In this document: positions 1 through 64,000 of the stretch, piece after piece
Numbering within the stretch: the stretch's first letter is position 1
How the letters are laid out: each line of letters opens with the position of its first letter
Origin: Streptomyces griseoviridis
Lineage (GTDB): Bacteria > Actinomycetota > Actinomycetes > Streptomycetales > Streptomycetaceae
NCBI RefSeq assembly: GCF_005222485.1
Contig: NZ_CP029078.1
Location: 6,289,501 to 6,353,500 of the forward strand
DNA length: 64,000 nucleotides
Direction of reading: 5' to 3'
Translations under genes and position numbers: made by a program
Notes under the pieces: generated by a model
Told to the model about the DNA's origin: nothing
The model's database searches: none
What the model saw: the letters and a program-made list of their open reading frames with translations, nothing else

Positions 1-130
1 GTCTGCGGCCGTCCTCCTGGAGCTGCTCGATGATGGCGAGGGAGACGGCATCCAGGTGCGGGGTGCCGTTCCTGGACTCCCTGGAGTCCCTCGGTTCTGC
101 GCTTCGACTGACCACTCCCTCACTGTGCAC
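1..130 (-). CDS. Lrp/AsnC-family transcriptional regulator, N-terminal fragment
   Basis: Only the start of this gene lies in the window; it runs off the left edge. The minus-strand frame reads LDAVSLAIIEQLQEDGRR close to the edge, which is the characteristic first helix of the Lrp/AsnC winged helix-turn-helix. The start is uncertain. GTG at 130 and GTG at 115 are both in frame and neither has a convincing ribosome-binding site. The gene is divergent from the aldehyde dehydrogenase at 293, the usual arrangement for a local regulator, and an inverted repeat lies between them (164-201). Lrp/AsnC proteins sense amino acids or related amines, so control of the neighbouring polyamine/GABA genes is likely but inferred. 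Confidence 0.7.
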   Translation of the reverse strand, partial: MHSEGVVSRSAEPRDSRESRNGTPHLDAVSLAIIEQLQEDGRR

Positions 131-163
131 GACGTCTCGACGGTTCCGCAAGGGCAGAGCGAT

Positions 164-201
164 GAAATCCGTTGTCTATGTGACCGTGACCTACGGATTT
201 C
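164..201. promoter_or_regulatory. Inverted repeat operator candidate upstream of first ALDH
   Basis: The arms GAAATCCGT (164-172) and ACGGATTTC (193-201) are perfect reverse complements separated by exactly 20 bp, inside the divergent promoter region between the AsnC fragment and the aldehyde dehydrogenase at 293. The same design (TCCGT-N20-ACGGA core, same spacer length) occurs at 19315-19350 before the second aldehyde dehydrogenase. A binding site for a shared regulator of polyamine/GABA genes is the simplest reading. Confidence 0.5.
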
Positions 202-292
202 GCAGCGTTGGCGCGATCAGGGGTGTTGAAAACGTGGGCCGACCGCTTACGGTAGTCGTCCATTCCACCGCTTCACCGACAGGAGGCCGGCA

Positions 293-1732
293 GTGAGCAC
301 CGAGCTGCGTCGTCTGCGCAATCACATCGACGGTGAGTTCCGCGACGCCGCCGACGGACGGACCACCGAGGTGGTCAACCCCGCGACGGGCGAGGCGTAC
401 GCGACCGCGCCGCTGTCCGGCGCCGCCGACGTGGACGCCGCGATGGCCGCCGCCGCGGCGGCCTTCCCCGGCTGGCGGGACACCACACCGGCCGAACGGC
501 AGCGGGCCCTGCTGAAGATCGCGGACGCGTTCGAGGAGCGGGCCGAGGAACTGATCGCGGCGGAGGTGGAGAACACCGGCAAGCCGATCGGGCTGACCAG
601 GTCCGAGGAGATCCCGCCGATGGTCGACCAGATCCGCTTCTTCGCGGGCGCGGCCCGGATGCTGGAGGGGCGCTCGGCCGGCGAGTACATGGACGGGATG
701 ACGTCGATCGTCCGCCGTGAGCCGGTCGGGGTCTGCGCGCAGGTCGCGCCCTGGAACTACCCGATGATGATGGCTGTCTGGAAGTTCGCGCCGGCCATCG
801 CGGCCGGCAACACGGTCGTCCTGAAGCCGTCGGACACCACCCCGGCGTCCACCGTCCTGATGGCCGAGATCATCGGCGGGATCCTGCCGAAGGGCGTCTT
901 CAACGTCGTCACCGGCGACCGCGACACCGGCCGCCGCATGGTCGAGCACCCGACCCCGGCGATGGCCTCCATCACCGGCTCGGTACGGGCCGGCATGTCG
1001 GTCGCCGAGTCCGCGTCCCGCGACCTCAAGCGGGTCCACCTGGAACTGGGCGGCAAGGCGCCGGTCGTCGTCTTCGCCGACACCGACCTCGCCAAGGCCG
1101 TCGAGGACATCTCGGTCGCGGGCTTCTTCAACGCGGGCCAGGACTGTACGGCGGCCACCCGGGTCCTCGTCCAGGAGTCGATCCACGACGAGTTCGTGGC
1201 CGCGCTCGCCAAGGCGGCGGCCGAGACGAAGACCGGGCAGCCCGACGACGAGGACGTCCTGTACGGCCCGCTCAACAACCCGAACCAGCTCGAACAGGTC
1301 TCCGGTTTCGTGGCGCGGCTGCCCGCGCACGCCAAGGTGGAGGCGGGCGGCCACCGGGTCGGCGAGAGGGGCTACTTCTACGCGCCGACCGTGGTGTCCG
1401 GGCTGAAGCAGGACGACGAGATCATCCAGAACGAGGTGTTCGGACCCGTCATCACCGTCCAGTCCTTCACCGACGAGGACCAGGCCGTGGAGTGGGCCAA
1501 CGGCGTCGACTACGCGCTGGCCTCCTCGGTGTGGACCAAGGACCACGGCCGCGCCATGCGGATGTCCAAGCGGCTCGACTTCGGCTGCGTGTGGATCAAC
1601 ACCCACATCCCGCTGGTCGCCGAGATGCCGCACGGCGGCTTCAAGAAGTCCGGCTACGGCAAGGACCTGTCCGGGTACGGGTTCGAGGACTACACGCGGA
1701 TCAAGCACGTGATGACGTCGCTGGACGCGTGA
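293..1732 (+). CDS. Gamma-aminobutyraldehyde dehydrogenase family protein
   Basis: This is a 479-residue NAD(P)-dependent aldehyde dehydrogenase of normal family length. The general base lies in LELGGKAP (Glu about 251) and the catalytic cysteine in GQDCTAATR (Cys about 285). The Rossmann-side motif PWNYPMM is near residue 158. The closest familiar group by motif is aminobutyraldehyde dehydrogenase (PatD/Prr), which oxidises 4-aminobutanal from putrescine to GABA. The GTG start at 293 is preceded by the strong site AGGAGG. A polyamine-type binding protein follows and an AsnC regulator diverges upstream, which supports a role in polyamine catabolism. A perfect 16-bp hairpin at 1801-1836 ends the transcript. 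The exact aldehyde substrate is inferred. Confidence 0.85.
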   Translation: MSTELRRLRNHIDGEFRDAADGRTTEVVNPATGEAYATAPLSGAADVDAAMAAAAAAFPGWRDTTPAERQRALLKIADAFEERAEELIAAEVENTGKPIGLTRSEEIPPMVDQIRFFAGAARMLEGRSAGEYMDGMTSIVRREPVGVCAQVAPWNYPMMMAVWKFAPAIAAGNTVVLKPSDTTPASTVLMAEIIGGILPKGVFNVVTGDRDTGRRMVEHPTPAMASITGSVRAGMSVAESASRDLKRVHLELGGKAPVVVFADTDLAKAVEDISVAGFFNAGQDCTAATRVLVQESIHDEFVAALAKAAAETKTGQPDDEDVLYGPLNNPNQLEQVSGFVARLPAHAKVEAGGHRVGERGYFYAPTVVSGLKQDDEIIQNEVFGPVITVQSFTDEDQAVEWANGVDYALASSVWTKDHGRAMRMSKRLDFGCVWINTHIPLVAEMPHGGFKKSGYGKDLSGYGFEDYTRIKHVMTSLDA

Positions 1733-1800
1733 GCCGAGGAGACGGAGAGGGCGGCTCCGCAGTCTTGGACGGTCCCTGACAGCTCCGGGCGGCCCCCGAC

Positions 1801-1836
1801 GACGGCCCCGGACGGCGAGAGCCGTCCGGGGCCGTC
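1801..1836 (+). terminator. Strong intrinsic terminator hairpin
   Basis: GACGGCCCCGGACGGC (1801-1816) and its exact reverse complement (1821-1836) enclose the tetraloop GAGA. The 16-bp perfect stem 70 bp after the aldehyde dehydrogenase stop is a typical Streptomyces U-tract-free terminator. Confidence 0.8.
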
Positions 1837-1927
1837 GCGCGTCGGCGTCGGGGCCGTCGCCGTCACCGGCGCGTGGGACGGCCTTGACCCTGGCGCTGGA
1901 CAAGGTGTCCTGCCTGCGGGATCGCGC

Positions 1928-1942
1928 TCGACGCAGCGTCGA
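1928..1942. promoter_or_regulatory. Palindrome before orphan polyamine-binding protein
   Basis: TCGACGC-A-GCGTCGA is a perfect 7-bp-arm palindrome just upstream of the binding-protein start at 1979. A second small dyad, GGACA-AGG-TGTCC, sits at 1898-1910. Either could be an operator; no regulator can be assigned. Confidence 0.35.
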
Positions 1943-1978
1943 TTGTCCGGCCGGGCGGGGGAGTTGCATGCTGCCGCA

Positions 1979-3169
1979 ATGGCCCTGACACCGAAGACCC
2001 GCCCGCCCTCCCGCCGGACCCTGCTGCGCGCGCTGGGCGGGGGTGCGGTGCTCGGCGGGCTCGCCGGATGCGGGGTGCCGGCCGCGTACGTGGCGCCCGG
2101 CGACCGCGCGGTGGCCGACGTCTCGGAGCGGGACAGGCGGCTGCGGTTCGCCAACTGGCCGCTGTACATCGACACCGACGACAACGACGCGACGAAGCGG
2201 CCGACGCTGGACGCGTTCGAGAAGCGGACCGGGATCGCCGTCGACTACGTCGAGGAGATCAACGACAACGACGAGTTCTTCGGCAAGATCAGCCCCGCGC
2301 TGATGAACCACCAGCAGACCGGCCGGGACCTCATCGTCATCAGCGACTGGATGTGCGCGCGGTTCGTGCGGCTCGGCTGGGTCCAGCGGATGGACCGGTC
2401 CCGGCAGCCGAACCTCGCCAAGTCCCTCGACCCGCTGCTGAGTTCACCCGCCTTCGACCCGGGCCGCCGCTTCACCGTGCCCTGGCAGTCGGGCATCACC
2501 GGCATCGCCTACGACCGCCGCAGGGTGGGCCGGGAGATCCGCCGGGTCTCCGACCTGTGGGCCAAGGACCTCAAGGGCCGGGTGACCCTGCTCTCCGGGC
2601 TCGACGAGGCGTTCGCGCTGCTGATGCAGGGCAACGGCGTCGACATCAGGAAGTGGCGGGCGGACGACTTCCACCAGGTCTGCGACCAGGTCCAGAAGCA
2701 TGTCGCCGAGGGCCAGATCCGCCGCTTCACCGGCAACGACTACACGAAGGACCTGGTCAGCGGGGATGTCCTGGCCTGCCAGGCGTACTCGGGCGACGTG
2801 ATCCAGCTCCAGGCCGACAACCCCGACATCCGCTTCGTCGTCCCGGAGGAGGGCGCGGAGCTGTGGTCGGACTCCCTGATGATCCCGAACCGCGCCCGCC
2901 ACAAGGGGAACGCGGAGCGGCTGATCGACTACTACTACGAGCCGGAGGTAGCGGCGGAGCTGGCGGCCTGGGTCAACTACGTCTGCCCGGTCCCCGCCGC
3001 CCGGGACGTCCTGGCCGCGTCCAAGGACAAGGAAACCGCCGAACTCGCGGAGAACCCCCTGATCTTCCCGGACGGCGGGATGCGCGAGCGGCTGGTGATC
3101 GCGCGGGACATCGCGGCACAGGAGCGGGTGGAGTTCGCGAAGCGGTGGAACCGGATCGTGGGCCTGTGA
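1979..3169 (+). CDS. PotD-like spermidine/putrescine-binding lipoprotein
   Basis: The 396-residue protein is a periplasmic-binding-protein-type lipoprotein of the PotD/PotF group. It begins with a twin-arginine signal (SRRTLLRA) and a lipobox GGLAGC, placing the lipidated cysteine at about residue 31. The mature part carries the polyamine-binding landmarks NWPLYID, EINDNDEFFGKI and RRFTGNDYTKDL, which are nearly identical to the second copy at 21057. I chose the ATG at 1979 because the longer TTG starts at 1943 and 1964 overlap a palindrome and lack proper ribosome-binding sites. No permease or ATPase is adjacent, so it is an orphan that may feed the transporter encoded at 22301-25197 or act as a sensor. 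Confidence 0.85.
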   Translation: MALTPKTRPPSRRTLLRALGGGAVLGGLAGCGVPAAYVAPGDRAVADVSERDRRLRFANWPLYIDTDDNDATKRPTLDAFEKRTGIAVDYVEEINDNDEFFGKISPALMNHQQTGRDLIVISDWMCARFVRLGWVQRMDRSRQPNLAKSLDPLLSSPAFDPGRRFTVPWQSGITGIAYDRRRVGREIRRVSDLWAKDLKGRVTLLSGLDEAFALLMQGNGVDIRKWRADDFHQVCDQVQKHVAEGQIRRFTGNDYTKDLVSGDVLACQAYSGDVIQLQADNPDIRFVVPEEGAELWSDSLMIPNRARHKGNAERLIDYYYEPEVAAELAAWVNYVCPVPAARDVLAASKDKETAELAENPLIFPDGGMRERLVIARDIAAQERVEFAKRWNRIVGL

Positions 3170-3200
3170 CCGGCGGTGCCCGCGTTCGGACGGCGGCCGG

Positions 3201-3980
3201 TCAGACCTGGTTCTCGCCGCCGTCCACGTACAGGTTGGCGCCGAGGACGAAGCTGCTCTCGTCCGAGGCGAGGAACGCCACCACCGCGGCGATCTCCTCC
3301 GGCCGGCCCATCCGGCCCGCCGCGATGGCGGACCCGAGGTTCTTCCTGGCGTCGGCCGCGTTCTCCTCGCCGAAGACGGACGTGATGCCGGGGGTGTCCA
3401 CCGGGCCGGGTGAGATCGCGTTGACCCGGATGCCGCGGCCGACGAGTTCGTTGGCCCAGGTCCGCGCGTAGGAGCGGACGGCGGCCTTGGACGCCGCGTA
3501 CGTGCCGAACGCCCGGGTGCCGTGGTCGGCGGCGGTGGAGGCGTTGAGGATCACCGAGGCGCCGTCGTTGAGCAGCGGCAGGGCCTTGCGCACGGTGAGG
3601 ACCGTGCCGCGCACATTGACCCCGAACGTCTGGTCGAAGTGCTCCTCGGTGCCCTCCTCCAGGGTGGCGAACTCGGCGTAGGCCGCGTTGGCGAACACCA
3701 CGTCCAGGCCCCGGCCCCGGGCGCGGACCGCGTCGTACAGCCGGTCCAGATCGGCCGGGTTCGAGACGTCGCCGGGTACCGCGGTGGCCCGGTCGGGGCC
3801 GATCTCGGCGACGGCCGCCTCCAGTTCGGCCGCGCGCCTGCCGGTGACGAAGACGTGCGCGCCCTCGGCCGCCAGCCGGACGGCGCTCGCCAGACCTATC
3901 CCGGTGCCGCCGCCCGTGACGACGGCGGTCCTGCCCGCCAGCCGCCCTGTGCCGGTGCCGCCCGCTGTGTCCATGCCCAT
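3201..3980 (-). CDS. SDR-family NAD(P)-dependent oxidoreductase
   Basis: This is a classical short-chain dehydrogenase/reductase of about 259 residues. Visible motifs are the cofactor glycine motif TGGGTGIG near the N-terminus, the NAA-type motif (FANAAYAEF), the catalytic serine in ILNASTAADHG, the active-site YAASK, and the C-terminal VDGG. Three ATGs occur in a row at 3986, 3980 and 3974; the one at 3980 stands 8 nt from AGGGAGG and is the best start. The gene is divergent from a TetR regulator, and two near-identical palindromes lie between them, so it is almost certainly the repressor's target. The substrate is unknown. The stop lies 31 nt from the convergent lipoprotein gene. Confidence 0.85.
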   Translation of the reverse strand: MGMDTAGGTGTGRLAGRTAVVTGGGTGIGLASAVRLAAEGAHVFVTGRRAAELEAAVAEIGPDRATAVPGDVSNPADLDRLYDAVRARGRGLDVVFANAAYAEFATLEEGTEEHFDQTFGVNVRGTVLTVRKALPLLNDGASVILNASTAADHGTRAFGTYAASKAAVRSYARTWANELVGRGIRVNAISPGPVDTPGITSVFGEENAADARKNLGSAIAAGRMGRPEEIAAVVAFLASDESSFVLGANLYVDGGENQV

Positions 3981-4002
3981 GGCCATGCCCTCCCTGAGTT
4001 CG

Positions 4003-4016
4003 GTACCGATCGGTAC
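4003..4016. promoter_or_regulatory. TetR operator, copy 1
   Basis: GTACCGATCGGTAC is a perfect 14-bp palindrome in the divergent SDR/TetR promoter region. A second copy lies 47 bp away (centre to centre). Confidence 0.65.
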
Positions 4017-4049
4017 TGAATGCTGTCAGGGGTGACCGTAACACCTTCC

Positions 4050-4063
4050 GAACCGATCGGTAC
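4050..4063. promoter_or_regulatory. TetR operator, copy 2
   Basis: GAACCGATCGGTAC differs from copy 1 at one position only. It lies 20 bp upstream of the TetR start, fitting autoregulation together with repression of the divergent SDR gene. Confidence 0.65.
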
Positions 4064-4083
4064 AGAAAGAGTAGGATGGCGTC

Positions 4084-4692
4084 ATGGAGATCCACCGCAA
4101 GGCGCCGGCCGGCCGGCCGAGAGGGTTCGACGCCGACGAGGCGCTCGAACGCGCCGTGCACGTCTTCTGGGAGCAGGGCTACGAGGGCGCCAGCCTCACC
4201 GACCTCACCAGCGCCATGGGCATCACCCGCACCAGCATGTACGCGGCCTTCGGCAACAAGGAGGAGCTGTTCCGCAAGGCCCTGGAGCGCTACTCCGAAG
4301 GCCCCGCCGCCTACCTCGGCCGGGCGCTGCGGGAACCGACCGCCCGCCAGGTGGCCGCCGCCTTCCTCGACGGCTGCGTGCGGGCCACCACCCGGCCTGG
4401 CTGCCCCGCCGGATGCCTGGGTGTCCAGGGCTCCCTGGCCGCGGGCGAGCCCGGACGCAACGCCCGCGACGCCCTCGTCGCCTGGCGCAACGAGGGCGTC
4501 GTGCAGCTCCACGAGCGGTTCGCACGCGCCCTGGACGAGGGCGACCTGCCGCCCGGCGCCGACCCGCTGCTGCTCGCCCGCTACCTCATGACCGTCGCGA
4601 ACGGCGTCGCCGTCCAGGCCGTGGGCGGTGCCGGTTCCGACGAACTGCACCGAGTGACCGACCTGGCTCTGCGAAACTGGCCGCCCACCTGA
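4084..4692 (+). CDS. TetR/AcrR-family transcriptional repressor
   Basis: The 202-residue protein has the standard TetR layout. The N-terminal helix-turn-helix covers about residues 14-60 (ALERAVHVFWEQGYEGASL, then TRTSMYAAFGNKEELF). A helical ligand domain follows, including the RPGCPAGCLGVQG stretch typical of the TetR_C_16-like group. It reads away from the SDR gene across two palindromic sites and probably represses both. The ATG at 4084 is preceded by GTAGGATGG. The inducer is unknown, but SDR/TetR pairs of this type often respond to small electrophiles or quinones. Confidence 0.9.
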   Translation: MEIHRKAPAGRPRGFDADEALERAVHVFWEQGYEGASLTDLTSAMGITRTSMYAAFGNKEELFRKALERYSEGPAAYLGRALREPTARQVAAAFLDGCVRATTRPGCPAGCLGVQGSLAAGEPGRNARDALVAWRNEGVVQLHERFARALDEGDLPPGADPLLLARYLMTVANGVAVQAVGGAGSDELHRVTDLALRNWPPT

Positions 4693-4713
4693 CGACGGCC
4701 CCCGGAGCAGCCC

Positions 4714-5394
4714 GTGACCGCAGACCGACCCCCGTCGTTCGAGCAGCGGTTGCGGACCGTCGTCGCCTCCGAGCGGGCGCCGGCGCGGCTGCGGGCCTAC
4801 TTCGCCGCCCGGTCCGAGAGCGGCGTGATCCCCTACACGGGGAGCCGCTTCGAGCACCTCGGAGGCGGCGGCGACCGGCCCCAGGTCATGAACACGGTCA
4901 CCGCCGAGGACCTGCTCGCGGTGCAGACCCTGTCGGTGACCATCCCCTCGCAGGTCGCCCTCGACCTCCTCGAAGGCGACCTCGGGCGCCGGATCTCCGC
5001 ACTGCTGAGCCGGATTCCCCACGATCTCGACATGGTCGACGCCGACGCCGCCGACCTGGAGCCCGGGTCCCCGGCCGATGACGCCTGGCGTCTGCTGCTC
5101 AAGCAGGACGGGATCGGATGGGTCAAGGCCGGCAAGCTGCTCGCGCGCAAGCGTCCTCGGCTGCTCCCCGTCTACGACGAGGTCGTCAAGTGCCTCGTCG
5201 GCCGGCCGAAGTCCTACTGGCTCGGGCTGCACGGCGCGCTCCGCGCCGACGACCGCGCGCTCCACCGCGAGCTGCTGGAGCTGCGGGCTTCCGCCGGGCT
5301 TTCGGAGACCGTCAGCGCGCTGCGCGTCTGTGACGTCGTCCTCTGGACGCACCACCGTGACGACCACCGGAGGCGTGGCTGCGCCGGGGGATGA
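4714..5394 (+). CDS. DUF6308 family protein
   Basis: This 226-residue soluble protein starts with GTG at 4714, 21 nt after the TetR stop, so it may be co-transcribed with it. The conserved part runs from IPYTGSRFE (about 37) through LLKQDGIGWVKAGKLLARKRPRLLPVYD and ends in SETVSALRVCDVVLWTHHR. These are the hallmarks I associate with the actinobacterial DUF6308 family. The GIGWVKAGKL segment resembles a helix-hairpin-helix, which would suggest DNA contact, but this is speculative. There is no signal peptide or membrane segment, and no function is known. Confidence 0.7.
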   Translation: MTADRPPSFEQRLRTVVASERAPARLRAYFAARSESGVIPYTGSRFEHLGGGGDRPQVMNTVTAEDLLAVQTLSVTIPSQVALDLLEGDLGRRISALLSRIPHDLDMVDADAADLEPGSPADDAWRLLLKQDGIGWVKAGKLLARKRPRLLPVYDEVVKCLVGRPKSYWLGLHGALRADDRALHRELLELRASAGLSETVSALRVCDVVLWTHHRDDHRRRGCAGG

Positions 5395-5403
5395 CACCCC
5401 GGC
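5383..5403. terminator. Small bidirectional hairpin between convergent genes
   Basis: GCCGGGG (5383-5389) pairs with CCCCGGC (5397-5403) across a 7-nt loop that contains the DUF6308 stop region. It lies just before the stop of the convergent MFS gene. The stem is short but well placed. Confidence 0.4.
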
Positions 5404-5406
5404 CGC

Positions 5407-6744
5407 TCACGTCGCCGTCTCCGCGAGGCGGGCCGCCCGGGTGCGGGGGCCGAAGACCGCGAGGACCACGGCGCCGGTCAGCCAGGTGCCCGCGATGAAG
5501 TAGAAGACGCTGCGGTAGCCGTGGTTCGTGTAGAGGGACGCCACGATCAGCGGGCCCGCCGCGTTCGAGAGGCGGCCGAGGCCGTAGGAGACGCTGGTGC
5601 CCAGGGAGCGGCCCCGGGTGTCGAAGACCTCGGGCGAGTAGGCGTAGCCGAGGGCCGTGTAGCCGCGTTCGAAGAGGTTGACCAGGAAGCCGAAGACGAT
5701 GATCAGGACCGGGCTGAACGTCAGGCCGTACAGGAGCCCGCACACCGCGATCACCGTGCCGAAGCCGACCAGGCACCACTTGCGTTCGAAGCGGTCGGTG
5801 ACCAGCGCCGCCAGGTAGGAGCCGAGCGGGGCGCCCACCGTGGTCAGGGCCACGTAGAAGACGGACTTCTCCACGCTGAAGCCCTCCTTCGCCAGCAGCG
5901 TCGGCGCCCAGCTCGAATAGCCGAAGAAGCCGATGGTCTGGGTCACCCAGACGACCGTGAGCAGCAGCGTCGGCAGCAGGTACTTGCGCTGGAGGAGCAG
6001 CCGCAGCGGTGCCTTGGTGACCGGCGCCTCGGTCACCGGCGGGGCCGGTTCGGGCAGCGGACCCTTCTCCGCCGCCACCTGCGCCTCGATCGCGCGCAGC
6101 ACCTCGTCGGCCTTCTCGTGGTCGCCCCTGCTCTCGTACCAGCGCGGCGACTCCTTGAGGTGCCGGGTGAACAGGATGAGCAGCAGGCCGAGCGAGCCCC
6201 AGAGGTAGACGAGCCGCCACGACCAGTCGCTGAGCGGGACCACCACGCTGGCGATGAGGTTGGTGACCGGGGTGCCGCAGATGCCGATGACGATCGCGTA
6301 CGCCTGGTACTTGCCGCGGACCGCGGCCGGATACATCTCGTTGATGTAGACGACGCCGACGACCGTCATCGCCGACAGGCCCGCCGACGTCAGCACCCGG
6401 AACACGCCGAGGGAGACCAGGTCCCAGGAGAAGACGGAGACGAGGGAGAAGAGGCCGAAGAACATCGTCGTCCGCACCAGGGCCCGTTTGCGGCCCCAGC
6501 GGTCGGCGAGGGCGCCGCCGGCCAGCGAGCCGACGAACATGCCGACGAATGACAGGGAGGTGACGTAGGCGACGTGGTCGACCGTCACGCCCCACAGGTC
6601 GATCAGCTGGGGCGCGGTGGTGGCGAAGCTGTTGATGTCCGCGAACTCGAAGAAGTACGCGAAGGAGACGGCCAGCAGCATGGTCTTGTGGAAGCCGGAG
6701 ACCGGGAGCCGGTTCATCCGGTTCATCGCGTTGGCGTTCCGCAC
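5407..6744 (-). CDS. MFS transporter, aromatic acid / dicarboxylate-type
   Basis: This is a 445-residue major facilitator with about 12 membrane segments. Family signatures are GSLAGGALADRWGRKRAL after TM2 and RGKYQAYAIVIG and SSWAPTLLAKEGFS further on, as in the sugar/aromatic-acid:proton symporter branch. It is the last gene of a minus-strand operon behind LigI- and LigJ-like hydrolases, so uptake of an aromatic acid or of a ring-cleavage product is the likely job. The GTG start at 6744 follows GAAGGG at good spacing. A G-rich run (6762-6792) sits in the 61-nt gap to the previous gene. Substrate assignment is inference from context. Confidence 0.8.
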   Translation of the reverse strand: MRNANAMNRMNRLPVSGFHKTMLLAVSFAYFFEFADINSFATTAPQLIDLWGVTVDHVAYVTSLSFVGMFVGSLAGGALADRWGRKRALVRTTMFFGLFSLVSVFSWDLVSLGVFRVLTSAGLSAMTVVGVVYINEMYPAAVRGKYQAYAIVIGICGTPVTNLIASVVVPLSDWSWRLVYLWGSLGLLLILFTRHLKESPRWYESRGDHEKADEVLRAIEAQVAAEKGPLPEPAPPVTEAPVTKAPLRLLLQRKYLLPTLLLTVVWVTQTIGFFGYSSWAPTLLAKEGFSVEKSVFYVALTTVGAPLGSYLAALVTDRFERKWCLVGFGTVIAVCGLLYGLTFSPVLIIVFGFLVNLFERGYTALGYAYSPEVFDTRGRSLGTSVSYGLGRLSNAAGPLIVASLYTNHGYRSVFYFIAGTWLTGAVVLAVFGPRTRAARLAETAT

Positions 6745-6761
6745 GGGCGGCCCTTCGGATC

Positions 6762-6792
6762 GGAGGGAGGGATGGGGGAGGGGGGAAGGGGG
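6762..6792 (+). other. G-quadruplex-prone run
   Basis: Five runs of three or more G, separated by one or two bases, lie on the plus strand in the gap between the LigI-like gene and the MFS gene. This is the template strand for the operon, so a folded quadruplex could slow polymerase. Confidence 0.4.
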
Positions 6793-6805
6793 CTCGGGCC
6801 CGCCG

Positions 6806-7744
6806 TCACGGCCAGTACAGGGCCATCGGGTTGGTGACCAGCAGCTTCTGGCGGTGTTCTGGCGTCGGCGTCAGGTGGTCGACGTGGTCCGCGAGCAGGC
6901 CGTCGTCGGGCATGTGGTCCGTCAGGTTGGGGTGCGGCCAGTCGGTGCCCCACAGGACGCGGTCGGGGAACTCCGTCACCACCCGGCGGGCGAACGGCAC
7001 CACGTCGGTGTACGCATGGCGTTCGCCGTCGAGGGCGGGCGGGCCGCTCACGCTGAGGCGTTCGGGGCAGGTCACCTTCACCCAGACGTCGTTGTCGTCG
7101 ACGAAGCGCAGGAAGCGGCTGAACTCCGGTCCCCCGACCGGCCCGGTGACGTCGGGGCGGCCCATGTGGTCCACCACCAGCGGGGTCGGCAGCGAGGCGA
7201 AGAAGTCCTCCAGGTCGGGCAGGTCGGCGCTCTCGAAGTACAGGACGATGTGCCAGCCCAGCCGGGCGATCTTCCTGGCGATCGTCGTCAGGTCCGCCTC
7301 GGGCGAGGAATCGACCAGGCGGCGCACGAAGTTGAAGCGGACGCCCCGCACCCCGGCCGCGTCGAGGGCGCGGAGTTCGGTCTCGCCGATGTCGGGGCGG
7401 ACCGTCGCGATGCCGCGGGCCAGGCCGTCGGAGGCGCGGACCGCGTCGAGCATCGCCGCGTTGTCCGCGCCGTGGCAGGTGGCCTGCACGATGACGTTCC
7501 TGGCGATGCCCAAGTGGTCGCGGAGGGCGAAGAGTTCGTCGCGTCCGCCGTCGCAGGGCGTGTACTTGCGCTCCGGTGCGAAGGGGAAACGGGCCTGCGG
7601 GCCGAAGACATGGCAGTGGGTGTCCACCGTGCCGGGCGGGAGGGCGCGGCGCGGCGCGGACGGATTCGGGTACCAGTCGAGCCAGCCGGGGGACTTGGGG
7701 GACAGCGGGGGCTGCGGGGACAGCGGGGGCAGCGGGGTGGGCAT
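6806..7744 (-). CDS. ligI: 2-pyrone-4,6-dicarboxylate hydrolase (LigI-like amidohydrolase)
   Basis: The 312-residue amidohydrolase-superfamily protein strongly resembles LigI. It has the metal-site HxH in DTHCHVFGP, the stretch FPFAPERKYTPCDGG, LRDHLGIARNVIVQATCHG, GVRGVRFNFVRRLVD, VVDHMGRPD and WGTDWPHPN (metal-binding Asp), and it ends in VTNPMALYW. LigI opens the lactone ring of 2-pyrone-4,6-dicarboxylate to give 4-carboxy-2-hydroxymuconate in the protocatechuate 4,5-cleavage and gallate pathways. The ATG at 7744 is preceded by AGGAGAAG. It sits between the LigJ-like gene and an MFS transporter on one strand. The 159-nt gap before it is built of GC-rich direct repeats. The ring-cleaving dioxygenase is not in the window. 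Confidence 0.85.
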   Translation of the reverse strand: MPTPLPPLSPQPPLSPKSPGWLDWYPNPSAPRRALPPGTVDTHCHVFGPQARFPFAPERKYTPCDGGRDELFALRDHLGIARNVIVQATCHGADNAAMLDAVRASDGLARGIATVRPDIGETELRALDAAGVRGVRFNFVRRLVDSSPEADLTTIARKIARLGWHIVLYFESADLPDLEDFFASLPTPLVVDHMGRPDVTGPVGGPEFSRFLRFVDDNDVWVKVTCPERLSVSGPPALDGERHAYTDVVPFARRVVTEFPDRVLWGTDWPHPNLTDHMPDDGLLADHVDHLTPTPEHRQKLLVTNPMALYWP

Positions 7745-7778
7745 CGCGGACTTCTCCTGCGGGTGCGGGTGCGGGTGC

Positions 7779-7880
7779 GGGGGTCGGGACCGGGGCCGGG
7801 TGCGAGGGTCGGGACCGGGGTCGGGTGCGAGGACCGGGGCCGGGTGCGAAGGCGGGGCCGGGTGAGAGGCGTGAGGGGGC
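7779..7880. repeat. Imperfect 19-25 bp direct repeats between ligJ and ligI
   Basis: About four imperfect units of the pattern GGGTCGGGACCGGGGCCGGG plus a TGCGA tail fill most of the 159-nt spacer. The tract begins with GGGTGC steps at about 7760. No gene is visible in it. Confidence 0.6.
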
Positions 7881-7903
7881 GGGGCGGGGCCGAGCTTGGC
7901 GGC

Positions 7904-8929
7904 TCAGCGGTTCTGGCTCCTCAACAAGGCGTCCAGGCGCGGGTACACGGCACGCGCGTTGTGCTCCTGGACCGCCGCCAGGTCGGCCGCCGACAGCCCG
8001 GCCGCCTCGACATAGCGGCGGGTGTCGTCGAAGTGGTGGCCGCTGCACGGGTCGATGTCCCGGACGGCGCCGATCATCTCCGAGGCGAACAGGATGTTGC
8101 GCGTCGGCACCACGTCGAACAGCAGGTCGGCGCCCGGCTGGTGGTAGACGCAGGTGTCGAAGTAGACGTTGCCCAGCACGTGTTCCTCCAGTGGCGGCCT
8201 GCCGAGCGCCATCGCCAGGCCGCGGAAGCGGCCCCAGTGGTAGGGCACCGCGCCGCCGCCGTGCGGCACGACCAGCCGCAGCGTGGGGAAGTCGGCGAAC
8301 AGGTCGCCCTGCACGAGCTGCATGAACGCCGTGGTGTCCGCGTTGAGATAGTGCGCGCCCGTGGTGTGGAACGCCGGGTTCACACTGGTGCTGACATGGA
8401 TCATCGCCGGCACGTCGTACTCGACGAGCTTCTCGTAGACCGGGTACCAGGAGCGGTCCGTGAGCGGCGGCGCGCTCCAGTGGCCGCCCGACGGATCGGG
8501 GTTGAGGTTCACCGCCACCGCGCCCAACTCCTCCACCGCGCGCGTCAGTTCGGGGACGCAGGTGGCCGGGTCCACGCCCGGTGACTGTGGCAGCATCGCG
8601 GCGGGCGCGAACCGCTCCGGGTACAGCCGGCTGACCCGGTGGCAGAGGTCGTTGCAGAGCGCGGCCCAGGCGGCGGAGGTGGCGAAGTCCCCGACGTGGT
8701 GCGCCATGAACGAGGCGCGGGGCGAGAACACCGTGAGATCGATGCCCCGTTCGTCCATCAGCCGCAGCTGGTTCGGCTCGACGCTCTCCCGCAACGCGTC
8801 GTCCCCGACGCGCAGTTCGGCGCGGGACGGGGTGAGCGAGGAGTCGGCGAGGGCGGCGATCTGCCGGTCGCGCCAGGCCGCGACGGCGGGCGGCGCGGTC
8901 GTGTAGTGACCGTGGCAGTCGATGATCAA
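7904..8929 (-). CDS. ligJ: 4-oxalomesaconate hydratase (LigJ-like amidohydrolase)
   Basis: The 341-residue protein follows LigJ along its length. Landmarks are IIDCHGHYT at the very start (metal HxH), IDLTVFSPRASFMAHHVGD, NLNPDPSGGHW, PPLTDRSWYPVYEKL, VPAMIHVSTSVNPAFHTTGAHYL, VPHGGGAVPYHWGRFRGLA and FDTCVYHQPGADLL. LigJ hydrates 4-oxalomesaconate (or its enol tautomer) to 4-carboxy-4-hydroxy-2-oxoadipate, one step after LigI. The start is TTG at 8929, 7 nt after GAGGAGGC. It is the first gene of the minus-strand operon and diverges from a response regulator. Presence of both LigI and LigJ indicates the meta-type 4,5-cleavage route rather than the beta-ketoadipate route usual in Streptomyces. 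Confidence 0.85.
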   Translation of the reverse strand: MIIDCHGHYTTAPPAVAAWRDRQIAALADSSLTPSRAELRVGDDALRESVEPNQLRLMDERGIDLTVFSPRASFMAHHVGDFATSAAWAALCNDLCHRVSRLYPERFAPAAMLPQSPGVDPATCVPELTRAVEELGAVAVNLNPDPSGGHWSAPPLTDRSWYPVYEKLVEYDVPAMIHVSTSVNPAFHTTGAHYLNADTTAFMQLVQGDLFADFPTLRLVVPHGGGAVPYHWGRFRGLAMALGRPPLEEHVLGNVYFDTCVYHQPGADLLFDVVPTRNILFASEMIGAVRDIDPCSGHHFDDTRRYVEAAGLSAADLAAVQEHNARAVYPRLDALLRSQNR

Positions 8930-9170
8930 GGGGTGCCTCCTCGGGGTGCGGATGCCGTCGACCGCCGCAGCCTCGCGCCGCCCTCGAGGTACCCGCGAGA
9001 CACCCGGGCACAGAACTAACCGTCCCTTAACATTGCCGCCCCGCTGACCGTCCGTGCGTGCATCGTCGCAGGTGGTAGGCGGTGTGTGTGGTTTACATTC
9101 GGAGGCGGGCGGGGGTGCGGCACGGCCCGGGACCGACGGGTCGCGGCGCGGGACGACAGGAGGTCGCGGG

Positions 9171-9830
9171 GTGCAGATACTGCTGGCCGAGGACGACGAC
9201 GGCGTCGCCTCGGCGCTGGTGGAGGTCCTCTACGACCACGGGCACGTCACCCGCCGGGTGCGGCACGGCCGGGACGTCCTCACCTACCACCGCAGCTCCG
9301 ACCTGCTCCTGCTCGACCTCGGCCTGCCCGACATGGACGGCCTCGACGTCCTGCGCGCCCTGCGGGCCGTCAGCGACCTCTCGGTGCTGGTGCTCACCGC
9401 GCGCGGCGACGAGCGCTCCGTCGTGCGCGGACTGCACCTCGGCGCCGACGACTACCTGGTCAAACCGGTCAGGCTCGCCGAGCTGCTCGCCCGTATCGAC
9501 GCCGTCACCCGCCGCAACCGGGGCCGCGGCGGACCCGGGGCGGGCGCGGTGCGCGTCGGCGACGTCGAGATCGACCTCGACGTCCGCCGCGTCGACGTCG
9601 GCGGCGCCCGCGTCGAGCTGACCACCAAGGAGTTCGACATCCTCGCCGTCCTCGCCGCCCGCGCGGGCACCGCCGTCAGCCGCGAGCAGCTCCTCGACGC
9701 GGTGTGGGGCGACGCCTACCACGCGGTCTCGCGCTCCCTCGACGTCCACCTCACCCAGTTGCGGGCCAAGCTGCGCCGCCCCGAACTCCTCACCACCATC
9801 CGGGGTTTCGGCTACCGGCTCGGGGAGTGA
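9171..9830 (+). CDS. OmpR/TctD-family response regulator
   Basis: The 219-residue regulator has an N-terminal receiver domain: acidic pocket in LAEDDDG (about residues 5-9), phosphoacceptor Asp49 in LLLLDLGLPDMDG, switch Thr in VLTARG, and Lys98 in LVKP. A C-terminal winged helix follows (ELTTKEFDIL to TIRGFGYRLGE). The GTG at 9171 is chosen because AGGAGG lies 7 nt upstream; longer frames start without any site. The sensor kinase starts 7 nt after the stop and a TAXI-type binding protein follows, so the three genes form one operon. The operon diverges from ligJ/ligI/MFS, a plausible target of this regulator, though that is inferred. Confidence 0.92.
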   Translation: MQILLAEDDDGVASALVEVLYDHGHVTRRVRHGRDVLTYHRSSDLLLLDLGLPDMDGLDVLRALRAVSDLSVLVLTARGDERSVVRGLHLGADDYLVKPVRLAELLARIDAVTRRNRGRGGPGAGAVRVGDVEIDLDVRRVDVGGARVELTTKEFDILAVLAARAGTAVSREQLLDAVWGDAYHAVSRSLDVHLTQLRAKLRRPELLTTIRGFGYRLGE

Positions 9831-9837
9831 ACGCGGC

Positions 9838-11355
9838 GTGCGCACCCGGGTCCAGGCCGTGCTGCTGATGTTCGTCGTGCTTGCGGTGGCCGCCTTCGCC
9901 GTCCCGCTGCTGCTGTTCACCGCCTCCGACCGCACCCAGGAGTGGGCCCTCGCCCGCAGCTCCGACCTCGACCGCTTCGCGTCCCTCGCCGACCAGGCGG
10001 CGGCCACCGGCGACACCTCAGCGCTGACCGCCGAGGCCCGCCGCTACACCCAGCTCTACGGCGAGGGGCTCGTCGTCACCGACACCCGGCGCCGGCCCCT
10101 CGTCGAGACCGGCGGCGTACGGGCCGGCGAACCCGCCGTCGCCCGCCTCCTCGACGCCGCCCTGCGCAACCAGACCGCGCACCCCTCGGGCGCGCTGCGC
10201 CCCTGGTCGCACGGGCAACGGGGGTTCGCCGAACCGGCCGGATCGGGGACGAGGGTCTCGGGCGCCGTCGTGCTGCGGGCCTCGGTCGGCACCGCCGCGC
10301 ACGACATCGCCCGCCGCTGGGCCGCTGTCCTCGCCGGGACCGCCCTGGTCGCGGTGGCCTGCACGGTCCTCGCGCGCGCGGCGACCGGCTGGGTGGTCAG
10401 CCCGCTGCGCCGCCTCGACCGTGCCGTCGGACAGCTCGCCGCGGGGCTGCCGCCGGAGCAGACCCGGGCCGGCGGGCCGCCCGAACTGCGCCAGCTCGCC
10501 ACCGGGTTCAACCGGATGGCCGGCACGGTCACGGCGGCGCTCGAACAGCAGCGGCGGCTCGTCGCCGACACCTCGCACCAGATGCGCAACCCGATGGCCG
10601 CGCTGCGGCTGCGGGTCGATGCCCTCGACCCGCATCTGCCCGCCTCGGCCGGCCGCACGTACACCGCCGTCACCACCGAACTCGACCGCCTCGAGACCCT
10701 CCTCGACGATCTGCTGGCGCTGGCCGCGGCCGAACACCGGGCCGGTGAACTGGCCGTGACCGACGGGCCCGACGTGCGGTGCGAGGTCGCGGCGGTGGTG
10801 GCCAGGGAGTGCGGGCGGTGGGAGCCGGTCGCGCGGCGGGCGGGAGTGCGGCTCACGGCGGACGACGCGCCCCCGCCGGTCGTGGCCCTCTGCACGGACG
10901 GCGAACTGGCCCAGGTCGCCGACATCCTGCTGGACAACGCGATCAAGTACGCGGGCCGCGGCGCCACCGTCACCCTCGACTGCGGCACGGACGGCGGGTG
11001 GGCGGTCCTCACCGTCACGGACGACGGACCGGGCCTGAGCCCGGCCGAACTCGCCCTGGCCACCACGCGGTTCTGGCGCTCGGACGCCAACTTCGCGACG
11101 GGCGCGATGGACGAGAGGGACGCGACGGGCGCGACGACCGCGTCGGACGCGATGGGCATGACGGGCGCGTCGGGCGCGGCGGACAGGACGGGCGCGATGA
11201 ACAGGACGAACACGACGAAGGGCACGGGGTTGGGTCTGGCCATCGCGGAACAGCTCCTCGTGGCCCGCGGCGGCCGACTGGAACTGACCCTCGCCCACCC
11301 GAACGGCCTGCGGGCACGGGCGCTGCTGCCACGGGGGAGAGGGGGCACGCGATGA
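9838..11355 (+). CDS. Sensor histidine kinase (TctE-like) with a lid insertion
   Basis: The 505-residue membrane kinase has TM1 at about residues 7-29, an extracytoplasmic sensor of about 130 residues, TM2 at about 163-185, and a HAMP linker (VSPLRRLDRAV). A HisKA domain follows with His247 in DTSHQMRNPMAALR, then an HATPase domain with the N box DNAIKYA, the DDGPGLSP box and GTGLGLAIAEQL. The His-Gln-x-Arg form of the H box matches TctE-type kinases. Between FWRSDANF and GTGLGLAI lies an extra stretch of about 40 residues rich in Ala, Thr, Gly, Met and Asp (about 421-461). It is encoded by degenerate direct repeats and sits in the ATP lid. The stop overlaps the next start (ATGA). Confidence 0.9.
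   Translation: MRTRVQAVLLMFVVLAVAAFAVPLLLFTASDRTQEWALARSSDLDRFASLADQAAATGDTSALTAEARRYTQLYGEGLVVTDTRRRPLVETGGVRAGEPAVARLLDAALRNQTAHPSGALRPWSHGQRGFAEPAGSGTRVSGAVVLRASVGTAAHDIARRWAAVLAGTALVAVACTVLARAATGWVVSPLRRLDRAVGQLAAGLPPEQTRAGGPPELRQLATGFNRMAGTVTAALEQQRRLVADTSHQMRNPMAALRLRVDALDPHLPASAGRTYTAVTTELDRLETLLDDLLALAAAEHRAGELAVTDGPDVRCEVAAVVARECGRWEPVARRAGVRLTADDAPPPVVALCTDGELAQVADILLDNAIKYAGRGATVTLDCGTDGGWAVLTVTDDGPGLSPAELALATTRFWRSDANFATGAMDERDATGATTASDAMGMTGASGAADRTGAMNRTNTTKGTGLGLAIAEQLLVARGGRLELTLAHPNGLRARALLPRGRGGTR
11095..11220 (+). repeat. Degenerate repeat encoding the kinase ATP-lid insertion
   Basis: Variations of GACGGGCGCGATG recur about every 12-24 bp and encode Ala-Thr-Gly-Ala-Met-like peptides. 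The reading frame stays intact. The insertion separates the F and G2 boxes of the kinase. Confidence 0.6.
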
Positions 11356-12803
11356 GGCGGGACGGCCGGGGGAGACCTCGTGACCCGGGGGACGCGGGCG
11401 GCCGGTGCGACGACGCGCAGGGCTCGCCCGACCCGCACGCCTCGCCCGATCCGCATCACCTGGAAGACGCGGGTGGCCGCTGCGACCCGCACACCCCACG
11501 GGACCCCCATGTCCCGCCGGACCCGCACACGCCACCGGACTCGCACGTCCCGCCGGGCCCGCACGTCCCGCCGGGCCCGCACACGCCACCGGACCTACAC
11601 GTCCCGCCGGGCCCGCACACGCCACCGGACCCACACGTCCCGCCGGACTCCCACACCCCGCCGGACTCCCACACCCCACCGGACCCGCACACCCCGCCGG
11701 ACCCCCACGTCCCGCCGGACACCCACGCCCCACCGGACCCGCACACCCCGCCGGACCCCCACGTCCCGCCGGACACCCACGCCCCACCGGACCCGCACGC
11801 CCCACCCCCCATCCCCCGCCCCGCCCCTCCCCGGCGGGTCGCCCTCCGTGCCGGGCTCGGGGTCGTCCTCGGAGGGATGGTGGGCGGCGTCGTGGCCGGG
11901 GACGCGTCGCGGCAGGACCCCGGGCCGAGCGGGGAGCTGCGGATCGCGACCGGGGAACCCACCGCGTTCTACGCCGCGTTCGGACGGCTGCTCGCCGCCG
12001 AGATCGAGGCCGCCCACCCCCGGCTGACCTGCCGGGTCCGCACCACGCCCGGCAGCCTCACCAACATCGAGCTGCTGCGCGACCGGCGTGCCGACCTCGC
12101 CCTCGTCCTCACCGACACCGCGCGGTCCGTCAAGGTCGCGGGGCCGCTGCCCGAGGCGGTGCCGCTGCGGGCCATCGGCCGGGTCTACGAGACGTACCTC
12201 CAGTTCGCCGTGCGGGCCGACTCGCCGGTGCGCACGGTGGCCGACCTCGCCGGGCACACCGTCTCGCTCGGCGCCACCGGATCGGGCGCCGCCGAACTCG
12301 GGGAGCGGCTGCTGCACGCGGCCGGGCTCTCCCTCGGTGACGTCCCCGTCCGCCACCTCCCGCTGGAGACGGCCGCCGACGCCATGCGGACCGGCGCGAT
12401 CGAGGGGCTCCTCGTGGCGGGCGGTGTCCCGCTGCCCACCCTCTCCGACCTCGACGACCGTCCCGGGCTGCGGTTCCTGCCGCTGGGCGGGCTGCTGGCC
12501 AGGCTCGGTGGCGCGGACGGGCGGGCCGGAGCCGGACTCGAAGAGGTGTCGCTGCCGCAGGGCGCGTACCGGGCGGCGGCGGGCGTCGCCACCATCGGCG
12601 TCTCCAACCTGCTGGTCTGCCGTCCCGACCTGGACCGCAGGGTGGCCGAGACGCTCACCCGGCTGCTGGTGCTGCGCGCGGGCGCCCTGGTGCCTGGCAA
12701 CGCGGTCGGCACCCAGTTCCTCGACGTCCGCAGCCTCATCGGCACCGGCGGGATCGCCCTGCACCCGGGCGCGGTGACCGCGTACCGGGCGCTGCACGGC
12801 TGA
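11352..12803 (+). CDS. TAXI-family solute-binding protein with His/Pro hexapeptide repeats
   Basis: This 483-residue protein overlaps the kinase stop by ATGA. Residues 45-152 are 18 uninterrupted hexapeptides of the form D/G-P/S/T/L-H-T/V/A-P-P. A membrane anchor follows (about 161-180, VALRAGLGVVLGGMVGGVVAG) and then a TAXI-type binding domain (LRIATGEPTAFYAAFGRLLA, TPGSLTNIELLRDRRADLALVLTDTA). TAXI proteins are normally TRAP-transporter receptors, but no TRAP permease is nearby. An operon with a TctDE-like pair suggests a ligand receptor for the kinase. The next in-frame start (ATG 11877) lies inside the membrane anchor, so the repeat is very probably translated. It would lie on the cytoplasmic side, with one histidine per hexapeptide, and could bind metal. 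Confidence 0.8.
   Translation: MRRDGRGRPRDPGDAGGRCDDAQGSPDPHASPDPHHLEDAGGRCDPHTPRDPHVPPDPHTPPDSHVPPGPHVPPGPHTPPDLHVPPGPHTPPDPHVPPDSHTPPDSHTPPDPHTPPDPHVPPDTHAPPDPHTPPDPHVPPDTHAPPDPHAPPPIPRPAPPRRVALRAGLGVVLGGMVGGVVAGDASRQDPGPSGELRIATGEPTAFYAAFGRLLAAEIEAAHPRLTCRVRTTPGSLTNIELLRDRRADLALVLTDTARSVKVAGPLPEAVPLRAIGRVYETYLQFAVRADSPVRTVADLAGHTVSLGATGSGAAELGERLLHAAGLSLGDVPVRHLPLETAADAMRTGAIEGLLVAGGVPLPTLSDLDDRPGLRFLPLGGLLARLGGADGRAGAGLEEVSLPQGAYRAAAGVATIGVSNLLVCRPDLDRRVAETLTRLLVLRAGALVPGNAVGTQFLDVRSLIGTGGIALHPGAVTAYRALHG
11484..11807 (+). repeat. 18 tandem copies of an 18-bp repeat
   Basis: Exactly 324 bp consist of 18-bp units close to GACCCGCACACCCCGCCG, all in frame within the TAXI gene. Units vary mainly at codons 1, 2 and 4, in blocks, as expected from slippage and unequal exchange. 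Confidence 0.9.
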
Positions 12804-12930
12804 CCTCCACCGGCCCACGAACCCGGCCGCCGACCCGCCAAACGCGACTTTGCCATCTCTTTACAACCTGTGCCCCGCCTGTCTCGTCTCTCCGCTCGAT
12901 TCCTTCCCGCCAACGAGAGAGAGCCACTTC

Positions 12931-13317
12931 ATGCGTCGAACCTTCCTCGGTGCCGCGGCAGTCGGCTGCGCCGCCGTCCTGCTGAGCACCGTCCCCGCGT
13001 TCGCCGACGGGACCACCCCGTCGACCCGCCCCTCCCAGGCGGCGTCGCCGGTCCCGACCGCCGCGCCGGGCGACCGCGCCTCCGAGGCGTCGCCGGTCGC
13101 GAGCGCCGCGCCGACCCGCGCGGCGAGCGCCGCCCCCGCGCCCGCCCGTGACCAGGTCTCCGTGGTGCCGGCCGGTGCGCCGAACACCGGTGTCACGGGC
13201 ACCGCGTCGGACTCCGGCAGCCCGGCCGCCGCGATCGGCGGGGCCGCCGCCACCGCGCTGCTGGCCGGCGCCGCCGGTGTCTTCGTCGTACGGCGCCGGC
13301 GGGCGACCGGGGCATGA
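12931..13317 (+). CDS. Small secreted sortase-type substrate with C-terminal anchor
   Basis: The 128-residue protein begins with a signal peptide (MRRTFLGAAAVGCAAVLLS, cleavage after AFA). It continues with an Ala/Pro/Ser/Thr-rich linker of about 70 residues and ends in a cell-wall-sorting arrangement: APNTG, a short Ser/Gly stretch, a hydrophobic helix (AAAIGGAAATALLAGAAGVFVV) and the basic tail RRRRATGA. The signal differs from classical LPXTG by Ala for Leu. The ATG at 12931 follows GAGAGAGAG. Its stop overlaps the start of a class F sortase gene, so enzyme and substrate are translationally coupled. The surface function is unknown. Confidence 0.8.
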   Translation: MRRTFLGAAAVGCAAVLLSTVPAFADGTTPSTRPSQAASPVPTAAPGDRASEASPVASAAPTRAASAAPAPARDQVSVVPAGAPNTGVTGTASDSGSPAAAIGGAAATALLAGAAGVFVVRRRRATGA

Positions 13318-13958
13318 GTCCGTTCTCCAGGCGCGCGTTCCTCGGCGCGGCCGCGGTGTCGCTGGTCGCGGGCTGCGGACCGGGCGACGGCACCGGCGTC
13401 CGCACGGAGGGACCGGGCAGCGCGAACGCCACGGGCAAGGGCGCGGGTGCCGGTTCCCTCGGCGCGCCGTCCACGCCCGCCGAGTCACCGCGCCCGCTGC
13501 CGCGGTCGGTGCCGGTACGGCTGCTGATCCCGGCCATCCACGTCGACACGCCGCTGCTGCGGCTCGGTCTCGCCGCCGACGGCACCGTCCAGGTGCCGCC
13601 GGTCACCGCGCACGACCGGGCCGGCTGGTACCGGCACTCACCGACCCCGGGTCAGACCGGACCGTCGGTGATCCTCGGCCATGTCACCGTCGGCTCCTAC
13701 GGCGACGGAGTCTTCCGTCACCTCTCCGAGCTGCGCAAGGGCGACCTGATCGAGGCGCGTCTGGAGAAGGGCGGCCCGGCCCGTTTCGCGGTCACCGCCG
13801 TCCGCACGGTCGCCAAGTCCGCCTTCCCCTCCGACGAGGTGTACGGCGACGTCGACCGGCCGGAGCTGCGGCTCATCACCTGCGGCGGCGCCCGCAGCGG
13901 TGACGGCTACGCCGACAACGTGATCGTCTTCGCCGCGTCGGCAGCCGACCGAACCTGA
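13314..13958 (+). CDS. Class F sortase
   Basis: The 214-residue transpeptidase has an N-terminal signal anchor or lipoprotein-like signal (SRRAFLGAAAVSLVAGC, with a candidate lipobox cysteine), a Gly/Ala linker and the sortase fold. The catalytic histidine is in VILGHV (His123) and the cysteine in LITCGG (Cys190). VRLLIPAIHVDTPLLRLGL is the typical class E/F opening strand. Sortases join secreted proteins to cell wall or to each other by cleaving at T-G; the gene immediately upstream encodes the probable substrate. ATG at 13314 overlaps the previous stop. A strong hairpin at 13971-14011 ends the pair. Confidence 0.88.
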   Translation: MSPFSRRAFLGAAAVSLVAGCGPGDGTGVRTEGPGSANATGKGAGAGSLGAPSTPAESPRPLPRSVPVRLLIPAIHVDTPLLRLGLAADGTVQVPPVTAHDRAGWYRHSPTPGQTGPSVILGHVTVGSYGDGVFRHLSELRKGDLIEARLEKGGPARFAVTAVRTVAKSAFPSDEVYGDVDRPELRLITCGGARSGDGYADNVIVFAASAADRT

Positions 13959-13970
13959 TCCGCGTGCACA

Positions 13971-14011
13971 GGATGCCGGGCCGCGGAACGTACGCCGTCG
14001 GCCCGGCATCC
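13971..14011 (+). terminator. Intrinsic terminator after sortase
   Basis: GGATGCCGGGCC (13971-13982) pairs perfectly with GGCCCGGCATCC (14000-14011) over a 17-nt loop, 13 nt after the sortase stop. Confidence 0.7.
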
Positions 14012-14043
14012 TTCCCCACGTGCCCCCACGACCATGGAGAGCG

Positions 14044-14535
14044 TTGAAACGGTCCCGTGACAGGGCTGCGTCCGAGCTGTTCGCCGCCCTCTACCCACGC
14101 CTGGCCGGCTGGTGCCGACGGCTCGTCGACGACGACGAGACGGCCCACGAGATCGCCTCGGAGGCGTTCACCCGGCTCTGGGCCCGCTGGACGTCCGTGG
14201 ACGAACCCCGAGGATTCCTCTACGTCACCGCGGCCAACCTGGTCCGGGACCACTGGCGCAAACTGGAGCGCGAGCGGCGGGCGATGCGCCGGGCCACCAC
14301 GGAGGCCGCCGTCCGCCCGCACCCCGAGCAGGCCGACCCCTCGGTCCGGTTGCTCGTGCAGTCGCTCCCGGAGCGACTGCGGGTCCCGATCCTGCTGCAC
14401 TACTACGCTGACATGCCGATCCGGGAGGTGTCCGCGCTGACCGGGCGGAAGGAAGGAACCGTCAAGGCCGACCTCCACGCGGCCAGAGAACTGCTCCGCG
14501 TCCATCTGAGGAGAAGCCTTGACCACACCCCCTGA
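14044..14535 (+). CDS. ECF-like RNA polymerase sigma factor
   Basis: The protein of about 163 residues has region 2 (FAALYPRLAGWCRRLVDDDETAHEIASEAFTRLWARW, with the core-binding and -10 recognition helices) and region 4 (LPERLRVPILLHYYADMPIREVSALTGRKEGTVKADLHAARELL, a helix-turn-helix for -35 recognition). It is a group 4 (extracytoplasmic function) type. TTG at 14044 follows GGAGAG and is preferred. An upstream GTG at 14020 is in frame but has no ribosome-binding site. The gene overlaps by 17 nt a membrane protein that probably serves as its partner. The target promoters and stimulus are unknown. Confidence 0.82.
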   Translation: MKRSRDRAASELFAALYPRLAGWCRRLVDDDETAHEIASEAFTRLWARWTSVDEPRGFLYVTAANLVRDHWRKLERERRAMRRATTEAAVRPHPEQADPSVRLLVQSLPERLRVPILLHYYADMPIREVSALTGRKEGTVKADLHAARELLRVHLRRSLDHTP

Positions 14536-15073
14536 GGACAGCGTGGGACCCGACCCGCAGGACCCGCAGGATCCCCTGACCGTCATCCTGCGGCCCCCGG
14601 ACGAGTTCCTCGGCCCGCCGGCCGGCCGCTACCGGGAGATCCGCCGCACCGCCGGCCGCCGCAAGGCGCTGCGCGCCGTCACCGCCGCCGGGGTGACCTG
14701 CGCCGTCGCCGTCCTCGTCGCGCTGCCGCTGCGCCTGTCGGCGCCCGCGGCCCCCGGTACCCCCGCGGTCCCGATGGCGCCGCCGCCGGCGGGACGGCCC
14801 TCGACGGCGCCGCCGTCCCCGCGGTCCCCGGTGTCCCCCGTGCCCGAACGGCGCGGCGACCCCGCCGACACCACGAGCAGGCCGGTCCCCTCGCCGCCGA
14901 CCAGGCGCTCGGCGTCCCGGCCCCGGCAGACGACGCCGGCCACCTCCGCGTCGGAGGCGCCGACCCCTACATCGCCGTCGGGCGCGTCCGTCGCGCCGAC
15001 CGAGAGTTCCCGAGCCACGGCGGTTCCGTCAACGGACGACCCCCGCGACCCGCGGGCCACGCGCCGCTCGTAA
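14519..15073 (+). CDS. Single-pass membrane protein coupled to the sigma factor
   Basis: The 184-residue protein starts with TTG at 14519 inside the sigma-factor gene (17-nt overlap; GGAGAAG upstream). It has a cytoplasmic part of about 50 residues containing FLGPPAGRYREIRRTAGRRKALR and one membrane helix (about 52-70). A long Pro/Ser/Thr-rich extracellular tail without recognisable domains follows. Position and topology fit an anti-sigma or sensor role, but no zinc-binding anti-sigma motif (HxxxCxxC) is present, so this is context-based. The low-complexity tail may be a cell-wall-spanning linker. Confidence 0.6.
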   Translation: MTTPPEDSVGPDPQDPQDPLTVILRPPDEFLGPPAGRYREIRRTAGRRKALRAVTAAGVTCAVAVLVALPLRLSAPAAPGTPAVPMAPPPAGRPSTAPPSPRSPVSPVPERRGDPADTTSRPVPSPPTRRSASRPRQTTPATSASEAPTPTSPSGASVAPTESSRATAVPSTDDPRDPRATRRS

Positions 15074-15087
15074 CGCCCACCGCCGGG

Positions 15088-15118
15088 CGCGGGCGGCAGG
15101 CCCCGGAACCCGCCCGCG
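15088..15118. terminator. Hairpin between sigma operon and GDPD
   Basis: CGCGGGCGG (15088-15096) pairs with CCGCCCGCG (15110-15118). It lies just after the membrane-protein stop in the gap between convergent transcription units. The rest of this 196-bp gap shows no gene. Confidence 0.45.
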
Positions 15119-15269
15119 GGTCACCGGCCGCGCGAAAAGGTGTCGCCGTCGGTCAGCACCCTTCCGCGCGGGACGCCGGCGAGTCGGCCGGCCACCTCGA
15201 CCGGGCGGGACCGCTGGAGGCGACGGCGGCCCCGCTGATCCGGCTCCGGGCGGGCGAGGGCGCCGACGC

Positions 15270-15998
15270 TCAGGCCGTCGCCCCGCCCCTCGACCGTGCC
15301 GGGCCCGCCGGCGTGGCCCGACTCCGCAGCGCGTGCAGGGTGTCGACCCGGTTCGTGGTGATCGAGTCGACGCCGAGGCCGATCAGTCTGCGCATCGAGC
15401 GGCGGGTGTCGGGGGTCCACACCGACAGCAGACAGCCGGCCTGGTGGACCCGTTCCGCCAGAGCCCGGTCGACCAGCGCGAAACGGTAGTTGAGCCAGCG
15501 CGGCTTGATCGCGTCCAGCAGCCCCGCGCGCGCCGGGGCCAGCGTCGTCCGGGTCAGGGCGATCTCGGCGGACGGGTCGGCCGCGCGCACCGCGAGCATC
15601 GTCGGCGCGTCCCCGGTGTAGTAGACGCGCTCGGCGGCCCCGGCCTCGCGGGCCGCCGCCACGATCCTGGCCACCGCGCGGGCGTCGGGCTCGCCCGGCA
15701 GGTCGATCATCACCCGGCTGCCGTCGGTCGCGGCGAGCGCCTCGGCCAGCGTCGGCACCCCGCCGTCGGTCACCGCGCGCACCTGGTCCGCGGACAGCGA
15801 CCTCAGCGGCTTGTCGTGTTCCCACAGCCGGTCGAGGGTCTCGTCGTGCAGCAGCACGGGCACGCCGTCCCGGGTGAGTCGTACGTCGATCTCCACCGCG
15901 TCCGCGCCCAGGCGGAGCGCGGAACGCAGTGATTCGAGCGTGTTCTCACGGGCGTGGTATGGGGCGCCGCGATGGCCGACGGCCGTCAGAGTCTGCAT
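15270..15998 (-). CDS. Glycerophosphodiester phosphodiesterase
   Basis: The 242-residue protein is a GDPD-type TIM barrel without a signal peptide. The catalytic HRG motif is at residues 9-11 (VGHRGAPYHARENTLES). The metal ligands are in ADAVEIDVRLTRDGVPVLLHDETLDR (Glu, Asp, His), and the closing strand LLSVWTPDT is near the C-terminus, ending the barrel with VDSITTNRVD. The enzyme hydrolyses glycerophosphodiesters to an alcohol and glycerol-3-phosphate. It begins 19 nt after the adenosine deaminase stop on the same strand, so the two are probably one transcript. There is no clear ribosome-binding site, so translational coupling to the upstream gene is likely. Confidence 0.88.
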   Translation of the reverse strand: MQTLTAVGHRGAPYHARENTLESLRSALRLGADAVEIDVRLTRDGVPVLLHDETLDRLWEHDKPLRSLSADQVRAVTDGGVPTLAEALAATDGSRVMIDLPGEPDARAVARIVAAAREAGAAERVYYTGDAPTMLAVRAADPSAEIALTRTTLAPARAGLLDAIKPRWLNYRFALVDRALAERVHQAGCLLSVWTPDTRRSMRRLIGLGVDSITTNRVDTLHALRSRATPAGPARSRGGATA

Positions 15999-16017
15999 GC
16001 GCCCATTGTGGTGGTGC

Positions 16018-17082
16018 TCAGGAGGAGAGCCACCGCGAGGTGTACGTGTCGATCTCGGCGGCCAGCCGGGCCTTGCCCGCCTCGTCCCAGAACGACGCCT
16101 CGACCGCGTTCTTCGCCAGGTCGGCGACGCCGCGCTCGTCCAGGTCGAGCAGGCGGGCGGCGACCGCGTACTCGTTGTCGAGGTCGGTGTTGAACATCGG
16201 CGGGTCGTCGGAGTTGATCGTCACCACCACACCGGCCTCGACGAACTGCTTGAGCGGGTGCTCGTCGAGGGTGGCGACGGCGCGGGTGGCGATGTTGGAC
16301 GTCGGGCACACCTCCAGCGGAATGCGCCGCTCGGCGAGGTGGGCGAGGAGCTTCGGGTCGCGGAAGGAGCTGGTGCCGTGGCCGATGCGCTCGGCGCCGA
16401 GCTGGGTCAGCGCGTCCCACACCGTCTCGGGACCGGTCGTCTCACCGGCGTGCGGCGCCGACCGCAGCCCGGCCGCGATGGCCCGGTCGAAGTACGGCTT
16501 GAACTGCGGGCGCGGCACGCCGATCTCGGGGCCGCCGAGCCCGAACGACACCAGGCCCTCCGGGCGCAGCCGGTCGTCGGTGGCGAGCCGCAGGGTCTCC
16601 TCGGCGGCTTCGAGGCCCGCCTCGCCCGGAATGTCGAAGCACCAGCGCAGCACGGTCCCGAAGTCGGCCTCGGCCGCCTTGCGGGCGTCCTCGATCGCGT
16701 CCATGAACGCACGCTCGTCGATGTTGCGACGGGTCGACGACCAGGGTGTGACGGTCAGTTCCGCGTACCGCACCTGCTGGCGGGCCAGGTTCCTCGCCAC
16801 CTCGTAGGTGAGCAGCCTGACGTCCTCCGGAGTGCGGACCAGATCCACCACGGACAGGTACACGTCGATGAAGTGCGCGAAGTCCGTGAAGGTGAAGAAG
16901 TCCGCGAGGGCCTCGGGGTCGGTGGGGACCTTGGAGTCGGCGTGCCGGGCGGCCAGTTCCGACACGATGCGCGGGGAGGCGGAGCCGACGTGGTGGACGT
17001 GCAGTTCGGCCTTGGGCAGTCCGGCGATGAACGCGTGCAGATCGCGCGGCGCCGACGCGGACTCGAAACGGTGGTCGGTCAA
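16018..17082 (-). CDS. add: Adenosine deaminase (purine deaminase family)
   Basis: The 354-residue metallo-hydrolase has the amidohydrolase landmarks KAELHVHHVGSASP (zinc HxH near residue 28), HAGET (catalytic helix and zinc His), GHGTSSF (catalytic His) and INSDDPPMF (zinc Asp). These place it among adenosine deaminase-like proteins that convert adenosine to inosine. HHVGSASP differs from the canonical HLDGA loop, a variant seen in actinobacterial second copies, so specificity for another purine or nucleoside cannot be excluded. It heads a two-gene minus-strand unit with GDPD and diverges from the DUF4190 gene. Confidence 0.82.
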   Translation of the reverse strand: MTDHRFESASAPRDLHAFIAGLPKAELHVHHVGSASPRIVSELAARHADSKVPTDPEALADFFTFTDFAHFIDVYLSVVDLVRTPEDVRLLTYEVARNLARQQVRYAELTVTPWSSTRRNIDERAFMDAIEDARKAAEADFGTVLRWCFDIPGEAGLEAAEETLRLATDDRLRPEGLVSFGLGGPEIGVPRPQFKPYFDRAIAAGLRSAPHAGETTGPETVWDALTQLGAERIGHGTSSFRDPKLLAHLAERRIPLEVCPTSNIATRAVATLDEHPLKQFVEAGVVVTINSDDPPMFNTDLDNEYAVAARLLDLDERGVADLAKNAVEASFWDEAGKARLAAEIDTYTSRWLSS

Positions 17083-17236
17083 GGGTTCCTCCCCGGAACG
17101 GCGTCCCCGGCGGGTCGGCCGGACGGGACGCGGGTGATCGGCTGATCGGTGACTCGAGGATCATCGTAGGCCCGGACCACACGGGTTCGACGGGGGCCGT
17201 AGCATGACAAGACGTTCGACAGAGGGGGTCCCGGGC

Positions 17237-18634
17237 ATGTCCGACGACGCGCAGACGCCGGCAATACCGGAGAACGACGCCGTACCCGCCCCGCGGCGGC
17301 AGACGCCCAGCGTCCCCCTGTCCAAACGAGCCGAACCGGCTGACGCGGGCGCGGGGGCGACCCCGGCACCCGCGTCGGACCCCTGGGCGGGCCGCGACGT
17401 CACCGAAGGAACGGGGCCCGGGGGAACGGGACCCGGGGGAGCGGTGACGGGCGGAACGGTGCCGGGCGGAGCGGTGACGGAGGGAACGGCGGCCGAGGGT
17501 TCGGCGCCGTGGGCCGGGAGCGCGCCGGCCGCGGACCCCTGGGCCGGGCGGGATGTCTCGGCGGGGGTGTCCGGGACGACCGGCGCGACCCCGAACCCCT
17601 GGGCCACCCAACTCGACGCCGCCGGCCCCGCGGACCCGGCCCCGCCCACGCCCGACCCATGGGCACCGCCCGTCGCCGACGCGCCGCCACCCGGCGCGGG
17701 GCACACCGTCGTCGAGAGCGCGGGTGACTTCGGGACGCCGGGGACGAAGGTGCCGGGACCGGGATCAGAAACGGGACCGGGATCAGCAACGGGATCAGGG
17801 TCGGGAGCGGGAGCAGGGCCGGGGTCGGGATCAGATCCACGGCAGGGTGAGTCGGTGAGCGTCGACGCGCCCAAGTCGTCGCCTGGAGACGCGCCCAAGT
17901 CGTCGCCTGGAGACGCGCCGTCAGACCCGGCCGCGGCGGTACCCCAGCCATGGGCCCACCCCGCCGCACCACCGGCCCCGGACCGGCCCGGCCAGGCCGA
18001 CGCGAACCCGTACGCCCCGCCGGCCCCCGGCGACCGGGCGCCCTACGCGCAGCCGGCCCCAGGCCCCCTGCCCACCTACGGTCAGCCGGCCCCCGGCGCC
18101 CACCCCCCGTACGGCGAGCCCACCCCCGGCGCCCACCCCCCGTACGCCCAGCCCGCGCAGGGCACCCCGCCTCCCTACGCCCCGCCCGCGACCGGCGGCG
18201 GATCAGGGCTGCCCTACGCGCCCCCGCTCGGCCACCCCGGTGAGCCGGTGCCGCCGCCCCCGATAGCCCCGGGCGGCCCCGGGCAGCCCGCGTACGGCTA
18301 CCCGGGCGGCTACGGCTACCCGACCGCACCCGGCTACGGCGCCCAGGGCGTCGGCGGCTACCCGGCCTGGGCGGGCGGGATGACGCCGCCGCCCAGCAAC
18401 GGCATGGGCACCGCCGCCCTGGTCCTCGGCATCCTCGCGGCCGTCGGCTTCTGCTTCTGGCCGCTGGCGATCGTGCTCGGGGTCCTGGCCCTGATCTTCG
18501 GCGGTATCGGCCGGGCCAAGGCCACCAGGGGCGAGGCGACGAACCCGGGCGTGGCCCTGGCGGGGATGATCTGCGGCGGCTTCGGCGTCCTGTTCGGCAT
18601 CGGCATGTTCACCCTGGTGTTCGCCAGCTTCTGA
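17237..18634 (+). CDS. Pro/Gly-rich DUF4190 membrane protein
   Basis: The protein has about 465 residues. Some 380 N-terminal residues are low complexity: DPWAG-type repeats, a Gly/Ser block, two APKSSPGD repeats, and a long tract of PYAQPAPG-like units. The C-terminal 80 residues hold two membrane helices of DUF4190 type (GTAALVLGILAAVGFCFWPLAIVLGVLALIFGGIGR and GVALAGMICGGFGVLFGIGMFTLVF). The disordered part precedes the helices and is probably cytoplasmic. ATG at 17237 follows AGAGGGGG and is preferred over a GTG-less longer frame from 17204. The function is unknown; such proteins are common in Streptomyces and often linked to cell-envelope processes. Confidence 0.75.
   Translation: MSDDAQTPAIPENDAVPAPRRQTPSVPLSKRAEPADAGAGATPAPASDPWAGRDVTEGTGPGGTGPGGAVTGGTVPGGAVTEGTAAEGSAPWAGSAPAADPWAGRDVSAGVSGTTGATPNPWATQLDAAGPADPAPPTPDPWAPPVADAPPPGAGHTVVESAGDFGTPGTKVPGPGSETGPGSATGSGSGAGAGPGSGSDPRQGESVSVDAPKSSPGDAPKSSPGDAPSDPAAAVPQPWAHPAAPPAPDRPGQADANPYAPPAPGDRAPYAQPAPGPLPTYGQPAPGAHPPYGEPTPGAHPPYAQPAQGTPPPYAPPATGGGSGLPYAPPLGHPGEPVPPPPIAPGGPGQPAYGYPGGYGYPTAPGYGAQGVGGYPAWAGGMTPPPSNGMGTAALVLGILAAVGFCFWPLAIVLGVLALIFGGIGRAKATRGEATNPGVALAGMICGGFGVLFGIGMFTLVFASF
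17760..17925 (+). repeat. Short direct repeats in the DUF4190 gene
   Basis: A run of GGGATCAG-AACGGGACC variants (about 17761-17835) is followed by two near-identical 24-bp copies of the APKSSPGD codons (about 17868-17915). All are in frame. Confidence 0.6.
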
Positions 18635-18675
18635 CGCCCGGAGAACCCGACCCGCGCCCCAGGACGCCCACCCCC

Positions 18676-19242
18676 CTAATCCGCCGCGCGCGCCCGCGCC
18701 TCCATCAGTGCGAATCCCAGCAGGTTCTGGCCGCGCCAGCGGGCCGGGTCGTGGGCCGCCTCGTCGGCCGTGGTGAGGCCGATGCCCCAGATCCGGTCCA
18801 CCGGGCTCGCCTCCACCAGGACCCGGTCCCCGGTGCCGAGCAGAAACCGCCGCAGCTCCTCGTCGGCCGTGAACTTGTGGACGTTGCCCTCGACGACGAT
18901 CTTGAAGCGTTCCCGCCGCCAGGTCTCCTCGTCGAAGCCCCGCACCTGCGCCCCGGCCTTCTTGGCCTCGGCCGGGTGCGTCGCCGCCAGCGCGCGCCGT
19001 TCCCCTTCCGGGTCGCCGAACAGCCGGGCCTTGGCGGCCATCATCCAGTGCTCGGCGGTCGCGTACGCCACCCCGTCGACCGTGAACGGCGACGGCCACC
19101 ACTGGCTGAGGCAGCCGGGGCCGAGCCGTCCTGAGGGCGGCGGCCGGTGGCCCCAGAAGTGCAGGTACTTGACCGTCGCCCCCGCGCGGACGGCCTTGAC
19201 CAGCGCCTCTCGTGAATCGATCTTCCCCGTGGTTCCTTCCAT
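18676..19242 (-). CDS. NADAR-family protein (YbiA-like)
   Basis: The 188-residue protein has the NADAR fold signatures LSQWWPSPFTVDGVAYATAEHWMMAAKARLF, GFDEETWRRERFKIVVEGNVHKF and VDRIWGIGL. Members hydrolyse N-glycosidic bonds, for example in riboflavin-pathway intermediates or ADP-ribose derivatives (YbiA). The conserved WW and AEHWMM residues form the active site. ATG at 19242 is preferred; the longer frame to 19272 lacks support. It is convergent with the DUF4190 gene and divergent from the second aldehyde dehydrogenase. Confidence 0.85.
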   Translation of the reverse strand: MEGTTGKIDSREALVKAVRAGATVKYLHFWGHRPPPSGRLGPGCLSQWWPSPFTVDGVAYATAEHWMMAAKARLFGDPEGERRALAATHPAEAKKAGAQVRGFDEETWRRERFKIVVEGNVHKFTADEELRRFLLGTGDRVLVEASPVDRIWGIGLTTADEAAHDPARWRGQNLLGFALMEARARAAD

Positions 19243-19314
19243 GCACGCGAGTGTGACAGCGACCACGGACACTCCGTCCTCCCTTTTCCGCGCCCACTCG
19301 ACACCTGGTCGACA

Positions 19315-19350
19315 GATTCCGTCGCGTAACCAAAAGGCAACAACGGAATC
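19315..19350. promoter_or_regulatory. Inverted repeat operator candidate upstream of second ALDH
   Basis: GATTCCGT (19315-19322) and ACGGAATC (19343-19350) are perfect reverse complements with a 20-bp spacer. The core and spacing match the site at 164-201. It sits directly upstream of a promoter-like sequence for the polyamine operon. Confidence 0.55.
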
Positions 19351-19352
19351 AC

Positions 19353-19381
19353 TTGTTGGACGCCCTTGGCTCTGTCAGGAT
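19353..19381 (+). promoter_or_regulatory. Candidate promoter of the polyamine operon
   Basis: TTGTTG (19353-19358) and CAGGAT (19376-19381) are spaced by 17 bp, close to the vegetative pattern used in Streptomyces. The inverted repeat ends 3 bp upstream of the -35 box, a position fitting an activator. Confidence 0.4.
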
Positions 19382-19451
19382 CGGCACTCAAATCGAGCTG
19401 GAGCTACGCCATCCGGCCCCGTGCCGCGGGGCGCCGGCGGAGGAGAGCGAC

Positions 19452-20987
19452 ATGCACAACCCGGGCACTGCCACCCCGGACCGATTCCCCGCGCAGGACC
19501 GGTTCGCGGCCGGCGCGCAGTACATCGCCGGACGTCTGGTCACGGGCACGTCGGGCCGCACCCACAGGGTCGTCGACCCGGCCACGGGCGAGGGCTGCTA
19601 CACCTACGAGCTGGCCGGGCCCGCCGACGTGGACGCGGCCGTCGCCGCCGCCCGCGCCGCGTTCCCCGGCTGGGCGGGCGCCACCCCGGGCGAGCGCTCG
19701 GACGCGCTGCACCGGCTCGCCGGGGTGCTCGCCGACCGCGCCGAGGACTTCGCCCGCGCCGAGTCCCTCCAGTGCGGCAAGCCGCTCAAGCTGACCCGCG
19801 AGTTCGACGTGCCGGGGACGGTCGACAACGCCGCGTTCTTCGCCGGTGCCGCCCGCCACCTCCAGGGCCAGTCCGCCGGTGAGTACTCCGGCGACCACAC
19901 CTCGTACACCCGCCGCGAGCCCATCGGCGTCGTCGGCTCCATCGCGCCCTGGAACTACCCGCTCCAGATGGCCGCCTGGAAGATCCTCCCGGCCATCGCC
20001 GCGGGCAACACGATCGTGCTGAAGCCCGCCGAGCTGACCCCGCTGACCTCCCTGCTGTTCGCGCAGGCCGTCACGGACGCCGGCATCCCCGACGGGGTCG
20101 TCAACATCGTCACCGGCACCGGACGGGAGGCGGGCGAACACCTCGTCGGCCACCCGGACGTCGCCATGACCTCGTTCACCGGCTCCACCGCCGTCGGCAA
20201 GCGGGTCGCCGAGATCGCCACCGCCACCGTCAAGCGGCTGCACCTGGAACTGGGCGGCAAGGCGCCCTTCCTGGTCTTCGACGACGCCGACCTGGAGGCC
20301 GCCGCCCACGGCGCGGTCGCCGGCTCGCTCATCAACACCGGCCAGGACTGCACGGCCGCCACGCGCGCGTACGTGCAGCGAGGGCTGTACGAGGCGTTCG
20401 TCGAGCGCACCGCCGCCCTGATGGCGGGCGTCAGGCTCGGCGACCCGTCCGCCCCAGGCACCGACCTCGGCCCGCTGATCTCGCACGCCCACCGCGACCG
20501 GGTGGCCGGCTTCGTCGACCGGGCCCGCGGCTACGCGCGCGTGGTGACCGGCGGCGAGACACCCCTGGGCGATCTGGCCAACGGCGCGTACTATCTCCCC
20601 ACCCTGATCGCCGACGCGGCGCAGGACAGCGAGGTCGTCCAGTCCGAGATCTTCGGACCGGTGCTCGTGGTGCTCCCCTTCGACAGCGACGACGAGGGGA
20701 TCGCCCTCGCCAACGACACCCCCTACGGACTCGCGGCCTCCGCCTGGAGCCGTGACGTCTACCGGGCGAACCGCGCCACCCGGGAGATCAAGGCGGGCTG
20801 TGTGTGGGTCAACGACCACATCCCGATCATCAGTGAGATGCCGCACGGCGGCTACAAGTCCTCCGGCTTCGGCAAGGACATGTCGGTGTACTCGTTCGAG
20901 GAGTACACGCAGGTGAAGCATGTGATGTTCGACAACACCGCGGTGGCGAGGAAGGACTGGCACCGCACGATCTTCGGGGACCGCTAG
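19452..20987 (+). CDS. Aldehyde dehydrogenase of the polyamine operon
   Basis: The 511-residue NAD-dependent aldehyde dehydrogenase has Glu266 in LELGGKAP and the catalytic Cys300 in GQDCTAATR. It shares the aminobutyraldehyde-type signatures with the gene at 293 (PWNYPLQMAAWK, ISEMPHGGYKSSGFGKD). ATG at 19452 lies behind GGAGGAGAG. It leads an operon followed by the PotD, PotA, PotB, PotC and oxidase genes, which supports oxidation of an aminoaldehyde made from putrescine or gamma-glutamylputrescine. The N-terminus is about 20 residues longer than in the first copy. Confidence 0.87.
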   Translation: MHNPGTATPDRFPAQDRFAAGAQYIAGRLVTGTSGRTHRVVDPATGEGCYTYELAGPADVDAAVAAARAAFPGWAGATPGERSDALHRLAGVLADRAEDFARAESLQCGKPLKLTREFDVPGTVDNAAFFAGAARHLQGQSAGEYSGDHTSYTRREPIGVVGSIAPWNYPLQMAAWKILPAIAAGNTIVLKPAELTPLTSLLFAQAVTDAGIPDGVVNIVTGTGREAGEHLVGHPDVAMTSFTGSTAVGKRVAEIATATVKRLHLELGGKAPFLVFDDADLEAAAHGAVAGSLINTGQDCTAATRAYVQRGLYEAFVERTAALMAGVRLGDPSAPGTDLGPLISHAHRDRVAGFVDRARGYARVVTGGETPLGDLANGAYYLPTLIADAAQDSEVVQSEIFGPVLVVLPFDSDDEGIALANDTPYGLAASAWSRDVYRANRATREIKAGCVWVNDHIPIISEMPHGGYKSSGFGKDMSVYSFEEYTQVKHVMFDNTAVARKDWHRTIFGDR

Positions 20988-21056
20988 CGACGGCCGGCCA
21001 CCGGCCGGACCCACGTGGCAGACACGGACCGACCCTCCCGAAAGGGCATCAAGCGC

Positions 21057-22304
21057 ATGGAGCAGTACGAGCCCGACCGCCTGTCCCCGGCCCAGGTGGC
21101 CGCCATGCGGCGCAGCTTCCGCAACGGCAGGGCCGCCCTCACCCGGCGGTCGCTGCTGCGCGCCTCCGCCGGCGGCGCCCTCGCGGTCGGCGGCCTCGGC
21201 GCGCTGACCGCCTGCGGTATCCCGGCGGCAGGCCGGACCGAGGGCGGCACCTCGGCGGAGGACCGCTCCGCCACCGAGAAGACGGTGAACTTCTCCAACT
21301 GGACCGAGTACATCGACGTCGACGACAGCGGCAAGAGCCACCCGACCCTCGACCAGTTCAGGCGGCGGACCGGCATCGCCGTCAAGTACACCGAGGACAT
21401 CAACGACAACAACGAGTTCTTCGGCAAGATCAAGCCGCAGCTCGCCGCGGGCCAGGCCACGGGCCGTGACCTGATCGTCCTCACCGACTGGCTGGCCGCC
21501 CGGCTGATCCGGCTCGGCTGGGTCCAGAAACTGGACCCGTCCCACCTGCCGCACGCCTACAGCAACCTGTCGGCACAGTTCCGCGACCCCGACTGGGACC
21601 CGGGCCGCGCCTACTCCTACGTCTGGCAGGGCATCTCGACGGTCATCGCCTTCAACAGGAAGGCGCTCGACGGCGTCGAGGTGAAGTCGGTCTCCGACCT
21701 GCTCGACAAGCCCGAGCTGAAGGGCCGGGTCGGGTTCCTCTCGGAGATGCGCGACAGCATCGGGATGACCCTCCTCGACATGGGCAAGGACCCGCGGAAG
21801 TTCACCGACGACGACTACGACGCGGCCGTCGCCCGCATCCAGAAGGCCGTCGACAAGGGCCAGATACGCCGCTTCACCGGCAACGACTACACGTCCGACC
21901 TTACCAAGGGCGACATCGCGGCCTGTGTCGCGTGGGGCGGTGACATCGTGCAGCTCCAGGCGGACAGCCCGGACGTCGACTACATCATCCCGGACAGCGG
22001 CTACATGACGTCGACCGACAACCTGCTGATCCCCAACAAGGCGCGGCACAAGACCAACGCCGAGCGGCTCATCGACTTCTACTACGAGCCGGAACCGGCC
22101 GCGGAACTCGCCGCGTACGTCAACTACGTGAGTCCCGTCGACGGCGTCAGGCCCTACCTCACCAAGATCGACAAGGGGGCCGCGGACAATCCGCTGATCC
22201 TCCCCGACAAGGCCATGGCCGCGAAGTCCCACGCCTTCCGCGCACTGAGCGCGGAAGAGGAGACGGCCTACGAAGCGAAGTTCGCGAAGCTCACAGGGGC
22301 GTGA
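21057..22304 (+). CDS. potD: Polyamine ABC transporter substrate-binding lipoprotein (PotD-like)
   Basis: The 415-residue protein has a Tat-type lipoprotein signal (TRRSLLRASAGGALAVGGL, lipobox cysteine at about residue 53). The PotD/PotF-type binding domain has NWTEYIDVDD, EDINDNNEFFGKI, TDWLAARLIRLGWVQ and CVAWGGDIVQLQ. It binds a polyamine outside the membrane and hands it to the PotB/PotC pair. ATG at 21057 follows GAAAGGG; a GTG at 21015 is a less likely alternative. It lies 69 nt after the ALDH stop and overlaps the ATPase start. It is a clear paralogue of the orphan lipoprotein at 1979. Confidence 0.9.
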   Translation: MEQYEPDRLSPAQVAAMRRSFRNGRAALTRRSLLRASAGGALAVGGLGALTACGIPAAGRTEGGTSAEDRSATEKTVNFSNWTEYIDVDDSGKSHPTLDQFRRRTGIAVKYTEDINDNNEFFGKIKPQLAAGQATGRDLIVLTDWLAARLIRLGWVQKLDPSHLPHAYSNLSAQFRDPDWDPGRAYSYVWQGISTVIAFNRKALDGVEVKSVSDLLDKPELKGRVGFLSEMRDSIGMTLLDMGKDPRKFTDDDYDAAVARIQKAVDKGQIRRFTGNDYTSDLTKGDIAACVAWGGDIVQLQADSPDVDYIIPDSGYMTSTDNLLIPNKARHKTNAERLIDFYYEPEPAAELAAYVNYVSPVDGVRPYLTKIDKGAADNPLILPDKAMAAKSHAFRALSAEEETAYEAKFAKLTGA

Positions 22305-23470
22305 CGACGATGACGACAACCACCGACGGCGGCGGCGACGTGCGCCTCTCCGGCATCAGCAAGACCTACGGCTCCTTCACCGCCGTGCACCCGCTGGACC
22401 TGACCGTCCCGCAGGGCTCGTTCTTCGCCCTGCTCGGCGCGTCCGGCTGCGGCAAGACCACCACCCTGCGGATGATCGCGGGCCTTGAGGAGCCCTCGGC
22501 GGGCTCCGTCCACCTCGGTGACCAGGAGGTCACCCACCTGCCGCCGTACAAGCGGCCGGTGAACACCGTCTTCCAGTCCTACGCCCTCTTCCCGCACCTC
22601 GACATCTTCGAGAACGTCGCCTTCGGGCTGCGCAGGCGCGGCATCAAGTCGGTGAAGAAGCAGGTCGAGGAGATGCTTGAGCTGGTGCAGCTCGGCGAGC
22701 AGGCGCGCAAGAAGCCGCACCAGCTCTCCGGCGGCCAGCAGCAGCGCGTGGCCGTCGCCCGCGCCCTCATCAACCACCCCAAGGTGCTCCTGCTCGACGA
22801 GCCGCTCGGTGCCCTCGACCTCAAGCTGCGCCGTCAGATGCAGCTGGAGCTGAAGCGCATCCAGACCGAGGTCGGCATCACCTTCGTGCACGTCACGCAC
22901 GACCAGGAGGAGGCCATGACGATGGCCGACACGGTCGCCGTGATGAACGCGGGCCGGGTCGAGCAGCTCGGCGCCCCGAGCGACCTGTACGAGAACCCGA
23001 CCACCACGTTCGTCGCCAACTTCCTCGGCACCTCCAACCTGATCGAGGCCGAGGTCGACACCAGGAGCGGCGACGACATCGTCCTGAAGGCGGGCGGCGG
23101 CAAGCTGGTGCTGCCCGGGGCGCGATGTTCGGCGCGGGCGGCGGCCGGCGGCAAGGTGCTGGTCGGGGTGCGGCCGGAGAAGATATCCCTCGCGCACGCC
23201 GACGAGGCGGGCGCCGTACCCGAGGGCCGCAACCGGATCACCGGCCGGATCACCGACTCCAGTTTCATCGGCGTCTCCACCCAGTACGTGATCGACAGCC
23301 CGGCCTGCCCGAAGGTCGAGGTCTACGCGCAGAACATCGACCGGGACACCCGGCTGGTGCCCGGCGCCGAGGTCGTCCTGCACTGGAACCCCGCGCACAC
23401 CTTCGGCTTCGGAGCGGACCGGTCCGCCACCACCGGCACCGACGCGGGCGCGGACGAGGTGGCCGCCTGA
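22301..23470 (+). CDS. potA: Polyamine ABC transporter ATPase (PotA-like)
   Basis: The 389-residue ATPase has Walker [10 protein letters not shown] (about 46-54), a Q-loop ([12 protein letters not shown]), signature LSGGQQQR, Walker [13 protein letters not shown] and the switch His in [11 protein letters not shown]-terminal TOBE regulatory domain follows ([28 protein letters not shown]). It powers polyamine import. GTG at 22301 overlaps the PotD stop; ATG at 22310 is in frame and better spaced from AGGGG. The stop overlaps the permease start (TGATG). Confidence 0.92.
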
Positions 23471-24396
23471 TGGCCGCCGCCACCGAGGCGCCACCCCTGG
23501 TGCCGGGCTCCGACAGGCCGAAGCCGCCGCGCAAACGGGGCCGCTGGACGCCGTACCTCCTGCTGCTGCCGGGACTGCTGTGGCTGGTGGTCTTCTTCGC
23601 GCTGCCGATGATCTACCAGGCGTCCACCTCGGTGCAGACCGGCTCCCTGGAGAACGGCTACAAGGTCACCTGGCACTTCGTCACCTACTGGGACGCGCTG
23701 TCCGAGTACTGGCCGCAGTTCCTGCGCTCGGTCCTGTACGCGGCGGCCGCGACGATCCTGTGCCTGCTGCTCGGCTACCCGCTGGCGTATCTGATCGCCT
23801 TCCGCGCGGGCCGCTGGCGCAACCTGATCATGATCCTGGTGATCGCGCCGTTCTTCACCAGCTTCCTGATCCGCACCCTCGCCTGGAAGACGATCCTCGC
23901 GGACAGCGGGCCCGTGGTCGGCGTCCTCAACACGCTGCACGTCCTGGACGTCACCAGCTGGCTCGGCTGGACGGCGGGCGACCGGGTCCTCGCCACCCCG
24001 CTCGCGGTGGTCTGCGGCCTCACCTACAACTTCCTGCCGTTCATGATCCTGCCGCTCTACACCTCCCTCGAACGGATCGACGGGCGGCTGCACGAGGCGG
24101 CAGGCGACCTCTACGCGAAGCCGTTCACCACCTTCCGCAAGGTCACCTTCCCGCTGTCGATGCCGGGCGTGGTCTCCGGCACGCTGCTGACCTTCATCCC
24201 CGCGACGGGCGACTACGTCAACGCCGAACTGCTCGGCTCCACCGACACCCGCATGATCGGAAACGTCATCCAGACGCAGTTCCTGCGGATCTTGGACTAT
24301 CCGACGGCCGCGGCCCTCTCCTTCATCCTCATGGCCGCGATTCTCCTCATGGTCACCTTCTACATCCGCAAGTCCGGGACGGAGGATCTGGTCTAA
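23470..24396 (+). CDS. potB: Polyamine ABC transporter permease (PotB-like)
   Basis: The 308-residue permease has about six membrane helices. The ATPase-contact (EAA) loop is HEAAGDLYAKPFTTFRKVTFPLSMPG, and the sequence FTSFLIRTLAWKTIL is typical of PotB. It begins by overlapping the potA stop and ends directly before potC (TAA then ATG, no gap). It forms the membrane channel with PotC. Confidence 0.9.
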   Translation: MAAATEAPPLVPGSDRPKPPRKRGRWTPYLLLLPGLLWLVVFFALPMIYQASTSVQTGSLENGYKVTWHFVTYWDALSEYWPQFLRSVLYAAAATILCLLLGYPLAYLIAFRAGRWRNLIMILVIAPFFTSFLIRTLAWKTILADSGPVVGVLNTLHVLDVTSWLGWTAGDRVLATPLAVVCGLTYNFLPFMILPLYTSLERIDGRLHEAAGDLYAKPFTTFRKVTFPLSMPGVVSGTLLTFIPATGDYVNAELLGSTDTRMIGNVIQTQFLRILDYPTAAALSFILMAAILLMVTFYIRKSGTEDLV

Positions 24397-25197
24397 ATGC
24401 CCTTCGTCAACTGGCTCAAGCGGCATCTCGTCGTCATCGCGGGACTGGTGACACTCGGATATCTGCTGCTGCCCAACATCGTCGTCACGGTCTTCTCCTT
24501 CAACAAACCGAAGGGCCGTTTCAACTACGCCTGGCAGCAGTTCTCCCTGGACGCCTGGAAAGACCCGTGCGGGGTCGCCGACATGTGCGGATCGCTCTCG
24601 CTCAGCCTCCAGATCGCCTTCTGGGCGACGGTCGGCGCCACCGCCCTCGGCACGATGATCGCCTTCGCGCTGGTGCGCTACCGCTTCCGGGCCCGCGGCG
24701 CCGTCAACTCGATGATCTTCCTGCCGATGGCGATGCCCGAGGTCGTGATGGCCGCCTCGCTGCTCACCCTGTTCCTCAACATGGGCGCCCAGCTGGGCTT
24801 CTGGACGATCCTGATCGCCCACATCATGTTCTGCCTCAGCTTCGTCGTGGTCGCCGTGAAGGCCCGGGTGATGTCGATGGACCCGCGCCTCGAACAGGCC
24901 GCCCAGGACCTCTACGCCGGACCCGCGCAGACCTTCCTGCGGGTCACACTGCCCATCGCCGCACCCGGCATCGCCGCGGGCGCGCTGCTCTCCTTCGCGC
25001 TCTCTTTCGACGATTTCATCATCACCAATTTCAACGCGGGTTCGACCGTCACCTTCCCCATGTTCGTCTGGGGCTCGGCGCAGCGCGGAACGCCCGTTCA
25101 GATCAATGTCATCGGTACGGCCATGTTCCTCATCGCCGTACTGTTCGTGCTGGCGTCGATGATCGTCACTCGTCGCCGCACCAGGCAGAAGGCCTGA
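24397..25197 (+). CDS. potC: Polyamine ABC transporter permease (PotC-like)
   Basis: The 266-residue permease has six predicted membrane helices. The EAA-type loop is LEQAAQDLYAGPAQTFLRVTLPIAAPG, and ALSFDDFIITNFNAG is the PotC signature. It starts immediately after the potB stop, showing tight translational coupling. It completes a four-part PotABCD importer. Confidence 0.9.
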   Translation: MPFVNWLKRHLVVIAGLVTLGYLLLPNIVVTVFSFNKPKGRFNYAWQQFSLDAWKDPCGVADMCGSLSLSLQIAFWATVGATALGTMIAFALVRYRFRARGAVNSMIFLPMAMPEVVMAASLLTLFLNMGAQLGFWTILIAHIMFCLSFVVVAVKARVMSMDPRLEQAAQDLYAGPAQTFLRVTLPIAAPGIAAGALLSFALSFDDFIITNFNAGSTVTFPMFVWGSAQRGTPVQINVIGTAMFLIAVLFVLASMIVTRRRTRQKA

Positions 25198-25244
25198 CAG
25201 AGAAGCCGGGACGACCCGGAGAAGCCCTGTAGGGAGTTGAAATC

Positions 25245-26663
25245 ATGGCCCCGAGCGCCATGACCCGTTGGACCGAATCCCTTTCCGAAGCGCAGCCCGT
25301 GCCGTACTGGCTCGACGACCCCGGCAGGCCCCGCCCCGAACCCGCGCTCACCGCCGCCGAATCCTGCGACCTGCTGGTCGTCGGCGGCGGGTACAGCGGC
25401 CTGTGGACGGCGCTGATCGCGAAGGAGCGCGACCCGGCCAGGGACGTCGTCCTGCTGGAGGGCCGCGAGGTGGGCTGGGCCGCCTCCGGCCGCAACGGCG
25501 GTTTCTGCGCCGCCTCCCTCACCCACGGCCTGCCCAACGGCCTCGCCCGCTGGCCGGGGGAGATCCACCGCCTCCAGGAGCTGGGCGCCCGCAACCTCGA
25601 CGAGATCGAGGCGGCCGTCGCCCGCCACGGCATCGACTGCGACTTCGAGCGCACCGGTGAGATCGACGTGGCGACCGAGCCCTACCAGGCCCGCGAGCTG
25701 CGCGCGTGGTACGAGGAGAGCGAGCGGGCCGGCCTCGCCGACGGCGTCGAGTACCTGGACGCCGACGCGGTCCGCGACCAGGTCGACTCGCCGACCTTCC
25801 AGGCGGGCCTGTGGGACCGCAGGGGCGTCGCCATGCTCAACCCGGCCAAGCTGGTCTGGGGCCTGAAGGCGGCCTGCGTCCGGCTCGGCGTCCGCGTCTA
25901 CGAGCACACCCCCGCCCTCGCCCTGCGCGGGCACGGCGCCGGTCTCGCCGTCCGCACCCCGTACGGCTCGGTCCTGGCCCGCAAGGTCGCGCTCGGCACC
26001 AACATCTTCCCGAACCTGATCAAGCGGGTGCGCGCCTACACCGTCCCGGTCTACGACTACGCCCTGATGACCGAGCCGCTCACCGAGGGCCAACTGGCCT
26101 CGATCGGCTGGCGGAACCGGCAGGGCCTCGGCGACTCGGCCAACCAGTTCCACTACTTCAGGCTCTCCGCCGACAACCGCATCCTGTGGGGCGGCTACGA
26201 CGCGGTCTACCCGTACGGCGGCCGGGTGCGCGCCGAGTACGACGACCGCCCGGAGACCTACGCCAAGCTCGCCGGGCACTTCTTCACCTGCTTCCCGCAA
26301 CTGGAGGGCGTCCGCTTCTCGCACGCGTGGGGCGGCGCGATCGACACCTGCTCGCGCTTCTCCGCCTTCTTCGGCACCGCCCACCGCGGCGGCGTCGCCT
26401 ACGCGGCCGGGTTCACCGGGCTCGGGGTGGGCGCCACCCGGTTCGGCGCGGACGTGATGCTGGACCTGCTGGACGGCGCGGACACCGAGCGCACCCGGCT
26501 GGAGATGGTCCGCAGGAAGCCGCTGCCGTTCCCGCCGGAGCCGTTCGCCTGGACCGGCATCGCCCTCACCAAGTGGTCGCTGGCCCACGCGGACAGCCAC
26601 GACGGCCGCCGCAACCTGTGGCTGCGCACGATGGACCGGATGGGCCTCGGCTTCGACAGCTGA
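25245..26663 (+). CDS. FAD-dependent amine oxidoreductase (PuuB-like)
   Basis: The 472-residue flavoprotein of the DAO family has the dinucleotide motif LLVVGGGYSGLWTAL near residue 45, followed by LEGREVGWAASGRNGGFC and, near the C-terminus, YAAGFTGLGVGATRFGADVMLDLL. It resembles gamma-glutamylputrescine oxidase (PuuB) and related sarcosine/amine oxidases, making an aldehyde, ammonia and peroxide. It lies 47 nt after potC with its own site TAGGGAG before ATG 25245. With the ALDH at 19452 it could take imported polyamines to a carboxylate. The exact substrate is inferred from context. Confidence 0.82.
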   Translation: MAPSAMTRWTESLSEAQPVPYWLDDPGRPRPEPALTAAESCDLLVVGGGYSGLWTALIAKERDPARDVVLLEGREVGWAASGRNGGFCAASLTHGLPNGLARWPGEIHRLQELGARNLDEIEAAVARHGIDCDFERTGEIDVATEPYQARELRAWYEESERAGLADGVEYLDADAVRDQVDSPTFQAGLWDRRGVAMLNPAKLVWGLKAACVRLGVRVYEHTPALALRGHGAGLAVRTPYGSVLARKVALGTNIFPNLIKRVRAYTVPVYDYALMTEPLTEGQLASIGWRNRQGLGDSANQFHYFRLSADNRILWGGYDAVYPYGGRVRAEYDDRPETYAKLAGHFFTCFPQLEGVRFSHAWGGAIDTCSRFSAFFGTAHRGGVAYAAGFTGLGVGATRFGADVMLDLLDGADTERTRLEMVRRKPLPFPPEPFAWTGIALTKWSLAHADSHDGRRNLWLRTMDRMGLGFDS

Positions 26664-26772
26664 CCCGTACGGCGGGACGACGGGACCACGGGACCACGGG
26701 ACGGCGGCTGGATCGTCGAGTGTGATCCGGTTCACCCTCACGGGATGCCGCAACCCGCGTAATGATCGACCC

Positions 26773-26828
26773 GGGACCTCCCTCTCTCCCGTGACGCGAC
26801 CGCGTCGACGTGAGACAAGGGAGGTCCC
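26773..26828 (+). promoter_or_regulatory. RBS-sequestering hairpin upstream of small gene
   Basis: GGGACCTCCCT (26773-26783) is the exact reverse complement of AGGGAGGTCCC (26818-26828). The right arm contains the Shine-Dalgarno sequence AGGGAGG of the gene starting at 26832. The 34-nt loop holds a second hairpin, GACGC-GACC-GCGTC (26793-26806). In the mRNA the ribosome-binding site would be fully paired. Confidence 0.6.
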
Positions 26829-26831
26829 CTC

Positions 26832-27287
26832 ATGACTGGGGAGAAGACGGCCGTCGAGTGGCTGGCCTCGGTGGCGCCCGAGCCCGGGGCGTGCCGGTGG
26901 GAGTGGGAGCGCAATCCGCTCGGGGTGGCGCTGCTGCCCGCGGGCAAGGCCTGGGACGTGCTGATCCTGCCGGCCACGCTGGGCTATCCGACGCTCGACG
27001 TGCTCACCCGGGTCATCGACCGGCCCGGCCCGGTGCTGGTCGACTTCGGCGACGCCCGGATGGGTTTCTTCGTGCCGCCGGGCACCGCCGCGCGGTGGCT
27101 CGGCACCGGTATCCGCACCGCCGGGTCGGGCACCTGGATCGTGGTGCCGTACCCGGGGCGGTCCACCGGCGGGGTGCGCTGGCTGGTCGTGCCCGACGGC
27201 TCGGGAACCCTCACCGATCCGGCGCTGCTGGAGCTGGCGATGCACGAGGCGGCGGCGGGACTGGCCGGGGAGGGAGGTGCGGGGTGA
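26832..27287 (+). CDS. Small soluble protein, possibly primase/polymerase-like fold
   Basis: The 151-residue protein has no signal peptide or membrane segment. The pattern VLVDFGDARMGFFVPPGTAARWLGTGIRTAGSGTWIVVPYPG recalls short actinobacterial proteins related to the bifunctional primase-polymerase N-terminal domain. Catalytic acidic residues are not evident, so this is a tentative fold guess only. ATG at 26832 has a perfect ribosome-binding site, which can be hidden by the hairpin at 26773-26828. It lies between the polyamine operon and the chitinase and shares no clear functional link with either. Confidence 0.6.
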   Translation: MTGEKTAVEWLASVAPEPGACRWEWERNPLGVALLPAGKAWDVLILPATLGYPTLDVLTRVIDRPGPVLVDFGDARMGFFVPPGTAARWLGTGIRTAGSGTWIVVPYPGRSTGGVRWLVVPDGSGTLTDPALLELAMHEAAAGLAGEGGAG

Positions 27288-27299
27288 CCGCGTGAGGTC

Positions 27300-27328
27300 T
27301 TGACAACAGGATTGGTCTGGACCAAATT
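27300..27328 (+). promoter_or_regulatory. Chitinase promoter with DasR-type operator
   Basis: TTGACA (27300-27305) and CAAATT (27323-27328) form -35 and -10 boxes with 17-bp spacing. Between and over them lies ATTGGTCTGGACCAAA (27311-27326). This matches 12 of 16 bases of the DasR responsive element ACTGGTCTAGACCAGT and has 6-bp perfect arms (TTGGTC/GACCAA). Confidence 0.7.
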
Positions 27329-27372
27329 GGGCGCGCTCCACCCCTCCAATTCCCCCATGCCCGGAGGCACTT

Positions 27373-29178
27373 GTGGATCGCTTCAGACCTGTCCTCGCCG
27401 TGCTGACGGCCGCTCTGCTGGCCGTGCCCGGCATCACCGCGCTCTCGTCGGCCGCCCGTGCGGCCGACGCGGACCTCGCGAGGAACGGAGGCTTCGAGAC
27501 CGGTCTCGACGGCTGGACCTGCCCGGCGGGCACCACCGTCAACACCCCTGTGCACAGCGGCGGTTCCGCGCTGCGGGCGACCCCGGCCGGCAGCGACAAC
27601 GCCCAGTGCGCGCAGCGGGTCACCGTGCGCCCCGACTCGCAGTACACGCTGAGCGGCTACGTCCGCGGCTCCTACGTCTACCTCGGCGCGAGCGGCACCG
27701 GCACCACGGACGTCTCCACCTGGACCCAGTCGGCCCCCGACTGGCAGCGGCTCACCACGACCTTCCGCACCGGCCCCGCCACCAGCAGCGTCACCATCTA
27801 CACGCACGGCTGGTACGGCACCGGCGCCTACTACGCCGACGACCTCACCCTGACGGGCCCGGGAGTCGACGCGGGCCAGCCGCCCGCCGCCCCGACCGGC
27901 CTACGCACCGGCACGGTCACCTCCACCAGCGTCGCCCTCTCCTGGACGGCGGTCCCGGGCGCCACCGGCTACGCCGTCTACCGCGACGGCGTCAAGACCC
28001 AGACGGCAGGCGGCACTTCGGCCACCGTCACCGGCCTCACGGCCGCCACCGCCTACTCCTTCCAGGTCACCGCCACCAACGACACGGGCGAGTCCGCCCG
28101 GTCGGCCACCGTCACGGCCACCACGGCCACCGGCTCAGGCGGCGGCGACGGCGGATCGTCCGGCCTCCCCGCGCACGCCCTGGTCGGCTATCTGCACGCC
28201 AGTTTCGCCAACGGCTCCGGCTACACCCGCCTGGCCGACGTCCCCGACAGCTGGGACGTCATCGACCTGGCCTTCGGCGAACCCACCTCGGTCACCTCGG
28301 GCGACATCCGCTTCGACCGCTGCCCGGTCACCGAGTGCCCGACCGTGGAGAGCGACGCCGACTTCAAGGCCGCGATCAAGGCCAAACAGGCGGCGGGCAA
28401 GAAGGTGCTGATCTCCATCGGCGGCGCCAACGGCCAGGTCCAGCTGACCACCACCGCGGCCCGCGACACCTTCGTCTCCTCCGTCTCGAAGATCATCGAC
28501 GAGTACGGCCTCGACGGCCTCGACATCGACTTCGAGGGCCACTCGCTCTCCCTGAACACCGGCGACACCGACTTCAGGAACCCGACCACCCCCGTCGTCG
28601 TCAACCTGATCTCCGCCCTGAAGACCCTGAAGGCCAGGTACGGCGCCCGGTTCGTGCTGACCATGGCCCCGGAGACCTTCTTCGTCCAGATGGGCTACCA
28701 GTACTACGGCACCGGCAAGTGGGGCGGCCAGGACCCGCGATGCGGCGCCTATCTGCCCGTCATCCACGCCCTGCGCGACGACCTCACCCTGCTGCACGTC
28801 CAGGACTACAACTCGGGCCCGATCATGGGCCTCGACAACCAGTACCACTCGATGGGCGGCGCCGACTTCCACACCGCCATGACCGACATGCTCCTCACCG
28901 GCTTCCCGGTGGCGGGCGACCCGGACAACGTCTTCCCGCCGCTCCGTCCCGACCAGGTCGCCATCGGCATGCCCGCGTCGGTCAACGCGGGCAACGGGTA
29001 CGTGGCCCCCGCCGAGGTCACCAAGTCGCTCGACTGCCTGACGAAGCGCACCGGCTGCGGCACCTACACCCCGCACGGCACCTGGCCGGCGCTGCGCGGC
29101 CTGATGACGTGGTCGGTCAACTGGGACCGGTTCGCGGGCTGGGAGTTCCAGCGGATGTTCGACGGCTACTTCGGCTGA
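27373..29178 (+). CDS. Secreted GH18 chitinase with CBM and FN3 domains
   Basis: The 601-residue secreted enzyme has a signal peptide (about 1-33, cleavage near ARA). A carbohydrate-binding beta-sandwich (NGGFETGLDGWTC, about 36-150) is followed by a fibronectin type III domain (PAAPTGLRTGTVTSTSVALSWTAV, about 175-255) and a Gly/Ser linker. The GH18 barrel starts at about 262, with the catalytic DxxDxDxE motif DGLDIDFEG (Glu388), and continues to the C-terminus. It degrades chitin to oligosaccharides. GTG at 27373 follows GGAGG. The DasR-type operator in the promoter predicts repression by DasR and induction through GlcNAc metabolism. Its 3' end overlaps the convergent PAP2 gene by 13 bp. Confidence 0.93.
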   Translation: MDRFRPVLAVLTAALLAVPGITALSSAARAADADLARNGGFETGLDGWTCPAGTTVNTPVHSGGSALRATPAGSDNAQCAQRVTVRPDSQYTLSGYVRGSYVYLGASGTGTTDVSTWTQSAPDWQRLTTTFRTGPATSSVTIYTHGWYGTGAYYADDLTLTGPGVDAGQPPAAPTGLRTGTVTSTSVALSWTAVPGATGYAVYRDGVKTQTAGGTSATVTGLTAATAYSFQVTATNDTGESARSATVTATTATGSGGGDGGSSGLPAHALVGYLHASFANGSGYTRLADVPDSWDVIDLAFGEPTSVTSGDIRFDRCPVTECPTVESDADFKAAIKAKQAAGKKVLISIGGANGQVQLTTTAARDTFVSSVSKIIDEYGLDGLDIDFEGHSLSLNTGDTDFRNPTTPVVVNLISALKTLKARYGARFVLTMAPETFFVQMGYQYYGTGKWGGQDPRCGAYLPVIHALRDDLTLLHVQDYNSGPIMGLDNQYHSMGGADFHTAMTDMLLTGFPVAGDPDNVFPPLRPDQVAIGMPASVNAGNGYVAPAEVTKSLDCLTKRTGCGTYTPHGTWPALRGLMTWSVNWDRFAGWEFQRMFDGYFG

Positions 29179-30068
29179 CCGGTCGCGGCGTCCCGCCGCC
29201 CGGCTCCGCGCCCTCGGCCGGTCCTGTCGATCCGGCCGAGGGCGAGCGCCGTCAGGGTCAGCAGCATCGTGGCCAGGCACCAGCTCGCGACCACGTCGAG
29301 GGGCCAGTGGTAGCCCCGGCGGACCAGGCCGTAGGAGACCGCGAGGACCAGGGCCGCGCACCCGCAGCACAGGGCCCGCCGGGCGGCGGGCGTCCGCAGG
29401 TGGGGAAGGAGCAGCAGGGTGGCGGCGCCGTAGGCGACGGCCGCCGTCGCCGTGTGTCCTGACGGGAAGTAGCCGGTCGCGGGCGGTACCGCGGGGGTGC
29501 CCTGGCGGTCGGTCCACACCTTGAGCGGTACGACCAGTGCCGGGACCAGCGCCATCGGCACGGCGCCCGCGAGGGGCGGCAGCCACCAGTGGTCTGTACC
29601 GGAGGACCGGCCGCGCAGGGCGACCAGGCCGAGGACGGTCACGAGCACCGGGATCGCGATCTGGACATTGCCCAGGTCGGAGAGGAGTTCGGAGGGCCGG
29701 TCGGGGTGCAGGAGCGCGGCGTCGACCCGCTCGTCGAGGCGGAGCAGGGGGCCGTCGGCCACGACCTGCCAGGTGATCAGCGCGAGGAGCAGGGCGGAAA
29801 ACCCGAGAAGCCCGAGGAGCCGGAGGCGGCTGCGAAGAGGGGGAGAGGAGGTCGGCCGCCCCGGAACAGGGGGGGTGGTTCCGGGGCGGCCGACCGGACC
29901 GGATCGACGCCCACCCCGGGGGGTTTGGGGTGAGCGACTGTCCGATCGGTGAGGAGAACCGGAGCCGGAGACTCCGGGTGTGTGCGCGAGGGCACGGCCA
30001 GGTCGAGGCTGGGGAGGCTCCGACCTGTTGTCGCCCACAGTCCCCTGTGGGCGGGGTGTATCTCTCAT
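29166..30068 (-). CDS. PAP2-family membrane phosphatase
   Basis: The C-terminal 200 residues form a six-helix PAP2 phosphatase. The three catalytic motifs are KVWTDRQGTP, FPSGHTATA (catalytic His) and RRGYHWPLDVV. The family hydrolyses lipid phosphates or pyrophosphates at the membrane. The N-terminal 75-100 residues are charged, Pro/Ser/Arg-rich and probably disordered; they are encoded partly by an 18-bp perfect inverted repeat (29850-29895). The start is uncertain: ATG 30068 is listed, with GTG at 30038 or 30137 also possible, none with a good ribosome-binding site. The 3' end overlaps the chitinase gene tail to tail. Confidence 0.75.
   Translation of the reverse strand: MRDTPRPQGTVGDNRSEPPQPRPGRALAHTPGVSGSGSPHRSDSRSPQTPRGGRRSGPVGRPGTTPPVPGRPTSSPPLRSRLRLLGLLGFSALLLALITWQVVADGPLLRLDERVDAALLHPDRPSELLSDLGNVQIAIPVLVTVLGLVALRGRSSGTDHWWLPPLAGAVPMALVPALVVPLKVWTDRQGTPAVPPATGYFPSGHTATAAVAYGAATLLLLPHLRTPAARRALCCGCAALVLAVSYGLVRRGYHWPLDVVASWCLATMLLTLTALALGRIDRTGRGRGAGRRDAATGQPK
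29850..29895. repeat. Perfect 18-bp inverted repeat inside PAP2 N-terminal region
   Basis: GGTCGGCCGCCCCGGAAC (29850-29867) is exactly complementary to 29878-29895 over a 10-nt loop. A smaller dyad (CACCCC/GGGGTG) lies beside it at about 29915-29935. Confidence 0.7.
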
Positions 30069-30149
30069 CTGGGAAGAACTTACGACAGCCGCGAGGCCCG
30101 CGACAGCCGCAACCGCGTCCCGCCATCTACCTCGCACACCTTCTTCACA

Positions 30150-30198
30150 CCCTCTGCCGCAGCCCGCCGCGGTACCCCGGGCGGGCTGCGGCAGAGGG
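30150..30198 (-). terminator. Strong terminator after gabT
   Basis: CCTCTGCCGCAGCCCGCC (30151-30168) pairs with its exact complement at 30180-30197; one further C-G pair extends the stem. It lies 13 nt past the gabT stop on the minus strand. Confidence 0.8.
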
Positions 30199-30210
30199 TG
30201 CCGGGGTGCC

Positions 30211-31545
30211 TCAGCCGGCCGCGAAGGCCTGCTCGATGATGTCGAGGCCCTCGTTCAGCAGGTCGTCGCCGATCACCAGCGGCGGCAGGAACCGCAGCAC
30301 GTTGCCGTAGGTGCCACAGGTCAGGACCAGCAGCCCCTCCTGGTGGCAGGCCTTGGCCACGGCGGCGGTCGTCGCCGCGTCCGGCTCCTTGGTGGCCCGG
30401 TCCTTGACCAGCTCGACGGCGATCATCGCGCCGCGGCCCCGGATGTCGCCGATGACGTCGAACTTCTCCGCCATCGCGGTCAGGCGGCCCTTCATGACCG
30501 ACTCGATGTGCTTCGCCCGCGCGTTGAGGTCGAGCTCCTTCATCGTCTCGATGGCGCCCAGCGCACCGGCGCAGGCCACCGGGTTGCCGCCGTAGGTGCC
30601 GCCGAGGCCGCCGGCGTGCGCGGCGTCCATGATCTCGGCGCGGCCGGTCACCGCGGCCAGCGGCAGACCGCCCGCGATGCCCTTCGCCGTCGTGATCAGG
30701 TCGGGGACGATGCCCTCGTCCTCGCAGGCGAACCACTGGCCCGTGCGGCAGAACCCGGACTGGATCTCGTCCGCGACGAAGACGATGCCGTTGTCCTTCG
30801 CGAACCGGCTGATCGCCGGCAGGAAGCCCTTCGCCGGCTCGATGAAGCCGCCCTCGCCGAGCACCGGCTCGATGATGATCGCGGCCACGTTGTCCGCGCC
30901 GACCTGCTTGCTGATCTGGTCGATGGCCTGCGCGGCGGCCTCGGGACCCGCGTGCTCGGCACCCGTCGGCCAGCGGTAGCCGTAGGCCACCGGCACCCGG
31001 TACACCTCGGGCGCGAACGGCCCGAAGCCGTTCTTGTACGGCATGTTCTTCGCGGTCAGCGCCATCGTCAGGTTGGTGCGGCCGTGGTAGCCGTGGTCGA
31101 AGACGACGACCGCCTGGCGCTTGGTGTAGGCGCGGGCGATCTTCACCGCGTTCTCGACGGCCTCGGCGCCCGAGTTGAACAGGGCGGACTTCTTCGCGTG
31201 GTCGCCCGGGGTCAGCTCGGACAGCGCCTCGGCGACCGCCACGTACCCCTCGTAGGGGGTGACCATGAAACAGGTGTGGGTGAAGTCGGCGAGCTGCGCG
31301 GCGGCCCGCCGGACGACGGCCTCGGCGGAGGCGCCGACGCTGGTCACGGCGATGCCGGAACCGAAGTCGATCAGCCGGTTGCCGTCGACGTCCTCGATGA
31401 TCCCGCCGCCCGCGCGGGCCGTGAAGACGGGCAGCACCGAACCCACGCCCTGCGCCACCGCGGCGGCGCGGCGGGCCTGGAGTTCCTGCGACTTCGGGCC
31501 GGGGATGGCGGTGACGAGCCGGCGCTCCTGCGGAAGTGCGGTCAT
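30211..31545 (-). CDS. gabT: 4-aminobutyrate aminotransferase
   Basis: The 444-residue class III PLP aminotransferase has landmarks FNSGAEAVENAVKIAR (cofactor phosphate binding), HGYHGRTNLTMALT, IIEPVLGEGGFIEPAKGFL, FVADEIQSGFCRTG (Asp that contacts the PLP ring) and TTAKGIAGGLPLAAVTG with the Schiff-base lysine. It converts GABA plus 2-oxoglutarate to succinate semialdehyde plus glutamate. ATG at 31545 is preceded by AGGGAG at 6 nt. The open frame continues far upstream to 34761, but that part is repeat DNA and other genes. Nearby PucR and semialdehyde dehydrogenase genes complete a GABA module. Confidence 0.93.
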   Translation of the reverse strand: MTALPQERRLVTAIPGPKSQELQARRAAAVAQGVGSVLPVFTARAGGGIIEDVDGNRLIDFGSGIAVTSVGASAEAVVRRAAAQLADFTHTCFMVTPYEGYVAVAEALSELTPGDHAKKSALFNSGAEAVENAVKIARAYTKRQAVVVFDHGYHGRTNLTMALTAKNMPYKNGFGPFAPEVYRVPVAYGYRWPTGAEHAGPEAAAQAIDQISKQVGADNVAAIIIEPVLGEGGFIEPAKGFLPAISRFAKDNGIVFVADEIQSGFCRTGQWFACEDEGIVPDLITTAKGIAGGLPLAAVTGRAEIMDAAHAGGLGGTYGGNPVACAGALGAIETMKELDLNARAKHIESVMKGRLTAMAEKFDVIGDIRGRGAMIAVELVKDRATKEPDAATTAAVAKACHQEGLLVLTCGTYGNVLRFLPPLVIGDDLLNEGLDIIEQAFAAG

Positions 31546-31659
31546 GGGGGGCTCCCTGAGATCGTGCGTTCCGGACGGTTCCGGGGCGGTGCCTTTTCGG
31601 ACGCTTGCGTTCTTTTCTCGCAGGCTAGGGCGGGGAAAGGGAGGTGGGCATGCTCCATG

Positions 31660-31690
31660 TGGGCGTTGTCGGCGGGTCGCGTTGTCCGCC
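31660..31690 (-). promoter_or_regulatory. Direct repeat GACAACGC in gabT promoter region
   Basis: On the minus strand GGACAACGC and CGACAACGC occur 16 bp apart upstream of gabT. A related GGACAA box precedes the PucR gene (34621-34626) and the dehydrogenase at 36441 (36353-36358). It is a possible PucR-type site, weak by itself. Confidence 0.3.
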
Positions 31691-31815
31691 GTGGACATAG
31701 CAGGGCGGTCGCGCGCTGCGCCCATCCCGGCCGCGTAAACGGTGAACTCCCCTTGCCGGGGCGTTAGATTGGCCGCAGGCGGTGGACGGAACGGCTGGTC
31801 AGGGGAGCGGACGCG

Positions 31816-33939
31816 ATGGACAGCGACGGGACGCAGGACGCGCGGGGCACACAGGCGAACCCGGTACTGCGTCCGGCCGGGCCTCCCCTGATCCCGGCGA
31901 TGCCCCCGAGGCCACCGGCCGAACAGGCGCCACCTCCCCGACCGGACGGCACGGCGTTCCTGACCTGGCTGCGGACACCGCGGCCTGAGGCGCTGCCGGG
32001 GGTGTGGCGGTTCGCCCACCGGGCCAGGCCCGAGGAGGAACCCGAGGTCGTCCCGGCCCGCCAGCTGTTCAGCGGCGCGGTCATCGCGTTCCTGGTGGGC
32101 TGGCTGATCTGGTCGCTGCTCTGGAACGGCTACCTCGGCGGCTGGTGGCTGCTGCCCCTCTACGCGATGATCCCCGACTCCTGGGCCCAGCCGCACAGCG
32201 TCGCCTCCGTCGTGGTCGTCTACGCCTACTACGTCCTGATCGCGCTCGTCATCCTGGTCGGCGTCGGCCGGCTCGGCCGCTGGGGCGAGATCTGGCGCCG
32301 CTTCGGACCGCCCGCCTGGACCCGCACCGCCCCCCGCGCCGAACCCCCGCCCGCCCCCGCCGAGGACCCCGCCGAATGGCCCCAGCTGCGGGCCGCGGGC
32401 GCCACCGACGCCGCCGACCGCCTCGCGGGCGACGCCCGCGCCGGGCTCATGCGGGACGTCGACCACGCCCGGATCTCCCGGGCCTGGCAGGGCGTCCGCA
32501 CCGGGCGGCACCCGCTCGCCACCTTCACCGGTGCCGTCCTCAAGGACGGCGCCGCCGCCTGCGCCCACCCGTCGGGCGCCCGCGACCTGCCCGCCAGGCT
32601 GGCCAGCCACGACCTGGTCACCGGGCAGGTACGGCTCGGCGCCACCGCCGACGACGCCCGCAACCCGTACGCCTACCGGGGCGCGGGGCTCGGCCTCGGC
32701 CCCGATCTGCTCGGCACCTCGCTGCTGGCCGTCGGCCCGCCGGGGTCGGGCAAGACCGGCGCGGTGGTCAGGCCGCTCGCCGAGTCGCTGTGCCTGAACG
32801 CCCTCGCGGGACGGGCCGCCGTCGTGGTGGTCGGCGCGGCGGGCGCCGGGCTCGGACCGGCCGACGCGTACGACGTCGTCGTCCGGATCGGGAACCCCGA
32901 CTCGGAGTACGACCTCGACCTCTACGGCGGCACCGGCGACCCCGACGAGGCCGCGGCCGTCCTCGCCGAGGCGCTCGTCGGCGACCTCACCGACCCGCAC
33001 CCCAGCGGCGACAGCCGCCGCTCCACCACCGTCCTCGCCCAGCTCCTCGGGCCGTTCCGCGCGGTCCACAGCCGGTTCCCCTCGGTGCCCGAGCTGCGTC
33101 AGCTCCTCGACATGGCGCCAGGACCCTGGGACGCGCTGCGCACCGGGCTCCAGGGATCCGGGCACGAGTCGCTGCTGCGCGAGCTGGACGCGAGGGAGCG
33201 GCAGGCGCGGCAGCCGGGTGACGTCGCGGCGGTGCTCGCCGACCGGGTGGCGCTCCTCGACCGGCCCGCCTTCGCCGGTTTCTTCGACACCTCGGGACGC
33301 TCCCGCCCCTTCTCCCTCACCGCCCTCGACCACCCCGTGCGGGTCCGCGTCGACCTGCCCGAACGCGGGCACGCGGACGCCTCCCGGATGCTGGCCCGGC
33401 TGGTGCTCGCCCAGTTCACGGCGAGCGTCGCGGCCCGCGAGGACCGGTCCCTCTTCGCCTGCCTGGTGCTCGACGACGCCTCCGCGGTGGTGACGCCCGA
33501 GGCGGTGCGCGGCATCCAGCGGCTGCGGTCCGCCAACGCGGGCGCCGTCCTCACCCTGCGCACCCTGGACGACGTGCCGCGCCCGCTGCGCGGACCGCTG
33601 CTCGGCGCCACCGGCTGCCGGATGGCGCTCTCCGGGCTCACCCCCTGGGACGGCCAGGACTTCGCCGAGGTCTGGGGCAAGGAGTGGATCGAGGCACGGG
33701 ACGTCACCGACCGCCAGATCATCGCCGAGACCCCGGCGGGCAAGGCCGTCCACATGCTGCGCCGGGTGATCACCGGCAAGGCGCCGACCGCGCGGGCCGT
33801 GACCGTGCGGCAGGTGGAACGGGAGCGCTGGTCGGCGTCCGAACTGGCCCACGGGGTGCCGCCCGGCCACGCGGTGCTCTCCCTGACGACGGTGACAGGC
33901 GAGCACGCCCCACCACTGCTGGTCGACCTGCGGGGCTGA
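31816..33939 (+). CDS. Membrane-associated VirD4/TraD-like ATPase
   Basis: The 707-residue protein has a Pro-rich N-terminus, then two membrane helices (about 90-110, VIAFLVGWLIWSLLW; about 137-158, VASVVVVYAYYVLIALVILVG). A P-loop ATPase domain follows, with Walker A GPPGSGKTGAVV (Lys about 312), RVDLPERGH and a Walker-B-like LFACLVLDDASAV. The architecture resembles type IV coupling proteins and the actinobacterial ATP/GTP-binding proteins found near gabT. No relaxase or transfer gene is nearby, so a conjugation role is not supported. ATG at 31816 follows AGGGGAG. It is divergent from gabT and followed by a repeat tract with no terminator. Confidence 0.72.
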   Translation: MDSDGTQDARGTQANPVLRPAGPPLIPAMPPRPPAEQAPPPRPDGTAFLTWLRTPRPEALPGVWRFAHRARPEEEPEVVPARQLFSGAVIAFLVGWLIWSLLWNGYLGGWWLLPLYAMIPDSWAQPHSVASVVVVYAYYVLIALVILVGVGRLGRWGEIWRRFGPPAWTRTAPRAEPPPAPAEDPAEWPQLRAAGATDAADRLAGDARAGLMRDVDHARISRAWQGVRTGRHPLATFTGAVLKDGAAACAHPSGARDLPARLASHDLVTGQVRLGATADDARNPYAYRGAGLGLGPDLLGTSLLAVGPPGSGKTGAVVRPLAESLCLNALAGRAAVVVVGAAGAGLGPADAYDVVVRIGNPDSEYDLDLYGGTGDPDEAAAVLAEALVGDLTDPHPSGDSRRSTTVLAQLLGPFRAVHSRFPSVPELRQLLDMAPGPWDALRTGLQGSGHESLLRELDARERQARQPGDVAAVLADRVALLDRPAFAGFFDTSGRSRPFSLTALDHPVRVRVDLPERGHADASRMLARLVLAQFTASVAAREDRSLFACLVLDDASAVVTPEAVRGIQRLRSANAGAVLTLRTLDDVPRPLRGPLLGATGCRMALSGLTPWDGQDFAEVWGKEWIEARDVTDRQIIAETPAGKAVHMLRRVITGKAPTARAVTVRQVERERWSASELAHGVPPGHAVLSLTTVTGEHAPPLLVDLRG

Positions 33940-33959
33940 GACGGGGGAGGGGGCCGGGG

Positions 33960-34560
33960 CCGTGGGGCGCGGCTCGGTCCGGCGCGGCTCGGCTCGGTCC
34001 GGCCCGACCCAGCGCGACCCGGCGCGGCGCGGCCCGTTCAGGTCGGGACCGCCCGGTCCGATCCGGGGAGGCCCGGCTTGGTCTGGCTCGGTCCGGCTCG
34101 GCTCGGTCCGGCTCGGTCCGGCGCGGCTCGGCGCGACCCGTTCAGGTCGGGCCCGACCCAGCGCGGCCCGGCGCGGCGCGGCCCGTTCAGGTCGGGACCG
34201 CCCGGTCCGATCCGGGGAGGCCCGGCTTGGTCTGGCTCGGTCCGGCTCGGCTCGGTCCGGCTCGGTCCGGTCTGGCTCGGTCCGGGCAGGCTCGGTCCGG
34301 CCTGGCTCGGTCCGGCCTGGCTCGGCCCGGCCCGGCCCGGCCCGGCTCGGTCCGGCGCGGCTCGGCGCGACCCGTCCAGGTCGGGCCCGCCCCAGCGCGG
34401 CCCGGCCCGCCCCAGCGCGGCCCGGCCCGCCCCAGCGCGGCCCGGCCCGCCCCAGCGCGGCCCGGCGCGACCCAGCCCGGTCGAGACCTCCCGGTCCGGC
34501 CCGCCCGCCCCGGCCCAGCCCGACTCGCCCCGGCCCAGCCCAGCCCGCCCCGGCGCGAGC
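33960..34560. repeat. 600-bp GC-rich degenerate repeat tract
   Basis: The intergenic stretch is built from GGCTCGGTCC-, GGCGCGGCTC- and GCCCGACCC-like words. It contains a 121-bp direct duplication (34001-34121 and 34150-34270, offset 149 bp, nearly identical). It also holds four copies of a 20-bp unit CCCAGCGCGGCCCGGCCCGC (34391-34467). No stop codons occur over long distances in several frames, so it generates long spurious open frames. I see no credible gene or ribosome-binding site inside it. It separates the ATPase stop from the PucR promoter. Confidence 0.85.
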
Positions 34561-34717
34561 CGTCGGGCGTGTTCGCCTCGTACGGTGAGGCAGAATCGGA
34601 AGGGTCCGTTCATACGCGGCGGACAAAGGATCACCCCGGCCGCCACCACCACCGCCGTCCGGCGGTGATCCGAGCGCCCGCTGCCGCCCGCCCCCTCCCG
34701 ACGTCCCTGAAGGCCCC

Positions 34718-36304
34718 ATGCCCCCGACGCTCGCCTCGCTCGTCCACCACACCGCGCTCAAGCTGACCGTGCGCGCCGGTGCGGACCGGCTGGATGTGTC
34801 CGTCCGCTGGGCGCACGCCAGCGAGCTGGCCGATCCGGTGCCCTACATGGAGGGCGGCGAGCTGCTGCTGATCACCGCGCTCAAGCTGGACGCCGAGGAT
34901 CCCGAGGCCATGCGCCGCTACGTGAAGCGGCTGGTCGGGGCGGGCGTCGTCGGGCTCGGGTTCGCCGTCGGGGTGCACTACGAGGAGATCCCGGGCGCGC
35001 TCGTCGACGCGGCCCGCGACCAGCACCTCCCGCTCCTCGAAGTGCCGCGCAGGACGCCGTTCCTCGCCATCAGCAAGGCCGTCTCCGCCGGGATCGCCGC
35101 CGAGCAGTACCAGGCGGTCACCGCGGGATTCGCCGCCCAGCGCGAACTGACCAGGCAGGCCCTCACCGAAGGCCCCGACGGGCTGCTCGCCGCGCTCGCC
35201 TCCCAGGTCGACGGCTGGGCGGCGCTCTACGATGCGTCCGGCGCCGTCGTCGCAACCGCGCCCGAGTGGGCCGGACGGCGGGCCGCCAGGCTCACCGCCG
35301 ACGTGGAACGGCTGCGGGAGCGGCCCGCCCCGGCCTCCGCCGTGGTGGGCGGCCCCGCCGGCGAGGACCGCGTCGAACTGCACTCGCTCGGCACCGGACG
35401 CCGTCCGCGCGCCGCGCTCGCCGTCGGCACCGCGGCCACCCTCGGCACCGCCGAGCGGTACGCCGTCCACTCCGCGATCGCGCTGCTGACCCTCACCACC
35501 GAACGGTCCCGCTCGCTCCAGGCCGCCGAGCAGCGGATCGGCGAGGCCGTGCTGCACATGCTGCTCGCCGGCCAGCCCGACCCCGCGCGCGCGGTCGCCG
35601 GCGACCTGTACGGCGGGCTCCTGGACGCGCCGTTCCGGATCGTCCTCGCCGAGCCGGGGACCGCCCGCGCCTCGGGCGGCGATCCGCTGGCCGGGCTCAC
35701 CGAGGCCGTCGAGTCCGCCGCCGCGCGCGCCGGGGAGCCGCTCCTCGTGGTCCCGGGCGGCGCGCGGCTCGTGGTGCTCGCCGCCGACGGGGGCGCCGCG
35801 CTCACCGCCTGCGCCACCTACGCGACGGCGCTGGAGGCGGCCAGGGCGGCCGGGGAGCGGCCCGCGGCCGACGAGGACACGCTCGTCGTGGGCGTTTCCG
35901 CGCCGGTCGGCCCGGTCGCCGCGGCGGCCGGGCACCGACAGGCCGAGCAGGCGCTGTCGGTGGCCAGGCGGCGCGGCCGGGTCTGCGTGGAGCACGAGCA
36001 GCTCGCCGCCGGCTCGGTGCTGCCGCTGCTCGCCGACGACGCGGTGCGGGCCTTCGCCGACGGGCTGCTGCGCCCGCTCTACGAGCACGACGCGACCGGC
36101 CGCGGCGACCTGGTCGACTCCCTGCGGGCCTGGCTCTCCCGGCACGGCCAGTGGGACGCGGCCGCCGCCGACCTGGGCGTGCACCGGCACACCCTGCGCT
36201 ACCGGATGCGCCGGGTCGAGGAGATCCTCGGCCGCTCCCTCGACGACGCGGACGTCCGGATGGAGCTGTGGCTCGCGTTGAAGACGGCCGGCGGCACCGC
36301 GTGA
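34718..36304 (+). CDS. PucR-family transcriptional regulator (GabR-like)
   Basis: The 528-residue regulator has an N-terminal PucR ligand domain (VSVRWAHASELADPVPYMEGGELLLITAL, about 28-57) and a central GGDEF-like/CdaR region. The C-terminal PucR helix-turn-helix is LVDSLRAWLSRHGQWDAAAADLGVHRHTLRYRMRRVEEILG, near residues 470-515. PucR-type GabR activates gabTDP in Corynebacterium glutamicum. Here the gene lies between gabT and a semialdehyde dehydrogenase, so the same role is likely. ATG at 34718 follows GAAGG. A small dyad GCCTC/GAGGC (34575-34591) lies in its promoter region. Confidence 0.85.
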   Translation: MPPTLASLVHHTALKLTVRAGADRLDVSVRWAHASELADPVPYMEGGELLLITALKLDAEDPEAMRRYVKRLVGAGVVGLGFAVGVHYEEIPGALVDAARDQHLPLLEVPRRTPFLAISKAVSAGIAAEQYQAVTAGFAAQRELTRQALTEGPDGLLAALASQVDGWAALYDASGAVVATAPEWAGRRAARLTADVERLRERPAPASAVVGGPAGEDRVELHSLGTGRRPRAALAVGTAATLGTAERYAVHSAIALLTLTTERSRSLQAAEQRIGEAVLHMLLAGQPDPARAVAGDLYGGLLDAPFRIVLAEPGTARASGGDPLAGLTEAVESAAARAGEPLLVVPGGARLVVLAADGGAALTACATYATALEAARAAGERPAADEDTLVVGVSAPVGPVAAAAGHRQAEQALSVARRRGRVCVEHEQLAAGSVLPLLADDAVRAFADGLLRPLYEHDATGRGDLVDSLRAWLSRHGQWDAAAADLGVHRHTLRYRMRRVEEILGRSLDDADVRMELWLALKTAGGTA

Positions 36305-36440
36305 CGGCTTCCCGCCTATCTGGAGTGCGCGCCACCGGCACTGCTACACCCCGGACAAACGCGTCCGCGCCGCCGCGCGCCTACCGTGGACCGGGCAACC
36401 GCAAGCACACCCCCCAACGTGGAAGGGCCGGGACTCGCAC

Positions 36441-37886
36441 ATGACTTCCAGCTACGCCTTCTGGCTCGCCGGCCGCCAGGCCACCGGCGAGGACACCTTC
36501 GACGTCACCTCCCCGTGGGACGGACGTCTCGTCGGCACGGTGTCCGTCCCGACGGACGCCCAGGTCGAGGAGGCCGTGGCCGCCGCCCACGCGGTGCGCG
36601 AGGAGTTCGCCGCGACCCCGGCGCACGTCCGCGCCGCCGCCCTCGACCACGTCAGCCGGCGACTCGTCGAGCGCACCGAGGAGTTCGCGCAGCTCATCTC
36701 GGCCGAGAACGGCAAGCCCGTCAAGTGGGCCCGCGGCGAGGTCGGCCGCGCGGTCTCGGTGTTCCGGTTCGCCGCCGAGGAGGCCAGGCGGTTCAACGGC
36801 GGCGAGGCGCAGCGCCTCGACACCGACGCGGGCGGCCAGGGCAGGCTCGCCCTCACCCGCCGCTTCCCGAAGGGCGTCGTGCTGGGCATCGCGCCGTTCA
36901 ACTTCCCGCTGAACCTCTGCGCCCACAAGATCGCCCCGGCGATCGCGGCCGGCGTCCCGATCATCCTGAAGCCCGCTCCCGCCACCCCGCTCTCCGGCCT
37001 GATCATCGGCGACCTGCTCGCCGAGACGGAGCTGCCCGCCGGGTCGTGGAGCATCCTGCCGGTCGCCAACGACAAGATGCCCGCCCTGGTCAAGGACGAG
37101 CGGCTGCCGGTGATCTCCTTCACCGGGTCGGAGAAGGTCGGCTACGCGATCATGGACTCGGTGCCGCGCAAGCACTGCACCCTGGAACTGGGCGGCAACG
37201 GCGCGGCCGTGGTCCTCGCCGACTGGGCGAGCGACGCCGACCTCGACTGGGCCGCCACCCGCATCGCGACCTTCTCGAACTACCAGGGCGGCCAGTCCTG
37301 CATCTCGGTGCAGCGGGTGATCGTCGACGCGGCCGTCCACGACCGGCTGGTGCCGCGCATCGTCGCCGCCGTCGAGGCCCAGGTCACCGGCGACCCGTCC
37401 GACCCGAAGACCGACGTGGGACCGCTGGTCAGCGAGGACGCGGCGCGGCGCGTCGAGTCGTGGGTGTCGGAGGCGGTCGGCGCCGGGGCCGAGCTGCTCA
37501 CCGGTGGCGAGCGGGACGGCGCGAGCTACACGCCGACCGTCCTCACCGACCTGCCCGCCGACACCACCCTCGCCCGCGAGGAGGTCTTCGGGCCGGTCCT
37601 GAGCATCGTCAAGGTGGACGGCGAGGCGGAGGCGTTCGCCGCCGTCAACGACTCCAAGTACGGCCTCCAGGCAGGGGTGTTCACCCATGACCTGCAGGCC
37701 GCGTTCCGTGCCCACCGGGCGCTCGAGGTCGGCGGTGTGATCGTCGGCGACGTGCCGTCCTACCGCGCCGACCAGATGCCGTACGGCGGCGCCAAGCAGT
37801 CGGGCGTCGGCCGCGAGGGCGTCAGGTTCGCGATGGACGACTACACCTACGAGCGCGTCATGGTCCTCACCGGCATCGACCTCTGA
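36441..37886 (+). CDS. Aldehyde dehydrogenase, succinate-semialdehyde type
   Basis: The 481-residue NAD(P)-dependent aldehyde dehydrogenase has Glu249 in LELGGNGA, the catalytic Cys287 in GGQSCISVQR, and ends in QMPYGGAKQSGVGREG and DYTYERVMVL. GQSC and SVQR are usual in the succinate-semialdehyde / methylmalonate-related branch. Neighbouring gabT and PucR suggest it oxidises succinate semialdehyde to succinate, completing GABA degradation, although the sequence alone does not fix the substrate. ATG at 36441 has a weak upstream GGAAGGG. A bidirectional terminator follows. Confidence 0.85.
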   Translation: MTSSYAFWLAGRQATGEDTFDVTSPWDGRLVGTVSVPTDAQVEEAVAAAHAVREEFAATPAHVRAAALDHVSRRLVERTEEFAQLISAENGKPVKWARGEVGRAVSVFRFAAEEARRFNGGEAQRLDTDAGGQGRLALTRRFPKGVVLGIAPFNFPLNLCAHKIAPAIAAGVPIILKPAPATPLSGLIIGDLLAETELPAGSWSILPVANDKMPALVKDERLPVISFTGSEKVGYAIMDSVPRKHCTLELGGNGAAVVLADWASDADLDWAATRIATFSNYQGGQSCISVQRVIVDAAVHDRLVPRIVAAVEAQVTGDPSDPKTDVGPLVSEDAARRVESWVSEAVGAGAELLTGGERDGASYTPTVLTDLPADTTLAREEVFGPVLSIVKVDGEAEAFAAVNDSKYGLQAGVFTHDLQAAFRAHRALEVGGVIVGDVPSYRADQMPYGGAKQSGVGREGVRFAMDDYTYERVMVLTGIDL

Positions 37887-37905
37887 CCCCGGTCGACCCG
37901 TTCTC

Positions 37906-37948
37906 GAAGGGGCCCGGCACCGCTGCCCAGCGGGTGCCGGGCCCCTTC
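37906..37948. terminator. Bidirectional terminator between ALDH and GH3
   Basis: GAAGGGGCCCGGCACC (37906-37921) pairs perfectly with 37933-37948. The loop region adds a further GCTG/CAGC stem. It serves both convergent genes. Confidence 0.82.
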
Positions 37949-37970
37949 TCGCGTCGGCGGCCCCGGACCC

Positions 37971-40811
37971 TCAGCCGGAGAAGCCGACGTGCGCGAGCCG
38001 CAGCGGGCCGCGCAGCCTCAGCCGGACGTCGCGCACTCCTTCGGCGACGATCCCGGCGCGGACGGTGGTGTAGTCGTAGGGGCCGCGCGGCTCGTCCGGC
38101 CTCAGGGTGAGCGAGGCGAGCACCGGGCCGCCGTCCAGGGCGAGTTCGAGGGTGCCCTCGCCGGCCAGCGCGGCGCCGACCTCGGTGGCACCGTCCTCGA
38201 AGTCGCAGGCACGGAAGACGAGTTCGGCGCTGCGGCCGGACGCGGGCGTCACCGCGTCGCCCGCCGTCCTGCTCCGGTCGACGATCGCCGCGCCGCTCTG
38301 CTCGTCGAAGTCGGCCGCGTCCAGGCCCCGGCGCAGAACGGGCCGCGGGGCGGCGGGAGTTCCCTCCAGCGGCACCGTCGTGCGCAGCCTGATGTCCTCG
38401 CTCGACGCGCCCACCAGCAGTTCGTAAGGACCCGGCTCCAGGCGCCAGTCGCCCCTGGCCACGTCCCAGAACGCGAAGGCGGAGAGCGGGACGTCGAAGG
38501 CGAGCGCGGTCCGGGCGCCGGGGGCCAGGGTGATCCTGCGGTGCGCGAGCAGTTCGCGGCGCGGCCGGGGCACCGACCCCGCCACCGCCCGCGTGTAGAG
38601 CTGGGCGACCTCGTCGGCGGTGACGTCCCCGGCGTTGGTCACCGTGAAGGACACCCGGACGCTGCCGTCGTCGACCCGGGCCGACAGGTCCGCGTAGCCG
38701 AACGTCGTGTAGGAGAGGCCGTGTCCGAACGGGAACAGCGGGCTCCCCTCGAAGTAGAGGTAGGTCTGCCGGCCGCCGATCACGTCGTAGTCGAGGAGGT
38801 CGGGCAGGTCGGCGTCGCTCCCGTACCAGGTCTGCGGCAGCCGCCCGGCGGGGGAGACGTCACCGGCGAGGACCCGGGCCAGCGCGGTGCCCGCGGCCTG
38901 CCCGCCGTGCGCGGTCCACAGCACGGCGGGCGGCGCGGGCGTCTCGACGGTGTACGGGTAGGCCGACACCAGCGCGAGGACGGTGCGCGGGTTCGCGGCC
39001 CGCGCCGCCCGCAGCAGCCGCCGCTGGTGCTCGGGCAGCCGCAGCGTCGAACGGTCCTCGGTCTCCCGGCCGCCTATGTGCGGGTCGTTGCCCGCGACCA
39101 CCACGACCACGTCCGCCGCCCCCGCGGCGCGGGCCACCGCGTCCTCGCCGCGCTCGACGACCACGATCTCGAAGACCTCGGGCCGCTCGTCGGCAACCCG
39201 CACGCCCTCGGCGGCGACTGACACGGGACGACCCGTACCGAGGTGCCGGAGGAGGTGGCCGCCCGCGTGGGGTTCGAGACGGAACGTCTCCTGGACGACC
39301 CAGCCGCCCGGCTGGTCGGCGGAGGCGCGCACCAGGCCGTCGTCGGCGACCGAGAGGTAGCGGCCGTCGGGCGCGCGCAGGGTCCAGACGCCGTCGCCCC
39401 AGCCGATCAGGGCGAGTTCGGTGCCGGTGGCGTCGGTGGTCAGCGGCGGCAGGTCGGTGCGGCCCGCGAGCAGCGCGGGGTCCAGGGCGCCGTCCGCGCC
39501 GCGGGTCTCCTCGGGGGCGTCGGGGGCGGCGGGCACGTGCAGGAAGGTGCCGGCGGCGGTCCTGAGGCGGACGCGGTCGACGCCCTCGGCGAAGGTGACG
39601 CGGTCGGCGCCGAACCGCTCGTACAGGCCCTCCAGCGGGGTGCTGCGGTGGATCAACGTGCCGCTGTACCAGTCGAGTTTGCACTCGTCGGCGAGGAGTC
39701 CGACCACCGCGACCCGGGTGTCGGGGGCGAGCGGCAGCAGTCCGTCGTTGCGCAGCAGCACGATGGCCTGCTCGGCGGCCTCCCGCGCGAGCGCCCGGTG
39801 CGCGGGGGTGTCGAAGGCCGCGTCGTCCCGGTACGGGTCCTCGCCCGGGTCGAACTCCCCGAGCCGCAGCCGCACGGCGAGCTGTCTGCGCACCGCCGTG
39901 TCGAGGTCGGCCTCGGTCAACAGGCCCTGATCGAGGGCGCCTTGGACGCGGGCGACGATGTGCGAGGAGTCCGTGCCGTGGTCGGTGAAGCTGTCCACGC
40001 CCGCCCGCAGGGCCGCCGCCGTCGCCTCCTCGTGGGTGTCGAAGTAGTGCTCGGAGTCGACCAGGTTGGAGGGCGCCCCGGCGTCCGAGCAGACCAGCAG
40101 CTCCTGGTCGGTCCAGGTCCGCAACTGCTCGCGCAGATACGGCGAGACGTGGTTGGGGCGGCCGTTGACCAGGTTGTAGGCCGGCATCACCCCGGCCACC
40201 GCGCCCGCCTCGACGGTCTCCTTGAAGGCCCGCAGGTCGTACTCGTGCAGTACCCGGGGCCGTACCGTGCTCGACGACGTGTCCCGGTCCCGCTCGTTGT
40301 TGTGGGCCAGCCAGTGCTTGAGGACCGGCGCGGTGCGCCAGTACACCGGGTGGTCGCCGCGCAGGCCGCGGGTGTACGCCGTCGCGATGGCGGAGGTCAG
40401 CCGGGGGTCCTCGGAGTAGCCCTCCTCGTTGCGGCCCCACAGCGGGTGGCGCAGCAGGTTGACGGTGGGGGACCAGACGTTCAGGCCGACCCGGTCGTCG
40501 TGCGCGCGCATCGCGCGGGCCTCGCGTCCGACGGCCTCGCCGATCCGGCGCACCAGGTCGGTGTTCCAGGTCGTGCCGAGGCCGACGGCCTGCGGGAACA
40601 CCGTCGCCGGGCCCATCCACGCCACCCCGTGCAGGGCCTCCTGGCCGGTGCGGAACGCGGCGATGCCCAGGCGGTCGACGGCGGGCGTGTACTGGTGCAG
40701 GAAGGAGACCTTCTCGGCGGGCGTGAGCCGGGCCAGCAGGTCGTCGATGCGCTTCGCGAACGGCAGCCGCGGATCGCGGAACGGCGGCGTGGGCGGCGTC
40801 TGTGCGGTCAC
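37971..40811 (-). CDS. GH3 beta-glycosidase (beta-glucosidase/xylosidase) with inserted domain
   Basis: The enzyme has about 946 residues and no signal peptide, so it is intracellular. The GH3 N-domain runs from RIDDLLARLTPAEKVSF to the nucleophile segment LLVCSDAGAPSN, with KHWLAHNNERDRD the substrate-binding KH motif. The second domain (AIVLLRNDGLLPL onward) is interrupted by an inserted beta-trefoil/fascin-like module (GWGDGVWTLRAPDGRYLSV, about residues 470-540). It is followed by an FN3-like domain (LYFEGSPLFPFGHGLSYTTF onward) and a C-terminal CBM6-like module. GTG at 40811 follows AAGGGGA; an ATG at 40868 would start within the operator region and is rejected. It is transcribed alone from a LacI-controlled promoter. 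In xyloglucan use it would remove terminal glucose (or xylose). Confidence 0.87.
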   Translation of the reverse strand: MTAQTPPTPPFRDPRLPFAKRIDDLLARLTPAEKVSFLHQYTPAVDRLGIAAFRTGQEALHGVAWMGPATVFPQAVGLGTTWNTDLVRRIGEAVGREARAMRAHDDRVGLNVWSPTVNLLRHPLWGRNEEGYSEDPRLTSAIATAYTRGLRGDHPVYWRTAPVLKHWLAHNNERDRDTSSSTVRPRVLHEYDLRAFKETVEAGAVAGVMPAYNLVNGRPNHVSPYLREQLRTWTDQELLVCSDAGAPSNLVDSEHYFDTHEEATAAALRAGVDSFTDHGTDSSHIVARVQGALDQGLLTEADLDTAVRRQLAVRLRLGEFDPGEDPYRDDAAFDTPAHRALAREAAEQAIVLLRNDGLLPLAPDTRVAVVGLLADECKLDWYSGTLIHRSTPLEGLYERFGADRVTFAEGVDRVRLRTAAGTFLHVPAAPDAPEETRGADGALDPALLAGRTDLPPLTTDATGTELALIGWGDGVWTLRAPDGRYLSVADDGLVRASADQPGGWVVQETFRLEPHAGGHLLRHLGTGRPVSVAAEGVRVADERPEVFEIVVVERGEDAVARAAGAADVVVVVAGNDPHIGGRETEDRSTLRLPEHQRRLLRAARAANPRTVLALVSAYPYTVETPAPPAVLWTAHGGQAAGTALARVLAGDVSPAGRLPQTWYGSDADLPDLLDYDVIGGRQTYLYFEGSPLFPFGHGLSYTTFGYADLSARVDDGSVRVSFTVTNAGDVTADEVAQLYTRAVAGSVPRPRRELLAHRRITLAPGARTALAFDVPLSAFAFWDVARGDWRLEPGPYELLVGASSEDIRLRTTVPLEGTPAAPRPVLRRGLDAADFDEQSGAAIVDRSRTAGDAVTPASGRSAELVFRACDFEDGATEVGAALAGEGTLELALDGGPVLASLTLRPDEPRGPYDYTTVRAGIVAEGVRDVRLRLRGPLRLAHVGFSG

Positions 40812-40847
40812 GTGAGGGTCCCCTTGCGATGGAGCGTCGGAACTCTT

Positions 40848-40890
40848 TCGAAGCGCTTCGATGCTCATTCGACGGACCACCGGGTGTCAA
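40848..40890 (-). promoter_or_regulatory. GH3 promoter and LacI operator
   Basis: TTGACA (minus strand, 40890-40885) and GAGCAT (40866-40861) are spaced by 18 bp. The perfect palindrome TCGAAGCGCTTCGA (40848-40861) begins at the end of the -10 box, so a bound LacI protein would block initiation. Confidence 0.7.
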
Positions 40891-41000
40891 GACATCCCCC
40901 CGCAACACCTCCGACTTTTCCCGGCATCGCAAGCCTCATATGAACGCGCGCCAAACCCGCACACCTCGGAGGAATCTTGGGAGCGACCCTTGTGCGCCCC

Positions 41001-41042
41001 TTGCCCTTCACTTAACCTCGCAGCAACATCGAAGCGCTTCGA
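41001..41042 (+). promoter_or_regulatory. Transporter-operon promoter and LacI operator
   Basis: TTGCCC (41001-41006) and CAACAT (41024-41029) are spaced by 17 bp. The identical palindrome TCGAAGCGCTTCGA (41029-41042) starts at the last base of the -10 box. The layout mirrors the GH3 promoter. The remaining 139 bp to the gene start are an untranslated leader with no visible gene. Confidence 0.7.
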
Positions 41043-41181
41043 CTCCTGGGTGGCCACCGCACAGGGTGCGTGTCCCGGCACAGACGTCGGAGGACCGCTT
41101 CGGCTCAGCAGTTCCACTCACGACACCGCAGCCGACGTCCCCACCGCCGGGTGTCCTGGTGCGCCATGAAGGGTTGACGCA

Positions 41182-42885
41182 ATGACGCCGAACGCCGCTT
41201 CCCGCTCCGGTGGTTCCTCAGGACCGAGCCGCCGCAGCTTCCTCGCCTCCACCGCGGTCGCCACCGCCGCGGTCGCGGGCGGGCTGCCGCTGCTCTCCGC
41301 GTGCGGCGGCTCGGACAGCGGGTCGGGAGGAGGGTCGTCGGCGGGCAAGGGCGCGAAGAAGCTGCTGCCCTCCTACACCGCGGGCGGTGTGGTCACCCCG
41401 GACATCCCCGCCAAGAACGGCTCGGCGGCCGGCTTCACCGCCGAACTCGACATCGCGGGCCTGAAGACGTCGGTGCCCGAGAAGCTCGGCAAGGGCGGCA
41501 AGGTCACCGTCATGTCGCCGTTCTGGGGCTCGCCGCCGGGGAACGACAACGCCTACTACCGGGCGATGAACGAGCTGACCGGCGTCGACGTCGTCTGGCA
41601 GAACCAGGACGGCAACACCTACGACCAGAAGCTCGGCGCGGTCCTCGCCTCCAGCGACGTACCGGACGTGGTCGTCGTCCCCGGCTGGAACATGGGCGGC
41701 AAGATACCCAGCGCCATCACCGGCAAGTTCGCCGACCTCGGGCCCTACCTCTCCGGCGACAAGGTCGAGCGGTACCCGAACCTCGCGGCGATCCCCACCG
41801 ACGCCTGGCAGCGCTGCATCTTCGGCGGCAAGCTGCGCGGCCTGCCGATGCCGTCGTCGTACGTCACCAACATCGTGCCCCTCTACCGCAAGGACATCTT
41901 CGACAAGGAGGGCTACGAAGTCCCGCGCTCCGCCGCCGAGTTCATGGCGCTCGCGAAGGACATCACCAACGCGCGGGCGAAGCGCTGGGCCTGCCAGGAC
42001 ATGAAGTGGACGGCGTTCAACACCTTCGGCGTGCTCTCCGGCGGCGAGAAGCCGCTCGGCTGGAACCTCGTCGACGGCAAGCTCGTCTACCGCGTCGAGA
42101 CCGACGCCTACCTCGAAGCCCTGGAGTGGACGCGCAAGCTGTTCGCCGCGGGCGTCGTCCACCCGGACGCCATGCTGGGCAAGAGCAGCGCCACCGACCC
42201 CGGCCCCAAGTTCGCGGCCGGCGAGTTCCTCATCTACAACCAGGACATCTCGCAGTGGTGGAGCCGCTCCGCCGAACAGGCCACCCAGAACCCCGCGTAC
42301 AAGATCTGGGGCATGGACATCTGGGGCCACGACGGCGGCGACCCGACGATCTGGGCCACCCAGCCCGCCAACATCTTCGCCTTCATCAGCAAGAAGGCGT
42401 CCGAATCGGTGATCAGGGACGCGCTGGCCGTCGCCGACGTCACGGCCGCGCCGTACGGCACCAAGGAGTACATGCTCACCAACTACGGTGTGCAGGGCAC
42501 CCATTACACCGTCAAGGACGGCGTGCCCACCAAGACCAAGCAGGGCAACATCGACGTCCTCAACGCCTTCGTGATGGTGGCGAGCCCCGCCCCGACCATC
42601 GCCCACCCGGACTTCCCCGACGTCACCAGGGCCATGGTCGAGTGGCAGCAGCGGATGGGCGCCTTCACCAAGAAGTCCACGTTCTACGGCCAGCAGATCA
42701 CCGAGCCGACCCGCTACACCAACCTCTCCAACGACTTCGAGCAGTTGGAGGACGACATCGTGCGCGGCCGCAAGAAGGTCTCCGACATGCAGCAGGCCGC
42801 CTCCGACTGGAAGAACAAGGGCGGCGACAAGCTCCGCGACTGGTACCAGAAGCTGCTCGACGACAACGGCTCGGCCACGAGCTGA
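41182..42885 (+). CDS. Oligosaccharide-binding lipoprotein (LplA-like)
   Basis: The 567-residue extracellular solute-binding protein belongs to the large group used with LplB/YtcP-type permeases. A Tat-type lipoprotein signal (SRRSFLASTAVATAAVAGGLPLLSAC) gives a lipidated cysteine near residue 35. The mature domain contains VTVMSPFWGSPPGNDNAYYRAMNEL and WGMDIWGHDGGDPTIWATQPANIFAF. The large size fits binding of long branched oligosaccharides. ATG at 41182 follows GAAGGG. It is the first gene of a six-gene operon with two permeases and glycosidases GH42, GH95 and GH12, under a LacI operator. Confidence 0.88.
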   Translation: MTPNAASRSGGSSGPSRRSFLASTAVATAAVAGGLPLLSACGGSDSGSGGGSSAGKGAKKLLPSYTAGGVVTPDIPAKNGSAAGFTAELDIAGLKTSVPEKLGKGGKVTVMSPFWGSPPGNDNAYYRAMNELTGVDVVWQNQDGNTYDQKLGAVLASSDVPDVVVVPGWNMGGKIPSAITGKFADLGPYLSGDKVERYPNLAAIPTDAWQRCIFGGKLRGLPMPSSYVTNIVPLYRKDIFDKEGYEVPRSAAEFMALAKDITNARAKRWACQDMKWTAFNTFGVLSGGEKPLGWNLVDGKLVYRVETDAYLEALEWTRKLFAAGVVHPDAMLGKSSATDPGPKFAAGEFLIYNQDISQWWSRSAEQATQNPAYKIWGMDIWGHDGGDPTIWATQPANIFAFISKKASESVIRDALAVADVTAAPYGTKEYMLTNYGVQGTHYTVKDGVPTKTKQGNIDVLNAFVMVASPAPTIAHPDFPDVTRAMVEWQQRMGAFTKKSTFYGQQITEPTRYTNLSNDFEQLEDDIVRGRKKVSDMQQAASDWKNKGGDKLRDWYQKLLDDNGSATS

Positions 42886-42911
42886 CCGGCACCGAGGCAA
42901 GGAGAACGGCC

Positions 42912-43946
42912 GTGTCCCACAGCACGGTGCCTCGCGACAGGGCCGAGGCCGACACCACAGGGACCAACCCGCAGGCACGGGACGACGCCACCGGGCCCCC
43001 GCGCACCGACCGCCCCGGCAGGGTGAGCCTCCGCGTCCGGCTGCGCCGCGACCGCGTCCTGCTGCTGATGACCCTGCCGGCACTCCTGCTGGTGCTGCTG
43101 TTCAACTACGTCCCGATCCTCGGCAACATCGTCGCCTTCCAGGACTACGACCCCTACATCAGCGACAACGGCGTCGTCTCGATCCTGCACAGCCCCTGGG
43201 TCGGCGTCGAGAACTTCCAACGGATCGTCGCGGACTCGGCGTTCTGGAACGCGGTGACGAACACACTGCTGCTGTTCTTCCTCCAGCTCGTGCTGTTCTT
43301 CCCGCTCCCGATCCTGCTCGCGCTGCTGATCAACAGCGTCGTCAGACCCCGGGTGCGGGCGCTGTCGCAGGCCATCCTCTACCTGCCGCACTTCTTCTCC
43401 TGGGTGCTGGTCATCGCCGTCTTCCAGCAGCTGTTCGGCGGCGCGGGAATCCTCTCCCAACTCCTGCGCCAGCACGGGTACGACGGGCTCGACATCATGA
43501 CCGACCCGGACACCTTCAAGTTCCTCATCACCGCGCAGAGCGTCTGGAAGGACGCCGGCTGGGGGATCATCGTCTTCCTCGCCGCCCTCGCCTCCGTCAG
43601 CCCCGACCTGTACGAGGCCGCCGCGATGGACGGCGCGGGCCGCTGGCGCCGCATGTGGCACGTCACCCTGCCCGCGCTGCGGCCGGTGATCGCGCTGCTC
43701 CTGGTGCTGCGCGTCGGCGACGCCCTCACCGTCGGCTTCGAACAGATCCTGCTGCAACGCGACGCCGTCGGACCGGGGGCGTCGGAGGTCCTCGACACCT
43801 TCGTGTGGTGGAACGGTGTCCGCAACCAGGACTTCGGATACGCGGCCGCCGCCGGTCTGGTCAAGGGCGTGGTCAGCCTCGGGCTGGTCCTCGCCGCGAA
43901 CAAGGTCGCCCATCTGATGGGCGAGCAGGGGGTGTACAAGAAGTGA
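42912..43946 (+). CDS. Oligosaccharide ABC permease (LplB-like)
   Basis: The 344-residue permease has a long N-terminal hydrophilic segment and about six membrane helices (first: VLLLMTLPALLLVLLFNYVPI). The ATPase-contact loop is LYEAAAMDGAGRWRRMWHVTLPAL, and FSWVLVIAVFQQLFGGAGIL is a typical LplB region. GTG at 42912 has AAGGAGA 6 nt upstream. Its stop overlaps the next permease start (GTGA). No ATPase gene is present in the locus, so it must use a shared ATPase of the MsiK type encoded elsewhere. Confidence 0.88.
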   Translation: MSHSTVPRDRAEADTTGTNPQARDDATGPPRTDRPGRVSLRVRLRRDRVLLLMTLPALLLVLLFNYVPILGNIVAFQDYDPYISDNGVVSILHSPWVGVENFQRIVADSAFWNAVTNTLLLFFLQLVLFFPLPILLALLINSVVRPRVRALSQAILYLPHFFSWVLVIAVFQQLFGGAGILSQLLRQHGYDGLDIMTDPDTFKFLITAQSVWKDAGWGIIVFLAALASVSPDLYEAAAMDGAGRWRRMWHVTLPALRPVIALLLVLRVGDALTVGFEQILLQRDAVGPGASEVLDTFVWWNGVRNQDFGYAAAAGLVKGVVSLGLVLAANKVAHLMGEQGVYKK

Positions 43947-44881
43947 GCGCCGTCGTCGACAAGCCGCCCGCGCGCCCGCCGTCCCGGTGGGCCGCGCCGC
44001 CCCGGCCGGTGTGGGAGGAGAAGCCCCGCGCGACCGGCCTCGCGGGCAAGGGCCTCGTCCTCGCCCTCGCCTGCCTCGGCATCCTCTTCCCGCTCTGGAT
44101 CGTCGTCGTCACCAGCCTCTCCTCGCGCCGCGCCATCGACGAGGCCGGCGGCCTCGTGATGGTGCCCCACGACCTCACCTTCGTCGCCTACCGCGAACTC
44201 CTCAGCGGCGGCCAGGTCACCCGCGCCACCGTCATCAGCGTCCTCGTCACCCTGGTCGGCACCGCGTTCTCGATGACCGTGTCGGTGCTCTGCGCCTACG
44301 GACTCTCCCGGACGACGTCGGTCGGCCACCGCTGGCTGCTGATGACGCTGCTCGCCACGATGTTCTTCAGCGCGGGCCTGATCCCCACCTATCTGCTGGT
44401 GCAGTCCCTCGGCCTCACCGACAGCTATCTCGCGCTGATCCTGCCGAGCGCCATCAGCGTCTTCAACATCCTGGTGCTGCGCGGGTTCTTCATGGGCATC
44501 TCGCAGGAACTCACCGACAGCGCCCGCATCGACGGCGCAGGCGACTTCCGCATCCTGTGGCAGATCGTGATGCCGCTCTCCCGCGCCGTGCTCGCCGTGA
44601 TCACGCTGTTCTACGCCGTCGGCTACTGGAGCGCCTGGTTCAACGCGTCGCTGTACCTCAACGACCAGGACATGATGCCGCTGCAGAACGTCATGATCCA
44701 GCTGGTGCAGAAGCAGGAGGCGCCGGTGGGGCTCGGACAGGCCATCAAGACGGGGGAGCTGTCGGGGCTCGCCGTGCAGATGGCGGTCATGGTGATGGCG
44801 CTGCTGCCGGTCGCGGTGCTCTCGCCCTTCGTCCAACGCCACTTCAGGAAGGGCATGTTGACCGGGGCGGTCAAGGGATGA
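43943..44881 (+). CDS. Oligosaccharide ABC permease (YtcP-like)
   Basis: The 312-residue permease has six membrane helices. The coupling loop is LTDSARIDGAGDFRILWQIVMPLSRAV, and the C-terminal QRHFRKGMLTGAVKG is a hallmark of the YtcP group. GTG at 43943 overlaps the previous stop and its own stop overlaps the GH42 start, so the two permeases and the glycosidase are translated as a coupled series. Confidence 0.88.
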   Translation: MSAVVDKPPARPPSRWAAPPRPVWEEKPRATGLAGKGLVLALACLGILFPLWIVVVTSLSSRRAIDEAGGLVMVPHDLTFVAYRELLSGGQVTRATVISVLVTLVGTAFSMTVSVLCAYGLSRTTSVGHRWLLMTLLATMFFSAGLIPTYLLVQSLGLTDSYLALILPSAISVFNILVLRGFFMGISQELTDSARIDGAGDFRILWQIVMPLSRAVLAVITLFYAVGYWSAWFNASLYLNDQDMMPLQNVMIQLVQKQEAPVGLGQAIKTGELSGLAVQMAVMVMALLPVAVLSPFVQRHFRKGMLTGAVKG

Positions 44882-46866
44882 GCCGCGCCCCGCAGCCCCG
44901 GCCCGGCCTCGGCACGGTGACCCGCGGCCGGATCCTGTTCGGCGGCGACTACAACCCGGAGCAGTGGCCCGAGGAGACCTGGCGGGAGGACGTCCGGCTG
45001 ATGCGTGACGCCGGCGTCAACTCCGTCACCGTCGGCGTCTTCTCCTGGGCCAGGATCGAACCCCGCCCGGACGCACGAGAGTTCGGCTGGCTGGACCGGC
45101 TGATGGAGCTGCTGCACGACCACGGCGTCGGGGTCGTGCTCGCCACCCCGACCTCCGCGCCACCGCCCTGGCTCGGCAGGCTGCACCCCGAGACCCTGCC
45201 GCGCGACGAGGACGGGCGCGTCGAGTGGTGGGGCGGACGCCAGCACTTCTCGCACTCCAGCGCCGCCTACCGGCGCCGCGCCGCCGCCGTCACCGAGGAC
45301 CTCGCCGCCCGCTACGCGGACCACCCCGCCCTCACCCTGTGGCACATCAACAACGAGTACTGCACCTACGACTGGGGCGACGAGGCCGCCGCCCGGTTCC
45401 GTACCTGGCTGCGCGCCAGGTACGGCGACCTCGACGGCCTCAACTCCGCCTGGGGCACCGCGTTCTGGAGCCAGGGCTACGGCGAGTGGGCGGAGGTCAT
45501 GCCGCCCAGGCACGCCCACTACCTGAAGAACCCCACCCAGGTCCTCGACTTCAAACGGTTCACCTCCGACATGCTCCTCGAGTGCTACACCGCCGAGCGC
45601 GACATCGTGCGCGGCCACACCCCGCACCTCCCGGTCACCACCAACTTCATGCCGCTGTGGGCAGGCCAGGACGCCTGGCGGTGGGCCGAGGAGGAGGACG
45701 TCGTCTCCGTCGACCTCTACCCGGACCCGCGCGACCCCTACGGCGCCCAGCACGGCGCGCTCGTGCAGGACATGACCCGCTCCCAGGCGCGCGGCCCCTG
45801 GATGCTGATGGAGCAGGCGGCGGGACCGGTCAACTGGCGGGGCGTCAACCACCCCAAGCCACGCGGCCTCAACCGGCTCTGGTCCCTCCAGGCGGTCGCC
45901 AGGGGCGCCGACGCCGTCTGCTACTTCCAGTGGCGCCAGTCCCGGCAGGGCGCCGAGAAGTTCCACTCCGGGATGCTCGGCCACGCGGGGGAGGAGGGCC
46001 GCACCTTCCAGGAGGTCAAGCAGATCGGCGCCGAACTGGCCTCCCTGGCACCACACGTGACGGACCGTCACTACATCGCGGACATCGCCGTGCTGCACGA
46101 CTGGCACGCCTGGTGGGCCGGCGCCCACGAGGGCCGGCTCTCCATCCACGTCGACCACGCCGACCTGCTCACCACCTGGCACCGCGCCCTGTGGCGGGCC
46201 CACCTCACCACCGACTTCGCCCACCCCGAACACGACCTCAGCGCCTACAGGCTGGTCGTCGTCCCGCAGCTGTACGCCCTCACCGACCGGGCCGTCGACA
46301 ACCTCGTCGGCTATGTGCGCGGCGGCGGCACCCTGGTCAGCGGCTTCCTGACCGGCGTCGCCGACCGGGACGACCGGATCAGACCGGGCGGCATGGACGC
46401 GCGGCTGCGCACCCTCTTCGGCATCCGCGTCCTGCACGAGTGGTGGCCGCTCGACGCCGGCGAGACCGTCGCGACGGACACCTTCGACGGCACCCTGTGG
46501 TCGGAGGAGATCGACCCGGCGCCGGACGCCGTCGCCGAGGCCGTCTACCGCGGCGGCGAACTCGACGGCCTGCCCGCCGTGCTGCGCAGGGGCCGCGCCT
46601 GGTACCTCTCCACCCTCCCCGCACCCGACGCCCTGCGCACCCTGCTCACCGGGATCGCCGAGTCCGCGGGAATCCACCCGGTCCTCGCCGGACTCCCCGC
46701 CGAGGTCGAGGCGGTGCGCCGCGGCGACCTGCTGTTCCTGCTCCACCACGGGCGCGAACCGGTCACCGTGGAGGTGCCCGGCAGCCACCGCGACCTGCTC
46801 ACCGGCGCTGTCGTCACCGACCGCGTCACCCTCGGCCGGTACGGAGCGGCGGTGCTCGCGCCATGA
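44878..46866 (+). CDS. GH42 beta-galactosidase
   Basis: The 662-residue intracellular enzyme has the full GH42 architecture. The TIM barrel starts at ILFGGDYNPEQWPEETW, with acid/base Glu160 in HINNEY and nucleophile Glu312 in LMEQAAGPVNW. A trimerisation domain (LVVVPQLYALTD) and a small beta domain follow. It removes beta-linked galactose, which in xyloglucan caps xylose side chains once fucose is gone. The start overlaps the permease stop (ATGA). Arabinogalactan fragments are an alternative substrate. Confidence 0.92.
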   Translation: MSRAPQPRPGLGTVTRGRILFGGDYNPEQWPEETWREDVRLMRDAGVNSVTVGVFSWARIEPRPDAREFGWLDRLMELLHDHGVGVVLATPTSAPPPWLGRLHPETLPRDEDGRVEWWGGRQHFSHSSAAYRRRAAAVTEDLAARYADHPALTLWHINNEYCTYDWGDEAAARFRTWLRARYGDLDGLNSAWGTAFWSQGYGEWAEVMPPRHAHYLKNPTQVLDFKRFTSDMLLECYTAERDIVRGHTPHLPVTTNFMPLWAGQDAWRWAEEEDVVSVDLYPDPRDPYGAQHGALVQDMTRSQARGPWMLMEQAAGPVNWRGVNHPKPRGLNRLWSLQAVARGADAVCYFQWRQSRQGAEKFHSGMLGHAGEEGRTFQEVKQIGAELASLAPHVTDRHYIADIAVLHDWHAWWAGAHEGRLSIHVDHADLLTTWHRALWRAHLTTDFAHPEHDLSAYRLVVVPQLYALTDRAVDNLVGYVRGGGTLVSGFLTGVADRDDRIRPGGMDARLRTLFGIRVLHEWWPLDAGETVATDTFDGTLWSEEIDPAPDAVAEAVYRGGELDGLPAVLRRGRAWYLSTLPAPDALRTLLTGIAESAGIHPVLAGLPAEVEAVRRGDLLFLLHHGREPVTVEVPGSHRDLLTGAVVTDRVTLGRYGAAVLAP

Positions 46867-46916
46867 CGACGACCCACGCCCGCGTCCGGCTCCCGGTGGC
46901 GGTGCCGCCGTCATGA
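46863..46916 (+). CDS. 17-codon mini-ORF bridging GH42 and GH95
   Basis: ATG at 46863 overlaps the GH42 stop (ATGA). The frame reads MTTTHARVRLPVAVPPS, and its stop overlaps the ATG of the GH95 gene (ATGA at 46913-46916). There is no independent ribosome-binding site. It looks like a relay that lets terminating ribosomes re-initiate across the 46-nt gap, rather than a functional peptide. It could be chance. Confidence 0.4.
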   Translation: MTTTHARVRLPVAVPPS

Positions 46917-49096
46917 CCCTCGCCCACGGCACCTGGGAACCGCGCCCCGCCGCCCGCTGGGAGGACGGCTTCCTGAGCGGCAACGGCCGCCACGGCACCC
47001 TCATGTTCGGCGACCCGAACGACGAGCGGGTCGTCGTCACCCATCACGCGCTGGTCCGCCCCAACGGCGGCGAACACGCGCGGCCACCCGCGCTCGCCGC
47101 CGAACTCCCCTCCCTCCAGGACCGGTTGCTCGCCGGTGACCTGTTCGCCGCCGAGACCTTCACCGACGGACGCCCCCTCCAGTGGGTGCAGCCCTTCCAC
47201 CCCGCCTTCCAGACCCGGGTGCGCCGCCCGGCCGCCGCACCGGGCCCCTACCGGCGCTCCGTCGACTTCACCACCGGCGTCACCGCGTCGGTCCACGGCC
47301 ACCTCGACAGCCGGGTCTTCGTCTCCCGCGCCGACGACGTGATCGTCCACCGGATCACGGGACCCGACCTCGACATCGTCCTCGACCACCGGCTGCCCGG
47401 AGCGCCGCGCGGCCTCGCCGTCGGCGAGAGCGCCGTCCTCACCTCCGACGGCGCCCTGCTCAGCCTGCGGGTCCGTTACCCCGGCGGCGACCGCGCCTAC
47501 ACCGGCCTCACCCTGGTGGTGGCCGCGGGCGGCCGGGTCCGGCTGACACCCCCCGGCGTCCACGTCACCGGCGCCCGCTCGGTACTGCTGCTCACCCGGG
47601 TGCGACGGCACACCGGCGAACCGGACCCCACCGCCGACGGCCGGGCCCTGCGCGCCCTGCTGCCCGACGACCCCGACCCGTACGCCCGCCTCCTCGACCG
47701 GCACACCACCGCGCACACCACCGCCTACCGGCGCGTCACCCTCGACCTGCACGCCGATCCCGCCGAACGCGCTCTGCCGGGCTCCGAGTTGCTGACCCGC
47801 CCCGGCAGCCCCGCCCTGCTGGAGCGGCTGTTCGCGGCCGGCCGCTACCACCTGCTCAGCGCCAGCGGCCTCAACCCGCCACGCCTGACCGGCCTGTGGA
47901 CGGGCGACTGGGACACCGCCTGGTCAGGCGCCTTCACCAACGACGCCAACCTCAACCTCCAGACCGCCTCGGCCACCGCGACCGACCTCCCCGAGGTGAC
48001 CGAGGCCCACGCGTCCCTGATCCACCGCCAGGCCGACGACTGGGCCGAGAACGCCCGCACCGTCTTCGGCGCCCGGGGCATGGTGGCGCCCGCCCACAGC
48101 GACGGCGACAGCGGCCTGAGCTACCACTTCAGCCGCGAGTACCCGCTGCACCTGTGGACCGCGGGCGCCGACTGGCTGCTCACACCGCTCGTCCACCACG
48201 ACGAGACCCGAGGCACCCGCGACCCGCGCACCGCCGCCGCCCTCGCCCGGGTCGCGCTGTTCTACGAGGACTTCCTCACCCGCACCGACGCCACGGGACG
48301 GCTCGCCCTCGTCCCCTCCTACTCGCCCGAGAACCGGCCCGCGGGCGGCAGTTGGGGCGCCATCGACGCGGCCATGGACCTCTCCGCCGCCCGGCACGCC
48401 CTGCGCACCGCCGCCGCCTACCACCCGGGACCCGACGCCGAGCGCTGGAGAGCCCTCGCCGACCGGCTCCCACCGCACCGCGTCAACGCCGACGGCGCCC
48501 TCGCCGAATGGGCCCGCGAGGGCCTGGGCGACCGCTACGACCACCGTCACCTCAGCCATCTCTACGGCGTCTGGCCGCTCGACGAGATCAACCCCTACGA
48601 CACCCCCGCCCTCGCGGCCGCCGCGCACCGCGCCCTCGCCCTGCGCGGCGCCGAGAACGACTCCGCGCACGGCCACCTCCACCACGCCCTGATCGCCGCC
48701 CGGCTGCGCGACGCCGACCGGGTCAACCACGCCCTCGGCCAGGTGCTGCGCGGCGACTTCTTCCACGACTCCCTGATGAGCGCCCACTACCCGGGCCGCG
48801 ACGTCTACAACGCGGACGCCGCCCACACGCTGCCCGCCGTCGTCGTCGAGTCGCTCGTCCAGTCGACGCCCGACCGGCTGGTCCTGCTGCCCGCGCCGGT
48901 CCGCCCGAGCGGCCGGCTGCTCGGCGTCCGCACCCGGTTCGGGGCCGCACTCGACCTCACCTGGACCCCCGACGGCTGCACCGCGGTGCTCCGCCCCACC
49001 CGGACCCACCGCGTCGAACTCAGGACTTCCTCCGGCGCCCGGCCGCTCGATCTCGTCGCCGGAGAAGACCGCGTCCTCACCCTGGGGGCGCGCTGA
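46913..49096 (+). CDS. GH95 alpha-L-fucosidase / alpha-L-galactosidase
   Basis: The 727-residue glycosidase has the GH95 plan: an N-terminal beta-sandwich (FLSGNGRHGTLMFG) and an (alpha/alpha)6 barrel with GLWTGDWDTAWSGAFTNDANLNLQ, corresponding to the conserved catalytic asparagines. The family-typical HRHLSHLYGVWPLDEI and a C-terminal sandwich (LLPAPVRPSGRLLGVRTRFGA) follow. GH95 enzymes release alpha-1,2-fucose (or alpha-L-galactose), the outermost sugar on xyloglucan. There is no signal peptide, so it would act on imported oligosaccharides. A mini-ORF couples it to GH42. Confidence 0.87.
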   Translation: MTLAHGTWEPRPAARWEDGFLSGNGRHGTLMFGDPNDERVVVTHHALVRPNGGEHARPPALAAELPSLQDRLLAGDLFAAETFTDGRPLQWVQPFHPAFQTRVRRPAAAPGPYRRSVDFTTGVTASVHGHLDSRVFVSRADDVIVHRITGPDLDIVLDHRLPGAPRGLAVGESAVLTSDGALLSLRVRYPGGDRAYTGLTLVVAAGGRVRLTPPGVHVTGARSVLLLTRVRRHTGEPDPTADGRALRALLPDDPDPYARLLDRHTTAHTTAYRRVTLDLHADPAERALPGSELLTRPGSPALLERLFAAGRYHLLSASGLNPPRLTGLWTGDWDTAWSGAFTNDANLNLQTASATATDLPEVTEAHASLIHRQADDWAENARTVFGARGMVAPAHSDGDSGLSYHFSREYPLHLWTAGADWLLTPLVHHDETRGTRDPRTAAALARVALFYEDFLTRTDATGRLALVPSYSPENRPAGGSWGAIDAAMDLSAARHALRTAAAYHPGPDAERWRALADRLPPHRVNADGALAEWAREGLGDRYDHRHLSHLYGVWPLDEINPYDTPALAAAAHRALALRGAENDSAHGHLHHALIAARLRDADRVNHALGQVLRGDFFHDSLMSAHYPGRDVYNADAAHTLPAVVVESLVQSTPDRLVLLPAPVRPSGRLLGVRTRFGAALDLTWTPDGCTAVLRPTRTHRVELRTSSGARPLDLVAGEDRVLTLGAR

Positions 49097-49130
49097 CCCG
49101 GTACCTCCCCCCACCCATGGAAGGGACACC

Positions 49131-49844
49131 ATGGCACCCACCACCCCGAGCAGGATCGCCAGGATCCTGCTGACCCCCGCCCTCGCGCTCGGCTTCACCG
49201 TCGGCGTCGCCTCCGCGCCCGCCTCGGCCGCCGTCTGGAACTCCTGCGACCAGTGGGGCAACACCACGCTGAACGGCTACACGCTCTACAACAACATCTG
49301 GGGCTCGGGCGCCGGCAGCCAGTGCGTCTGGGCCAACTCCGGTACCAACTGGGGCGTCTGGGCGAACCACCCCAACACCGGCGGCATCAAGTCCTACCCG
49401 AACTCCAAGAAGGTGATCAACAAGTCGATCACCTCGCTCGCCTCGCTCACCAGCAGCTACAACGTCACCGTCCCGTCGTCGGGCGCGTACAACACGTCGT
49501 ACGACATCTGGGACACCGACTACGACTACGAGATCATGCTCTGGGTCAACAAGACCGGCGCGGTCGGCCCGCTCGGCACCTCGCAGGGCAACCTCACCCT
49601 GGGCGGCCACACCTGGACCGTCTACAAGGGCGACAACGGCGCCAACCAGGTCTTCTCCTTCGTCCGCACCTCCAACTCGACCTCCGGCACGGTCGACGTC
49701 CTGCCGATCCTGAAGTGGATCAAGGACACCAAGGGCTGGTTCGGCAACGAGACGATCGGCGACGTGCAGTTCGGCTACGAGATCACGTCGTCCTCGGGCG
49801 GCCTGGACCTTACCACCAACAACCTGACGGTCAGCAGCAGTTGA
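49131..49844 (+). CDS. Secreted GH12 endo-glucanase / xyloglucanase
   Basis: The 237-residue secreted enzyme has a signal peptide (about 1-34, cleavage after ASA). The GH12 jelly roll carries nucleophile Glu134 in YEIMLWVN and acid/base Glu217 in GDVQFGYEIT. It has no carbohydrate-binding module or linker. GH12 members cut beta-1,4-glucan or xyloglucan internally; context with GH31, GH95 and GH42 favours xyloglucan. It is the last gene of the operon, 34 nt after GH95, with GGAAGGG before ATG 49131, and is the only secreted depolymerase in the locus. Confidence 0.92.
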   Translation: MAPTTPSRIARILLTPALALGFTVGVASAPASAAVWNSCDQWGNTTLNGYTLYNNIWGSGAGSQCVWANSGTNWGVWANHPNTGGIKSYPNSKKVINKSITSLASLTSSYNVTVPSSGAYNTSYDIWDTDYDYEIMLWVNKTGAVGPLGTSQGNLTLGGHTWTVYKGDNGANQVFSFVRTSNSTSGTVDVLPILKWIKDTKGWFGNETIGDVQFGYEITSSSGGLDLTTNNLTVSSS

Positions 49845-49849
49845 GCGGA

Positions 49850-49886
49850 GCCGGGGGCGGGGTCCGCGCGGTTCCCCGCCCCCGGC
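49850..49886. terminator. Bidirectional terminator between GH12 and GH31
   Basis: GCCGGGGGCGGGG (49850-49862) pairs perfectly with CCCCGCCCCCGGC (49874-49886) over an 11-nt loop between the two convergent stops. Confidence 0.8.
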
Positions 49887-49889
49887 GCG

Positions 49890-51938
49890 CTACTCGCCCA
49901 CCGGCAGCGACGCCCCGTCCCGCAGGAACAGCGGGATCCGCTCCAGCGGCGCCTCGACGGTGACCGTCGCGCCGCCCTCGTACCCGCGGCCGGTCCACGC
50001 GTCCGTCCAGGTCGCCCCGGCCGGCAGCCGCACGGCGCGGGTCCTGGCGCCCGCCTCCAGGACCGGCGCGACCAGCAGATCGGGGCCGAGCAGATAGGCG
50101 TCGTCCACCGACCAGGCCGCCGGGTCGCCGGGGAACTCCAGGAACAGCGGGCGCATCACCGGCAGCCCCTCCTCGTGCGCCTGCCGCATCACGTCCAGGA
50201 CGTAGGGGCGCAGCCGCTCCCGCAGCCGCAGGTACCGCTCCAGGATCGCGCCCGCCCGAGGTCCGTACGACCAGACCTCGTTGGGGCCGCCGGTCATCTC
50301 GGGGCCGAGCGGCATGCCCGGGTCGCGGAAGCCGTGCAGCCGCATCAGCGGGGACAGCGCCCCGAACTGGAACCAGCGGACCATCACCTCCCGGTACGCC
50401 GGGTCGTCCGGGTCGCCGCCGTGGAAGCCGCCGATGTCCGTGTTCCACCACGGGATGCCGGACAGCGACGTGTTGAGCCCCGCCGCGATCTGCCGCCGCA
50501 GGGTCGGGAAGTCGGTGCCGATGTCACCGGACCACACCGCGGCGCCGTAGCGCTGACTGCCCGCCCAGGCCGAGCGGTTGAGGGTGATCACCTCGTCGTG
50601 CCCCGACGCCCGCAACCCCTCGTGGAACGTACGGGAGTTCTCCGCCGGGTACGCGTTGCCGACCTCGAGGCCGGGACCCGCCCAGTAGCGCAGGTTCTCC
50701 TGGAACCCCGGCTTCAGCTCAGGCTCGCAGGCGTCCAGCCAGAACGCCGTTATCCCGTACGGATCGAGGTAGTTCTCCTTGATCCTGGACCAGAGGAAAT
50801 CACGCGCCCGCGGGTTCGTCGCGTCGTAGAACGCGACCTGGACCGTGGAGGCGACCCCCTTGTCCGGCCAGTCGGCGTGCGCCGTCGGACCGTACTCCGT
50901 GCCGATGAAGTGGCCGCGCTGCTCCATCAGTTGATGGTTCTCGCTGAGCGGCGACACCGACGGCCACACGCTCACCACCAACGTGATGCCCAGCTCGTCG
51001 AGTTCGCGCACCATCGCCGCCGGGTCGGGCCACTCGGCGGGGTCGAACTTCCACTCGCCCAGATGCGTCCAGTGGAAGAAGTCGCAGACGATCGCCGAGA
51101 TCGGCAGTCCGCGCCGCTTGTACTCCCGTGCCACGGCGAGGAGTTCGTCCTGGGTGCGGTAGCGCAGCTTGCACTGCCAGAACCCGGCCGCCCACGCGGG
51201 CAGCATCGGGGTGCGCCCGGTGACCGCGCTGTAGCGGCGCTGCCCGTCGGCCGGGGCGCCCGCGGTGATCCAGTAGTCGATCTGCCGGGCCGAGTCGGCC
51301 ACCCAGCGGGTGCCGTTGCCCGCCAGCTCCACCCGGCCGATCGCCGGGTTGTTCCACAGCAGGGTGTAGCCGCGGCTGGAGGAGAGCACCGGGACGGTGA
51401 TCTCGGCGTTGCGCTGCACCAGGTCGACCACCAGCCCCTTCTGGTCGAGCCGCCCGTGCTGGTGCTGGCCGAGGCCGTACAGCTTCTCGTCGTCGTAGGC
51501 GGCGAACCGCTGCTCCAGGCGGTGGCTGCCGCCCCCGACCGGGGTGTAGAGGCGCGGGCCGGGCCACCAGAAGTGGGCGCGCTGCTCGGCGAGCAGCTCC
51601 GAGCCGTCGGCGGTGCGCAGGAACCGGAGCTGCCCCTCGGCGTCCACCTCCACGGTGAGCGCGCCGACCGTCAACCGACCGTGCCCCGCGCCGGTCTTGA
51701 CGCTCGACGAGGCCGGCGGCGGGGTGTCGAGCAGCGCGCCGGGCAGGTTCTCCAGGAGGGGGCCGCCGAGGCGGGCCCTGACCCGGACCGCGTCCGGGCC
51801 CCACGGCTGGATCCGCACGGTCTCCTGACGGCCGCTCCACTCCAGCGCGCCGTCCCGCTCGCGGAAGGTGCCGACGGTGGGCGACGACTGCGCCAGGCTG
51901 ACCGTGCCCCTGGACTGGTGCGAGGCAGGCTGATTCAC
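49890..51938 (-). CDS. GH31 alpha-xylosidase
   Basis: The 682-residue intracellular GH31 enzyme has an N-terminal beta-sandwich, and LPAWAAGFWQCKLRYRTQDELL opens the barrel. The aglycone-side segment is ISAIVCDFFHWTHLGEWKFD, the nucleophile Asp402 is in FWLDACEPE and the acid/base Asp472 in WSGDIGTDF. The DFFHW-type motif is one I associate with alpha-xylosidases, which remove xylose from xyloglucan oligosaccharides; alpha-glucosidase activity is less likely. GTG at 51938 follows AGGAGC. It is 99 nt after the LacI stop on the same strand, so both are probably co-transcribed. Confidence 0.88.
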   Translation of the reverse strand: MNQPASHQSRGTVSLAQSSPTVGTFRERDGALEWSGRQETVRIQPWGPDAVRVRARLGGPLLENLPGALLDTPPPASSSVKTGAGHGRLTVGALTVEVDAEGQLRFLRTADGSELLAEQRAHFWWPGPRLYTPVGGGSHRLEQRFAAYDDEKLYGLGQHQHGRLDQKGLVVDLVQRNAEITVPVLSSSRGYTLLWNNPAIGRVELAGNGTRWVADSARQIDYWITAGAPADGQRRYSAVTGRTPMLPAWAAGFWQCKLRYRTQDELLAVAREYKRRGLPISAIVCDFFHWTHLGEWKFDPAEWPDPAAMVRELDELGITLVVSVWPSVSPLSENHQLMEQRGHFIGTEYGPTAHADWPDKGVASTVQVAFYDATNPRARDFLWSRIKENYLDPYGITAFWLDACEPELKPGFQENLRYWAGPGLEVGNAYPAENSRTFHEGLRASGHDEVITLNRSAWAGSQRYGAAVWSGDIGTDFPTLRRQIAAGLNTSLSGIPWWNTDIGGFHGGDPDDPAYREVMVRWFQFGALSPLMRLHGFRDPGMPLGPEMTGGPNEVWSYGPRAGAILERYLRLRERLRPYVLDVMRQAHEEGLPVMRPLFLEFPGDPAAWSVDDAYLLGPDLLVAPVLEAGARTRAVRLPAGATWTDAWTGRGYEGGATVTVEAPLERIPLFLRDGASLPVGE

Positions 51939-52037
51939 GTGGGGTGCTCCTGATGACGTGGAGACAGGGGGGTGCCCCGGAGGGCGCGGGGGCGGTGCGC
52001 GGAAGGTCGGGGGAGGGTGCGGGGCGGTGCGCGGACG

Positions 52038-53093
52038 TCAGGCGGGGGCGCCGGCGGGCGCCGGACCCGTGCTCGCCCTGACCGTCAACTCGGGTGCGAT
52101 CAGCACGACATCGTCGAGGTCGCGGCCGTCGAGCTTGGCCATCAGCTGTTCGACGGCGCTGCGGCCCATCTCCTGGGCGGGGATGGCGACGGACGTCAGC
52201 CGCACGGACGCCTGCACGGCGACCTGCTCCGGGCAGATGGCGACCACCGACACGTCCTCGGGCACCGCCCTGCCCTGCTGGCGCAGCAGGGCGAGCAGCG
52301 GCTCCACCGCCGACTCGTTCTGCACCACGAACCCGGTGGTGCCCGGCCGTTCGTCCAGCACCCGGGCGAGGGTCGCGGCCATCGCGGCGTAGCCGCCCTC
52401 GCACGGCCTGTGCAGCAGCCGGATGCCCAACTCCCGTGCCCGGGACCTGAGTCCGTCCAGGGTGCGTTCGGCGAAGCCGGTGTGCCGCTCGTAGACGGCG
52501 GGTGCCTCGCCGATGACAGCGATGTCACGGTGGCCGAGCAGCGCCAGATGCTCGACGCAGAGCGCGCCCGTCGCCCGGAAGTCGAGATCGACGCAGGTGA
52601 GCCCCGTGGTGTCGGCCGGCAGCCCGATCAGCACCGACGGCTGCTCGTCCCCCGGCCTCGCCCCCGCTCGGCCCAGGGTGCCGCCGCCGCGCAGCAACGG
52701 CAGCCGCTCGTCGTCGAGTTCGACGTCCATCAGGATCATCGCGTCGGCCAGGCCGCTGCCGGTGACCCGGCGGACCGCGTCCGGGCCCTCCTCGCCGGTG
52801 AGCAGCAGGACGTCGTAGCCGTGGGTGCGGGCCGTGGTGGCGACCGCGATGGCGATCTCCATCATCACCGGCACGTACATGTCGGTGCGCAGCGGCACCA
52901 TCAGCGCGATGATGTTGGACCGGCTGCTGGCCAGCGCCCGCGCCCCGGCGTTCGGGTGGTAGCCGAGCTCCTTGATGCTCTCCTCCACCCGCAGCCGGGT
53001 GGTCGTGGAGATGGACCGCTTGCCGCTGAGGACATAGCTCACCGTGCTCGCCGAGACTCCGGCGTGCTGGGCGACCTCGGCGAGGGTGACCAT
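52038..53093 (-). CDS. LacI-family transcriptional repressor of the glycan locus
   Basis: The 351-residue regulator has a classical LacI headpiece (MVTLAEVAQHAGVSASTVSYVLSGKRSISTTTRLRVEE) with hinge helix PNAGARALASSR, then a periplasmic-binding-like sensor domain. ATG at 53093 is the natural start; the frame extends to 53219 but would place the operators inside the gene. Two copies of the GAAGCGCTTC operator flank its promoter, and the same operator occurs before GH3 and before the transporter operon, so it very likely represses itself and the whole locus. The inducer would be an imported oligosaccharide or sugar. Confidence 0.92.
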   Translation of the reverse strand: MVTLAEVAQHAGVSASTVSYVLSGKRSISTTTRLRVEESIKELGYHPNAGARALASSRSNIIALMVPLRTDMYVPVMMEIAIAVATTARTHGYDVLLLTGEEGPDAVRRVTGSGLADAMILMDVELDDERLPLLRGGGTLGRAGARPGDEQPSVLIGLPADTTGLTCVDLDFRATGALCVEHLALLGHRDIAVIGEAPAVYERHTGFAERTLDGLRSRARELGIRLLHRPCEGGYAAMAATLARVLDERPGTTGFVVQNESAVEPLLALLRQQGRAVPEDVSVVAICPEQVAVQASVRLTSVAIPAQEMGRSAVEQLMAKLDGRDLDDVVLIAPELTVRASTGPAPAGAPA

Positions 53094-53110
53094 CCAGCTC
53101 TCCCAGCGGT

Positions 53111-53125
53111 GTGAAGCGCTTCGAC
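53111..53125. promoter_or_regulatory. LacI operator, downstream copy at lacI gene
   Basis: GTGAAGCGCTTCGAC contains the 10-bp core GAAGCGCTTC with imperfect outer bases. It lies 18 bp before the lacI start codon, downstream of the likely promoter. Confidence 0.6.
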
Positions 53126-53164
53126 AGTGCGCAAGGTGTACAGGGGCAGGTGAGGGTGGTTCGA

Positions 53165-53193
53165 CAGTAGCTTCCCGCCGAGAGGGTGTCCAT
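53165..53193 (-). promoter_or_regulatory. Candidate promoter of the lacI gene
   Basis: On the minus strand TGGACA (53193-53188) and TACTGT (53170-53165) are spaced by 17 bp, between the two LacI operators. Confidence 0.4.
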
Positions 53194-53196
53194 AGG

Positions 53197-53218
53197 GTGT
53201 CGAAGCGCTTCGACACCA
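53197..53218. promoter_or_regulatory. LacI operator, best copy
   Basis: This is a perfect 22-bp palindrome with the core TCGAAGCGCTTCGA flanked by GGTG and CACC. It lies upstream of the lacI promoter, about 90 bp (centre to centre) from the second copy, so looping between them is possible. The next 50 bp (53221-53270) hold CCGGCGAA/CCGGCGA direct repeats and no gene. Confidence 0.75.
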
Positions 53219-53465
53219 ATTCCCGGCGAACCGGCGAACCGGCGACCGGCGACCGGCGAACCGGTTACCGGGCGCTCCGCCCGGCCGGTTCTCGTCACGC
53301 CCGTCCCGCGCGCCCGTCCCGCCCGCCCGTCCGGGGCGGCCGGCCGCTGGGCCGAACGGCTGCGCGCGGGGTGGTGGCCCCGTCCGGGATCAGGTACATA
53401 CGTTCAGGTAGCACCCGTCGGTAGTCAAACAGGACCATGATCCCGATCCGCGACGAGGTGGACCC

Positions 53466-55400
53466 ATGTCCGCACCACCCAGCAGCAAGCCCACCGTCTC
53501 CGAGCGCGAGGCCCGCGAGGTGGCCGAGGCGGCCCGCGACCAGGAGTGGCGCAAGCCGAGCTTCGCCAAGGAACTCTTCCTCGGCCGCTTCCGGCTCGAC
53601 CTGGTCCACCCGCACCCCACCCCCGCCGCCGAGGACGTCGGACGCGGCGAGGAGTTCCTCGCCCGGCTGCGCGCCTTCTGCGAGACACGCATCGACGGCG
53701 CCCTCATCGAGCGCGAGGCGCGCATCCCCGACGAGGTGGTCGCGGGACTCAAGGAACTCGGCGCCCTCGGCATGAAGATCGCCCCCGAGTACGGCGGCCT
53801 CGGCCTCACCCAGGTGTACTACAACAAGGCGCTCGCCCTGGTCGGCTCGGCCTCGCCCGCGGTCGGCGTGCTGCTCTCGGCCCACCAGTCGATCGGCGTG
53901 CCGCAGCCCGTGAAGCTGTTCGGCACCGACGAGCAGAAGCGGGCCTTCCTGCCCCGCTGCGCCCGCACCGACATCAGCGCCTTCCTGCTCACCGAGCCCG
54001 ACGTCGGCTCCGACCCGGCCCGCCTGGCCGCGAGCGCGGTCCCCGACGGCGACGACTACCTCCTCGACGGCGTGAAGCTGTGGACCACCAACGGCGTCGT
54101 CGCCGACCTGCTGGTGGTGATGGCCAGGGTGCCCAGGAGCGCGGGCCACAGGGGCGGCATCACCGCCTTCGTCGTGGAGGCCGACTCGCCCGGCATCACC
54201 GTCGAGAACCGCAACGCCTTCATGGGCCTGCGCGGCATCGAGAACGGCGTCACCCGCTTCCACCGGGTCAGGGTCCCGGCCGCGCACCGGATCGGCCCCG
54301 AGGGCGCGGGCCTGAAGATCGCCCTGACCACTCTCAACACCGGCAGGCTCTCGCTGCCCGCGTCCTGCGTGGCGGCGGGCAAGTGGTGTCTGAAGATCGC
54401 CCGCGAGTGGTCGGCGGCCCGCGAGCAGTGGGGCAAGCCGCTCGCCCACCACGAGGCGGTCGGCGCGAAGATCTCCTTCATCGCCGCCACCACCTTCGCC
54501 CTCGAAGCCGTCCTCGACCTGTCGAGCCAGATGGCCGACGAGGACCGCAACGACATCCGCATCGAGGGCGCGCTCGCCAAGCTCTACGCCTCCGAGATGG
54601 GCTGGCGGATGGCGGACGACCTGGTCCAGCTCCGCGGCGGGCGCGGCTTCGAGACCGCGGCCTCCCTCGCGGCCCGCGGCGAACGGGCGGTCCCCGCCGA
54701 GCAGCTCCTGCGGGACCTGCGCATCAACCGCATCTTCGAGGGCTCCACCGAGATCATGCATCTGCTGATCGCGCGGGAGGCCGTCGACGCCCACCTCGCC
54801 GTGGCCGGGAACCTCATCGACCCCGAGGCGACCCTCCAGGACAAGGCGAAGGCGGGCGCGAGCGCCGGGGTCTTCTACGCCAGGTGGCTGCCCAAGCTCG
54901 TCGCGGGGCAGGGCCAACTACCGGGCGCCTACCCGGAGTTCCGCCGCGAGGTGGACCTCTCCAAGCAGTTGCGCTACGTCGAGCGCACCGCCCGCAGACT
55001 GGCCCGCGCCACCTTCTACGGGATGTCCCGCTGGCAGGGCCGGATGGAGACCAAGCAGGGCTTCCTCGGCCGGATCGTCGACATCGGCGCGGAGCTGTTC
55101 GCGATGAGCGCGGCCTGCGTACGGGCCGAACTCCTGCGCTCCCGGGGCGACCACGGTCGCGAGGCGTACCAACTCGCCGACGCCTTCTGCCGCCAGGCCC
55201 GCATCCGGATCGAGGAACTCTTCGGACGGCTGTGGACCAACACCGACGATCTGGACCGCACAGTCGTCAAGGGTGTCCTCGCGGGCACCTACAGCTGGCT
55301 GGAGGACGGCATCGTCGACCCCTCGGGGGAGGGCCCGTGGATCGCGGCGACCGACCCAGGGCCCTCCGAGAAGGAGAACGCGCACCGCACGATCCGGTGA
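53466..55400 (+). CDS. Acyl-CoA dehydrogenase (long/very-long-chain type)
   Basis: The 644-residue flavoprotein is longer than standard acyl-CoA dehydrogenases (about 390) and resembles the VLCAD/ACAD9 architecture. The FAD-binding landmarks are FLLTEPDVGSDPARL and KLWTTNGVVADLLVV. The catalytic base lies in LRINRIFEGSTEIMHLL, and a C-terminal helical extension of about 180 residues is seen in membrane-associated members. It oxidises acyl-CoA thioesters in beta-oxidation. ATG at 53466 follows GACGAGGTGG. It is not linked to the sugar locus by any operator and probably has its own promoter in the 53220-53465 gap. Confidence 0.9.
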   Translation: MSAPPSSKPTVSEREAREVAEAARDQEWRKPSFAKELFLGRFRLDLVHPHPTPAAEDVGRGEEFLARLRAFCETRIDGALIEREARIPDEVVAGLKELGALGMKIAPEYGGLGLTQVYYNKALALVGSASPAVGVLLSAHQSIGVPQPVKLFGTDEQKRAFLPRCARTDISAFLLTEPDVGSDPARLAASAVPDGDDYLLDGVKLWTTNGVVADLLVVMARVPRSAGHRGGITAFVVEADSPGITVENRNAFMGLRGIENGVTRFHRVRVPAAHRIGPEGAGLKIALTTLNTGRLSLPASCVAAGKWCLKIAREWSAAREQWGKPLAHHEAVGAKISFIAATTFALEAVLDLSSQMADEDRNDIRIEGALAKLYASEMGWRMADDLVQLRGGRGFETAASLAARGERAVPAEQLLRDLRINRIFEGSTEIMHLLIAREAVDAHLAVAGNLIDPEATLQDKAKAGASAGVFYARWLPKLVAGQGQLPGAYPEFRREVDLSKQLRYVERTARRLARATFYGMSRWQGRMETKQGFLGRIVDIGAELFAMSAACVRAELLRSRGDHGREAYQLADAFCRQARIRIEELFGRLWTNTDDLDRTVVKGVLAGTYSWLEDGIVDPSGEGPWIAATDPGPSEKENAHRTIR

Positions 55401-55422
55401 ACGCCCCCGGCGGCGGGTGCCG

Positions 55423-55872
55423 TCAGCAGTACGTGTCGCTGGGGTCCCGCGTCGTCCAGGAGCAGGAGTCGGCCTTGCCGCCGCTCGCCTTGAGCAGCGT
55501 CGCCGTGTCGCTGGTGTTGTTCCAGACGTACGCGGCCCGGTTCTGGAACGTGTTCGACGCGGTGTCCGAGCCCTTGCCGGTCCGTACCTTCAGGGTCTTG
55601 CCAGCGCCGATCTTGATGTTCTTGAAGGTGTAGCGGTGGTTCGAGGCGTCCTTGAGGACCCAGCCCTTCAGTGTGATCGCGGAGCGGCTGGTGTTCTTGA
55701 TCTGCACCCACTCCGCGTTCAGGCTCTTGTTCGACCGGTCGTCAGGACCCGGGCTGTCGAACCAGACGTGGTGGATGACGACCCCGCCGGCGGCTTCGGC
55801 GGGTGAGCTGAGCAGGGTGCCGGTCAGGACGGCGGCGCCCGCGAGAGCGGGCAGAGCGGCGCGCATGCGCAT
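55423..55872 (-). CDS. Secreted lamin-tail-domain protein
   Basis: The 149-residue secreted protein starts with a signal peptide (MRMRAALPALAGAAVLTGTLLS, cleavage near AEA). The mature part is one lamin tail domain: VVIHHVWFDSPGPDDRSNKSLNAEWVQIKN, then ITLKGWVLKDASNHRYTF and SNTFQNRAAYVWNNTSDTATLL. It ends in a Cys pair (SCSWTTRDPSDTYC). Such small LTD proteins are common in Streptomyces; their role is unknown, though LTDs often accompany extracellular nucleases or surface binding. ATG at 55872 is chosen because the signal peptide starts there. It is convergent with the acyl-CoA dehydrogenase. Confidence 0.82.
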   Translation of the reverse strand: MRMRAALPALAGAAVLTGTLLSSPAEAAGGVVIHHVWFDSPGPDDRSNKSLNAEWVQIKNTSRSAITLKGWVLKDASNHRYTFKNIKIGAGKTLKVRTGKGSDTASNTFQNRAAYVWNNTSDTATLLKASGGKADSCSWTTRDPSDTYC

Positions 55873-56058
55873 GGAGATCCCCCCGGATGTCCGTTCGCCG
55901 GTCGATCGTCCACCGACCGGTGAGAGAAGTGTTACCACATGATCTTCACCTGGGTTTCACAAAGGAGGTTTTCCCTGCAATCGACCCAAGGAGCGACAAG
56001 CCACCCGCCCGAGGGACGCCCTGTCCCGCCACCCTCCCGATACGGCAACAATGGGGGA

Positions 56059-57321
56059 ATGAGCGACAGTCCAGCACCCCTCGCCGACCCCCACGTCGTC
56101 TACGATCCCGTGGCGGGCGGCGGCCCCAAGGATCTCGTGATCCTCGGATCCACCGGGTCGATCGGCACCCAGGCCATCGACCTCGTGCTGCGCAACCCCG
56201 ACCGCTTCACGGTCTGTGGCATCTCCGCCGACGGCGGGCGGGTCTCCCTGCTGGCCGAGCAGGCCCACCGGCTGCGGGTGCGGACCGTCGCCGTCGCCCG
56301 GGAGAGCGCCGTACCTGCCCTGCGCGAGGCGCTCTCCGCGCGCTACGGCACGGGCGAGCCGCTCCCCGAGATCCTCGTGGGCCAGGACGCCTCCACCGAC
56401 CTGGCCGGCTCCCCCTGCCACACCGTGCTCAACGGCATCACCGGCTCCATCGGCCTCGCCCCCACCCTCGCCGCGCTGACCGCGGGCCACACCCTCGCGC
56501 TCGCCAACAAGGAGTCGCTCATCGTGGGCGGCCCGCTGGTCAAGGCGCTGGCCGAGCCGGGCCAGATCATCCCGGTCGACTCCGAGCACGCGGCCCTCTT
56601 CCAGGCGCTCGCCGCCGGCACCCGCGCCGACGTCCGCAAACTCGTCGTCACCGCGTCGGGCGGCCCCTTCCGCGGCCGCACCAGGGCCGACCTCGCGCGG
56701 GTCACCGTCGAGGAAGCCCTCGCCCACCCCACCTGGGCGATGGGCCCGGTGATCACCATCAACTCCGCGACCCTCGTCAACAAGGGGCTGGAGGTGATCG
56801 AGGCGCACCTCCTCTACGACATTCCCTTCGACCGCATTGAGGTGGTCGTGCATCCCCAGTCGTATGTCCACTCGATGGTTGAGTTCACGGACGGATCGAC
56901 ACTGGCCCAGGCGACGCCCCCCGACATGGGCGGCCCGATCGCCATCGGCCTCGGCTGGCCCGAACGGGTACCGGACGCGGCCCCCGCGTTCGACTGGAGC
57001 AAGGCGTCGACGTGGGAGTTCTTCCCGCTCGACGACGAGGCGTTCCCCTCGGTGAGCCTCGCCCGGCACGTGGGCGGGCTCGCGGGGACCGCCCCGGCGG
57101 TGTTCAATGCCGCCAACGAGGAGTGCGTCGAGGCCTTCCGCGCCGGCGCGCTGCCGTTCAACGGGATCATGGACACCGTGACCCGGGTGGTCGAGGAACA
57201 CGGCACCCCGGACCCGGGAACCTCGCTCACCGTTCAGGACGTCCTCGAAGCGGAGACCTGGGCACGAGCCCGTGCCAGGGAACTGACAGCGCAGACGGCG
57301 ACCGCGGAGGCGCGTGCATGA
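56059..57321 (+). CDS. dxr: 1-deoxy-D-xylulose-5-phosphate reductoisomerase
   Basis: The 420-residue enzyme is of full length for the family. It has the NADPH motif [26 protein letters not shown], the metal/substrate segment [27 protein letters not shown] with the flexible active-site loop, and [12 protein letters not shown]. It makes 2-C-methyl-D-erythritol 4-phosphate, the committed step of the MEP isoprenoid pathway. ATG at 56059 has only a poorly spaced GGGGGA, so a leaderless or short-leader transcript is possible. The next gene overlaps by ATGA, and the other MEP gene ispG follows. Confidence 0.95.
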
Positions 57322-58622
57322 CGTCCTTGATGATGATCCTCGGCATAGTCGTCTTCGCGTTCGGCCTGCTGGTCTCGATCGCCTGGCACGAACTGGGCCA
57401 CCTGTCCACGGCGAAACTCTTCGGCATCCGGGTCCCGCAGTACATGGTCGGCTTCGGCCCGACGATCTTCTCCCGCACCAAGGGCGACACCGAGTACGGC
57501 ATCAAGGCCGTCCCGCTCGGCGGCTACATCCGCATGATCGGCATGTTCCCGCCCGGCCCCGACGGCCGCCTGGAGGCCCGCTCCACCTCGCCCTGGCGCG
57601 GCATGATCGAGGACGCCCGCTCGGCCGCCTTCGAGGAACTGCGCCCCGGCGACGAGACCCGCCTCTTCTACACCCGCGCCCCGTGGAAACGGGTCATCGT
57701 GATGTTCGCGGGCCCCTTCATGAACCTGATCCTCGCGGTGGCGCTGTTCTTCACCGTCCTCATGGGCTTCGGCGTCTCCCAGCAGACCACCACCGTCAGC
57801 TCCGTCTCCCAGTGCGTCATCGCGCAGAGCGAGAACCGCGACAGCTGCCGGACGGGCGACGCCGCCTCCCCGGCCGCCGCCGCCGGACTCAAGGCGGGCG
57901 ACAAGATCGTCTCCTTCGGCGGGGTGAGGACCCAGGACTGGGACAGGCTCTCCGACCTGATCCGCGCCAACCCCGGCAAGGACGTCCCGATCGTCGTCCA
58001 GCGCGACGGCAAGGACCTCACCCTGCACGCGACCATCGCCACCAACCAGGTCGCCAAGAAGGACTCAAGCGGCGCCATCGTCCAGGGCCAGTACGTCAAG
58101 GCCGGCTTCCTCGGCTTCAGCGCCGCCACCGGCATCGTCCGCCAGGACTTCGGCGACTCCGTGACCTGGATGAGCGACCGCGTCGGCGACGCCGTCGACT
58201 CCATCGTGGCGCTCCCCGGCAAGATCCCCGCCCTCTGGGACGCCGCCTTCGGCGACGGCAAGCGGGCGGCTGACTCCCCGATGGGCGTGGTCGGCGCGGC
58301 CCGCGTCGGCGGTGAGATCTTCACCCTCGACATCCCCGCCAGCCAGCAGCTCGCGATGTTCGTCATGCTGGTCGCCGGCTTCAACCTCTCGCTGTTCCTC
58401 TTCAACATGCTCCCGCTGCTCCCGCTGGACGGCGGCCACATCGCCGGCGCCCTCTGGGAAGGGCTGCGCCGCAACCTCGCGAAGCTGCTGCGCCGCCCCG
58501 ACCCCGGCCCCTTCGACGTGGCGAAGCTGATGCCGGTCGCCTACGTCGTCGCCGGGATCTTCGTCTGCTTCACCATCCTGGTGATGATCGCGGACGTGGT
58601 GAACCCGGTACGGATCTCATGA
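57318..58622 (+). CDS. Site-2 intramembrane metalloprotease (RseP/Rip1-like)
   Basis: The 434-residue membrane protease has the zinc motif HELGH in TM1 (His24, Glu25, His28) and the third ligand in [15 protein letters not shown] near the C-terminus. A PDZ domain lies between ([23 protein letters not shown]), and [10 protein letters not shown] marks the second conserved helix. It cleaves membrane-bound anti-sigma factors or similar substrates. It overlaps dxr by ATGA, and the dxr - rip1 - ispG - GNAT order is also found in Mycobacterium tuberculosis (Rv2870c-Rv2867c), from memory. Confidence 0.93.
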
Positions 58623-58625
58623 TCC

Positions 58626-58641
58626 GGTGACCGCGGTCACC
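58626..58641. other. 16-bp perfect palindrome
   Basis: GGTGACCGCGGTCACC follows the protease stop. Shortly after (58662-58685) GATCGCGC is repeated. They may act as accessory terminator structures; no gene is seen in 58623-58869. Confidence 0.4.
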
Positions 58642-58717
58642 GCGTGGGTCGCGGGGGTCGCGTGATCGCGCGATCGCGCGATCCACGCGGTTCCCCTCCC
58701 GGACACCCCCGGTTCAC

Positions 58718-58748
58718 GGCGGCCCGGCACCCTCGGTGCCGGGCCGCC
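58718..58748 (+). terminator. Terminator hairpin between protease gene and ispG
   Basis: GGCGGCCCGGCAC (58718-58730) pairs perfectly with GTGCCGGGCCGCC (58736-58748) around loop CCTCG. It suggests ispG has its own promoter. Confidence 0.75.
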
Positions 58749-58869
58749 CCCGTCGGGTGGGTTTCCCGCTGTGATGTGCTCGGGCCAAGCCATGTGTCGT
58801 AATCTCGAAGCCTGGAGCCCGATGACCGCGGGACCGGAGCCTGATCCACGACTTGGGGTTGCACAGCAG

Positions 58870-60027
58870 ATGACTGCGATTTCTCTCGGCATGCCGTCCG
58901 TCCCGACCCGGCTCGCCGAGCGCCGGAAGAGCCGGCAGATCCAGGTCGGCTCCGTGGCGGTGGGCGGCGACGCCCCGGTCTCCGTCCAGTCGATGACCAC
59001 GACCCGCACCTCCGACATCGGCGCCACCCTCCAGCAGATCGCCGAGCTGACCGCCTCCGGCTGCCAGATCGTGCGGGTGGCCTGCCCGACGCAGGACGAC
59101 GCGGACGCCCTGTCGACGATCGCCCGCAAGTCGCAGATCCCGGTCATCGCCGACATCCACTTCCAGCCGAAGTACGTGTTCGCGGCGATCGAGGCCGGCT
59201 GCGCCGCCGTCCGCGTCAACCCGGGCAACATCAAGCAGTTCGACGACAAGGTCAAGGAGATCGCGGGCGCCGCCAAGGACCACGGCACGCCGATCCGCAT
59301 CGGCGTCAACGCCGGCTCCCTCGACCGGCGCCTGCTCCAGAAGTACGGCAAGGCCACCCCGGAGGCGCTCGTCGAGTCGGCGCTGTGGGAGGCGTCCCTC
59401 TTCGAGGAGCACGGCTTCCGGGACATCAAGATCTCGGTGAAGCACAACGACCCGGTCATCATGATCGAGGCGTACAAGCAGCTCGCCGCCCAGTCCGACT
59501 ACCCCCTCCACCTCGGCGTCACCGAGGCGGGCCCGGCCTTCCAGGGCACCATCAAGTCGGCCGTCGCCTTCGGCGCCCTGCTCTCCCAGGGCATCGGCGA
59601 CACCATCCGCGTCTCCCTCTCGGCGCCGCCCGCCGAGGAGGTCAAGGTCGGCATCCAGATCCTGGAGTCCCTCAACCTCAAGCAGCGCGGCCTGGAGATC
59701 GTCTCCTGCCCGTCCTGCGGCCGCGCCCAGGTCGACGTCTACAAGCTCGCCGAAGAGGTCACCGCCGGCCTGACCGGCATGGAGGTCCCGCTCCGGGTCG
59801 CCGTCATGGGCTGCGTCGTCAACGGTCCGGGCGAGGCCCGCGAGGCCGACCTCGGCGTCGCCTCCGGCAACGGCAAGGGCCAGATCTTCGTCAAGGGCGA
59901 GGTCATCAAGACCGTCCCCGAGTCGAAGATCGTGGAGACCCTCATCGAGGAGGCCATGAAACTGGCCGCGCAGATGGAGGCCGACGGCATCACCTCGGGC
60001 GAGCCGTCGGTGGCGGTCGCCGGCTGA
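58870..60027 (+). CDS. ispG: 4-hydroxy-3-methylbut-2-enyl-diphosphate synthase
   Basis: The 385-residue enzyme has the N-terminal TIM-like domain ([21 protein letters not shown]) and the C-terminal iron-sulphur domain with the 4Fe-4S cysteines in [12 protein letters not shown] and [10 protein letters not shown]. It converts MEcPP to HMBPP in the MEP pathway. ATG at 58870 is preferred: it gives the conserved start [21 protein letters not shown], as in the S. coelicolor homologue recalled from memory. A weak ribosome-binding site is noted. Confidence 0.95.
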
Positions 60028-60283
60028 CGAAGCCCCGCCGGCCGGGTCCCCGGGGGATCCGGCCCGTTCCGGCCCCCGCCGGGCGGACCCCCGTCCGCCC
60101 GGCCCACGTCCCGCGCCCGCGGCCCGTTCCGCCGCCCGGCCCCGGCCGCCCCGGTGAACAGCCGGAACACCGAGACCCGCGCCGCCTCGTCCCGCGCCGG
60201 CGCCTGCCGGCAGGCGACGAACAGCGGCACGAGCCGGACCAGTTGACCCTCTACGGCACGAGAACGGCGCCGGCCGGCTCAGG

Positions 60284-60403
60284 ACGATCTCCCCGGACGA
60301 CGGGGATGGCGTCGCCGTCCGGGCCCTGCACCGGCTGGTCACCGATCTCAGCTCCGAAGTACGCGACCTCAGGGAACGGCTCGACGGCGCCCCACCCGCT
60401 TGA
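60284..60403 (+). pseudogene. Possible gene remnant, coding-like C-terminal segment
   Basis: This frame ends TISPDDGDGVAVRALHRL, then VTDLSSEVRDLRERLDGAPPA and a stop. That is a helical, coiled-coil-like sequence with coding-type codon use. Upstream in the same frame no credible start with a ribosome-binding site is found, and an apparently coding run (PDQLTLYGTR) lies in another frame. It may be a frameshifted remnant of a small gene or chance. The rest of the 476-bp gap 60028-60503 shows nothing clear. Confidence 0.25.
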
Positions 60404-60503
60404 TCAGGCCGCCCTCGACCAGCCCTTCCACAGGGGGCGGCGCCGCACAAATTCGGCGGGTACAGTGCGGAGATCAGCAGAACCCCAGGGTGAGGCCCCG
60501 CAC

Positions 60504-61352
60504 GTGTTGACCCAGACCACCTCCCGGGTGCTCGAACCGAGCGACCTTGACGCCGCGCTCGCCATCCTCGACCGCGAGCCGGTCACGAATGCCTTCGTGA
60601 CCTCCCGGGTCCAGGTCGCCGGGCTCGACCCCTGGCGACTCGGCGGCGAGATGTGGGGCTTCTACGAGGACGGCATGCTGACGTCGCTCTGCTACGCGGG
60701 CGCCAACCTCGTCCCGATCTGCGCCACCCCGCGCGCCGTGCGCGCCTTCGCCGACCGGGCCCGTCGGGCCGGCCGCCGCTGCTCCTCCATCGTCGGACCC
60801 GCCGGACCCACCACCCAGCTCTGGCGTCTCCTCGAACCCAGCTGGGGCCCGGCCCGCGAGGTCCGCGGCCACCAGCCCCTCATGGTCACCGACCGGATGC
60901 CCGCCGACATCGCCCCCGACCCGTACGTCCGTCGCATCCGCAAGGACGAGATGGAGACGATCATGCCGGCCTGCGTGGCGATGTTCACCGAGGAGGTCGG
61001 CGTCTCCCCGATGGCAGGGGACGGCGGCCTGCTCTACCAGGCCAGGGTCGCCGAACTGGTCGGCTCGGGACGCTCCTTCGCCCGCGTCGACGACCGCGGC
61101 AAGGTCGTCTTCAAGGCCGAGATCGGCGCCGCCACCGCGCGCGCCTGCCAGATCCAGGGCGTCTGGGTGGCCCCCGAGTACCGGGGCCAGGGGTACGCCG
61201 CCCCCGGCATGGCGGCCGTCCTGCGCTACGCCCTCGCCGACGTCGCACCCGTGGCCAGCCTCTACGTCAACGACTTCAACACCGCGGCCAGGCGCACCTA
61301 CCGCCGGGTCGGCTTCCAGGAGATCGGCGCGTTCACGAGCGTGCTGTTCTAG
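60504..61352 (+). CDS. GNAT acetyltransferase with DUF4081
   Basis: The 282-residue protein has an N-terminal DUF4081 domain (ALAILDREPVTNAFVTSRVQVAGLDPWRLGGEMWGFYEDG). The C-terminal GNAT domain has the acetyl-CoA motif IQGVWVAPEYRGQGYAAPGMAAVLRYAL, then SLYVNDFNTAARRTYRRVGFQEIG. It probably acetylates an amine or protein; the substrate is unknown. GTG at 60504 follows AGGGTGAGG at 8 nt (TTG 60507 is an alternative). Position after ispG matches the conserved actinobacterial order. The last codons belong to the first copy of a 41-bp repeat. Confidence 0.88.
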   Translation: MLTQTTSRVLEPSDLDAALAILDREPVTNAFVTSRVQVAGLDPWRLGGEMWGFYEDGMLTSLCYAGANLVPICATPRAVRAFADRARRAGRRCSSIVGPAGPTTQLWRLLEPSWGPAREVRGHQPLMVTDRMPADIAPDPYVRRIRKDEMETIMPACVAMFTEEVGVSPMAGDGGLLYQARVAELVGSGRSFARVDDRGKVVFKAEIGAATARACQIQGVWVAPEYRGQGYAAPGMAAVLRYALADVAPVASLYVNDFNTAARRTYRRVGFQEIGAFTSVLF

Positions 61353-61488
61353 GGGCGAGCCCGGCTCCGGGGATCAGCGGCGGGCTGTTCTGGGGGCGAA
61401 CCCGCCTCCGGGGAATTGGTGCCCGGTGTTCTGAAGGGGAGCCCGTCTTCAGGGGCCGAGGGGCGTGCCGTTCCAAGGGCACACGGCT
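61346..61488 (+). repeat. 41-42 bp tandem repeats overlapping a stop codon
   Basis: Three to four imperfect units start with GTTCT at 61346, 61387 and 61428 and with GTTCC at 61470, each followed by GGGGCGAGCCCGGCTCCGGGG-like sequence. The first unit contains the last codons and the TAG stop of the GNAT gene. Confidence 0.65.
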
Positions 61489-61557
61489 TCGCGCGCCCCC
61501 CCCGGCACGGAGAACGGCCGCGCCCGCGCCCCCCCGCTCCCCGGAGTCGCCGACCGC

Positions 61558-61710
61558 GCAGCCCCCTGCTCCCGGAGGGGCCGCCCGCGCAGCCCCCGCT
61601 CCCCGGAGGGGCCGCCCGCGCAGCCCCCGCTCCCCGGAGGCGCCGCCCGCGCAGCCCCCGCTCCCCGAAGGCGCCGCCCGCGCAGCCCCCGCTCCTCGAA
61701 GGCGCCGCCC
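61558..61710. repeat. Five tandem copies of a 31-bp repeat
   Basis: Units start at 61558, 61589, 61620, 61651 and 61682 with exact 31-bp period; the consensus begins GCAGCCCCCGCTCCCCGGAG and continues GGGCCGCCCGC. The period is not a multiple of three, so the tract is noncoding. It fills most of the gap between the two GNAT genes, where no gene is seen. Confidence 0.85.
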
Positions 61711-61796
61711 CCGCCGTCCGCGCCGCCCGTCGTCGCGGAACGTCCCGTCCGACGCCCCGTCCGACGCCGGGGCCGCTACCCCTGTACCCTCCCCGC

Positions 61797-62327
61797 ATGG
61801 ACCTCGTCATCGGCCCCCTCGACCTGTCCGCCCACGTCGACGAGGCCCTCGCCGTCCAGGCCGTCGCGTTCGGCCTCGGCTCCGACGAAGTGGCCGTGCG
61901 CCGCCAGATCGTCCTGCGCCACATGACCTACCCGGGCGCCCGCGCCCTGGGCGCCACCGAGGGCGGCCGTCTCGTCGGCTTCGTGTACGGCATGCCCAAC
62001 GACCGCGGCCACTGGTGGTCCACCGTCGTCGAGCCCTACCTCCGCGCCCAGGACCTCGACGGCTGGCTCGACGACTCCTTCGTCATCACCGAACTCCACG
62101 TCCACCCCCACCACCAGAACCGGGGCGTCGGCCGCGCCCTCATCACCCGCATCACCGACAGCGCCACCGAGCCCCGCTCGATCCTGTCGGCCATCGACAT
62201 CGAGAGCCCGGCCCGCGGCCTCTACCACTCCCTCGGCTACCAGGACCTCGCCCGCAGGGTGCTGTTCCCGAGCGCCCCGCGGCCCTACGCCGTGATGGGC
62301 GCCCCCCTCCCGCTGCGCCGCCGGTGA
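61797..62327 (+). CDS. GNAT-family N-acetyltransferase
   Basis: The 176-residue acetyltransferase has the GNAT acetyl-CoA site ITELHVHPHHQNRGVGRALITRI followed by the C-terminal strand-helix LYHSLGYQDLARRVLF. ATG at 61797 lies 7 nt after a -10-like TACCCT (61785-61790), with no ribosome-binding site, which suggests a leaderless mRNA. A longer frame from 61416 would translate the 31-bp repeat tract and is rejected. The substrate is unknown. It is followed by proS. Confidence 0.85.
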   Translation: MDLVIGPLDLSAHVDEALAVQAVAFGLGSDEVAVRRQIVLRHMTYPGARALGATEGGRLVGFVYGMPNDRGHWWSTVVEPYLRAQDLDGWLDDSFVITELHVHPHHQNRGVGRALITRITDSATEPRSILSAIDIESPARGLYHSLGYQDLARRVLFPSAPRPYAVMGAPLPLRRR

Positions 62328-62400
62328 CCGATTTCCACCCGCACAGCGGCCCCGGCTAACCTCCTAGCCATCACCCTTTCCCGGCAGGAGTACGAGAACC

Positions 62401-64000
62401 ATGGCGAACGCACCGGTCCAGCGCATGTCCCGTTTGATGGCGAAGACGCTGCGCGACGACCCGGCCGACGCCGAGGTCCTCAGCCACAAGCTGCTCGTCC
62501 GCGCCGGGTACGTCCGCCGCACCGCGGCCGGCCTCTGGAGCTGGCTGCCGCTGGGCAAGCGGGTGCTCGCCAACATCGAGCGCATCGTCCGCGAGGAGAT
62601 GGACGCCATCGGCGCCCAGGAGGTGCTGCTCCCCGCCCTGCTGCCGCGCGAGCCCTACGAGGCGACCGGCCGCTGGGAGGAGTACGGCCCCGAGCTGTTC
62701 CGCCTCCAGGACCGCAAGGGCGGCGACTACCTCCTCGGCCCCACCCACGAGGAGATCTTCACCCAGCTGGTGAAGGACCAGGCGTCGTCCTACAAGGACC
62801 TGCCGGTCATCCTCTACCAGATCCAGCACAAGTACCGTGACGAGGCCCGCCCCCGGGCCGGCATCCTGCGCGGCCGCGAGTTCCTCATGAAGGACTCCTA
62901 CTCCTTCGACACCGAGGACGAGGGCCTCGCCCACTCCTACGCCCTGCACCGCGCGGCCTACCAGCGGATCTTCGAGCGCCTCGGCCTCGACTACCGCATC
63001 TGCGCGGCCACCGCGGGCGCCATGGGCGGCTCCAAGTCGGAGGAGTTCCTGGCCCCCGCCGCGGCGGGCGAGGACACCTTCGCGGACTGCCCGCACTGCG
63101 ACTTCGCCGCCAACACCGAGGCGATCACCTACCCGCTCGCCCCGGTCGACGCGTCCGCCGTGCCCGCCGTCGAGGAGCTGGCCACCCCCGACACCCCGAC
63201 CATCGAGTCCCTCGCCGCCTTCCTCGACGTCCCCGCCTCCGCCACCCTGAAGAACCTCCTGGTGAAGGTGGACGGCGAGATCGTCGCCGTCGGCGTCCCC
63301 GGCGACCGCGAGGTCGACCTCGACAAGGTGGAGGCGCACTTCGCCCCGGCCGCCGTCGAGCTGGTCACCGCCGAGGACTTCACCGGCCGCCCCGACCTGG
63401 TGCGCGGCTACGTCGGACCGCAGGGCCTGGAGAAGGTCACCTACATCGCCGACCCGCGGATCGCCCCCGGCACCTCCTGGATCACGGGCGCGAACAAGGC
63501 GGGCACCCACGCGAAGAACGTCGTCGCCGGCCGCGACTTCGACGTCGACACGTACATCGACGTCGTCGTCGTCCAGGAGGGCGACCCCTGCCCGAAGTGC
63601 GGCACCGGCCTCACGCTGGACCGCGCCATCGAGATCGGCCACATCTTCCAGCTCGGCCGCAAGTACGCCGACGCCCTCAAGCTCGACGTCCTCGGCCGGC
63701 AGGGCAAGCCGGTCCGCGTCACCATGGGCTCCTACGGCATCGGCGTCTCCCGCGCGGTCGCGGCCCTCGCCGAGCAGACCGCCGACGAGCACGGGCTGGT
63801 CTGGCCCCGCGAGGTCGCCCCGGCCGACGTCCATGTGGTCGCCGCGGGCAAGGCCGTCCAGACCGAACTCGCCCTGGACGTCTCGGAGAAGCTCCGCGAG
63901 GCCGGCCTGCGGGTCCTGGTCGACGACCGCGCCGGGGTCTCGCCCGGCGTCAAGTTCACCGACGCGGAACTCATCGGCGTCCCGCACATCCTGGTCGCGG
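62401..64000 (+). CDS. proS: Prolyl-tRNA synthetase, partial
   Basis: Class II aminoacyl-tRNA synthetase, open at the right edge after 533 codons. Motif 1 region [37 protein letters not shown], motif 2 [30 protein letters not shown] and motif 3 [17 protein letters not shown] are visible. An editing domain (about residues 220-390) lies between motifs 2 and 3, as in bacterial-type enzymes. The start of the anticodon-binding domain ([11 protein letters not shown]) is present. It charges tRNA-Pro with proline. ATG at 62401 follows GGCAGGAG. Only the C-terminal part is missing. Confidence 0.96.

Follow-up and report, generated by a model that had tools for sequence, protein, structure and literature searches.

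Plant primary walls contain xyloglucan as a main hemicellulose, and Streptomyces are major bacteria of soil and roots. Among the closest described systems for the use of this polysaccharide is that of Ruminiclostridium cellulolyticum. Its cluster Ccel_2451-2458 encodes a solute-binding protein (SBP) and two permeases without a linked ATPase, and its pathway employs GH42, GH31 and GH3 enzymes, of which GH42 was shown to act on xyloglucan oligosaccharides (PMC4780118, PMC8576529). The Xanthomonas XyGUL unites GH74, GH31, GH95 (XacAfc95, with reported alpha-1,2-L-fucosidase activity) and a beta-galactosidase in one locus, as the Streptomyces loci described below do in their fullest form, but it relies on GH35, TonB-dependent transporters and a CE20 esterase, where Streptomyces has GH42 and an ABC system (PMC8245568). 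Further xyloglucan loci are named for Cellvibrio japonicus and Bacteroides ovatus (PMC8245568, PMC9203511). A tomato study associated Streptomyces variants in the xyloglucanase Xgh74A, an alpha-xylosidase and a binding-protein gene with plant loci (PMC9203511). In the literature searched, we came across no account of such a locus in Streptomyces together with its regulator, which does not prove that none has been published.

A nine-gene locus and its described counterparts

We analyzed a 64,000-nucleotide stretch of the Streptomyces griseoviridis chromosome, here called the window. Between positions 37971 and 53093, it carries genes for GH3, an SBP, two permeases, GH42, GH95, a secreted GH12, GH31 and a LacI-family regulator. 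Each of the nine is an open frame with a single terminal stop and at least one Pfam match above cut-off, and all lie on the strands implied by the initial annotation, whose gene set is thus present. They form three transcription units, namely GH3, the SBP-to-GH12 operon and lacI-GH31, and this arrangement is not due to chance, since dozens of related loci keep the same order. We are confident that this locus serves the uptake and subsequent digestion of xyloglucan: very probably, the polymer is cut extracellularly, and its pieces are imported and then stripped in the cytoplasm. Related genomes suggest that this system is old and has its own DNA switch.

The likeness to R. cellulolyticum in this uptake-then-digest design, which the initial annotation had pointed out, extends to the SBP with two permeases but no linked ATPase, to GH42, GH3 and an alpha-xylosidase-type GH31 that all lack a leader, and to the proposed import of large oligosaccharides before cytoplasmic digestion, which for Streptomyces is read from the genes. 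The missing ATPase gene had been presented as a contrast between both systems; the R. cellulolyticum cluster also has none, and we dropped the unlinked ATPase as a special trait. The genuine differences are others: the Streptomyces locus itself encodes GH95 and an endo-enzyme, GH12, which is joined by GH74 in relatives, control lies with a LacI regulator and a palindromic operator rather than with the XygS/XygR two-component system, and R. cellulolyticum has a cellulosome, unlike the Streptomyces system. No SusC/D or TonB-dependent transporter occurs among the nine locus genes. The C. japonicus and B. ovatus loci, in contrast to the Streptomyces locus, follow the Gram-negative TonB or SusC/D logic with periplasmic digestion; they share the GH31 alpha-xylosidase, beta-galactosidase, GH95 and GH3 with it.

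Enzymes and transporter of the proposed pathway

The GH12 (49131..49844, forward strand; Pfam GH12), the only GH12 match in the genome, has a Sec-like signal and is a probable endo-xyloglucanase that would cut the backbone of xyloglucan extracellularly. Here and throughout, signal peptides were called by inspection of the N-termini, and some gene names were likewise assigned by eye. The best PDB relative of this GH12 (152 bits; next 107) is NopAA, a xyloglucanase (PMC7303141), and its catalytic glutamates E134 and E217 are conserved in 75/75 sequences, as would be expected of a xyloglucanase. Y53 (75/75) and W42 (67/75, otherwise Tyr) align with Tyr24 and Trp13 of fungal XEG (positions from PMC7303141); the tryptophan also occurs in endoglucanases (1olq and kin), which carry Ser at the tyrosine position. 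As the PDB relatives of GH12 include many endoglucanases and cellulases, and a published table files the family under cellulose (PMC11475409), the locus might instead serve oligosaccharides of cellulose or mixed-linkage glucan, with GH12 as an ordinary endoglucanase beside exo-enzymes for several side-chain sugars. GH3 enzymes, from what is known of the family, act on cello-oligosaccharides and would fit. We nevertheless consider this very unlikely: cellulose does not require GH31, GH42 or GH95, the GH31 matches the alpha-xylosidase MeXyl31, relatives carry a GH74-type gene within the operon, and the window holds a different operator and no CebR box (sequence from PMC4898821) within two mismatches.

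We compared the window's locus with 80 relatives, chosen as the best among 241 loci that a search with GH95 had retrieved; since these are closely related, the counts among the resulting 81 loci are not independent events. In 59 of the 81, a near-full-length GH74-type gene lies inside the operon before GH42; most of its best PDB relatives bear the name xyloglucanase. The window has no such gene, and its locus, which the initial annotation had called complete, falls short of the fullest form. GH74 is retained in three loci of other genera (L133-L135), and the window's lineage has apparently lost it; its absence is uninformative in two loci at contig ends (L072 and L106), and one locus (L123) also lacks GH42. 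A GH74-type gene does lie elsewhere in the window's genome, with no operator within 1.5 kb. A GH74-type enzyme could help to cut the backbone, encoded at that distant site here and in the operon in most loci examined.

The predicted importer comprises a 567-residue SBP with Tat signal and lipobox (41182..42885, forward; Pfam SBP_bac_8) and two permeases with GTG starts and BPD_transp_1 domains (42912..43946, scanned from 43068, and 43943..44881, both forward), the second overlapping the first by 4 bases. The AlphaFold model of the SBP (pLDDT 77) best matches AlgQ1/AlgQ2, a fold that suggests a large-oligosaccharide type. The lipoprotein and permeases would thus import large oligosaccharides. 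The locus has no gene for an ABC ATPase, as had been noted; a shared MsiK-like ATPase may power import, and a candidate gene lies at 4238396 in the genome, with no permease within 1.5 kb on either side.

The four exo-enzymes have no leader sequence apparent at their N-termini, which together with the GH12 signal bears out the earlier division into one secreted and four leaderless enzymes. The GH42 beta-galactosidase (44878..46866, forward; Pfam GH42 489 bits, plus M and C domains), which would take off galactose, keeps E160 and E312 in 78/78 sequences. For GH31, a predicted alpha-xylosidase with a GTG start (49890..51938, reverse; Pfam GH31), the best PDB relative is the alpha-xylosidase MeXyl31 (675 bits; next 354). 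Its D402 and D472 (nucleophile and acid/base) and the aromatic -1 residue F287 are conserved in 60/60 sequences, as expected of an alpha-xylosidase; in PDB alignments, this aromatic is Phe as in MeXyl31, and Trp in XacXyl31.

GH3 (37971..40811, reverse; 946 residues, start from reading-frame inspection) is a probable beta-glucosidase on trimmed xyloglucan oligosaccharides, which may alternate with GH31 from the non-reducing end. Pfam finds its N and C domains, an Fn3-like domain and a borderline CBM6 (29.1 against a cut-off of 28.9 bits), and the best PDB match is 8j9f, named 'Beta-glucosidase' (276 bits). NCBIfam did not decide the GH3 specificity: the Xyl3A beta-xylosidase model scores above the others, yet its 424 bits lie far below the cut-off of 1250. 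An AlphaFold model from 14 sequences (pLDDT 62) was too weak to use. Translation probably starts at GTG 40811, with AAGGGGA upstream, because the N-terminus of the longer frame would run over an operator.

GH95 (46913..49096, forward; Pfam GH95 catalytic and GH65N_2 domains) is a probable alpha-1,2-L-fucosidase that would take off fucose where present. Its solved relatives are distant (best 7kmq, 162 bits), and among the best 120 of 1441 proteins found with it, the named ones are mostly from Streptomyces and none is marked as characterized. E532 and D635 are conserved in 80/80 sequences. We take the acid Glu, base Asp and Asn pair of BbAfcA as the signature of this activity; placed via PDB alignments, the acid, the base and the second Asn occur in 80/80 sequences, and the first Asn position holds Asp in 70/80 and Asn in 10/80. 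A dead enzyme on account of this Asp was rejected, as relatives carry either residue. The genome has no match to the L-fucose isomerase family. For the fucosylation of the substrate proposed initially, GH95 is the single pointer, and some sister loci lack this gene. One locus differs by the absence of GH95 only, and fucose removal hence looks optional.

GH42 and GH95 could also be the core of a system for side chains of pectin or arabinogalactan, with GH12 as a passenger. GH42 stands under pectin in the table mentioned above (PMC11475409), and at least nine diverged loci among L136-L147 keep GH42-GH95 with no GH12 or GH74 match in the 18 kb examined. We give this reading very little credence, as loci without GH95 retain GH12, GH3, SBP and permeases (L212, L217) or these plus GH74, GH42 and GH31 (L213), and the R. 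cellulolyticum GH42 acts on xyloglucan oligosaccharides (PMC4780118).

The LacI regulator and its palindrome

The LacI-family regulator (52038..53093, reverse; Pfam LacI and Peripla_BP_3), a real difference from R. cellulolyticum as stated in the initial annotation, is probably an oligosaccharide-responsive repressor. Each of the three transcription units has the palindrome TCGAAGCGCTTCGA at its flank, with exact-pattern matches upstream of GH3 (40848..40861), of the SBP operon (41029..41042) and of lacI-GH31 (53200..53213). The lacI control region, beyond 53093 up to 53213, also holds a degenerate copy next to the lacI start, GTGAAGCGCTTCGA, with 2 mismatches (53111..53124). We propose that LacI binds these three exact sites and the degenerate one, and would keep all three units off until an oligosaccharide inducer arrives. 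The CebR cellulose regulon of Streptomyces likewise sets a LacI-family regulator and a 14-base palindrome over carbohydrate genes, but its box is TGGGAGCGCTCCCA instead of TCGAAGCGCTTCGA and its inducer is of cellobiose type (PMC4898821).

Of the 81 loci, 74 could be evaluated for the GH3/SBP gap, and all of these have two or more exact operators there; upstream of lacI, all 73 evaluable loci have one or more. A genome-wide search with two mismatches barely exceeded the reversed pattern (55 against 52 matches), so only exact sites were used in counts. Fourteen genomes drawn from the 71 with a GH95 match contain the exact site 62 times and the reversed pattern once; in 14 of 20 genomes listed among the 178 without a GH95 match, the numbers are 11 and 5, and 10 of these 11 exact sites adjoin locus genes, the regulator or YicI. 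In this way, the operator led to loci of this kind that the GH95 search had not revealed. It lends itself to testing the regulon and to finding such genes in genomes without annotation. Outside the main locus, the 14 GH95-match genomes have 22 exact sites. Eight of these seem to be unrelated to the system and were disregarded: six fall in stretches that look by eye like coding sequence (one each in G237, G033, G122, G052, G200 and G009), the one in G139 is part of a longer palindrome, and the one in G210 has unrelated genes around it.

A proposed satellite operon with a YicI-type GH31

The only other exact TCGAAGCGCTTCGA site in the window's genome precedes a transporter operon with SBP, permeases, a YicI-type GH31 and a LacI paralogue, which may join the same response. 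If so, this operon would probably serve isoprimeverose or short oligosaccharides. Its operator supports the xyloglucan reading made at the outset, as do the GH74-type gene in relatives' operons and the PDB structures closest to GH12 and GH31.

The palindrome of a xyloglucan system could, however, belong to another regulator such as this paralogue, with the local LacI not binding it. The two DNA-binding domains are very similar, the paralogue's operon has the same site, and sites adjoin either regulator gene. We regard this as unlikely, since residues 1-27 of the local LacI are invariant where the operator is (71/71 sequences aligned there, of 72), and one genome (G086, locus L218) keeps a lone lacI, flanked by the genes that usually border the locus and with no further locus gene in the 12 kb examined. 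It has one exact site upstream, which is what autoregulation would predict.

We lean towards the view that Streptomyces hold a dedicated xyloglucan regulon with TCGAAGCGCTTCGA as private palindrome, which combines the main locus (MeXyl31-type alpha-xylosidase and large-oligosaccharide transporter) with the satellite operon. Its distribution is patchy: the core for uptake and trimming would be kept, while the secreted endo-module (GH12, GH74, second GH12) and the fucosidase would be repeatedly gained and lost, matching local plant xyloglucan types.

YicI-type GH31 copies with at least 83% identity have the operator before the gene or operon in 7/7 cases, query included. Six copies at 64-65% identity have no site before them; for one of this group (G210), two sites lie about 5 kb away. 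We dropped the idea that the link between YicI and the operator is confined to close orthologues, because a copy with 66% identity (G110, locus L216) has an operator 84 bases upstream.

Gene order and predicted activities of the locus

We found nine genes (37971-53093), flanked on one side by an aldehyde dehydrogenase-like gene (36441-37886) and on the other by an acyl-CoA dehydrogenase-like gene (53466-55400), the two flanking genes being named from their sequence: GH3 on the minus strand; a solute-binding lipoprotein (SBP), permease 1, permease 2, GH42, GH95 and GH12 on the plus strand; and GH31 and LacI on the minus strand. The genome is a single contig of 8,962,736 bases, with the window at 6,289,501-6,353,500. 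All nine gave Pfam matches above cut-off, which confirms the set of five glycosidases, transporter and LacI proposed in the initial annotation. Since permease 1/permease 2 and permease 2/GH42 overlap by four bases and the remaining SBP-to-GH12 gaps measure 26-46 bases, these six genes likely form one transcript, with lacI-GH31 as a likely second and GH3 as a likely third.

In PDB searches, the best solved relative of GH31 was MeXyl31 ('Alpha-xylosidase', 675 bits), followed by alpha-xylosidase 7kmp (354 bits). Both catalytic Asp residues and the aromatic residue at -1, whose role is treated in a passage of PMC8245568, are invariant in 60/60 orthologues; the aromatic residue is Phe, as in MeXyl31, and Trp in XacXyl31 (numbering via the nucleophile). 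GH12, the only match of its family in the genome, is closest to NopAA (152 bits; next 107), a xyloglucanase according to a passage of PMC7303141. Its Trp42 and Tyr53 occupy the positions of Trp13 and Tyr24 in fungal XEG, both of which NopAA lacks; Tyr53 is kept in 75/75 orthologues and Trp42 in 67/75. GH42 has a strong Pfam match, and in R. cellulolyticum the GH42 enzyme removes galactose from oligosaccharides of xyloglucan (a passage of PMC4780118). The best solved relative of GH95 is 7kmq (162 bits). The positions that we take, after BbAfcA, for its general acid and base are invariant in 80/80 sequences; at the first Asn position, 70 have Asp and 10 have Asn. L-fucose isomerase family PF07881 has no match in the whole genome, and released fucose would therefore take another route or stay unused. 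We regard the family membership of GH3 as certain; at about residues 434-577 of its 965-residue ORF, an insert, beta-rich in a weak model, interrupts the C-terminal domain match, and a borderline CBM6-like domain lies at the end.

Homology, gene order and operator are observed directly, while we infer substrate, enzyme activities, repression and inducer. Xyloglucan would be cut outside the cell by GH12, plus GH74 where encoded, the large oligosaccharide pieces would be imported, and GH95, GH42, GH31 and GH3 would trim them inside, under control of LacI, whose paired operator sites would permit looping. The previously noted likeness to the uptake-then-digest system of R. cellulolyticum holds: the locus would work in the same way, and the ATPase is unlinked in both; the missing ATPase gene, listed earlier as a contrast, is thus none, whereas the LacI regulator does differ from XygS/XygR. 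Unlike that system, the locus includes an endo-enzyme and GH95. It does not belong among the SusC/D or TonB XyGULs. Some Streptomyces reportedly grow on tamarind xyloglucan, and no such locus is described in the relevant passages of PMC11475409.

The SBP sequence has a single weak PDB match (30 bits). The first 13 fold matches of its AlphaFold model (pLDDT 77) are AlgQ1, AlgQ2 and glycosaminoglycan-related SBPs (E 1e-17 to 1e-15, TM 0.49-0.62 by query length), whose ligands are large or polymeric saccharides; the fold class is broad, as 911 chains match at E 0.001. Of five OB_MalK matches in the genome, the top-scoring one (at 4238396) lacks a neighbouring permease within 1.5 kb on either side and resembles MsiK. 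Another ABC transporter set lies at 21015-25197 of the window (a Tat-type binding lipoprotein, an ATPase and, by eye, a permease-like gene), and its ATPase (22301-23470) also matches OB_MalK.

A palindromic operator shared by locus and satellite operon

Exact copies of the 14-base palindrome TCGAAGCGCTTCGA, a string absent from the literature texts searched, number three in the window and four in the genome; base composition would predict about 0.02. When two mismatches are allowed, five matches fall in the window (shuffle mean 0.31), and the genome-wide count stays at background level (55 versus 52 for the reversed control pattern). No CebR box was found in the window. Across 81 loci (80 relatives and the window), 221/224 exact sites fall in the GH3/SBP gap or upstream of lacI, with at least two in 74/74 divergent gaps and at least one upstream of lacI in 73/73 loci with the expected orientation.

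A second operon in the genome (L017; 3,628,000-3,645,000) encodes an SBP, two permeases, a YicI-type GH31 (979 bits to YicI in the PDB search) and a LacI paralogue with a DNA-binding domain very similar to that of the local LacI, and carries the same operator at L017:7531; a two-mismatch palindrome follows 9 bases later. The site precedes the gene or operon in 7/7 YicI-type copies at 83% identity or more, our query included, in none of six at 64-65%, and in one at 66% (L216, genome G110).

Fourteen genomes with a GH95 match hold 62 exact sites versus 1 for the reversed pattern: 40 close to GH95 at main-locus spacing (assigned by position), seven at the YicI/LacI-paralogue operon (one preceding the paralogue without YicI), seven beside further copies or fragments of such genes, and eight apparently unrelated. 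At L177 site 6001 (G139), a longer inverted repeat between apparently unrelated genes has the palindrome at its centre. Genome G210 has extra copies or fragments of the system with exact operators (L185, L188 and L189; L188 and L189 lie close to one end of the chromosome): GH74-GH12, a diverged GH3-SBP-permease-LacI-GH42 set, and SBP and GH3 pieces.

Of 14 genomes from the same genus that gave no GH95 match, ten lack the exact site and four hold 11 in total; the reversed pattern gives five, so chance sites occur at a rate of roughly one per three genomes. Of those 11 sites, ten adjoin genes of the locus or satellite kind: G107 has the whole locus bar GH95, GH74 included, as well as a partial YicI gene; G098 has the locus without GH95, GH31 and GH74; G110 keeps an SBP-permeases-GH12-GH3-LacI version, with its YicI gene elsewhere; and G086 (L218) retains, within the usual flanks, lacI alone with its one operator, apparently what loss of the locus left behind. 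The eleventh (L215) is a coding-like site seen in other genomes too. Because ten of 11 sites adjoin system genes, we read the palindrome as the mark of the system and GH95 as optional.

Relatives and the variable GH74-type gene

With GH95 as bait, the genome collection yielded 241 confirmed loci, and the match reached E 1e-60 or better in 71/249 genomes sampled from the same family. The best 80, all titled Streptomyces bar one 'Actinobacteria bacterium', were analysed by tblastn: GH42 was found in 78, SBP and permease 1 in 76 each, permease 2 and GH12 in 75 each, LacI in 74 (including two 28-30% matches to other genes), GH3 in 73 and GH31 in 60, some absences being contig ends.

Many loci carry an additional gene between permease 2 and GH42. 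A PDB search with it gave 18 matches; most of the strong ones (504 to 316 bits) bear the name xyloglucanase or xyloglucan hydrolase, from which we take the family to be GH74. The gene is present at >90% coverage in 59 of the 81 loci, in pieces in five and absent from 17, including L072 and L106, where a contig end cuts the locus. In a quick tree built from 97 GH95 proteins, 79 of them labelled (61 with GH74, 18 without), GH74 presence requires at least 13 changes, nine forced by well-supported branches; shuffled labels averaged 16.3 changes, and 9/500 shuffles were as low as 13. The window and its nearest relative, L048, form a supported trio with L049, which carries GH74. L081, L088, L095 and L113 retain pieces of 8-10% of the gene (two only 47-51% alike), which is consistent with loss.

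In three stretches from another genus (L133-L135; GH95 identity 54-56%), the order permeases, GH74, GH42, GH95, GH12 is kept, with an SBP within the stretch in two; others among 20 diverged stretches examined gave no GH12 or GH74 match. In L149-L151 a gene matching GH74 at 39-41% lies close to GH95, GH3 and permeases. Elsewhere in our genome, a single GH74-type gene lies at 7436929 (46% identity), with no operator within 1.5 kb.

In 22/81 loci, L050 and L053 among them, there is a second GH12 match, of secreted type; in 17 it was placed in the gap that separates lacI from the acyl-CoA dehydrogenase-like gene, which possibly puts it under the lacI operator. The spot between GH12 and GH31 or lacI carries unrelated genes in some loci: a chorismate mutase (L055:12976-13596), a sulfotransferase (L063:12973-14160), an intradiol dioxygenase with CBM5/12 (L080:13174-14061), and an NMT1-type ABC set with a luciferase-like gene (L059:13068-16779).
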